In this document: positions 1-30,914 of the stretch, in pieces
How positions within the stretch are numbered: the first letter of the stretch is position 1
Layout of the letters: every line of letters starts with the position of its first letter
Virus record (IMG/VR): IMGVR_UViG_3300042335_000172
Span: 1-30,914 of that record
Source: a virus
DNA: 30,914 nt
Reading direction: 5' to 3' (one strand)
Notes under the pieces: generated by a model
The model's input: the letters and a program-made list of their open reading frames with translations, nothing else
Databases searched by the model: none
What the model was told of the DNA's origin: nothing
Position numbers and translations under genes: made by a program

Positions 1-2
1 TT

Positions 3-641
3 GCCACGCGCAATTCTACCAATAGAAAAACAGGCAAATCAGTTCAGATATGGATTCTCGATGCACAGATGCATCCAGTAGAATCCAGAAGGTCTGGGCG
101 TGACGCGGAGAATCAATGCAATGGATGCCCGTTCGCAAGCAACAATGGTTGCTATGTGAATGCCAATCCCATCGCGTCGATCTGGCGGGCGTATCAGCGC
201 GGCTCATATGAATACCTTCAGATGGGCACACGCGAGTGGTATGACTTCTTCTCCGTTCCGTTTGTGCGCTTCGGTGCTTATGGCAATCCATCCCATCTCC
301 CACTTGAGATGGTGTATGACATTTCCAGACTCGCCACGCGTATCACTGGCTATTTCCACGACTGGAACTCCATGCCAGCCGGACTCGCCAAGTCATATGG
401 CAAGTTCTTCATGGCATCCTGTGAACCGGAGAATGTCGAGTATGCCCGCAATCTTGGGCTTCGCACATTCACCATATCCAACGAGCGTATCGGTAACGAT
501 ATCGAATGCCTCGCGGATTCCAATGGGCTTACTTGCGCGGAGTGTGGGCTGTGTGACGGCAACCGCCGCCGCAATAGCCTCCCATCCGTGTGGATCAATC
601 CTCATGGTTACCAGAAGAAGAAAGCGGAGGCCGCACTATGA
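3..641 (+). CDS. Phage Cys-motif protein of unknown function (5' partial)
   Basis: The frame is open from the first bases of the window, and the residues before the first internal ATG (position 69) look genuine (KTGKSVQIWIL, then a Cys motif). I therefore treat it as a gene whose start lies upstream. Visible features are CNGCPF and CYVN near the N terminus, an RFGAYGNPSHLP segment, TGYFHDWN, a MASCEPENVEYARN segment, and a C-terminal CAECGLCDG cluster followed by INPHG. I recognise this pattern from phage proteins that carry two Cys clusters, which suggests metal or Fe-S binding. I know no established function (a DUF-type family; not checked). The stop overlaps the next ATG (ATGA). A TATCG-GTAA-CGATA element at 488-501 encodes RIGNDI. 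Confidence 0.75.
   Translation, partial: ATRNSTNRKTGKSVQIWILDAQMHPVESRRSGRDAENQCNGCPFASNNGCYVNANPIASIWRAYQRGSYEYLQMGTREWYDFFSVPFVRFGAYGNPSHLPLEMVYDISRLATRITGYFHDWNSMPAGLAKSYGKFFMASCEPENVEYARNLGLRTFTISNERIGNDIECLADSNGLTCAECGLCDGNRRRNSLPSVWINPHGYQKKKAEAAL
488..501 (+). repeat. TATCG element, sense loop GUAA, in CDS
   Basis: In the first gene, encoding RIGND. The plus-strand spacer is GTAA. Confidence 0.8.
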
Positions 642-814
642 GAGAAGTTAAACGCTACAGACCAAGCCCTCTCGCCTCATCCAAGTGGGTGGAGGAATTC
701 AACAACAGGCAGAATGTGGAACTTCGCAAGGCCAAGGAAAAGTTCTCTTGGCTTGTGCTTATCCTCCTCATCAATGTCGGACTGATTGCCTTGCTTACCA
801 TTATCAATTGGTAG
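638..814 (+). CDS. Small single-pass membrane protein
   Basis: This 58-residue protein has a charged N-terminal half (residues 1-35, rich in K, R and E) and a C-terminal hydrophobic segment (about 36-56, FSWLVLILLINVGLIALLTI) ending in NW. The start at 638 is supported by GGAGG eight bases upstream and by an ATGA overlap with the preceding stop. An in-frame ATG at 590 lies deep inside the upstream gene and is less likely. The topology suggests N-in/C-out insertion in the inner membrane. Its position in the early operon, away from the lysis genes, argues against a holin. The function is unknown. A two-hairpin leader begins one base after its stop. Confidence 0.7.
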   Translation: MREVKRYRPSPLASSKWVEEFNNRQNVELRKAKEKFSWLVLILLINVGLIALLTIINW

Positions 815-897
815 CAGACACTCTGGTGTTATCGGTAAACGATAACGCCAGCAGTCTGCTTGCATGGTGCAAGTAGATAACCAGAAACACGAAACAT
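815..897 (+). promoter_or_regulatory. Two-hairpin leader element, copy 1
   Basis: The outer pair is CAGAC (815-819) with GTCTG (854-858). Inside it is a 12-bp stem, CTGGTGTTATCG with CGATAACGCCAG (one G-U pair), closed by a GTAAA loop at 835-839. A second hairpin at 856-876 pairs CTGCTTGCA with TGCAAGTAG around TGG. Its CTG is also part of GTCTG, so the two pairings compete. The tail, ATAACCAGAAACACGAAACAT, runs directly into the ATG at 898 with no Shine-Dalgarno. Four similar elements follow in the same operon. No U-tract is present, so it is not a standard terminator. Confidence 0.8.
830..844 (+). repeat. TATCG element, loop GUAAA, in leader 1
   Basis: It forms the top of the leader 1 hairpin, with a five-base loop. 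Confidence 0.85.
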
Positions 898-917
898 ATG
901 AATACATACTACACTAA
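864..917 (+). other. Possible leader ORF overlapping the next start
   Basis: The ATG in the loop of the second leader hairpin opens a 17-codon frame (MVQVDNQKHETYEYILH) that runs past the start of the next gene (898) and stops at 917. It has no Shine-Dalgarno and its ATG is in a hairpin. Similar MV...N...K frames start at the same place in leaders 3, 4 and 5. This may only reflect conserved leader DNA. Confidence 0.25.
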
Positions 918-1185
918 GTCGGAATCGGGCGAATTCGTCCCTATCGTTATCACCAAGAACGAAGCCATCAAGATCATCCTCGATGACTCGATTGACATGG
1001 TCAGGCGCAACCTCGACTCCCTCATCAGGGATCAGTTGAGCCAGCGAGTAGCCAATGAATTGGATCTGCTCGACCTTCGCGCTGCCGTCCAAACAGCAGC
1101 GGATGACCTCGATATGGGCGATGAAGTCCGCGATGCGGTCAAGGACTACATCGACAACTGCTCGATCCGCGTAGACATCGACTAA
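898..1185 (+). CDS. Small acidic early protein, unknown function
   Basis: This 95-residue protein has no domain I recognise. It is acidic, with a central segment rich in D, L and R (DSIDMVRRNLDSLIRDQLSQ) that is probably helical, followed by DLDMGDEVRDAVKDYIDN. The start is the first ATG after two-hairpin leader 1, within an A-rich non-Shine-Dalgarno context (ACGAAACATATG). It appears to be the only gene between leaders 1 and 2. Its place in an operon of small unique proteins suggests an early host-takeover or accessory role, but nothing in the sequence shows it. Confidence 0.7.
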   Translation: MNTYYTKSESGEFVPIVITKNEAIKIILDDSIDMVRRNLDSLIRDQLSQRVANELDLLDLRAAVQTAADDLDMGDEVRDAVKDYIDNCSIRVDID

Positions 1186-1186
1186 T

Positions 1187-1289
1187 CAGACACTCCGCTC
1201 ATTATCGTTTAACGATAGTGGGCGGCAGTCTGCTTACATAAAGTAATCAGAAAACCAGATTCCCAACTGTAAAGCGGGTAAACACGAAA
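1187..1289 (+). promoter_or_regulatory. Two-hairpin leader element, copy 2
   Basis: CAGAC (1187-1191) pairs with GTCTG (1228-1232) around the stem CCGCTCATTATCG / CGATAGTGGGCGG, which has two G-U pairs and a TTTAA loop at 1208-1212. The second hairpin (1230-1250) pairs CTGCTTAC with GTAATCAG, with one mismatch and an ATAAA loop. It is the only copy without ATG in this loop. The downstream leader is longer than in the other copies and ends GGGTAAACACGAAA before the ATG at 1290. It also lacks a Shine-Dalgarno. Confidence 0.75.
1203..1217 (+). repeat. TATCG element, loop UUUAA, in leader 2
   Basis: It forms the top of the leader 2 hairpin, with a five-base loop. Confidence 0.85.
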
Positions 1290-1550
1290 ATGCTACAAGA
1301 AATGAAAAAGATAGTCGAGGATGCGGAATCATATCGCAAGCAGGCGTGGATCACTCTGCATTTGCCCAGCGAGGTGATATCCTTCAAAGTGAAAGACTGC
1401 GACGAGCGTGACAAGATTATGCACGCCTTTCGCAGGTCTGGAATGACTGCAAGTTTCAGCACTATGTGCAGTAGTGTTATGAACATTGATAGCCCAAAAC
1501 TAAAGCAACCATTTTGGGGAACCAAGTTCATTAAGGAGGCGGTCAAATGA
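1290..1550 (+). CDS. Small early protein, unknown function
   Basis: This 86-residue protein has an N-terminal probable helix (MLQEMKKIVEDAESYRKQ), a short beta-like stretch (AWITLHLPSEVISFKV) and a basic C-terminal part. I recognise no family. The start follows leader 2 in an A-rich context. The stop overlaps the next start (ATGA at 1547-1550), and the 3' end carries the AAGGAGG Shine-Dalgarno used by that gene, so the two are probably translationally coupled. Confidence 0.7.
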   Translation: MLQEMKKIVEDAESYRKQAWITLHLPSEVISFKVKDCDERDKIMHAFRRSGMTASFSTMCSSVMNIDSPKLKQPFWGTKFIKEAVK

Positions 1551-1897
1551 AAACACACGACGAAGCAGTTGATGAGATGTATGACGATCTTTTTGCTCTT
1601 TACGGCAAAGTCTTCGGCCCAATGTGGCTTGAGACTAAAGACAAAACATGGTCGTTCGACATTGAGAAAATGGAAGGTCAGGACATTATTCGCTCATCTG
1701 ATGGCATGGTAGAGTTAATGGTCGAACAGACCAATTCAATCTGCCGCCGGACGGCATGGAAATACATGGTCTATGCCGTTTACAATGATGATATTGGCGA
1801 GATGTATGAATACAATTACAGGAATGCTGCCGCCAATAAGTTTATGGAAATTCAGTTATCCATGAAGTTTGCAACGGCACTCAACAAGTGTGATTAG
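1547..1897 (+). CDS. Small acidic early protein, unknown function
   Basis: This 116-residue protein is acidic and rich in aromatic residues, with no family I recognise. Features are EAVDEMYDDLFALYGKVFGP near the start, a central MVELMVEQTNSICRRTAWKY segment and a YEYNYRNAAANKF segment near the end. It starts four bases inside the previous gene, with a strong Shine-Dalgarno (AAGGAGG) at normal spacing, unlike the leader-borne starts. Its stop (TAG, 1895-1897) lies within the outer stem of leader 3. Confidence 0.7.
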   Translation: MKTHDEAVDEMYDDLFALYGKVFGPMWLETKDKTWSFDIEKMEGQDIIRSSDGMVELMVEQTNSICRRTAWKYMVYAVYNDDIGEMYEYNYRNAAANKFMEIQLSMKFATALNKCD

Positions 1898-1974
1898 ACA
1901 CACCACCAGTTATCGTCCAACGATAGCTGGTGGCAGTCTGCTTACATGGTGTATGCAGAAAACACGAAACACAA
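1895..1974 (+). promoter_or_regulatory. Two-hairpin leader element, copy 3
   Basis: TAGAC (1895-1899, a G-U variant of CAGAC) pairs with GTCTG (1936-1940). The inner stem is CCACCAGTTATCG / CGATAGCTGGTGG with one G-U pair and a TCCAA loop at 1916-1920. The second hairpin (1938-1958) is CTGCTTACA / TGTATGCAG around TGG with a single mismatch. The tail AAAACACGAAACACAA precedes the ATG at 1975. The upstream stop codon is part of the element, so ribosomes ending there would disturb the outer stem. Confidence 0.8.
1911..1925 (+). repeat. TATCG element, loop UCCAA, in leader 3
   Basis: It forms the top of the leader 3 hairpin, with a five-base loop. Confidence 0.85.
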
Positions 1975-1978
1975 ATGA
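1946..1978 (+). other. Possible leader peptide coupled to the next gene
   Basis: The ATG in the second hairpin loop opens a 10-codon frame (MVYAENTKHK) whose TGA overlaps the start of the next gene exactly (ATGA at 1975-1978). This is the classic layout for translational coupling. No Shine-Dalgarno is seen before its ATG. The same layout recurs in leader 5. Confidence 0.35.
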
Positions 1979-2439
1979 CAAGAGAACAATACGCTGAAGA
2001 CAAAATATACGAGGAGTTTACTCCTATTGATACATGGGAAGCAACCATCGAACATCTGAATGATGATTACTCATTCAGTTGTGTCGGCGGCCCATTTGTT
2101 GAACTATCGCCCGGTGATGTGTTGTCGAAATACGACTACGATGCATTCCAAGATTATCGTAGACGATATGTCGAGCGCATGATCCTTGAGAATAAGTGGG
2201 CCTATATCGGTGGAGATATTTATTACATCGATGCCAAGTGGGCCTATGATCAAATAATCCAACAAGTCAAGGATTGCGATCCATACTATGTCAGCGGCAC
2301 AGATTCAGCCGATGGCTGGTATTACTACGATGACAAGGCTTTCTGCTGCGGGCCATTCGGGTCGCAGTCATATGCCTATGAAAACGCAGTCAATGAAAGT
2401 TGGAAAAATATGAAGGAGGTATCATGCTGCGAAAACTAA
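1975..2439 (+). CDS. Acidic, Tyr-rich early protein, unknown function
   Basis: This 154-residue protein is rich in D, E and Y, with clusters such as YDYDAFQDYRRRY and GWYYYDDKAFCCG. It has four Cys in the C-terminal third (two CC pairs). I recognise no family. The start at 1975 follows leader 3. An in-frame ATG at 1930 falls inside the leader hairpin and would read through it, so I reject it. The strong negative charge resembles DNA-mimic or anti-host proteins, but that is a guess from composition. The gene overlaps the next one by 16 bases. Confidence 0.65.
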   Translation: MTREQYAEDKIYEEFTPIDTWEATIEHLNDDYSFSCVGGPFVELSPGDVLSKYDYDAFQDYRRRYVERMILENKWAYIGGDIYYIDAKWAYDQIIQQVKDCDPYYVSGTDSADGWYYYDDKAFCCGPFGSQSYAYENAVNESWKNMKEVSCCEN

Positions 2440-2693
2440 TCACATCGCACGGCATTCCTTTCAATGTGGTTCTTGATACCACAAAGGATGAACCAATAGT
2501 CAGCTTCTACGATGCCCGCTGGAACTTCACCGAATATGGTCAGTTCACGGGCGGGAGCTACTATGCATCAACACTCCTTGAGGATAGTCCGGGTGGACTC
2601 TTCCTCGACACAGGCACTCCAGACTGGAGGATAGATCACGCGGAGATGCGTGAAGTCCTCAATTGGCTCTCGGATTGCCTAATATCCAAGTAA
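2424..2693 (+). CDS. Small early protein, unknown function
   Basis: This 89-residue protein starts at 2424, where AAGGAGGT sits five bases upstream. An in-frame ATG at 2400 lies further inside the preceding gene without such a signal. The composition is mixed alpha/beta: an N-terminal VVLDTTKDEPIVSFYDARW stretch, a GG(S)YYASTLL segment and a C-terminal probable helix (HAEMREVLNWLSDCLISK). I recognise no family. It is a second cistron with a Shine-Dalgarno, in contrast to the leader-borne first cistrons. Its stop is at the edge of leader 4. Confidence 0.65.
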   Translation: MLRKLITSHGIPFNVVLDTTKDEPIVSFYDARWNFTEYGQFTGGSYYASTLLEDSPGGLFLDTGTPDWRIDHAEMREVLNWLSDCLISK

Positions 2694-2775
2694 CCAGACA
2701 CTCCGTCCGTTATCGTCAACGATAGCGGGCGGAAGTCTGGTAGCATGGTGCTACTGGTAAACAACAAACACGAAA
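2694..2775 (+). promoter_or_regulatory. Two-hairpin leader element, copy 4
   Basis: CCAGAC (2694-2699) pairs with GTCTGG (2735-2740). The inner stem CCGTCCGTTATCG / CGATAGCGGGCGG has 13 pairs, two of them G-U, with a TCAA loop at 2716-2719. The second hairpin (2737-2757) is CTGGTAGCA / TGCTACTGG around TGG. The A-rich tail ends AACACGAAA before the ATG at 2776. The loop ATG (2745) opens a longer frame that overlaps the start of the next gene. Confidence 0.8.
2711..2724 (+). repeat. TATCG element, loop UCAA, in leader 4
   Basis: It forms the top of the leader 4 hairpin, with a four-base loop. Confidence 0.85.
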
Positions 2776-3123
2776 ATGACAAACACAAACAAAATAAACG
2801 AAGCAATAAGCAAGAAAGTATCAGAGATAGTAGATAGAGAAGCCGACGAGCTTTTCATAGCTATCTGCAATTGGTCAGAAAAGAACCCAATCAAGATTAG
2901 TCCTTACTCTGAAGATGGAAAGATATTTTCAAGGAATTATCACTCACTTGCCACTTGGCATCACCTCTCATCAAATGAAAGGGAGACATATCAACCATTT
3001 GTTGATGCTACAGTCAAGATGATGTCCAAGTGGAAGCAGGCAAGGCACAACTACCTCTTCGAGAAAGCAGCGAAAGAGATCATCGAGAGGGCAAACATAT
3101 TTCTTCCAGAAAGCCTAAAGTAG
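2776..3123 (+). CDS. Small early protein, unknown function
   Basis: This 115-residue protein begins after leader 4 in an A-rich context. It looks mostly helical: an N-terminal amphipathic part rich in K, E and I (KINEAISKKVSEIVDREADE), and a C-terminal part ending KAAKEIIERANIFLPESLK. WSEKNP and TWHHLSSNERETYQPF lie in between. The last segment resembles a short conserved stretch in other small phage proteins, but I cannot name a family. It appears to be the only gene between leaders 4 and 5. Confidence 0.65.
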   Translation: MTNTNKINEAISKKVSEIVDREADELFIAICNWSEKNPIKISPYSEDGKIFSRNYHSLATWHHLSSNERETYQPFVDATVKMMSKWKQARHNYLFEKAAKEIIERANIFLPESLK

Positions 3124-3203
3124 TCAGACACACTCTCCCCGTGCATGCGGGGGGAGTAGTCTGATGGCATGGTGCTATCAGTAAACACAGAAAACAGAAA
3201 CAT
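3124..3203 (+). promoter_or_regulatory. Two-hairpin leader element, copy 5 (no TATCG core)
   Basis: TCAGAC (3124-3129) pairs with GTCTGA (3159-3164). The inner hairpin here is CTCTCCCCG (3133-3141) with CGGGGGGAG (3148-3156) and a TGCATG loop, so the TATCG..CGATA core is absent although the fold is kept. The second hairpin (3161-3181) is CTGATGGCA / TGCTATCAG around TGG. The tail ends GAAACAT before the ATG at 3204. This copy separates the leader fold from the dispersed TATCG element. Confidence 0.8.
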
Positions 3204-3207
3204 ATGA
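3169..3207 (+). other. Possible leader peptide coupled to the next gene
   Basis: The ATG in the second hairpin loop opens a 12-codon frame (MVLSVNTENRNI) whose TGA overlaps the next start (ATGA, 3204-3207). The arrangement is the same as at 1946-1978. There is no Shine-Dalgarno. Confidence 0.35.
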
Positions 3208-3419
3208 ATGATATAGTAATAGAAACGCCAGAACAGTTCCGCTTGTATGCCCTACTCAAGCTCAAGGCCGCTCTCAAGTTAGAGTGCGCCGGAATGCGAC
3301 ACAGTAGAGGTCATTCGGCCTATGGGATAGTCAAGAGGTCTTACGGGTTCAAGGGCAACCGCGAGTCCGTCCTCAAGCAATTCACCGATAAGATCAACGA
3401 GATGTATTCCCAACAATGA
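3204..3419 (+). CDS. Small basic early protein, unknown function
   Basis: This 71-residue protein has an N-terminal helix-like part (EQFRLYALLKLKAALKLECA) and a basic middle with RHSRGH, KRSYGFKGNR and a C-terminal FTDKINEMYSQQ. The basic stretch would suit nucleic-acid binding. I recognise no named family. It follows leader 5, and its stop overlaps the helicase start (ATGA at 3416-3419), so the helicase is probably made by coupling from this gene. It could be a helicase partner or an RNA-binding protein; neither is shown. Confidence 0.65.
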   Translation: MNDIVIETPEQFRLYALLKLKAALKLECAGMRHSRGHSAYGIVKRSYGFKGNRESVLKQFTDKINEMYSQQ

Positions 3420-5032
3420 CACTCGACAAATTGCTTGAAACTCTGGACTTCTGCCAGCCCATCAGAAAAGAAACCAAGGTCGGGACGCGTCTTCTTCGGA
3501 AGGCGCAACCTACCAAGGAATTCTGGGACACCTACAAGATCGACAAGCAGTCCTATTCCAAAGAACTCAAGAAGATTGGAATGTCAATCAATGAGTTCCG
3601 TGGTAATTGGGAAGTTGCTTGGTGGTCGAGGCCGGATTTGACATTCGCGCCCATCCCCAACTTCAAGCTGGAGATGCCGGAAGATATCGTTACCGATATT
3701 TCTTCTCTGCCTGCACTCAAGTTTCCTGACAAATTGTTTCAATATCAGATAACTTCTGTGCAGTTGGGTGTCCGTTCGCTGGAGAAATACAACCGCGCTC
3801 TTCTTGGTCACGGCACTGGCATGGGCAAGACGGCAATCGCCTTGGCTATCGCCCGTGAATTCGGCAAGAGGGTCGCAGTCATCTGTCCCAAGCCAATCGT
3901 CACAGACTGGCATAGGATGGCGAAATACCTCGGCGTAGAGACATACGATGTCTGCGGCTGGGAGTGGGTCAAGACGGGCAAATCCAAGATGGGTGGTTGG
4001 GTTTCCAAGGAGAAGAAGAACTTCAAATGGGAAATACCAAAAGATACTATTTTAGTATTTGATGAAGTCCATCGCGGCAAAGCATACAAGACCCAGAATG
4101 CCATCATCATCGCAGATGCGGTGCATCAAAACATCTCGTCTCTCGCATTATCGGCAACGATAGCGGATGACCCAACCAAGATGTGGGCTATTGGTCAGTT
4201 CCTCGGTCTGCACAAGGGGCAGGATTACTTTCCTTTCCTCTTGCGGAATGACTGCGTGAAGACTCAATGGGGCATGAAGTTCGATGGTGGACTCCATGTC
4301 TTGAGCAGGATTCACAAGCAGATATTCCCAGATCGAGGCAACAGGCTCAAACCATCTGATGTTGGTGATGAGTTCCCAGAGACGCTCATCCATGCCCGTG
4401 CATTCGACATGGATAGTGCCAAGGATATCGCGGCTGAATATGACAAGCTGCTTTTGCGTATCGAAGAGCTACGCATGCAGGAGAACTTCGCCGCTAATGT
4501 ATTGGCAGAGCAGACAAGAGCAAGGCAGGCCGTCGAGCTACTCAAAGCTCCAGCGGTTTGCTCTCTCGCTCAAGACCTCATCGAAGAAGGCAATTCCGTC
4601 TTCATCGCGGTCAATTATGTCGAGACGCTCAAGTTCATGCAGAATGAACTCAAGACCAAATGCACAATCCAAGGCGGGCAGAACGAACTCCTGCGTCGAG
4701 GGAACATCGATTCCTTCCAGAACGACAAGTCGAGAGTCATCATCGGCATCACACAAGCATGCCGTGAGGGTCTTAACTTGCACGATATCAATGGAAGGTA
4801 TCCACGCATCGCCTTGATCATGCCGACCTACTCTGTCTTCGATCTCAAGCAAGTCTTGGGTCGTGTCCACAGGGCGGGCGGCAAGTCAAAGTCGATCCAA
4901 TACCTCGTCTATGCTGCTGGGGTCGGCATCGAGGAGGACATCTGCGAATCGTTAGACATGAAACTGAAAAGGATGGATCAGCTTATGGATGGCGAAATAG
5001 ACGCATCCATCAGCTTGACTACATCAAAATGA
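3416..5032 (+). CDS. SNF2-like superfamily 2 helicase/ATPase
   Basis: This 538-residue superfamily 2 ATPase acts on DNA, probably in phage replication or recombination. Motifs in order: FQYQ (Q-motif-like, about residue 108); Walker A GTGMGKT at about 132-138; Walker B DEVH at about 215; motif III LSAT at about 243-246; GITQACREGLNLHD (motif V region) at about 445-460; and QVLGRVHRAGGKS (motif VI) at about 479. All core motifs are present, so it should be active. It starts by ATGA overlap without a Shine-Dalgarno and is last in the plus-strand operon, just before a terminator. A TATCG element at 3685-3698 lies upstream of Walker A. Another at 4149-4162 coincides with motif III (LSATIA). Confidence 0.92.
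   Translation: MTLDKLLETLDFCQPIRKETKVGTRLLRKAQPTKEFWDTYKIDKQSYSKELKKIGMSINEFRGNWEVAWWSRPDLTFAPIPNFKLEMPEDIVTDISSLPALKFPDKLFQYQITSVQLGVRSLEKYNRALLGHGTGMGKTAIALAIAREFGKRVAVICPKPIVTDWHRMAKYLGVETYDVCGWEWVKTGKSKMGGWVSKEKKNFKWEIPKDTILVFDEVHRGKAYKTQNAIIIADAVHQNISSLALSATIADDPTKMWAIGQFLGLHKGQDYFPFLLRNDCVKTQWGMKFDGGLHVLSRIHKQIFPDRGNRLKPSDVGDEFPETLIHARAFDMDSAKDIAAEYDKLLLRIEELRMQENFAANVLAEQTRARQAVELLKAPAVCSLAQDLIEEGNSVFIAVNYVETLKFMQNELKTKCTIQGGQNELLRRGNIDSFQNDKSRVIIGITQACREGLNLHDINGRYPRIALIMPTYSVFDLKQVLGRVHRAGGKSKSIQYLVYAAGVGIEEDICESLDMKLKRMDQLMDGEIDASISLTTSK
3685..3698 (+). repeat. TATCG element (spacer TTAC), in CDS
   Basis: In the helicase gene, encoding IVTDI, flanked by A and T that extend the stem. 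This is the one asymmetric copy whose GTAA lies on the non-coding strand. Confidence 0.8.
4149..4162 (+). repeat. TATCG element, loop GCAA, at helicase motif III
   Basis: Encodes LSATIA, so the protein motif alone could explain part of it. Confidence 0.7.
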
Positions 5033-5036
5033 AAAA

Positions 5037-5083
5037 GGGGCAGACTGTCGGTTCAACACCTTCAGTTCTGCCCCTCTTTTTTT
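5037..5083. terminator. Bidirectional intrinsic terminator
   Basis: GGGGCAGACTG (5037-5047) pairs with CAGTTCTGCCCC (5063-5074) with one bulge. The stem has a T-rich run on its right (5075-5083) and an A-run on its left (5032-5036), so it can stop both the helicase operon and the convergent minus-strand operon. A TATCG element overlaps the end of the T-run. Confidence 0.85.
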
Positions 5084-5096
5084 ATCGTTGACGATA
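5083..5096 (-). repeat. TATCG element, minus-strand loop UCAA
   Basis: It lies in the 65-bp gap between convergent operons, one base after the stop of the minus-strand gene and overlapping the terminator T-run. The minus-strand spacer is TCAA. Confidence 0.85.
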
Positions 5097-5097
5097 G

Positions 5098-5388
5098 TTA
5101 CTCTGGCTTCGACACCTTGGCGGTCTGACCGCTGATGTAGAATAGGAGTGCTTCCTGCAAGAGTTCGATGGCTTTAAGCCCCTCCCTCTGGCGGGTCTGC
5201 GTCTTGACGATCATGGTCGCCGCTGCGTGGAGCAGCGATGCCATGCCTTTGACTAGTTCGTTGGTCTGCTCATTCTGGATTTTCGGGTAGCTAAACTGCT
5301 CCAGTAGCCACTCCTTGATCTGGGCGGCTTGTTTCAGTTCTTCCTCCGTGTAATCGGGAGGCGTGTCGGTGTTTTTTGTTTCACTCAT
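5098..5388 (-). CDS. Small acidic helical protein, unknown function
   Basis: This 96-residue protein is the last gene of the minus-strand DNA-handling operon. The start at 5388 is set by GGAG nine bases upstream (within the end of the preceding gene) and a good Shine-Dalgarno. An in-frame ATG at 5418 lies inside that gene and is rejected. The sequence is helical throughout: TEEELKQAAQIKEWLLEQF, then NELVKGMASLLHAAATMIVK and REGLKAIELLQEALLFYI. It has no recognised domain. It might be a small adaptor for the DNA-binding protein it follows. Confidence 0.7.
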   Translation of the reverse strand: MSETKNTDTPPDYTEEELKQAAQIKEWLLEQFSYPKIQNEQTNELVKGMASLLHAAATMIVKTQTRQREGLKAIELLQEALLFYISGQTAKVSKPE

Positions 5389-5390
5389 AA

Positions 5391-6341
5391 TTATTCTCCT
5401 TTCAGAAAGTTCATCCACTCGTTCTCTGCCGGATCAAACCAGCACTGGCTACGCAAGTCAATGACAAGCTGGTGCGGTTCGATCTCGTCTGGAACCTCCC
5501 TCACAACCTCAGAGTTGCTGAAGTTGGAGACATTCAGTATCAAGAACCTGTGAGGAAGCTGCTTCATCGGCTCTTCCTTGCCTTGCGCCTCTCTCACTCT
5601 GCCGCGCACCTCTTGGCTCGACAAACTTTCTTTCTTTGCCGCGTCGAGAAGTGCAAGCATGTTGGGCTTCTTGAGGTCGGCATTTCCAATCTCTCTATAG
5701 ACTGTGAATGGCAGCATGGGATCGCGTTCGCTATTCGGGAATGCCCTACAGGTTCTCGCGTATCCGCTCACTGTGCTGTAGTTCTTCTTGAACTGGGCGC
5801 ATAGTTGATTGACCACATCTTCATGGCCCGCGTTTTCGAGTGCCACCACAGCGTCACCAATGATCCATTGGCTTCCAGACTCCAGAGTCAGGCCGAATGC
5901 GAATGCCTTGACCCAATCCTTCATGTCTACTTTGCCCTTGGGAACGCACTGGGTGAGTCCCGCACCAAGGTCGAATGTCTTGGTGAAGCTCGATAGCTCC
6001 AAGCCATCCTTCACACACTCGACAAGCTCCAGCTTCTCGTTGTCTGGTTCTGGATTATCGTTAACGATAGGTTCGCTTTCCTTGGACTGCGACAGATCTA
6101 CTGCCGCCTCATAGTCAAACGCCATCTTCTCATACATCTCCGCAACTTCATCGGCTGCGTTGTCTTCCAGATAGGTGTTCTTCTTGACCTTCTCCCAGAC
6201 CTTCTTGACCAATGTCTCGTTCATCTGGATGCCTTTCCATTCCTCGGAGGCGAACTGGAGCATGTGCTTCAGGTATGTCGCCTCGTTGACCAACTGCCCG
6301 TCATTCGTCGGGCTGAACATTTCGAGTTTACTTTGTTTCAT
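5391..6341 (-). CDS. Putative DNA-binding protein with ParB-like HTH region
   Basis: This 316-residue protein has an acidic middle (residues about 82-110) and a C-terminal half (about 155-252) of a type I recall from phage HTH/ParB-like proteins: WIIGDAVVALE, then NYSTVSGYARTCRAFPNSER, PFTVYREIG and a final SLSSQEVRGRVREA. The assignment rests on pattern recognition only. The start at 6341 (MKQSKLEMF) is preferred over 6377 because CAGTAAAACATATG matches the A-rich leaders elsewhere and gives a shorter overlap (14 bp) with the previous gene. If it binds DNA, the repeated TATCG palindrome is an obvious candidate site; one copy lies in its own gene (6056-6069, encoding IVND). Confidence 0.6.
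   Translation of the reverse strand: MKQSKLEMFSPTNDGQLVNEATYLKHMLQFASEEWKGIQMNETLVKKVWEKVKKNTYLEDNAADEVAEMYEKMAFDYEAAVDLSQSKESEPIVNDNPEPDNEKLELVECVKDGLELSSFTKTFDLGAGLTQCVPKGKVDMKDWVKAFAFGLTLESGSQWIIGDAVVALENAGHEDVVNQLCAQFKKNYSTVSGYARTCRAFPNSERDPMLPFTVYREIGNADLKKPNMLALLDAAKKESLSSQEVRGRVREAQGKEEPMKQLPHRFLILNVSNFSNSEVVREVPDEIEPHQLVIDLRSQCWFDPAENEWMNFLKGE
6056..6069 (-). repeat. TATCG element (TTAA spacer), in CDS
   Basis: A perfect 14-bp palindrome inside the putative ParB-like gene, encoding IVND in its acidic linker. Confidence 0.85.
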
Positions 6342-6567
6342 ATGTTTTACTGAACTGCAATAGTGCGAGGAGAACATTTCCTCGCGGGGTTACGCCGTAT
6401 TCTTTGTCGAGAGCAAGCCAACGGCTGACTTGCACCGCGCCAGACCTACCCTCCGATATCTGCTCATCAGAGGGGAGGTAGGCATTGAGAAGGCGAGGCA
6501 TATCCTTGATGAGGATATTCTCTTCCCTCATTATTCTTAGAACATCACTAACGATGTCGCTGACCAT
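6328..6567 (-). CDS. Small putative HTH protein
   Basis: This 79-residue protein starts at 6567, two bases after the stop of the upstream gene (TAACATG). A longer frame to 6690 would lie inside that gene. The C-terminal half (SGAVQVSRWLALDKEYGVTPRG then NVLLALLQFS) resembles the recognition-helix end of small phage repressor or antirepressor HTHs. The fit is loose and I would not assign a function. It overlaps the next gene by 14 bp. Confidence 0.55.
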   Translation of the reverse strand: MVSDIVSDVLRIMREENILIKDMPRLLNAYLPSDEQISEGRSGAVQVSRWLALDKEYGVTPRGNVLLALLQFSKTYETK

Positions 6568-6568
6568 G

Positions 6569-7384
6569 TTAATCCCATGCTTGATCTGGCATGTTCGCCA
6601 AATCGTCTGGGTCGCCGGACTCATCAAGCTGGAGGTCTTTAGCCGCCTGCTCGACACACTTCGCGAAGTCAGAGGTGAATCCCTTCTCAAGGTAATGCTC
6701 GTAGAGCTTCTTGATCGCGGGCTTGCCTACTGCTGCCAAGGTTTTGCCTTTGTTGCTACCTGACGGGACAACTGCTGTGCCCCAGTCCATTGGATCGAGC
6801 TTCGGCGCTGGCGGCGGCTGACCACCAACCTTGATCCCCTTCCTGTTTGCCTCGATGAAGATCGAACTCACATAGGTGCGGATTGTCTCTTCGTCATACT
6901 TCTTGTCGGCATAGGCAGACCGGACGAGGTCGTTGATGTAACGATGACCAAGCACCAATTCGTCCAATAATTGTTCAGAATTGATAGCAGTTTGATCAAT
7001 CTTATGGGACTTTTCGGCGGTTTTGGTAGGTTTATCCTGCACTTCTCCATCTACGGACACTCTTCCAGTCTTTGTAACCTTGATGACATCGCGGTCTACT
7101 GGGCCATTTTTGGACTGATACTTCTCATGGTCGAGCTTGACGCCATTCAAGCCCATTTTGCCACGGGTCGCGGATATGGTGACTTGTTTTCCTTTCAAGC
7201 TCTGGTCAAGGACTTGTTCCCAAACGGCAAGACCATATATCTCTCCGTCGATCTCAATATCCCCGCCCTGCTTAGTGCATTCCCCGTTCTTCCCTTGGAA
7301 TGTCTTCGGCTCCCAGAGCTTCGTAATGGTTCCGGTGACGCTTTTGATGACATCACCCTGTTCTATTCCTTGTAGTTGGCTCAT
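6569..7384 (-). CDS. OB-fold ssDNA-binding-like protein with ExoX-C-like end
   Basis: This 271-residue protein has an N-terminal beta-rich OB-like domain (about 1-105; GDVIKSVTGTITKLWEPK, then IEIDGEIYGLAVWEQ and KGKQVTISA) and a Lys/Thr-rich linker. A C-terminal WGTAVVPSGSNKGKTLAAVG segment (about 200-225) recalls the short domain at the end of exonuclease X, which tends to accompany DNA-processing proteins. It ends in an acidic tail (DDLANMPDQAWD) like those SSBs use to recruit partners. The RecB-like nuclease gene lies six bases upstream, so a nuclease plus ssDNA-binding recombination pair is likely. The start has an A-rich GTAAACACATATG leader and no Shine-Dalgarno. Confidence 0.7.
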   Translation of the reverse strand: MSQLQGIEQGDVIKSVTGTITKLWEPKTFQGKNGECTKQGGDIEIDGEIYGLAVWEQVLDQSLKGKQVTISATRGKMGLNGVKLDHEKYQSKNGPVDRDVIKVTKTGRVSVDGEVQDKPTKTAEKSHKIDQTAINSEQLLDELVLGHRYINDLVRSAYADKKYDEETIRTYVSSIFIEANRKGIKVGGQPPPAPKLDPMDWGTAVVPSGSNKGKTLAAVGKPAIKKLYEHYLEKGFTSDFAKCVEQAAKDLQLDESGDPDDLANMPDQAWD

Positions 7385-7390
7385 ATGTGT

Positions 7391-8149
7391 TTACTTTGTT
7401 GGTGGTTTGTAGTTGTTTGCGTGCTGCCAATAGGCAACAACATGTTTGAACGCATCGTATTCGGCGTTGATTGTCTCTTCTTCATACCAAGCCTCGCCAA
7501 TTCGGCCCGGCTCAGTGGTGCTGATATACAGGTTAACGCCACGGGGAGCGCCGACAATCTTGGCATACGCCGCAATCTGCATCGGCTCCTTTGACCATGG
7601 AGTCACCTTGTATTCTGGTTTAGTCTTCCTCGACTTGTAGTCCAGCACATGCAGGACTCCGTCTGCCTCAATCAAGGCGTCAGTTGTCCCAGCATAGCCA
7701 AGTTCCTGATTCACTAACCGCAGTTCGTGCTTTAGGAACTTTACATTGTGTTTAGCCGCCCATTCCTTCACGGGGGAAACATAACTTTCCATTTCTGGAG
7801 CGTATGGTAGCCCTTGGAAGTGGTTCTCCAGCGCCTTGTGGATGCTGGTTCCCAGATCGGCGGCATCTGTTACTTGCTGGAACGCGTCCTCCATGACCCG
7901 CGCACAGTAGTCCTCATCAGACTCGTCGGGGTTGCGGGGGAGCGTCAGACTCGCAAGCAACACTTGTTGCTGCTTCCACTTGTCCAGTTCCGGTGCCGCC
8001 AGAACCTTCATTATCGTCGTGACTGATGGGTAAAGACCAAGGGTCTTACAGTCTTTGAGAGTCGTAGGACGCATGCCGCCCTTCGACTTGTTTGGCACCT
8101 CAAAGACGGCTGTCCCATCCGCCGCGTAGTAGTGACCGGACTCCTTCAT
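7391..8149 (-). CDS. PD-(D/E)XK (RecB/Cas4-like) exonuclease
   Basis: This 252-residue nuclease is of a type common in phage recombination modules. Core signature: H104 in LGTSIHKALE (RecB-family motif I His), E142 in HELRL, D157 in GTTDALI, D170 and K172 in LDYKSRK (the D-x-K catalytic pair), and Q191/Y195 in QIAAYA. These are all expected residues of a Cas4/RecB-like metal-dependent nuclease. The start overlaps the preceding stop (ATGA). It probably trims dsDNA ends for recombination with the OB-fold protein downstream. The absence of other CRISPR genes argues against a Cas4 role. Confidence 0.88.
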   Translation of the reverse strand: MKESGHYYAADGTAVFEVPNKSKGGMRPTTLKDCKTLGLYPSVTTIMKVLAAPELDKWKQQQVLLASLTLPRNPDESDEDYCARVMEDAFQQVTDAADLGTSIHKALENHFQGLPYAPEMESYVSPVKEWAAKHNVKFLKHELRLVNQELGYAGTTDALIEADGVLHVLDYKSRKTKPEYKVTPWSKEPMQIAAYAKIVGAPRGVNLYISTTEPGRIGEAWYEEETINAEYDAFKHVVAYWQHANNYKPPTK

Positions 8150-8334
8150 TTCTCGTAAACAGAGGAGACAATCTCTGCTACTCCACGAAGGTGTCTGGCT
8201 ATCTTCGCAGCCTCGTCCCCGTTCTTGAGTTCACCAAGAGAGAAGACTCCACTGTTTGCTGTTGCTTCCACAAGACGGAGAAAAATCTCCTCTTGCATGT
8301 CCTGCTTTACTGTCGGTTTGGTTTTTTCTGGCAT
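8146..8334 (-). CDS. Small protein, first gene of the recombination operon
   Basis: This 62-residue protein has a charged N terminus (MPEKTKPTVKQ) and a helical remainder (EEIFLRLVEATANSG, then NGDEAAKIARHLRGVAEIV). It has no known family. The ATG at 8334 lies only 8 nt beyond the predicted -10 (TATCTT), so the mRNA may be nearly leaderless. An alternative in-frame ATG at 8298 would leave a short leader with AGGA, but too close to the codon. The stop overlaps the nuclease start. Confidence 0.65.
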   Translation of the reverse strand: MPEKTKPTVKQDMQEEIFLRLVEATANSGVFSLGELKNGDEAAKIARHLRGVAEIVSSVYEK

Positions 8335-8342
8335 AGGAGATC

Positions 8343-8370
8343 AAGATAACACATCTGTTGCTATTGTCAA
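8343..8370 (-). promoter_or_regulatory. Sigma70-like promoter for the minus-strand recombination operon
   Basis: On the minus strand TTGACA (8370-8365) and TATCTT (8348-8343) are separated by 16 bp, close to the consensus promoter. The -10 ends eight bases before the ATG at 8334. A TATCG palindrome sits 14 bp upstream of the -35. No promoter this clear is seen elsewhere in the window. Confidence 0.65.
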
Positions 8371-8386
8371 CACTTTTGTCTATTAT
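8358..8386 (+). promoter_or_regulatory. Possible divergent promoter
   Basis: On the plus strand TTGCTA (8358-8363) and TATTAT (8381-8386) are separated by 17 bp. The -10 overlaps the left half of the TATCG palindrome (8384-8397). It would drive an RNA through the hairpin at 8397-8428 into a small plus-strand ORF. The -35 matches only four of six consensus bases. Confidence 0.35.
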
Positions 8387-8397
8387 CGTTAACGATA
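8384..8397. repeat. TATCG element (TTAA spacer) in divergent intergenic region
   Basis: A perfect palindrome in the 166-bp gap 8335-8500. It overlaps the possible plus-strand -10 and sits just upstream of the minus-strand -35, an operator-like place. Its last base begins the next hairpin. Confidence 0.85.
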
Positions 8398-8428
8398 GTG
8401 GGGAGGCCATTTTAGCGACCTCCCCACT
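8397..8428. other. Strong intergenic hairpin without T-run
   Basis: AGTGGGGAGG (8397-8406) pairs with CCTCCCCACT (8419-8428) around a 12-nt loop, just after the 3' end of the giant gene on the minus strand. Neither strand has a following T-run, so it may be an RNA-end or processing structure, or the 5' hairpin of a plus-strand transcript. Confidence 0.7.
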
Positions 8429-8436
8429 CAACACAT

Positions 8437-8556
8437 ATGAACAAATACAACGAAACAAAGAAACGCTCTTTGCTGATGGAACTCTATCACTCTTTGCAGG
8501 CTATTCAAACGGAATTTCCTTGTCCATCTGAAGCTGGGATTTCACTCCCCTTCTGA
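8437..8556 (+). CDS. Possible tiny early-type ORF
   Basis: This 39-codon plus-strand frame (starts MNKYNETKKRSLLMEL, ends GISLPF) lies after the strong hairpin and has an A-rich CAACACATATG start context like the early genes. Its last 56 bases run antisense to the 3' end of the giant gene. A possible promoter lies upstream. Against it are its short length, the antisense overlap, and no homology I recognise. If transcribed it could also act as antisense RNA. Confidence 0.25.
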   Translation: MNKYNETKKRSLLMELYHSLQAIQTEFPCPSEAGISLPF

Positions 8557-11500
8557 TCTCTCCAAGGTTGTTGGCTAAGTATTCCTGTGCCTCTTCTGTC
8601 GGGAGTTCATCGAGAGTGTCGGCATTGTCGATGACCCACTCCTTCATCAGCGGGCCAGCAATGCGGACAAACTCTCTCTGCTCTGCCAGCGTCATCCTCA
8701 CACCACTGCTCCACTCAAGGCTACCCTGCCACTTGGGCGGGATGAGTCCGTTCCTGTAGAGGACGGAGAACGCTGGGTCGGGTGTCTCGCTGGATGCAAT
8801 TCTTCCCACAAGTGACAATGCCCTGCGACCCGGCCCGTTCTCTACCATGATAGAGTTGTATCTGACTGGGTCGCCAAAGTAGCCGAGCTTCTTGTCGAGG
8901 AACAATGAGCTTCCGGGCATCTCGCGGATTAGGTTTGATAGCCTTGTGTCACCTTCCAGCTTCTCGTCTGTGATTATCTTCTGGAAGTCACGCAGTTGAC
9001 CCGGAACGACGAGGCGGGAGATAATATTGGTCGCGATTCTTGTGGCATCCTTCGGTAAGTCTCTCGCCTCTTTGAGTTCGATGAGATCAGCCACACCAGT
9101 AAGGAATGACTGGTCGAGGGCGGCAACGAATCCGATGGCAAATGGAGCGGCGATGACTGTTAGGGCTGCATCTGTAATCTCAATCGGCTGCTTCTCCTGC
9201 TTCTCTCTATACCTTTTTACGGCATCTGCGAACATCGATCCGGCTGCAATCGGAATAACGAGCGGCGTGTAGAGATAGGAAACATACTTGTCCCCCACCC
9301 TGATAGAGTAATTAGACCCGCCGTTCTCTCTCCAAATCTTGTTCTGCTCTGGGTCGGCTGGCCCAGTAGCGTAGAACTGGACTGGCGGTCTGCTCTCTTG
9401 ATCCTCGTCATCTCCACCAAGGAGTGCTGTAACTATGGCGGGTAAAGCGAAGGCTGCTGTTCCAATCATCCCCTTGATTGCGATATCTGCCGCCTTTTCT
9501 TCCCTACCAAGGATGAATGGACTCTTCTCCGCTCCGGGCTTGAGTTCGATCTTACCGCGAAGTAGCGGACTTAATTTGACATATGGCGCAAGCCTCGCCG
9601 CGCTGACATACGGGAGATAGTTGAGGTTCTCGTTAAGAACATTCGCCACGACATTGGTGAAAGGAATGAATAGCTGCGTGATCGGGCTGACCTGAAGTAG
9701 CTTATTACCAAGGCTTGCAATGAATCCTACTACTCCAACTGGTTCCTGCGAGTAAACGCTCTCCAGCGCATCTCTTTCGGCATCGATTCGCTTCTGATCT
9801 CCAAGCCTCTGCTTTGCATATATCTCATTTGCGCGGATGATGACTTCTCTTTCCTTCAGCTTGCCCTTCGACTCACTGGATGCGAGTTCAGCCTCTGCCT
9901 GCCGCTTCGCTGCTTCGTAGGCATCGACCTCGAAATCCTTCGCGCCGAATGACGCTGCCCTAACTTCATATGAAGCCTCTCGCATGAAGGCATCTGTGGC
10001 CCGCATGACACGCATCAGACCCCTCGGACTGACAGTAGTGAGGACTGAGTTCAGCCACTTTGGAATCGCTTCGATCTTCCCGTCACCATAGGTTGTGAGT
10101 CCATAGACAAACTTGGGCGTGTTTTCGGGGTTAGCACCCTCAAGCACATTGAGCTTCGGATACTTCATCAGCTTGTCATCTTGGATGCCAGACGGGTTGA
10201 GTCCTGTCTGCATGACATAGGCGAACGAGTTCCTCGACGGGGCTTCCTTGCGGATAGTTGCTGAATAAAGTGCGCGGAGCATCGGCCCAGTTGCCTTTCC
10301 CTTCGTGTAGATAGACCAGACGGCGATGTTCCCAAGGAGGTTGAAGGTGCTGCCAAGGAAGTTGACTGCCTGCGTTCCGACCTGTGAGAGGAGCGCGAAA
10401 TACCAGTAGCTTGAGAAGTAGTCTCTGGTTGTGAATCCTTGCTTCTGTAGCAAGAACCTTCCCATCTTCTGCTCTTCGATGGCGCGGGTGACTCCTTCCG
10501 GCAGCGCGGATATCCTATCGCCCCATTCGCGGAGTGTCTGGGCGAACTCTGGACTCCATTCCAGATATCCTTCTTGGAAGTTGTGTGTCTGGCGGAAGGC
10601 TTCGTAGACTCCAAGGTCATCAAGCTGGCCCATGTTAGCCATCTCCATCAGCCTCTGGAGGAGTGTTCTCTGATTGGCCTTTGGCTTAATGTTGTTCTGT
10701 GAGAGTTTTTCCTGCGCCCGCTGGATCGCCTGCTCCAAGTTGATTGATCGCTGCGCCTGCACGGCCTTCGTCATCTCGCTCTCGATCAGCTTGGAGAGTT
10801 CGTTGGATGTCTTCTCATCAAAGCCAAGCTCAAGGATGATGAGTTCATTCAGCCTATCCACGAATGCGCGGTAGTCGCTTGCCGCGAGTTTGGTGAGTCC
10901 CTTGAGTGTGGTAGCCAGCTTGAATCTCTCTTCCGCCGTGGCTACCTTCTTCATCGCCTCCTTCTCGATCTTGCCTCCGGTGATCTTTCCAGTCTCCTTG
11001 TTCACCTCGAAACCAAGGCTCTTCTTCACCCGCTTGGCAGTCTCCTCATCCAAGTAGGCTTGCGTCTCGGAGATAAACTTCTCTACTTGCTCATCCGTTG
11101 CTCCTACTCCTTTGAGTTCCGCCTTGATGTGGGCGGTCACCGCAGCCTGCGCGGCATATCTATTCTCCCCGATGTAGGTGATCAGGTCGCTAAACTTGTA
11201 TTCAAGGAAATCAGCGGAATCCTTGATCGCTTGGTTCCGCATGGCATCGCTCCATTGCCTGTCCGCAAGCATCGAGAAGAGTTCCTTGTAGTCATTCTCA
11301 AACTCCCTCTTGTCGCTATACTGCTCACCGATCTTCTTCTTTAGCTCCGCGATGAATAGCTTGTAGTCATTATCGTTACCGATAACCGACTTCACTTGAG
11401 CGAGGAACTTGCCTTCCCGCTTCTTCTTCACCTTCTCCTTGGCGGGTTTACCCTTCTCCTCGATCTCCCTAGCGGTCTGTTTAGCCACAGCGGAGAATGC

Positions 11501-14500
11501 CTGATAGACATACTTGTAGACATCGTCTGGAGAGAATCCCTTCCTTGCCGCGCCGATGGACATGATCGCCTTCGCAGTCTCATCCACCATCATGTTGGCA
11601 TACTTGTCCCCGCCCAGATCGAATATTGAGGCACAGAACTCAAGGACGATCTCACGCGCCTTGCGGGTCTTCTTCTTGGCTACTGCCTTTCTGATAGCAT
11701 CCGCAGCGGCCTGCGGGTTCTTCTCAGCGATCTTCCTCAGTTCCGTAATGCGGGAGATGACTCCTTTGAGGGCGAATACATTGTCGATAGCCTGCCTCCT
11801 GTCTCCACGGACAGCTTCCGCTACCTCCGTGAAGTTTCCTTTCACGATTGTGTAGAGGTCGGCAAGTGATGCCACAACTCTCGACTTGTATGCAGCCACC
11901 GCTGTTCCTGCGGAGCCAATCTGCCTCACGGTCTTTGCTGCGTTGAGTGTCCTCGCGCTGCCTTGCTGCTGATCGACAATCAGCTTCGCAAGATTCGCCT
12001 CCACATCCAGAGAGTTAAGTGCGATAGACTCACGATCCTTGGCTGACGCGGAGGAATCCATGATCTGTTCCCTATAGGCTGGCATCAGCTTGTAGATCAT
12101 CGGAGTGATGCTGGCGATCTCCGACTGCGAGAGGTTGAATCTGTTCAGTCCATTTCCAATATCGGAAGCCACAGAGAAGAAGTCTGCATCCGGGTTGTTC
12201 TTGAATATCTTGGTCAGCGCCTTCGCCGCCTCTTCTGAAGTGTTGCTGGTATAGAGATTCACTCCCAGCGAGTATGGAGAAACAAGTGCTGCCGGATATG
12301 TCTTCCCCTTCTTGGTTGTCCGCGAGACATATTCCTTCCCTGCACGGGAGCGGCGGGGCTTGATCTTCTCGATCATCCCCTCAATCTGGCTGACCATATC
12401 ATCCGTCAGTTTTCTCTGGACTGATGCGGCCCTTGGTTGTGGCGTCACGCCTGCCCGTGCTTGTATGCCGAACGCACTCTCGCCTTCCCTCCTCGCCAGC
12501 ATGGGTTCGCCCATCGAGAATACCTTCGGATACCTCGACTTGATCCTCTTGTAGTCCTCAGTCTGGCGGATCAGCCTCGCGGCCTCTTCGGGGCTGTTTG
12601 CCTCCACCCTGATCGTCTGCATCCCCTTCGGCTCGGTGAATCTGTTGAAGAGTTCAAATGTCTCAAAGTATGGTGCCCGCGCCGTTATCGTTGACGATAA
12701 TTGCGGGGTTGCCCCCGCTCTTGCTTGTATTCCATAAGAGACAACCTCCTCCATGAAGTCTTGAGTCTCTTTTTCTTGCAGTGACTTTTTTACCTTTGGG
12801 TTGTCTTCCACGAACGACCTTGCTGACACTTGCCCAATGTTGTTCTTTAACTTAAAGAATTCTTTAGATAGTTCGGAACCCCAGTTTGATTCCATGTTTA
12901 TGTCTCTATAGTATTCCCCATTTTTCCCATAAGACCCTTGTCTCATCCATAGGACATTTCTAGCCGTGTCGAAATCTGATAACTCTATGCCTAAAAGCCC
13001 AATAAGATCGCCGTTGTTTGTCTGGAATTGCAGGGCATGAGTAAGTTCGTTTGCTATTTGATTAACCGCATCCAATGCAGCCGGAGAATTATCAAGCAAT
13101 CCAAAAAGCGTTTGAGGCTGGATTGTTATTGTGTCTGCATTTCCGGAATATTCAGACTGAGATGAAATACTTCCTCCCCTTCTTGCAAGCGCAAGGAATG
13201 TAGCCGCTTCTTTTGCGGTAGTTTTTCGGAATTCAATCTTGATGTTTTTTAGTTTTCTTCCTGAGAAAAACTCTAATGCGCCAGCAATTTCCCTTATCTT
13301 TGCTTCGATCTCTGTGGTTTTGTTTGAGTTCTCTTTTAAGAATTGGGCTGCATTTTTGATCTCTGTATCGGAAACCTCAATGAGGTTGTTGTAGTTGTAT
13401 GATCTCCTATTGTCTCCGTCTTTGAATGAATTCAAATTGATTGATTTTTCAAAAACGCTTATATCCTTTTGATTTGTTGAGAGAGTGCCTTGATATGGCG
13501 TTGATTTTGAAACAGCGTCTCGTATCAATCGAATCGTTTTATCTGGTGTTTGTAGAGATTTTTCTATTTCTTCTACGGATAGCCTCGGGTTGTATAGCTT
13601 AAATAGATTTGAGGCATCGCTTATTAGGCCAGTTGCTTTTGTGTCGGTTCGCCCCGGCTTTCCTTGCACGATTGCTCTTTGCTCAAGGACAACTGGTGTC
13701 GCAAATGTTCCTGTGAATGTCGTAGCGATAGCAATTATTTTTGTTGCTTCTCCTATTTTGTCCCAAATAGTTTTGGCGAATCTAACAAGGCTCTTATAGG
13801 AATTGGACAGTATTTTTACGAATTCACTAAATGACCCAGAAACATGTTGTGATGAAGATTTTAGAGATACGATTGTTTGGGGTGCAGCCTTTTCTATTTG
13901 CTCGTATGTTGCCGTGTCTGGCAGCGCCTCTATTGAGCCAACTTCTTCGGCAGACTCTGTATTTATGTCTTCAGTTCCAGCTTTCGCAATTATCGTTGAC
14001 GATACTGGCTCTGCGGAGATTGATGCCAAAAGGTCTTGATTGTTGTTTTTCCAGTTCTCAAGTGCAGTTCTGCTGAACCTCCACTGGCGACCGACCTTGA
14101 CCCCCGGAGCGCGGCCTTCATTTAGTAGGCCTATCAATGCTGGTTTTGGTATTCCAAGGAAGTTTGCGGCCTCATCAGAGTTAATGACATCCTGCTCTGT
14201 AGCCTCTCTTGGTTCTGTAACGGCTTCTGCCTCCGGTGCTGTCGTTACAGCGGCTTCCGGTGCCGCTGCTCTGGTTGGCTGCGCGGCACTGTAGTCCTTA
14301 AACTCATAGTTCGCCTCCCCGCCGACGATGCCATACTCGTCCAAGATGTTGTTGATGGCATCTTCCATCTTCTTGACTTCCCGCGTCGAGGTTCCTTTGC
14401 CAAGGTATCTGACAAGGGAATTGCGTAGCATCTGGAGGGCATTGAGGATGGCATTCTTGAACTGTGAGATCGCCGTCCTGCTCTTGTCTGTGAATGCTTC

Positions 14501-17278
14501 TCTCTCTGCTGCGCGGATTGCGTTCAAGTCTTCCGTGATCTGCCCAGTCCTCACGCGCTGGATCACCATACGCATGAATTCCATTGAGAGCGTCACATCG
14601 TCCAAGTTCTGAACTTTCCCAAGGTAAGCCTGTGAAACATTCGGGACTACATCTGGGTTCGTCCTTCTGACTTCCCTCGCGATCTGCGTGATCCTCTGAA
14701 CCATGAACTCCTGCTCGGTGAGTTTGGGCTTCTTCTGCTTGGCGTATTCCTCTTGGATGGCCTTATACATCGAGAGGTGGATCATCTCCTCCTCCAGCTT
14801 CTTGGAAGCAGCCCGCGACTCTTGGTCGAGTGCGGCATCCTTGCTTGCAGCCCGCTTCTCTCCAGCGATAGCCATGCCCGTGAGTTGATTCACATCAGGA
14901 AGAACCAAGTAGAGCTTCCCGCCAGAGTATGCTGCCATGTATGTTCCACTGTCAGCGGTAACTGGCTTGCGCCCGGATATTCTGGCAAACTCTTCCGAAC
15001 TGACAACATTCGCCCCTATTCCGGCGAGGAATCCGGCATTCTTGGTGACAGAAGTTCTGATCGCATTCTTGAGCTTCTGCGCCCTCTTGCCTGCCACCTT
15101 GATCGCGCCGATGGCTTTGTCTGCCTGCTTGACGAACGCATTGAGTATCGGCCTCTCTGGATAGAATGTTCCATAAGGATATTCCCTGCCCGATGGTGGT
15201 CTTGCAGCCGCCCGTGTCGGCGTTGTGGCTTGAGGTTCGATTCCCTGCTCAACAGCAGTAAGCGCGGCGAGTTTATTCTGCTCCGCGAAGAGTTCCCTGT
15301 TCACCCTGTCCTGCCCCGCTGTATCGTTCTCATCCAAAGCATCGAACTCGTTATTGAGTTCCTCGATCCTCGCGGTCACTTGCTCCTTCGTCTGCGTCTC
15401 TTCCCTCTTCGGTGCTGCTTTTGGCGCGGCGGATAGTTTGTTGAACTCCTCCTCCAACCTGACAAGGTTCTGCTTCTTGTCATTGATCGCCATCTCTGCT
15501 TGCTGACGCTCTTGAGTGCCTTCCTCGATTGCTTGCAGGCCAAGCTCGTCATCTTCGATCTCCCTCTTGAGCGCGTCGATCTGGTTGGATCGCTCCATCA
15601 TCTGGGCGGCAAGCGCGGACTCTGGGTCTGGTGCAAGATTCTCAGATTCCTGATCGGCGGATGTGTCTATCTCTTCCTGCTTGGAGCCAAGCTCGTCGCC
15701 CTGCATCGCTTTGTTTTTCGCCCTCTTCACTCCAAGCATCTGGGTGAAAATAGAAGCAAGAACACCTGATGCTCCACCAACTCCACCAGCATACTCGACC
15801 CCCTCGAAAATGTCTTGATTCGGATCATAGACATACTTCTTCACCAAGTTTCCAGCGACTTGCTGTGGCATCTCATTGAATAGTGCCTCCTCCGTTCCTT
15901 CAATCACCGCTGTGGCTGCTTTGTTCAGCCCCTTGTAGATTCTACTCTGCTGCGCGGGATCAAAGCGGCCTATCCACTTCTGCAATGGAGAAACCAATTC
16001 AAGCGGAGCTTGTGTGAGTGCGGAGAATAGTGCGGCCTGCTTTGCCTGCTCGTCTGTAGCATCATTCGCCCGTGCTTCGGAGTATCCAGCCCATGCGCTG
16101 TTGAGGCCGGAAAATGTGAGGACATTTCCTTTCTGGAAGAGGTCGATAATCCTTGGAGCGTTAAATCCAAGAGACGCCCGCGCTGCGTTTCCTACAGCGC
16201 CAGAAACTATCGCTCCTCCAGTATATCCAAGACCGCCAGACACATCTCTACCAAACTGAGATAGTGGCCCAACTTGCCTTGGGTCTTGACCGCGCTGGCG
16301 CATCTCATCTGCAAACTCTGCTGCATCCACAAGGGTCTGTCCTGCGTTTTCAAATCCAGTGGCTTTGAGTGCAAGCCCGACTGCTCCAACGCTTCCAGCG
16401 CCAACTGCGCCAGCATATCCGTCCCATGCGCGACCAAAGATGTCTGTGATGTTTTCAGCGAAGTCTGGCGCGGTCATTGCCCACTCTTCAGCAAGTCTGC
16501 GAACCTCTGGATTGGCCTGCATCTTTGCGATCTCATCCTCATACTCCGCAGTTCCTATTCCGATCCTGCCCAGCTTCCTTTCCAAGAATCCGGGTGTGGC
16601 ATATCCCTGTTTAGCCGCATACTCAAGGAAGTTATCGTTAACGATAATGTCATCGATCTGCTGGCGGAAGTCGCCAACCGCTTTGATGGCAGCAGCCATT
16701 CTTTTTGGTGTCTCCACCTTTTCGCCAGACGGAGTAACGCCAGTTCCGCCGCCAACCATTTGTGATAGCCATTTCTTGTAACGGGAATCATGCTCAAGTT
16801 GATTGCGGCGAAGATCATTGATTTCCCTAATTAAAGGAGTTTCGCCAGCCTGAAGCTCCATTGTGATTCCAGAAACTTGAGTCTTACTTGATTCGTCTTG
16901 CTTCTGCTTTATCAGGTTTGCCCTAACTTCATATGACATCCCGTCAGGACTGATCGGCTCTGGAAGTGGCTTTCCTGTGACGCTAATTGCCTGTGCCCTG
17001 CGAACCTCTACTGGCTTGCCTTCTGGCCCTTCCATGAATGTCTTGGTCTGCCCCGGCTCCATAGCCAGAACATCCGGCCCTCCGACCATCGGCTCTCCTC
17101 CAACAGGAAGCGGTTTGCCAAGGTTTATTCTTTGTGGAACAGCAGCAAGTTCGCCAACCATCTCTTGCTCCATCCTTGCCTGTGGAGCCATTCTTTCCAA
17201 TTTGAGTTCTGAAAGTGCCTTCTTAAAAGGATCTTCGCCGCGCAGTTCTTTTAAGGCAGCTTCAAATTCGTCAACCAT
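8501..17278 (-). CDS. Giant virion protein (large polyvalent internal protein)
   Basis: This 2925-residue protein is probably ejected with the DNA, like the large internal proteins of podoviruses. In order it has: a charged N terminus; Gly/Ala-rich hydrophobic stretches (about 258-285, 345-370 and 495-520); a coiled-coil region (about 560-672, ending in an Ala/Pro linker); a zincin-like segment with EEEMIH near residue 833, where the first His of HExxH is replaced; an excisionase-type HTH (about 1021-1083); an AT-rich module (about 1096-1530) with a second degenerate site, NELTH (E1411, H1414); long helical regions; and a C-terminal third with several hydrophobic segments (about 2286-2326 and others). 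I see no clear transglycosylase or RNA polymerase signature. Start ATG at 17278 has no Shine-Dalgarno. Four TATCG elements lie within it. Confidence 0.85.
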   Translation of the reverse strand: MVDEFEAALKELRGEDPFKKALSELKLERMAPQARMEQEMVGELAAVPQRINLGKPLPVGGEPMVGGPDVLAMEPGQTKTFMEGPEGKPVEVRRAQAISVTGKPLPEPISPDGMSYEVRANLIKQKQDESSKTQVSGITMELQAGETPLIREINDLRRNQLEHDSRYKKWLSQMVGGGTGVTPSGEKVETPKRMAAAIKAVGDFRQQIDDIIVNDNFLEYAAKQGYATPGFLERKLGRIGIGTAEYEDEIAKMQANPEVRRLAEEWAMTAPDFAENITDIFGRAWDGYAGAVGAGSVGAVGLALKATGFENAGQTLVDAAEFADEMRQRGQDPRQVGPLSQFGRDVSGGLGYTGGAIVSGAVGNAARASLGFNAPRIIDLFQKGNVLTFSGLNSAWAGYSEARANDATDEQAKQAALFSALTQAPLELVSPLQKWIGRFDPAQQSRIYKGLNKAATAVIEGTEEALFNEMPQQVAGNLVKKYVYDPNQDIFEGVEYAGGVGGASGVLASIFTQMLGVKRAKNKAMQGDELGSKQEEIDTSADQESENLAPDPESALAAQMMERSNQIDALKREIEDDELGLQAIEEGTQERQQAEMAINDKKQNLVRLEEEFNKLSAAPKAAPKREETQTKEQVTARIEELNNEFDALDENDTAGQDRVNRELFAEQNKLAALTAVEQGIEPQATTPTRAAARPPSGREYPYGTFYPERPILNAFVKQADKAIGAIKVAGKRAQKLKNAIRTSVTKNAGFLAGIGANVVSSEEFARISGRKPVTADSGTYMAAYSGGKLYLVLPDVNQLTGMAIAGEKRAASKDAALDQESRAASKKLEEEMIHLSMYKAIQEEYAKQKKPKLTEQEFMVQRITQIAREVRRTNPDVVPNVSQAYLGKVQNLDDVTLSMEFMRMVIQRVRTGQITEDLNAIRAAEREAFTDKSRTAISQFKNAILNALQMLRNSLVRYLGKGTSTREVKKMEDAINNILDEYGIVGGEANYEFKDYSAAQPTRAAAPEAAVTTAPEAEAVTEPREATEQDVINSDEAANFLGIPKPALIGLLNEGRAPGVKVGRQWRFSRTALENWKNNNQDLLASISAEPVSSTIIAKAGTEDINTESAEEVGSIEALPDTATYEQIEKAAPQTIVSLKSSSQHVSGSFSEFVKILSNSYKSLVRFAKTIWDKIGEATKIIAIATTFTGTFATPVVLEQRAIVQGKPGRTDTKATGLISDASNLFKLYNPRLSVEEIEKSLQTPDKTIRLIRDAVSKSTPYQGTLSTNQKDISVFEKSINLNSFKDGDNRRSYNYNNLIEVSDTEIKNAAQFLKENSNKTTEIEAKIREIAGALEFFSGRKLKNIKIEFRKTTAKEAATFLALARRGGSISSQSEYSGNADTITIQPQTLFGLLDNSPAALDAVNQIANELTHALQFQTNNGDLIGLLGIELSDFDTARNVLWMRQGSYGKNGEYYRDINMESNWGSELSKEFFKLKNNIGQVSARSFVEDNPKVKKSLQEKETQDFMEEVVSYGIQARAGATPQLSSTITARAPYFETFELFNRFTEPKGMQTIRVEANSPEEAARLIRQTEDYKRIKSRYPKVFSMGEPMLARREGESAFGIQARAGVTPQPRAASVQRKLTDDMVSQIEGMIEKIKPRRSRAGKEYVSRTTKKGKTYPAALVSPYSLGVNLYTSNTSEEAAKALTKIFKNNPDADFFSVASDIGNGLNRFNLSQSEIASITPMIYKLMPAYREQIMDSSASAKDRESIALNSLDVEANLAKLIVDQQQGSARTLNAAKTVRQIGSAGTAVAAYKSRVVASLADLYTIVKGNFTEVAEAVRGDRRQAIDNVFALKGVISRITELRKIAEKNPQAAADAIRKAVAKKKTRKAREIVLEFCASIFDLGGDKYANMMVDETAKAIMSIGAARKGFSPDDVYKYVYQAFSAVAKQTAREIEEKGKPAKEKVKKKREGKFLAQVKSVIGNDNDYKLFIAELKKKIGEQYSDKREFENDYKELFSMLADRQWSDAMRNQAIKDSADFLEYKFSDLITYIGENRYAAQAAVTAHIKAELKGVGATDEQVEKFISETQAYLDEETAKRVKKSLGFEVNKETGKITGGKIEKEAMKKVATAEERFKLATTLKGLTKLAASDYRAFVDRLNELIILELGFDEKTSNELSKLIESEMTKAVQAQRSINLEQAIQRAQEKLSQNNIKPKANQRTLLQRLMEMANMGQLDDLGVYEAFRQTHNFQEGYLEWSPEFAQTLREWGDRISALPEGVTRAIEEQKMGRFLLQKQGFTTRDYFSSYWYFALLSQVGTQAVNFLGSTFNLLGNIAVWSIYTKGKATGPMLRALYSATIRKEAPSRNSFAYVMQTGLNPSGIQDDKLMKYPKLNVLEGANPENTPKFVYGLTTYGDGKIEAIPKWLNSVLTTVSPRGLMRVMRATDAFMREASYEVRAASFGAKDFEVDAYEAAKRQAEAELASSESKGKLKEREVIIRANEIYAKQRLGDQKRIDAERDALESVYSQEPVGVVGFIASLGNKLLQVSPITQLFIPFTNVVANVLNENLNYLPYVSAARLAPYVKLSPLLRGKIELKPGAEKSPFILGREEKAADIAIKGMIGTAAFALPAIVTALLGGDDEDQESRPPVQFYATGPADPEQNKIWRENGGSNYSIRVGDKYVSYLYTPLVIPIAAGSMFADAVKRYREKQEKQPIEITDAALTVIAAPFAIGFVAALDQSFLTGVADLIELKEARDLPKDATRIATNIISRLVVPGQLRDFQKIITDEKLEGDTRLSNLIREMPGSSLFLDKKLGYFGDPVRYNSIMVENGPGRRALSLVGRIASSETPDPAFSVLYRNGLIPPKWQGSLEWSSGVRMTLAEQREFVRIAGPLMKEWVIDNADTLDELPTEEAQEYLANNLGEIRRGVKSQLQMDKEIPFE
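11371..11384 (-). repeat. TATCG element, sense loop GUAA, in CDS
   Basis: Inside the giant gene, encoding IGND in a helical region. The minus strand reads TATCG-GTAA-CGATA. Confidence 0.85.
12686..12699 (-). repeat. TATCG element, sense loop UCAA, at one edge of the AT-rich module
   Basis: Encodes LSSTI in the other reading phase. It is the same variant as the copy at 13991-14004, and the two bracket the AT-rich stretch. Confidence 0.85.
12700..13990 (-). other. AT-rich in-frame module inside the giant gene
   Basis: This stretch is visibly richer in A/T than its surroundings. One 60-base line (13201-13260) counts 21 G/C, against 29 at 11041-11100. It encodes residues about 1096-1526, including a hydrophobic stretch (IIAIATTFTGTFATPVV) and NELTHALQF. 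It is bracketed by two identical TATCG variants (12686 and 13991) that encode SSTI on both sides. This looks like a domain gained by recombination. Confidence 0.6.
13991..14004 (-). repeat. TATCG element, sense loop UCAA, at the other edge of the AT-rich module
   Basis: Encodes VSSTI between the HTH-like domain and the AT-rich module. Confidence 0.85.
16633..16646 (-). repeat. TATCG element (TTAA spacer), in CDS
   Basis: A perfect palindrome extended to TTATCG..CGATAA near the 5' end of the giant gene, encoding IVND. Confidence 0.85.
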
Positions 17279-17299
17279 ATATTAGTTATGGTTCAGACA

Positions 17300-18523
17300 C
17301 TACTGTGATGCAAGCTCTTTTGCCCGCTTCATTATCTCAGCGTCTGTTGCGCCTTCGCCAAGCTCTTTCATTGCAACAGCAATCGCATCTTTAGGAGTCA
17401 TCTTCTTTTCTGCAAATACCGCTGGCGTATCTCCGGCCCCTACGGCAACCGCCGGAACAACTCCACCCAAAAACCTTATAGCCTCATATTGCCTGTCTGT
17501 AATTGAGACAGTTTTTCCTTCTGGAGTTTGAACATCATATGCCGTTTTTCCCATTGCCACACCGCGTTCAGATGTTGCCGCCCTCAATGAATAAATGTCT
17601 CCGTTGAACTGCTTAAAGAGTTCAGACATCTTTCTGTCTTCCATTGTTGAAACAGCATCTTTGGCACTTTGCAATGTAGATTTTTGTCCCTGTCCCGGAC
17701 CTTCAAGGAAATTCTTTCTAGCATGTGGAGCTACAAGTTGAGAACTAGGAAGAACATTCCCCCTTTCGGTCATTCTTGACGAAGTCTCAACCCACTTTTC
17801 TGTTGGAACTCTGAACCCCTTAAAGCCGGGAAGGTATTTCTCCATTCCGCTTACAGCGTAAAGTTCAAAGTTCTTTTTATCGTAGTTAGTGACTCCGTAA
17901 GATTTTGCGGCCTCGGCTTGTTGCTCTACTGGTTTATTAGCCACCGCTGCGGCGTTGTCAATTGCCACAACCCTATATTGTGGAATATTTGATGGAGCTT
18001 CTGATGGCCCTTCGCCAAGTGAAACATAATCACCTTCTTCTTGTGTGCCTCCTTCGGGAAGTGGCTCCCCAGTATCTGTTACTCTGGTTGCAGCTATTGG
18101 CTGCTGCTTTGGTGGCGTTCTGTATCCATAATCTTCTGGATTAAGTGCAGGAACCGTTGAGCCACCTCCACCACTACCGCGCTGAAATCCTTGCTGAACC
18201 ACGACATTACCAGCATTTCTTGCAAGCTCTTCGGCTTGTTTTGCAACTGTTTGTAAAAAAGGATTTGATACTACAGCTGGATTCATTGATGCGGAAAGGA
18301 TGTCGGCATATCCATCTGCAACTTCTCCACGGCTGATCTTACCGAAAGCATTCTTGTAGCTCTCTTGCAATGCGGGAAGCGCGGTAGCAGCCTGCTTCTG
18401 ATACTCGCGCATTGCAAGTTGCTGCCCGACTTGCTGCCCCAATTTGACAAGAGATTCCCCAACAGCGGCTCCGTAATTGGCCTGCTGCGTTCCGAACTCT
18501 GTGATCATTGCTGGTAGTGTCAT
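17300..18523 (-). CDS. Internal-virion-like protein, 407 residues
   Basis: The N-terminal third is Gln/Ala-rich and helical (GESLVKLGQQVGQQLAMREY). It is followed by a Gly/Pro/Gln-rich linker (GSGGGGSTVPALNPEDYGY) and a C-terminal part ending in a helical EIMKRAKELASQ. The composition and its place between the small Gly-rich protein and the giant protein fit an internal core or ejection protein, as in T7-like phages, but I see no sequence signature. Start ATG at 18523 is three bases after the previous stop, in an A-rich context without a Shine-Dalgarno. Confidence 0.65.
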   Translation of the reverse strand: MTLPAMITEFGTQQANYGAAVGESLVKLGQQVGQQLAMREYQKQAATALPALQESYKNAFGKISRGEVADGYADILSASMNPAVVSNPFLQTVAKQAEELARNAGNVVVQQGFQRGSGGGGSTVPALNPEDYGYRTPPKQQPIAATRVTDTGEPLPEGGTQEEGDYVSLGEGPSEAPSNIPQYRVVAIDNAAAVANKPVEQQAEAAKSYGVTNYDKKNFELYAVSGMEKYLPGFKGFRVPTEKWVETSSRMTERGNVLPSSQLVAPHARKNFLEGPGQGQKSTLQSAKDAVSTMEDRKMSELFKQFNGDIYSLRAATSERGVAMGKTAYDVQTPEGKTVSITDRQYEAIRFLGGVVPAVAVGAGDTPAVFAEKKMTPKDAIAVAMKELGEGATDAEIMKRAKELASQ

Positions 18524-18526
18524 ATT

Positions 18527-19534
18527 TTATCCGTAAGCCCCCTTCATTGAACTTGAAAGGTTATTGAGTGCGCCAATGTAGTCTGTTCTTTGTTTTGCCG
18601 CTCCTATTCCAGACAATGCTCCAGATGTTGCGGATGCGATTCCTTGGATTGCTTGCGCTCCAGCCTGATCTGCGGCGAGGCGTGTTTTTATAGACTCCAT
18701 TTGTGTGCCATAAACGCCTTCTGCCTGCCCTGTTCTTGCTGCGTAAAGCTGCGTATTGATGTCTCCGATCATGTCAAGTTGGCGGAAACGATTGGCAATA
18801 TTTCTTTCTTCAATTCCAATGTCTTGTGCGCGTCCAGTCAGACCAATCGTCATCATTTCAACTGGAGACTGGTAGAACCTAAATGCCTCGGCTGTTCTTT
18901 TCCAATCGGCTTCCATTCCTGCTTGTTGAATTTGAAACGATGTTAGTCCTAAGTTTCTCGCAAGCTGCCCTTGAGCCATCTGGAATCCCCCAACTCTTCC
19001 AGCAGTTGCTGGGTTAAATCCAGCGCCAGCAAATTCTGCTGTTGTTTGTAAAACTTGCTGCTGAACATCTGATGGTATTTGCCCTCGGAGCCAACTGTTT
19101 ATTATTGCGCCTGTCTGCTGTCTCGCCTGTGCGCTTCCGGGTGCTATTCTTTCGATTTGATTGATAGTATTTTCAGTAACCCTGTTCGCTTCTCTAATTG
19201 CTTCAAGAGTAGCCCCCTCTAAATTGAACTTGGGTATTTGAATGTCTGGATTAACAGCCCTAATATCCTTTTCAAGCCTATCTGTTTTTTCTTGAAATTC
19301 TTTTGTGGCTTCGTTGAGTTGCTGTTGGTATTGGGCGGATGCTTGGTCTTGCCTTTTAGCTGCGCGACCAGCGGATTGGCTTGACATGATTCCACCAGCA
19401 ACCGCGCCGCCAACGGCAAGGGCGCCAGCCCCAACAGCAAGTGCAGTAGCCGTAGCGCCAAAGACATTATACTGATGCCTAAGATTTAGGGATCTAACAT
19501 TGTATCTATCTTCGATGTTAATGTAACAAGGCAT
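18527..19534 (-). CDS. Internal-virion-like protein with Gly/Ala-rich membrane-like segment
   Basis: This 335-residue protein has an Ala/Gly-rich hydrophobic segment (about 25-50, ALAVGAGALAVGGAVAGGIM), a Gln-rich coiled region (RQDQASAQYQQQLNEATKEF) and a long Gln/Ala/Gly-rich remainder. It resembles small podovirus internal-core proteins (gp14-like) in layout only. The start ATG at 19534 follows the upstream TGA by one base (TGATATG). A second possible start is the internal MSSQSAGRAAKR, which would remove the hydrophobic segment. Confidence 0.65.
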   Translation of the reverse strand: MPCYINIEDRYNVRSLNLRHQYNVFGATATALAVGAGALAVGGAVAGGIMSSQSAGRAAKRQDQASAQYQQQLNEATKEFQEKTDRLEKDIRAVNPDIQIPKFNLEGATLEAIREANRVTENTINQIERIAPGSAQARQQTGAIINSWLRGQIPSDVQQQVLQTTAEFAGAGFNPATAGRVGGFQMAQGQLARNLGLTSFQIQQAGMEADWKRTAEAFRFYQSPVEMMTIGLTGRAQDIGIEERNIANRFRQLDMIGDINTQLYAARTGQAEGVYGTQMESIKTRLAADQAGAQAIQGIASATSGALSGIGAAKQRTDYIGALNNLSSSMKGAYG

Positions 19535-19535
19535 A

Positions 19536-20045
19536 TCAGTTTTCTATAGAAATGTTCCTCCAAGTTTGCATTCTCGGATGGTCTTTGTCAATGTGAGGAT
19601 TAAAGTCTCTTGCAGTTACCGCGTCCACAATCTCGTCTGGATCGGTCAATGTGGTAACAAAACACGCGGCCCAGATCGTATCTTCATGGGCATAAAGTAG
19701 TCTACGAGTCCCAGCCTGCGTCACTCCGATGTAGGGTGCCTTGTATCTCTGCACAGGGATGTCGTGATACCAAACCGATATATCCCCCTTGAGGATAAAG
19801 AATGGCTGGGTGGTCAAGTGCATTAACGATGTTAAGAGCGTATCCTTCGGGATGAATATCTCGCGCGTGTAAAGGTTTGGCGTAAACCTGTGTGTCACTG
19901 GGCAACTTACAGGCGGGCCTTTCAGTATCTCCAACTCTGCGAGATTCAATACATCATCTGGATTCTTGTATCCAGAAACCTCCATCGGGTCAATCCGGTT
20001 CTTTACCAACTGCATTGGCTGATGCTCTTGAATCTCTAATGTCAT
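19536..20045 (-). CDS. Cupin-like phage protein, unknown function
   Basis: This 169-residue protein has a beta-rich core: VTHRFTPNLYTREIFIPKDT, then FFILKGDISVWYHD and a GTRRLLYAHEDTIWAACF segment. I recognise this pattern from phage cupin-fold proteins near structural genes (H and E residues in the barrel, a GTRR...HEDT stretch). Their role is unknown to me; a sensing or assembly-linked role is possible. The start overlaps the preceding stop (ATGA at 20042-20045). Confidence 0.65.
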   Translation of the reverse strand: MTLEIQEHQPMQLVKNRIDPMEVSGYKNPDDVLNLAELEILKGPPVSCPVTHRFTPNLYTREIFIPKDTLLTSLMHLTTQPFFILKGDISVWYHDIPVQRYKAPYIGVTQAGTRRLLYAHEDTIWAACFVTTLTDPDEIVDAVTARDFNPHIDKDHPRMQTWRNISIEN

Positions 20046-21004
20046 GGATACATGAAGTAGTCGTTTGCGCTAGGTGATAGGAATGTATCCACTATAAGAT
20101 TGTCTGGGCGGCGGTAGTCTGCGATGCGAAGTGGTCCGGCTGTTGGTATCTCGTCGCTCTCCATCGCCTTCTCCTCCTCTGAAATGGCAAGCTGGAGGTT
20201 TACCAAATACTCCTGCTGCTTTCTATTTGCGAGAGAGTTAAGTGCCAAGCAGGCGAAGCGCATTGCTTCTGGGGTAAACTCAACCAGATCGGTATCATTC
20301 TCAAGATCGAAGTATTTCTTCGCGGCATAGATCGTGATCTGCTTACAGGTTTTTGGAATTCTAAACCGCCTGAATGTAGGATTCACATCCTGCGGTTGAT
20401 ACACGGCGAGGAGTAGCTTCTGTCCGTTGTCGGGATTCCATGCATAGACGCGGATTCGGCCTTGCGTCCTCGGCTTGGTCACTCCCCTGATCGAGACAAC
20501 TCTTTCCGTGGAGAGTGCCATTTCCGGAGGGGCAACAGATGCCACCTCCAGCCTGCGGTATGTCGAATACTCGTCTTGGGCATCGAATACTAACTTCACA
20601 CCAACATCATCGACATCCTCTGCCACAACGGCAATCTGGTATGGTGCGGATGTGTAGTCTCGGAAGACAACATGCCGTCCTCCAGCCTCGGTGATTAGCC
20701 TGTGGCAGGAGTTTCGCGGCTGAAGGGCATAAGAGTCAGTCGCATTGAACCACTCGTCTGCCAGTGATGCTGAATTGTTTCCTATCCAAGCAAGCTTGAT
20801 TTGGGAATAGCGGTTCGGCAGGGTAAAGCATCTGTCTACACAGCAGATGCAGACATACTCGGCAGTGGAATTCCACTCCCTTTTTTCCCAGAGCAAGCGC
20901 CTTGCCTCATTGACCGCTTTCTTTGCGCGTTCAATTGAACAGGTGCCAGAATCGCCCACGAAATCGCGGACGAGTTCTGCCATCTCGGCATAGGTGTCAG
21001 CCAT
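20042..21004 (-). CDS. Tail/adaptor-like structural protein
   Basis: This 320-residue protein has an N-terminal helical part (MADTYAEMAELVRDFVGDSG, then IERAKKAVNEARRLLWEKREW) and a beta-rich middle (NSTAEYVCICCVDRCFTLPN, then VVFRDYTSAPYQIAVV). A helical C-terminal third contains FACLALNSLANRKQQEYLV. The short helical N terminus with a beta domain resembles podovirus head-tail or tail-tube adaptors, an inference from order and length. The ATG abuts a TATCG element (21005-21018) and has no Shine-Dalgarno. The adjacent cupin-like gene overlaps it by ATGA. Confidence 0.6.
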   Translation of the reverse strand: MADTYAEMAELVRDFVGDSGTCSIERAKKAVNEARRLLWEKREWNSTAEYVCICCVDRCFTLPNRYSQIKLAWIGNNSASLADEWFNATDSYALQPRNSCHRLITEAGGRHVVFRDYTSAPYQIAVVAEDVDDVGVKLVFDAQDEYSTYRRLEVASVAPPEMALSTERVVSIRGVTKPRTQGRIRVYAWNPDNGQKLLLAVYQPQDVNPTFRRFRIPKTCKQITIYAAKKYFDLENDTDLVEFTPEAMRFACLALNSLANRKQQEYLVNLQLAISEEEKAMESDEIPTAGPLRIADYRRPDNLIVDTFLSPSANDYFMYP

Positions 21005-21018
21005 TATCGTTACCGATA
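21005..21018 (-). repeat. TATCG element, sense loop GUAA, abutting a start codon
   Basis: Lies immediately upstream of the ATG at 21004 on the minus strand and one base beyond the stop of the small upstream gene. The 48-nt region 21005-21052 has no room for a normal leader, so the element itself is the translation-initiation region. Confidence 0.85.
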
Positions 21019-21019
21019 A

Positions 21020-21172
21020 TTATTTGACTGGCTTACCAACAGTCGGGAGAGGCTTCGCGGAGTAGGGCGATTTGCTGACATTGTTCAGCTTTTGATTGCC
21101 CATTTCCTCTTTGATGCGGCTCTGTGTGGGCGCTCCATCGAGCGTCAGTTTGGGGTCGGTTCCTTTTAGCAT
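21020..21172 (-). CDS. Tiny 50-residue structural-region protein
   Basis: A short minus-strand frame (starts MLKGTDPKLTLDG, ends TVGKPVK) that fills the gap between the adaptor-like and 161-residue genes. It is polar and Lys/Pro-rich with no hydrophobic stretch. The leader is a repeated AACCATAA-type A-rich sequence (21173-21203) with an ATG in the last unit. The codons look ordinary and the gene fits the spacing. I recognise no family. Confidence 0.6.
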   Translation of the reverse strand: MLKGTDPKLTLDGAPTQSRIKEEMGNQKLNNVSKSPYSAKPLPTVGKPVK

Positions 21173-21203
21173 GGTTTTGGTTTATGGTTTATGGTTTTGT
21201 TGT

Positions 21204-21689
21204 TTAAGAAGAATGGATTGCTACCCACTCAACTTCTGAAATGATCGCTGGAGAACCATTGTTCTCACACAAGAAAGAGAATCCATTGATTGACTTGCTG
21301 CCAGTCTGAAGAATAAATGTTGGGTATGATGCGCTTCCGGCAGAGGCTGCAAGGCGCGGCGTGAATGCAACCCTAAAGTTGTCGCTTGGCATTGCGGTTG
21401 TAAATGTTACAGAATGCGTTGAGTCATTTATTGGAAGCGCGGAAACGGTTCCTTGGCGAACTTGAACATCGGCAAGGATGTTAATTTGATTCTGTAGATT
21501 GAGAAGATAGTCATTGATCGTCTGAATCTGCCCCGGGGTGACATCTCCAAGTCCGGGGATGTTGATAGTTCCGTTAGTCAGAACAGTATCAATGAATTGC
21601 TGAAATACATCAGTCCAATTACCAGTAGGACAAAAGTCGTCTGGAACATTTGGAAAAATGAGTGCTGGAGATGAATCTTGATTGTCCAC
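21204..21689 (-). CDS. Tail/receptor-binding-like protein, GTG start
   Basis: This 161-residue protein has an N-terminal part (IFPNVPDDFCPTGNWTDVFQ), a coiled GQIQTINDYLLNLQNQINIL segment, and a C-terminal beta-rich domain (THSVTFTTAMPSDNFRVAFT, then FILQTGSKSINGFSF). The layout is typical of phage tip or receptor-binding proteins: a helical stalk then a beta head. The frame has only GTG at 21689 as a near-full-length start, four bases after the nozzle stop. No Shine-Dalgarno is seen. Confidence 0.55.
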   Translation of the reverse strand: MDNQDSSPALIFPNVPDDFCPTGNWTDVFQQFIDTVLTNGTINIPGLGDVTPGQIQTINDYLLNLQNQINILADVQVRQGTVSALPINDSTHSVTFTTAMPSDNFRVAFTPRLAASAGSASYPTFILQTGSKSINGFSFLCENNGSPAIISEVEWVAIHSS

Positions 21690-21692
21690 AGG

Positions 21693-23537
21693 TTATGATT
21701 GATTGATAGAGTAATCCCAATATCTTTCTTGGCAACACAAAAATGGCGGGCATTCCTCGTTGTTTTCTGGGCAGTCGCCAACCGGAGAGTCTTCGTTGTT
21801 CTTGATGTTAGCCATGATTCTCAGCCTATCAATTGTTGCAGACCCGCTTATGTTTACCTTTAACTGGAACTCGCTTCCTTCTATTGCGGGTATCTCCGAT
21901 ATGTTGCTGCAATCTTTGGGATCGGGCGTATTAAACTTGTATCTCTTGAAAAGATTACCTCCCCTTTGTGGAATACAATCAACGGCTTGGGGCTGACATG
22001 GATTGCAGCCGAATGTGCTTGGCTCCATCAAGTCATACCAGCACGGATTGGAGTCTGACCTATACTCAGTCGATGTTGTGGCCTGACCCTTTATCTCGCT
22101 CAACCACATTTCCCCGCCGGAAATCCTTTTTCGTAGAAACCTATTCGTGGCTCCAGTTCCTTGAAAGCTGTATCTCCCCGTTGTAAAGAACGACTCAATC
22201 GGAACAGTTCCATTCTCGTTATAGTCGTTTTCCTGCTCTTGAGTCACCTCGTAAAGCCTGTTCTTGTTGTCACTATCAAAGGAAAATACAAATCCCCTTT
22301 GCTCGCCGCTGATAAGTGCGGTAAGAACTTGTGTAGGTCTTACGCCGGTCCACAATCCGTTCCACCTGAATGAAAGCTGTGCGTCTGGTGACGGGCTTGA
22401 TGATTGGTCAAGGTCAAGCGCGGTCATCCCCCTATGGTATCTATGAAGTCCGGGTGCAGATGTTCTTTTAATCTCTGGAGCAACAGTTGATAGAAGATAG
22501 TTGTCATAATACATCGTGCTTGCAAACTGACGCAGCCAACGCGTGTCTCTATCAACCCACTTGTTCACCTCGCGGGACAGCTTTCTCATGGAAAAGTATC
22601 TCCCGAACTCGGATTGGCTATTGGAATAGAATGCCCAACCATCGTGGCTGCGGAACCAAAGTTCACTATTCACAAGCGTTGTGTATGGGCTGGCACACCC
22701 GCGACCAAGAAGCGATATGCGCTGGATTTGCTGCTCTGCCCAACTGCTCCTCGGCAGCCCAACATCCATTGAGAAAGCCCCATTCCCGGTAAGAACAACA
22801 AGCTCTCCCTGACCGCGAAGGTTGCCCCCGATATACGGCATCACCTTCATCGCGGTAATGTTACCCATTGTGCTTGGCGTAGAGAATGCCCCGCCGCCAG
22901 ACCAATAGGTTATCTCGGTAAAGTTCTCCGTGTTCTTTGTGTCTGTAAACCCGTTGCCATAGATAATGTCGGATGCGTAGATTTGGTTGAATCGATCTGT
23001 CACAAATACACGACCAAAGGCATATTCCATCAAGGTTCCTATTGGCATCTGCCTTGCGAGTGGGTTGAGCCTGTATGCGGGTATGTTCAAGTCTCCATCC
23101 CAAGCTATAGGATTCTGGTAGCCATTCTGGATGTAAACTCGATCCTCTGCCTGCACGAACCATGTGTGCATCATGCTTCCATCGTTTCCATCAATCAGCT
23201 TATAGGCATACGCCGTATTGTTGATGATCTTCAAGAAATAGATAACGCCCGCGACTGAAATAAGAATCCCATCGGCAGACTCATACTTCACCCTTCTGTA
23301 TGGATATGCTCCTTGAAGATTTCCTGTCTGAATATCGTTAACGATAGAATCCGACTGGTTCTCTCCAGCTACTATGCGGATGTTCCTAATGCTCGGTCTT
23401 GTTCTGTTGATGCCACCGCGAAATGTGCGGTTCACTGACTCTGCTACATAGAATTCCGGCAAGTATGATGGATGTGTAGCCGCATCTTGGGCAACTACAC
23501 TTGTGAATCCATCGAATACTGATCCTTCACTTGCCAT
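21693..23537 (-). CDS. Tail nozzle-like (tubular) protein
   Basis: This 614-residue protein is beta-rich with many W, Y and G residues. Its N terminus (MASEGSVFDGFTSVVAQDAA) and Trp/Gly repeats (SHDGWAFYSNSQSEFGRYFS, FRWNGLWTGV) resemble the tail-tube/nozzle proteins of short-tailed phages. No enzymatic motif is visible. A Cys-rich C-terminal tail (CNPCQPQAVDC, then CPENNEECPPFLCCQERYW) is unusual for a nozzle and may be disulfide-linked or metal-binding. The start overlaps the preceding fibre stop (TAATG). A TATCG element lies at 23333-23346. Confidence 0.7.
   Translation of the reverse strand: MASEGSVFDGFTSVVAQDAATHPSYLPEFYVAESVNRTFRGGINRTRPSIRNIRIVAGENQSDSIVNDIQTGNLQGAYPYRRVKYESADGILISVAGVIYFLKIINNTAYAYKLIDGNDGSMMHTWFVQAEDRVYIQNGYQNPIAWDGDLNIPAYRLNPLARQMPIGTLMEYAFGRVFVTDRFNQIYASDIIYGNGFTDTKNTENFTEITYWSGGGAFSTPSTMGNITAMKVMPYIGGNLRGQGELVVLTGNGAFSMDVGLPRSSWAEQQIQRISLLGRGCASPYTTLVNSELWFRSHDGWAFYSNSQSEFGRYFSMRKLSREVNKWVDRDTRWLRQFASTMYYDNYLLSTVAPEIKRTSAPGLHRYHRGMTALDLDQSSSPSPDAQLSFRWNGLWTGVRPTQVLTALISGEQRGFVFSFDSDNKNRLYEVTQEQENDYNENGTVPIESFFTTGRYSFQGTGATNRFLRKRISGGEMWLSEIKGQATTSTEYRSDSNPCWYDLMEPSTFGCNPCQPQAVDCIPQRGGNLFKRYKFNTPDPKDCSNISEIPAIEGSEFQLKVNISGSATIDRLRIMANIKNNEDSPVGDCPENNEECPPFLCCQERYWDYSINQS
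23333..23346 (-). repeat. TATCG element (TTAA spacer), in CDS
   Basis: Inside the nozzle-like gene near its 5' end, encoding SIVND. Confidence 0.85.
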
Positions 23538-24625
23538 TAGGTCTTAATGATATAATTCATTGCCACATTGACTGGACGGGTTTCCGTAATTCCAAATGAT
23601 GGAATAGAGTGGCTGTGGGCTGTTCCTGCTGCCGCTGTTCCATTAACCGTGTGACTATGATCTCCTGCTGCCCCTGTATTCCCTGTTGCTGTTAAATTCC
23701 AAACAAGTGTAGCTGATCCTGTTGGTCTATCCGCAAGAGATGAGTAAGTTGTTACAGTGTGCGTGTGGTTTCCTGTAACATTTGTGATTCCAGAAACTGG
23801 ATGTGTGTGTCCAGATTCACTTCCTGTAACTCCATTGTGATTGTGTGATTGAATTCCAAATGCCTGTTGAGTCCCAAGCGCACGAAGTGGGTCAACGCCC
23901 CTTCCTGCGTCTAGCCCGCGAACAAACATGCCGCGAAGGTCTGGAACATTGAATGTGGTTAACCCATCTCCAGCGCCATATGTTGTTCCAATTACTCCAA
24001 ACAATGCAACCTCTGGACTTGGATCAAGAGCGGTTCTTCCATAGGCCGATCCATCGCAAAGAATCCATCCAGATGGGGCAACTGCTCCAGCGAATGGAGA
24101 AACTAGTCCAGTTGGAGTTCCGCCGGGAATTGTCGATGAGAACTGAATTGACCCACCAATGATTTGCAAGAAGTCGCCATTGACTCCATTGACGAATGAA
24201 AGAGTTGTCCCATTTGATGTAAGAACTCCATTGCCAGCGGGTAGCAATGAAACGAGATTGCCGATCCTCCAATTCGATCCATCCCAATATGCGATGTATT
24301 CATCTGCTGCATTTGATGGATTCCACTTCTTAACTGTTCCATCGGCCTTAAGAACCAAAATGGTTGGGATATTGTCAATCGTGTGGATGTCGAGCAGTGG
24401 AAGTTTTACTGGATTTGCCAGCGAACCATCTCTCCAAGAAACATCATTGTTCTCGTCGTATTGTAGAACTGAAATTTCCGATGGTTCGGCAATCGTCTTT
24501 TTGCAGAATCCAGAATCCTCAACTACTATGCGCTTCGGATCATTTGTTGTTGGAAGTGCTTCACATGTTTCTGGAACTTGTGTCTCGCACGGCGGGCATG
24601 GGTCGCAATTTGTGCAGTCGTTCAT
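23537..24625 (-). CDS. Tail fibre with tail-collar domain and His-rich end
   Basis: This 362-residue fibre begins with a Cys/Pro-rich segment (CDPCPPCET) shared with the next gene. A tail-collar domain follows (about 168-242; FAGAVAPSGWILCDG, then TTFNVPDLRGMFVRG). The last third is rich in HxH pairs (QSHNHNG, SGHTHPV, GNHTHTV, GDHSHTV, AHSHSIP) that would bind metal in a trimeric fibre. This is a well-known phage receptor-binding architecture. The start is one base downstream of the 436-residue gene stop (TAATATG). Confidence 0.88.
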   Translation of the reverse strand: MNDCTNCDPCPPCETQVPETCEALPTTNDPKRIVVEDSGFCKKTIAEPSEISVLQYDENNDVSWRDGSLANPVKLPLLDIHTIDNIPTILVLKADGTVKKWNPSNAADEYIAYWDGSNWRIGNLVSLLPAGNGVLTSNGTTLSFVNGVNGDFLQIIGGSIQFSSTIPGGTPTGLVSPFAGAVAPSGWILCDGSAYGRTALDPSPEVALFGVIGTTYGAGDGLTTFNVPDLRGMFVRGLDAGRGVDPLRALGTQQAFGIQSHNHNGVTGSESGHTHPVSGITNVTGNHTHTVTTYSSLADRPTGSATLVWNLTATGNTGAAGDHSHTVNGTAAAGTAHSHSIPSFGITETRPVNVAMNYIIKT

Positions 24626-24626
24626 A

Positions 24627-25937
24627 TTATGCCTTTACTGATTTAATGATTGAATAATTTATTCTTGGAGTATCAACTGCTGTTCCTGCAATAGAAACAA
24701 CGCTAATTTGAAAAGATGCATTATTTACAATTGTGTTTGGGATTGCCAAATATACATTCGCCGCTCCAGTTGTTGACAACGCTATCGTATCGTTCGCTCC
24801 AATTGAGGTATTGTTTACAGTGAATGTAGCCCATGTGCCAACAACTGGAGCAACTGTAAATAGCGTAATCTCTCCACATATTTCATTCCCAGTATTTACG
24901 GCAGTTGTCCTTGATGTTAATTGAGTATAGGCGCCGCCAGCGCCAGTCCCATAGCCAATCCCGTTTGTTTTTGTCGTGCTTCTAATGCCTCCAACAACAT
25001 GTAGTTTATGCGATGGGGTTGGCGTTCCAACACCAACAAGACCTGTTCCATCAATAATAAATGGGGTTGTATCGGTTGTTTCATCTTCTACTCGCAGTGG
25101 TGCCCCTGCCCCTTGCTGTGTGATCCTAACTACATCTCCAGCAGAAGAGTCTTGGACATTGAGTTTTGCGGATGGAGTTGCAATTCCTATTCCAACAAGT
25201 CCAGAAGAAGTCAGATAAACATGATTACTGTTATTGCTCTTGATGATTACTGGATGCGCGGTCTGTGTCCCAAGGCTTAATTCCGTGTTACCTTCTGCCA
25301 AGAAGTCTGCCGTAACTCCACCTTGCTGGGCGATGTATCCAGCAGAAGATGCCCCACCAGTGTCTGCATTGTATGCGCGAACTGCCGTCTGACCAGTTTG
25401 GGTTTCAACAATATCAACCTTGCTGATCGGGGAATTCGTTCCGATTCCCACATCTCCATTTGTTACTGATTGGAGCGAAACAACTGTGCCATCTATAAGA
25501 AGTTTGGCGGCGTTTGTAAGAATTCGCGGGTCAGTTCCGCTGGCTTGAATGCGAAGATCATAATCATCAGAGTTCGGATTCTTCAAATCCATGTATACAT
25601 TTCCGGCACCACCCAACTCAATGCGGGTATCACCAACTGGATTGTTTACATGAAGCTCCGTGGCGTCCAATCTTGCAAAGGCAGAGTTTCCGCTAGAATC
25701 TCTTGCTACAACGGTATCGGGTGTCGCTGCCGCCGTTGCGGAAGTAAACTCAATATTCCCACCGATTACCCTTGGTATGTCTCCCTCTTCGCCGGATATT
25801 GTTTTCTTGCAGAATGCGGAGTCTTCCACAACGAAAGATACTGCCTCAGTGGTGCTTTCAAGCGGCTCACATGTAACTGGTAAAGATGTTTCGCAGGGCG
25901 GGCAAGGATCACAGCATTTGTTCGTGTGGCAACTCAT
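24627..25937 (-). CDS. Tail fibre, beta-rich, with shared Cys N terminus
   Basis: This 436-residue fibre has an N terminus (CDPCPPCET, then VVEDSAFCKKTI) homologous to that of the 362-residue gene, so both probably plug into the same virion position. The rest is beta-rich, with repeated motifs such as GDVGIGTNSPISKVDI, GLVGIGIATPSAKLNV and GLVGVGTPTPSHKLHV. These are the GxxTPxxxLxV-type repeats seen in fibre shafts. The ATG at 25937 lies six bases from a TATCG element (25943-25956). Confidence 0.85.
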   Translation of the reverse strand: MSCHTNKCCDPCPPCETSLPVTCEPLESTTEAVSFVVEDSAFCKKTISGEEGDIPRVIGGNIEFTSATAAATPDTVVARDSSGNSAFARLDATELHVNNPVGDTRIELGGAGNVYMDLKNPNSDDYDLRIQASGTDPRILTNAAKLLIDGTVVSLQSVTNGDVGIGTNSPISKVDIVETQTGQTAVRAYNADTGGASSAGYIAQQGGVTADFLAEGNTELSLGTQTAHPVIIKSNNSNHVYLTSSGLVGIGIATPSAKLNVQDSSAGDVVRITQQGAGAPLRVEDETTDTTPFIIDGTGLVGVGTPTPSHKLHVVGGIRSTTKTNGIGYGTGAGGAYTQLTSRTTAVNTGNEICGEITLFTVAPVVGTWATFTVNNTSIGANDTIALSTTGAANVYLAIPNTIVNNASFQISVVSIAGTAVDTPRINYSIIKSVKA

Positions 25938-25942
25938 GGGAT

Positions 25943-25956
25943 TATCGTTAACGATA
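25943..25956 (-). repeat. TATCG element (TTAA spacer) just before a fibre start
   Basis: A perfect palindrome in the 44-bp gap between the metallophosphoesterase stop and the 436-residue fibre start. Confidence 0.85.
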
Positions 25957-25981
25957 TTCTGTTGGATTCTAAATGCAAGTG

Positions 25982-26866
25982 CTATCTCGCCTCAAAAAGC
26001 TCGTATTCCGGCGCGAGGGCATTTCCATTTTGCAGCCCGCTTGGTTGGTAGATTCTTAACCACCATGCCCCGGTTGGCTTCGGTGGTTTTCCTGTCTCGA
26101 TATGCCAGCCTCCGTATCCATCTCCGTATTCCTCTTTGTATCCAGCGATCTTCACATGGGTCTGGCGGCTGATGATTACATGGTCCCTCCTACCCAGTTT
26201 GATCCTTTCGATGGCGACTTGCCAGCTTTCGTGGACATGCCCGCTGCAAACGATATCTGCGTCAGAAACATATACTGCCTGCCTATTCGTTTGTATGACG
26301 CCGCGAGTTACAGGGCCACCACCGCCACTTCCGTGAAAATACCAGAGGACAAGCGATGCGTTGGTTCTCTTGTTGTTGGTTATCTGGAAGCGGACATAGC
26401 CAGAGTATCCACCGCGCCGAGCGATGCCGCCATACGATCTGATTCTTTCTGCAAGCCTCTCATTTAGATCGGTTTCATGCGCCTTCTTGATTGATGATTC
26501 GTGATTGCCGTTTCCTCTCACAGTCAGAATTGTTTTGTATGGCTCCAAATATTCCGCAGCCGTGTTTACCAAGCTATCCAGATAATTGTTATTCTGATGC
26601 TCTGGTCTAATGTCACTCTTGCTGGCTCGCTTGTCATACTTCCCCTGCATGGCGCAGAAGAAATCCCCGAAGTCCAATACGGGCGCGTTGCGCTGGAGTG
26701 CTAGGTCTAAGTGCTTCTTGAGCTTCTTGCGGTCACAGTGCGGGTTGTCCCAATGCACATCGCTTTGCAATAAAAACCACTGTTCGTCGCCAACCTTCGG
26801 GAAGTTGATGTTGAAGACATGAACATTCCTGCTGACTTCTTTGAATGACCAACTTGGTTTACTCAT
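25982..26866 (-). CDS. Calcineurin-like metallophosphoesterase
   Basis: This 294-residue protein carries the family motifs in order: D36-x-H38 (SDVHWD), GD at 67-68 (DFGDFF), GNHE at 120-123, H178 (WYFHGSG) and GHVH at 209-212. All metal ligands are present, so it should be an active phosphoesterase, but the substrate is unknown. It sits in the lysis block, which is unusual, and its start overlaps the amidase stop (ATGA at 26863-26866). TATCG elements lie just beyond its stop and in the adjacent amidase gene. Confidence 0.9.
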   Translation of the reverse strand: MSKPSWSFKEVSRNVHVFNINFPKVGDEQWFLLQSDVHWDNPHCDRKKLKKHLDLALQRNAPVLDFGDFFCAMQGKYDKRASKSDIRPEHQNNNYLDSLVNTAAEYLEPYKTILTVRGNGNHESSIKKAHETDLNERLAERIRSYGGIARRGGYSGYVRFQITNNKRTNASLVLWYFHGSGGGGPVTRGVIQTNRQAVYVSDADIVCSGHVHESWQVAIERIKLGRRDHVIISRQTHVKIAGYKEEYGDGYGGWHIETGKPPKPTGAWWLRIYQPSGLQNGNALAPEYELFEAR

Positions 26867-27342
26867 ACATGTTTCTTTAGTTCTCCCATGAACCTATTGT
26901 ATTCTGTGGGGTTGAGGTCATTCTTCCTATTCGGGCTAACTGTCCTGTGATCCGTCACATCTTTTATCGTTAACGATAACTTCTTCATGCGCGGGGCGAG
27001 ATACTCGATTGCCGACTCTATCATCTCTTTGGAGAGCGGCGTGTCGTATGTGTCGCCCTCGAAAGATACTCCGAGGCTCCAGCTATTCAGATCAGGCTTG
27101 TTCCTCCAGAAACTTTTCCCAGCATGCCATGTCCGCTCATTGTCGCTTGCCAATACTGTGCGCTCTCCGTCTCGTTTAATGATACAATGGTAGCTCACCA
27201 TGCTATCTGGATTCAGGCACCACTCTACACTTCCTTTGTATCCTCCAGAGGTGTGGTGTAGAACCACGGCCTTGGGTATGATTACTCTCCCCTTAGAAAA
27301 GTTAGGGGTCTGCTTGTAAACTTCTTTATACTTGGAGGTCAC
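26863..27342 (-). CDS. N-acetylmuramoyl-L-alanine amidase (endolysin)
   Basis: This 159-residue Amidase_2/PGRP-type enzyme cleaves the MurNAc-L-Ala bond of peptidoglycan. Metal ligands are H29/H30 (VVLHHTSG), H132 (TDHRTVSP) and D142 (RKNDLNP). SWSLGVSFEG lies in between. The start chosen is GTG at 27342, overlapping the lipoprotein stop (GTGA). A longer frame from 27528 would run over the lipoprotein gene and lacks homology there. It has no signal peptide, so it needs a holin. Confidence 0.88.
   Translation of the reverse strand: MTSKYKEVYKQTPNFSKGRVIIPKAVVLHHTSGGYKGSVEWCLNPDSMVSYHCIIKRDGERTVLASDNERTWHAGKSFWRNKPDLNSWSLGVSFEGDTYDTPLSKEMIESAIEYLAPRMKKLSLTIKDVTDHRTVSPNRKNDLNPTEYNRFMGELKKHV
26965..26978 (-). 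repeat. TATCG element (TTAA spacer), in CDS
   Basis: Inside the amidase gene, encoding LSLTI just before the second catalytic His. Confidence 0.85.
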
Positions 27343-27494
27343 TTGTCTTTGAGCGTCCTTGTCGGAAGCTCGTATGAGAAGGTGCCAAAGTCTGTCTGCA
27401 CCCCGAACCGCAGTGTTTCGCAGCCAGAAAGGAATAAGACTCCAAAGAGGCACCATGCCGCCAAACATAAAGAGATGACGATCTTGGAGGTCAT
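27339..27494 (-). CDS. Small lipoprotein, probable outer-membrane spanin
   Basis: This 51-residue protein has a signal peptide (MTSKIVISLC, then AAWCLFGVLFLSGC) with a lipobox LSGC (Cys25), then a short polar tail (ETLRFGVQTDFGTFSYELP, ending KDK). It is too short for an enzyme and sits between the holin-like and amidase genes, as Rz1-type o-spanins do. No separate i-spanin is visible. The start (27494) overlaps the upstream stop (ATGA). Confidence 0.65.
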   Translation of the reverse strand: MTSKIVISLCLAAWCLFGVLFLSGCETLRFGVQTDFGTFSYELPTRTLKDK

Positions 27495-27667
27495 TTCTTC
27501 TCGCGGCGGAACACCTCGATTGCGCCAATGATGGCGATCACCGCTGTGCCGATGGCAGAGAATTGCTCCGGGTCGATGTTGATACCGACCAGCGCGGCGA
27601 TTGTGGTTAACCCAGCCCAAGTTGATTTCTCCTTGAGGCGGCTTGTGATGAATTCTACGATTTTCAT
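27491..27667 (-). CDS. Holin-like small membrane protein
   Basis: This 58-residue protein has two hydrophobic segments (about 17-30 and 38-52: WAGLTTIAALVGIN and AIGTAVIAIIGAIEV) and a basic C terminus (FRREKK). I recognise the WAGL..AALVG...(S)AIGTAV.AIIGAIE pattern from small phage holins. The start at 27667 overlaps the preceding stop by ATGA. A longer start at 27700 lies within that gene. Confidence 0.7.
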   Translation of the reverse strand: MKIVEFITSRLKEKSTWAGLTTIAALVGINIDPEQFSAIGTAVIAIIGAIEVFRREKK

Positions 27668-27840
27668 AGTTGTGTTATCTTCTTCCACATGTAGACGCAT
27701 GTCAAGACACCTGCGATGAGGCCGACGAATGCTCCGCCGATTCGAAGTCCAGTCTCTATGTGGGGGAGCATGCTCACTAGCACGCCAGACAAGCTAGTCA
27801 CAGTTCCTAGTATTCCAGTCATAGTCGGATGGTCGCTCAT
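27664..27840 (-). CDS. Small membrane protein next to the holin-like gene
   Basis: This 58-residue protein (starts MSDHPTMTGILG) has two hydrophobic segments (about 8-25 and 35-51: IGGAFVGLIAGVLTCVY). The start shares its first base with the preceding stop (TAATG). It overlaps the holin-like gene by ATGA. With that gene it could form a holin/antiholin or two-component pair. Confidence 0.6.
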   Translation of the reverse strand: MSDHPTMTGILGTVTSLSGVLVSMLPHIETGLRIGGAFVGLIAGVLTCVYMWKKITQL

Positions 27841-28463
27841 TAGTCTACAGTCGAGGCGACGAGCCTCCCCCTCCCGATTGTTATGGTTTCACTCGCGGCG
27901 AAGCTGGTCATCATAATATTGATCTCATCATTGTCATCCAACTCGATCATCCAGCTTGTGACGAGTTTGGCTTCGGCGTTGCTGGTAGAGTAGGCGCGGC
28001 ACTCAGTCTCTGGGATACTCGTCCCGTTCTTTGCAAGCCGGATGCCTAGTGTGTGGTTAGGATTCGCCCCCCTTGCGTCAACGCTTCCGTAGAATCTAAA
28101 GATGCGGGTCGCCCCGCTTGTGTTTTTTAATCCAAAGTTGTTGGTAGTGGATAAGCCCATTCCTGTAGTAACTCCGGTGTCGAGTGTGCCTACGAGGGTT
28201 GTAGATGAGAAGACATTCTGTGTGACTATCGCCGTGCCACCTGTGATGTTTGATACTTGTCCTCGCTCTATCGAGGCGATTGGCGCACCTTGGAACCCTT
28301 GGGCGATGGTCTGCGAGATCAGGAGATTCTGCTGGGCTTCATTCAACGCTGAAAAGCACGCGAAGCTGTAGGGATTATCGTTACCGATAGCCAGCGCAAT
28401 CGTGAGATACCGCTCGTAGTTCAGAGCATCCCAGTTCTTATCTGATGTGCAAGCGAGACTCAT
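27840..28463 (-). CDS. Fibre/receptor-binding-like protein with repeat motif
   Basis: This 207-residue protein begins with two copies of a degenerate motif (ACTSDKNWDALNYERYL and ACFSALNEAQQNLLIS) related to the CF...QLYEI motif of the three genes upstream. A beta-rich domain (about 75-207) with many G, N and T residues follows, ending in IGRGRLVASTVD. It is probably a tail tip or fibre head. The start overlaps the preceding stop by ATGA. A TATCG element at 28376-28389 encodes AIGND between the two repeats. Confidence 0.65.
   Translation of the reverse strand: MSLACTSDKNWDALNYERYLTIALAIGNDNPYSFACFSALNEAQQNLLISQTIAQGFQGAPIASIERGQVSNITGGTAIVTQNVFSSTTLVGTLDTGVTTGMGLSTTNNFGLKNTSGATRIFRFYGSVDARGANPNHTLGIRLAKNGTSIPETECRAYSTSNAEAKLVTSWMIELDDNDEINIMMTSFAASETITIGRGRLVASTVD
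28376..28389 (-). repeat. TATCG element, sense loop GUAA, in CDS
   Basis: Falls between two repeat motifs of the 207-residue protein, encoding AIGND. The same variant occurs at 30471. Confidence 0.85.
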
Positions 28464-29377
28464 GGTATTGCTAGGTTGATTTCAGAAATAAAATTACTCA
28501 CGATTGAGTCGAGGCTTTCAATTTGCTGTTGTGTTAGCGCAGAGCCATTAGAATAAAAAGCGATCCTTGCATTGGCAATTGAGCCTGCTTGAAATGGAGT
28601 GTCGTTTCGTGCAAAGACGAAAACATTTATTGCTGGGCTTGGTGCGGATGGCCCAGATTCAAGAATTGAATTTCCATTTATTCTTGCAATGATAGTGCTT
28701 GATCCTATGCGTGTAACCCCAAGAAATCCTAATTCGGCGGCGGGTGATACAGGGCTAAAGTAATCGATTCCTCTTATAGTAAGCTTTGTATCATCAACTC
28801 TCCTTGAGATTTCACTAGTCGCGCCTGTTAATGGTCTGGCTCCTATATATGTTTTATTATCAATGTCTCCAGTTGGTCTAGTAAAGGAGCTTAAATATAT
28901 AGATAAATGATCTCTAATTTGATTGTCGGTATCTAAATAGCGTGTTCCATCCGACAATAAGCCAGTTTTCCTATTGTAGTCTGCTGTTGGAAATGGGCTT
29001 CCATTAATTATTGGGTCGTTCCCTTTTATTGGAATAAGACAACCATCTATTGTCCTTGCTCCGCACATCGCGCATGAACTTTTAATTGCGTCCCAAATAC
29101 CTTCCCTCTTAAGCGATCTAAATAAATTGCAATATGCTCTTTTAACAGGTTCCTCTAGAGGCTCTCCTTCTTGATTCTCAACATTTGCAATATAAGTTCG
29201 CGCATCAGAATCGCCGCAAAAATCAATTATGTCATACAATTGATTGTCTATTGTTTGGTCTGTAAAACAGTCTCGGCTTTTTGTGAATTCTTCACCAACC
29301 CGCTCATACGATGCTTTAGCGATCTCATAAAGTTGGTTGTCTTCAGTAAGATTAACGAAGCATTCTCGCGTTATCAT
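28460..29377 (-). CDS. Fibre-like protein, two CF..QLYEI motifs plus beta-rich domain
   Basis: This 305-residue protein has two N-terminal repeats (ECFVNLTEDNQLYEIAKASY and DCFTDQTIDNQLYDIIDFCG) and a short Cys pair (CAMCG). A beta-rich lectin-like C-terminal half (GDIDNKTYIGARPL, then INVFVFARNDT and ARIAFYSNGSAL) ends in a helix. It is AT-rich relative to its neighbours, which suggests exchange. It is probably a receptor-binding protein. It starts one base after the preceding stop, without a Shine-Dalgarno. Confidence 0.65.
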   Translation of the reverse strand: MITRECFVNLTEDNQLYEIAKASYERVGEEFTKSRDCFTDQTIDNQLYDIIDFCGDSDARTYIANVENQEGEPLEEPVKRAYCNLFRSLKREGIWDAIKSSCAMCGARTIDGCLIPIKGNDPIINGSPFPTADYNRKTGLLSDGTRYLDTDNQIRDHLSIYLSSFTRPTGDIDNKTYIGARPLTGATSEISRRVDDTKLTIRGIDYFSPVSPAAELGFLGVTRIGSSTIIARINGNSILESGPSAPSPAINVFVFARNDTPFQAGSIANARIAFYSNGSALTQQQIESLDSIVSNFISEINLAIP

Positions 29378-29378
29378 G

Positions 29379-29747
29379 TTATTGGTTTAAAAGTTCAAAT
29401 GCTTCTTTTGTGGTATCGTAAAACTCAAACGGGCATTCGGGCCAATCAATCCTTACCTCTGGATTTGTAATGAAGCTAGAAAGAATCTGATTTGTCCAAG
29501 CGTGAACTGCATTGAGCTTGGCACTTGTTTTGCCAGCATTGCCCAAAGCGATTTGAAGGCTCAGTAGCGTTGTCAGTTGCGTCCCGCCATACCCATTTAG
29601 TTGAAGCCACTCTTCGGCTGTTGAACCCATATAGTCGTTTTGATACTCAATTTCTCCAGATGCGTTGTAGATCGTAATCCGATTTTGGGTCTGTTCTTTG
29701 TCAGTTACTGGATTAAAAAAAGTGTAGGTGTCGATAACAGGTTTCAT
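29379..29747 (-). CDS. Unknown virion-region protein
   Basis: This 122-residue protein has an N-terminal beta-like part (IDTYTFFNPVTD, then NRITIYNASGEIEYQNDYMG) and a helical middle (GTQLTTLLSLQIALGNAGKT) with no known family. The end contains DWPECPFEFYD. It lies between two fibre-like genes and starts by ATGA overlap. It may be a fibre chaperone or accessory, which is a guess from position. Confidence 0.55.
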   Translation of the reverse strand: MKPVIDTYTFFNPVTDKEQTQNRITIYNASGEIEYQNDYMGSTAEEWLQLNGYGGTQLTTLLSLQIALGNAGKTSAKLNAVHAWTNQILSSFITNPEVRIDWPECPFEFYDTTKEAFELLNQ

Positions 29748-30424
29748 TGTATGAACAGATTGATTGTTTGCCGCACACTTGTTGGATTCGTCGTGAATGT
29801 TCCAGATTGCAGATAGATGTTGTATAATGTTCCAGCGACAATTGGTATATTTAATCCTGTGGCTAGATAGGTGCTTGAGTTAAGTGTTGCTACTCCGTTT
29901 AAATTGTAGCTTACCAATGTTGCAACGCTTGCATTCGCTGTTACATCCCATAGCGACATTGTTGCTCCGCTATGACCTGCTGGTGTTGCTGCGCCTCCGT
30001 TGTAGAACGAAAGGCTTGCTGCAATAATAATTCCATTGCGATGTAAATTAAATTGTCGCCTGTCATAAGTTGTTACAGGGGCGAGGTCGAATATGTTTGA
30101 GAAGTAAGCATTCGTTCCGCCAGCAGCAAGAGTTGTAGACGAGTGGCCCAATGTTACACAATATGTTTTGTCATTAAAAGTGTTCCAGTCCGTAGAAGAA
30201 AGGTATCCAGCGGTAGCTGCGCCTGCTTGGGTGCTGCTAATCGTGGTTGTGCCTGCGGCGGTAGCCGTGGATAATGGCGCAGAGCCTGCGATAAGCTGCG
30301 CGGCAGTTGTATCCCCATTGATAGATGCAATCCCAGCAGATGCAGCACTTAGTGCCTGTAGGATTTCATAGAGTTGATTGTCGGGCGTTAAATCTGTAAA
30401 GCAATCTCTGGATATATCTGCCAT
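29744..30424 (-). CDS. Fibre-like protein with CF..QLYEI motif
   Basis: This 226-residue protein begins with RDCFTDLTPDNQLYEILQAL, the same motif as the 305-residue protein. A low-complexity Ala/Thr/Ser-rich linker follows (AGSAPLSTATAAGTTTISST), then a beta-rich remainder. The TAGYLSSTDWNTFNDKTY segment is common in phage fibres. The start follows a leader ending CTAAAATT. The region upstream (30425-30504) holds a TATCG element and a tRNA-arm-like inverted repeat. Confidence 0.65.
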   Translation of the reverse strand: MADISRDCFTDLTPDNQLYEILQALSAASAGIASINGDTTAAQLIAGSAPLSTATAAGTTTISSTQAGAATAGYLSSTDWNTFNDKTYCVTLGHSSTTLAAGGTNAYFSNIFDLAPVTTYDRRQFNLHRNGIIIAASLSFYNGGAATPAGHSGATMSLWDVTANASVATLVSYNLNGVATLNSSTYLATGLNIPIVAGTLYNIYLQSGTFTTNPTSVRQTINLFIQ

Positions 30425-30446
30425 AATTTTAGATTGTGTGTGCGGT

Positions 30447-30462
30447 GGAGGATCGAACTCCC
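30447..30462 (-). other. tRNA T-arm-like inverted repeat
   Basis: The minus strand reads GGGAG-TTCGATC-CTCC, a stem and 7-nt loop like a TpsiC arm, followed by ACCGCACACACA, which resembles a tRNA 3' end. No D or anticodon arm fits upstream, so it is not an intact tRNA. It might be a tRNA remnant, an att-like site, or chance. Confidence 0.35.
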
Positions 30463-30470
30463 TCGCTGGC

Positions 30471-30484
30471 TATCGTTACCGATA
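30471..30484 (-). repeat. TATCG element, sense loop GUAA, intergenic
   Basis: It lies in the 80-bp gap between the 88-residue and 226-residue genes. The minus strand reads TATCG-GTAA-CGATA. Confidence 0.85.
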
Positions 30485-30504
30485 ATTAGATTTTGTGTTC
30501 CGTT

Positions 30505-30771
30505 CTACACGAAAGTATTCCATGCGGAATCAAGTGCATCCCATTGCTGGGGTTCAGTCAATTGAACAAAGCAGTTCTGGGAAAGATAGTCTGTTGATCC
30601 AATAATTAACTTAAACGCCTCGTAGAACTGATACATTTTCTCTGATTGATTCATCTCAGAGTAGCACCCAATCGAAACGGGATCGCTTAATGTTTCAGAA
30701 TATTGGTTGTAAAGACTGATCAAAAACTGGTAAGACCAGTCCGAGTAAGGTAGGTCGGTGAAGCAAGCCAT
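30505..30771 (-). CDS. Three-repeat protein, CF..motif family
   Basis: This 88-residue protein is almost entirely three repeats of the local motif: ACFTDLPYSDWSYQFLISLY, GCYSEMNQSEKMYQFYEAF and NCFVQLTEPQQWDALDSAW. It has no other domain, so the repeat itself is probably a small structural unit of the virion. The start is preceded by TAACCAGAACACTATT, which resembles the early leader tail. A strong inverted repeat lies upstream (30788-30812). Confidence 0.7.
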   Translation of the reverse strand: MACFTDLPYSDWSYQFLISLYNQYSETLSDPVSIGCYSEMNQSEKMYQFYEAFKLIIGSTDYLSQNCFVQLTEPQQWDALDSAWNTFV

Positions 30772-30787
30772 AATAGTGTTCTGGTTA

Positions 30788-30812
30788 GGCGGGAGATTTA
30801 ACGCCTCCCGCC
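30788..30812. other. Intergenic hairpin without T-run
   Basis: GGCGGGAG (30788-30795) pairs with CTCCCGCC (30805-30812) around a 9-nt loop, between the last minus-strand gene and the next. On the minus strand it is followed by TAACCAGAACAC, like the tail of leader 1 in the early operon. It might be a related leader hairpin. Confidence 0.65.
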
Positions 30813-30820
30813 CGATTGGA

Positions 30821-30914
30821 TTAGTAGTAAACGCCTACGACATAGGCATTCACAAGCAAAGCACCAACGCGCCCGCCTGTATCAGCACCGGAAGCGACAT
30901 CAGGTCCAGCATTC
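30821..30914 (-). CDS. C-terminal end of a structural gene (partial)
   Basis: The minus-strand frame entering at the window edge reads NAGPDVASGADTGGRVGALL, then VNAYVVGVYY and a stop at 30821-30823. The Gly/Val/Ala-rich end is like that of capsid or decoration proteins, but 30 residues cannot settle this. Confidence 0.55.
   Translation of the reverse strand, partial: NAGPDVASGADTGGRVGALLVNAYVVGVYY

Follow-up and report, generated by a model that had tools for sequence, protein, structure and literature searches.

The window analysed here, a stretch of 30,914 nucleotides of viral DNA, carries an array of short palindromic sites, early structured RNA elements and the gene of a predicted DNA-binding protein, p328. 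An exact pattern search of the window yielded 21 matches to TATCG-N4/5-CGATA against 0.03 expected from dinucleotide-preserving shuffles, and the largest count in any of the 100 shuffles was 1. A first-pass annotation had listed 20 copies, each of which was recovered at its coordinates, while the copy at 2155-2168 had been overlooked; its nine intergenic copies and its six copies with a TTAA spacer agree with our counts, and its eleven in-gene copies become twelve. The features are given below, with site coordinates from the exact pattern search and no strand assigned to the sites.

488..501: site TATCGGTAACGATA, within ORF 69-641 (+)
810..872 (+): early structured RNA element of two hairpins, site at the apex of hairpin 1
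830..844: site TATCGGTAAACGATA, at apex of early RNA element
1182..1246 (+): early structured RNA element
1203..1217: site TATCGTTTAACGATA, at apex of early RNA element
1890..1954 (+): early structured RNA element
1911..1925: site TATCGTCCAACGATA, at apex of early RNA element
2155..2168: site TATCGTAGACGATA, in gene, the overlooked copy
2690..2753 (+): early structured RNA element
2711..2724: site TATCGTCAACGATA, at apex of early RNA element
3120..3177 (+): early structured RNA element without site, apex GTGCATGC
3685..3698: site TATCGTTACCGATA, inside the helicase gene
4149..4162: site TATCGGCAACGATA, in helicase gene (LSATI), retained in 10 genomes with synonymous spacer codons GCA/GCT/GCG
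5083..5096: site TATCGTTGACGATA, flanked by convergent genes
5391..6341 (-): p328, candidate binder, with LmbU/ParB-Noc-like predicted DNA-binding domain at residues ~138-255
6056..6069: site TATCGTTAACGATA, within p328 gene
8384..8397: site TATCGTTAACGATA, separating the upstream terminator from TTGAC (-35) of the exonuclease/SSB-like/p328 operon
11371..11384: site TATCGTTACCGATA, in 2925-aa gene, kept in 11 genomes
12686..12699: site TATCGTTGACGATA, in 2925-aa gene
13991..14004: site TATCGTTGACGATA, in 2925-aa gene
16633..16646: site TATCGTTAACGATA, in 2925-aa gene, kept in 6 genomes
21005..21018: site TATCGTTACCGATA, adjoining the start codon of gene 20042-21004 (-)
23333..23346: site TATCGTTAACGATA, in gene 21693-23537 (-), kept in 10 genomes
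25943..25956: site TATCGTTAACGATA, immediately ahead of the start of tail-fibre-like gene 24627-25937 (-)
26965..26978: site TATCGTTAACGATA, inside the endolysin-like gene 26863-27528 (-)
28376..28389: site TATCGTTACCGATA, in gene 27840-28463 (-)
30471..30484: site TATCGTTACCGATA, intergenic

The ten-base core of the site is a perfect inverted repeat, and conserved bases continue outside it on both sides, with conserved information reaching T/A at the inner and the outer position of each half-site; the complete site is a palindrome of 16 bp, TTATCGTTAACGATAA, made of two 8-bp half-sites. When spacer lengths of 0-12 were scanned in 13 genomes, a length of 4 was dominant, 5 was present, 3 was rare and the others were essentially absent. 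Only one variant with a single mismatch (N4) was found in the window, which is the level of shuffled sequence, and reversed-pattern controls gave 0-2 matches per genome compared with 10-30 real sites. Outside the RNA elements the flanks share nothing past ~2 bases.

Every related contig, ten of them ~52-55 kb in length, carried 10-30 copies, and the carriers form a large, previously undescribed group of environmental bacterial viruses with about 20-36 copies per genome. At least one site was present in 139/139 terL or p328 loci. Among loci with the 14-mer, 74 related ones carried 1-14 sites and the 45 unrelated ones exactly one each; the motif belongs to a single phage group. The comparisons that the first-pass annotation had proposed, with shuffled sequence, unrelated phages and close relatives, thus all came out in favour of a real array: neither the shuffles (0.03 expected versus 21) nor the unrelated viral contigs (45/45 single copy) reach its density, and in the relatives the sites lie at orthologous positions. 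A search for the host with terL found no counterpart among phage records and GTDB genomes, Phage_integrase, resolvase and ParA families had no match in the genomes tested, and a literature search with the 14-mer returned no phage paper, its single match being an unrelated human paper.

The 286 sites in 13 relatives fell into 112 orthologous clusters. For in-gene orthologous sites with a flank identity of 0.5-0.6, all ten core bases were kept in ~55% of comparisons, compared with 2% for random control windows at the same flank identity, while the spacer changed freely within clusters, including the synonymous change at the helicase site. The sites are conserved over long evolutionary distances, both between and inside genes. 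Intergenic clusters accounted for 57 of the 112, against 18% expected from the noncoding fraction (P 4e-15), and the site that separates the terminator from the -35 box of the replication (p328) operon was found in 13/13 genomes. Overall the link with -35 boxes is weak and the distance to them varies (12, 19 and about 30); we rejected a role as promoter element because no more than about 10 of the 112 clusters have a TTGACA within 40 nt. In the late arm the sites are more evenly spaced than random, at ~2.4 kb (genome G001, CV 0.39, P 0.0002; G002, G005 and G009, P 0.02-0.04), and in the early arm they are dense and irregularly spaced.

p328 was found in 13/13 genomes and by profile search in 10/10, six of which are additional to the 13, so that it co-occurs universally with the array; its gene lies among helicase, SSB-like and exonuclease genes. 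All p328 loci found are at least 53% identical to the p328 of the window and have the motif in common. Residues 138-267 match LmbU_fam_TF (1.7e-8; 34.6 bits, below the NCBIfam cut-off of 125), and the nearest Foldseek matches of the p328 model (pTM 0.49) were Noc and ParB, with probability 1.00 for 7nfu at weak E-values of 0.04-0.2; against the Noc-DNA complex 6y93 the TM was 0.68 by target (range 0.43-0.68, E weak). These weak fold scores weakly suggest that p328 may belong with Noc and ParB. No ParB N-terminal CTPase domain was matched in Pfam and NCBIfam scans of p328, its profile found nothing among PDB sequences, and it was not found in known phages. A putative TerS likewise occurs in 10/10 genomes, which weakens the case for p328 as the binder, although its identity falls to 26% while the motif is unchanged. 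Another candidate binder, p238 (L136:2077-2790), was rejected because it is missing from 7/10 genomes that carry sites; it also lacks a fold match and profile similarity to p328.

The window also contains a separate covarying RNA element in five copies, four with the site at the apex, and Rfam holds no matching family. Compensatory change was seen at 15/20 pairs, and the coding strand gave the more stable hairpin in 35/35 copies (mean -6.3 kcal/mol). These observations, together with a spacer that in the window mostly ends in AA on the coding strand, favour a hairpin UAUCG-loop-CGAUA that would act in transcripts as a signal for processing, stability or antitermination. The core of the sites, however, is independent of RNA pairing: two-sided core changes numbered 9 versus 6.6 expected, and with 6 GT and 5 AC there was no compensatory or wobble excess, which removes the RNA signal of the first-pass annotation as a general explanation. 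The sole core variant clearly above background has C at position 2 of one half (TCTCG; position-2 variants in all 25 versus 1.4 expected), and it disrupts core pairing but is conserved; in the RNA element the pairing is rearranged around it and the 14-mer is retained. Tolerance of this one-half mismatch argues for two DNA half-sites and against an RNA hairpin. Moreover, the RNA element at 3120-3177 occurs without a site, and in relatives the spacer had no preferred orientation to transcription at intergenic clusters (8 versus 8). A GNRA-like RNA loop following transcription, convincing in the window, was rejected on this count and also in view of G..C spacers such as GAAC in other genomes. We therefore regard an RNA hairpin as quite improbable. 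Half-site spacings of 5 or 3 were found in 16/37 cases in RNA elements versus 9/249 elsewhere, and this concentration is not predicted by a rigid dimer.

We propose that the sites form a genome-wide array at which double-stranded DNA is bound, with the above palindrome as consensus; it would be read by a phage-encoded dimeric protein, most likely p328, which has a predicted central domain of LmbU/ParB-Noc type. That a protein binds the array is very probable, and that p328 is this protein seems somewhat likely from its co-occurrence and predicted fold. The bound protein would serve as a dispersed operator or roadblock system, regulating the replication operon that encodes it as well as several gene starts, curbing read-through from one transcription unit to the next and within long genes, and possibly bridging occupied sites. 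We give this reading as a whole about an even chance, and we are equally divided on whether it is mainly transcription that is affected. Transcription is favoured by the strong enrichment between genes and by the conserved site at the operon promoter, and the in-gene sites and the ~2.4-kb late-arm spacing fit genome organisation just as well.

In the latter case, a Noc-like p328 on 20-36 palindromes would condense, bridge or anchor the phage DNA during replication or packaging, with transcription secondary. We consider this possible but rather unlikely: the fold of the p328 model, the replication genes around p328 listed above, the even late-arm spacing, the conservation of in-gene and convergent sites and the failure to find integrase, resolvase and ParA genes are in its favour, but p328 has no recognised CTPase domain, no ParA was found, the early arm is dense and irregular, and the intergenic enrichment and operon-promoter site favour transcription. 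Only tentatively can it be suggested that these widespread, apparently non-integrating phages have their own Noc-like organiser: a CTPase-less ParB-type protein would occupy ~20-36 palindromes, at roughly regular intervals even within a gene of 8.8 kb, and would coordinate transcription with compaction across the whole chromosome. Several host global regulators, for example Noc, read scattered palindromes, and since p328 is a candidate binder only, a host nucleoid protein or transcription factor might read a signal that the phage copied; this is improbable, because the contigs of the group, which come from many metagenomes, all have an identical motif and unrelated viral contigs carry one copy each. 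The small palindromic repeat of the first-pass annotation, a mobile or selfish element of REP/MITE type, would explain sites that are palindromic and dispersed, but it can hardly be reconciled with orthologous positions, conserved synonymous codons, restriction to one phage group and flanks that share nothing past ~2 bases outside the RNA elements.

The dispersed site arrays of lytic phages such as T1, TLS and Stevie are an acknowledged puzzle, and the present array is far sharper, being symmetric, at orthologous positions, conserved inside genes at the synonymous level and accompanied by one predicted DNA-binding protein in each genome checked. If p328 binds the sites, DNA recognition of ParB/Noc type would be linked to genome-wide control in apparently non-integrating phages. 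The array is also a clean signature for spotting members of this phage group in metagenomes.

Dispersed operators, one of the readings in the first-pass annotation, are best supported, the sites being sequence-specific, symmetric, conserved in position, enriched between genes and present beside the p328-operon promoter, but its analogy with the stoperators of L5 fails. L5 stoperators are 13 bp long and asymmetric, are bound by a monomer and follow the direction of transcription (PMC9283540). Stoperators of cluster A mycobacteriophages (L5 gp71; TipsytheTRex repressor) share with our array more than 20 sites in ~52 kb, placement at promoters and short intergenic gaps and one short conserved word, whereas here the sites are 16-bp palindromes, unoriented between genes (8 versus 8) and about half in genes, no integrase was found and the candidate protein p328 is unrelated. 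Noc is described as binding palindromes dispersed over the replicon (PMC4331003); Noc sites and ParB parS resemble the present sites as palindromes of about 13-16 bp dispersed across a replicon, and their proteins are the best fold match of p328, at weak scores, but p328 has no recognised CTPase domain, no ParA was found and the site sequence differs. KorB of plasmid RK2 silences genes via 12 dispersed palindromic operators (PMC11790492). LmbU binds a palindrome, forms dimers and was modelled on Spo0J, a ParB (PMC6510168); its family shares with p328 the domain match and the palindromic target, which for p328 is a candidate one, but LmbU regulates an actinobacterial antibiotic cluster and its known targets are few, and p328 scores far below the cut-off. 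The intergenic repeats of the T1-like phages TLS and Stevie, whose function is the puzzle mentioned above (PMC11447400, PMC4319613), likewise occur in ~16-21 copies in lytic phages of ~50 kb, but they are 21-22 bp, asymmetric and oriented with transcription (PMC11447400), with no binder proposed. Finally, SPBRE of Bacillus phage SPbeta, an intergenic repeat found in silico, is the binding site of the master repressor MrpR (PMC10516654); it differs in its 15-bp motif, its location at about ten promoters of a temperate phage and its tyrosine-recombinase-like binder.

In the window, whose genes lie on the + strand to ~5 kb and on the - strand after that, the palindromic site TATCG-N4/5-CGATA occurs 21 times, against 0.03 matches expected from dinucleotide shuffles, so that the excess over shuffled sequence expected by the first-pass annotation is clear, and one-mismatch versions stay at background level. 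All 20 coordinates in that annotation were correct, and an additional copy at 2155 raises its total of 20 to 21; nine copies are intergenic, as claimed, and 12 rather than eleven are in genes. The products of this 30.9-kb phage record include a helicase, an exonuclease, a tail fibre, an endolysin and a 2925-aa protein. The last (8501-17278, - strand) carries an internal HTH_17 excisionase-like domain at residues 1033-1080, with no other family matched, an uncommon feature in a protein that is part of the virion or is injected.

We found 12 relatives in IMG/VR via the helicase and used their full sequences, which hold 14-30 copies each (reversed-pattern controls, 0-2); ten more records, found via p328 (the protein of window 5391-6341, - strand), hold 10-26 each. 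About 250 terL-bearing stretches of this phage group are present in IMG/VR, and sites were found at 139/139 terL or p328 loci. INPHARED gave no close relative by the proteins tried, and the group's terL had no match among isolate phages. The exact 14-mer TATCGTTAACGATA was found in at least 119 IMG/VR stretches; among the matches listed, 74 stretches code for proteins of this group and carry 1-14 sites each, whereas the 45 without such proteins each have only the single bait copy. Thus the array is private to one phage group and missing from the 45 unrelated phages' stretches listed. The relatives' contigs (G001-G012, about 52-54 kb) have circularly permuted gene orders, which suggests headful packaging or circular maps.

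The 286 sites of the 13 genomes fall into 112 orthologous clusters, showing that sites recur at the same places in relatives, and inside clusters the ten core bases are constant while the spacer varies, even from 4 to 5 bases. For example, a helicase-gene site coding LSATI is present in 10 genomes with GCA, GCT or GCG as the spacer alanine codon. In codon alignments with 50-60% flank identity, the full core was retained in 55% of comparisons and in 2% for random windows, a very large difference although the comparisons are mutually non-independent. Hence each individual site is under selection beyond protein sequence, in line with the earlier argument that protein sequence cannot explain the in-gene copies.

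We counted bases with one site per cluster in both directions, and the consensus was aTTATCGTTAACGATAAt, with information reaching the inner T/A and 1-2 bases beyond the core on either side. Core variation clearly exceeded background only at position 2 of one half (25 vs 1.4 expected, mostly C). An RNA signal had also been proposed; however, two-sided pairing-preserving core changes were at background (9 vs 6.6 expected), GT and AC changes were equally rare, and spacer orientation at intergenic sites was independent of transcription (8 clusters vs 8). These patterns argue for two protein-contacted DNA half-sites rather than an RNA stem.

A separate multi-copy RNA element of about 65-75 nt is present in early intergenic regions, and no Rfam family matched it.

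Copies of the early RNA element
Window: 810-872
Window: 1182-1246
Window: 1890-1954
Window: 2690-2753
Window: 3120-3177
L136 (another DNA stretch): 4501, 5179, 6109, 6567, 7367, 7797

It consists of a long covarying hairpin, CAGACAC...AGTCTG, with compensatory changes at 15/20 pairs and the coding strand the more stable in 35/35 copies, followed by a small hairpin (covariation assessed by eye) with a TGG or ACAACC loop and a conserved AAAACACGAAA tail. Because CUG is common to both hairpins, they may be alternative folds. In most copies the apex of the first hairpin is a site, and spacers not 4 long are concentrated here (16/37 sites vs 9/249 elsewhere). The RNA element can be separated from the DNA site: window copy 3120-3177 has no site, and in G002, G004, G007 and G010 one copy has its site directly past the hairpin. 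Independently, an Rfam abiF RNA (RF03085, 44.4 bits) adjoins the terL stop in G001 (stretch L138:5304-5340, - strand), possibly a phage-borne abiF-type system or a decoy beside the terminase.

Intergenic clusters make up 57/112 against 18% noncoding sequence, by rough gene calls made in this analysis, and many sites end ≤13 bases from start codons. In 13/13 genomes a site lies before the TTGAC box of the exonuclease/SSB-like protein/p328 operon, 12, 19 or about 30 bases from it, and after a terminator-like sequence further upstream. Sites are dense in the early arm and sparse in the late arm, where spacing is ~2.4 kb and in G001 more even than random (CV 0.39, P 0.0002); G002, G005 and G009 are similar but weaker (P 0.02-0.04), and G004, G010 and G012, permuted contigs with a misdelimited arm, count neither way.

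The best-supported reading of these sequences is that a dimeric phage protein, probably p328, would occupy about 20-36 sites as operators and roadblocks, with autoregulation likely. Of the earlier proposals, dispersed operators are thus the best supported; their L5-like version, lysogenic silencing, is unlikely, since searches of the genomes tested turned up neither an integrase nor a resolvase nor ParA. A Noc-like genome organiser is a rival with identical anatomy. p328 is present in 13/13 genomes and, by profile search, in 10/10, six of them additional to the 13. Residues 138-267 match the LmbU family (1.7e-8, under the family cut-off), and invariant columns make up 46% of this domain vs 12-18% at the ends; LmbU binds a palindrome and was modelled on Spo0J/ParB (PMC6510168). 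A profile search of PDB sequences with p328 gave no match; the structures nearest to its AlphaFold model (mean pLDDT 80, pTM 0.49) are Noc and ParB, among them the site-bound Noc DNA-binding domain, with weak E-values. The other candidate, p238 (L136:2077-2790), was excluded as universal binder by its distribution among site-bearing genomes. A putative TerS, named from its sequence pattern with no family match, is universal in the genomes searched, but its identity falls to 26% while the motif is unchanged, making it a less likely binder. In a TerS-like family, A3 (e.g. stretch L157:11613-12212), the C-terminal tail holds IVND, IVYDN, IVNEN or IVSDN peptides, apparently traces of the translated DNA site, which has decayed in some.

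We found no phage paper containing the 14-mer. Dispersed sites are the logic shared with L5 stoperators (PMC9283540), SPBRE/MrpR (PMC10516654), T1/TLS/Stevie repeats (PMC11447400, PMC4319613), KorB operators (PMC11790492) and Noc sites (PMC4331003, PMC8429893); the present array is set apart from them by its symmetry, absent orientation, in-gene conservation and candidate protein.
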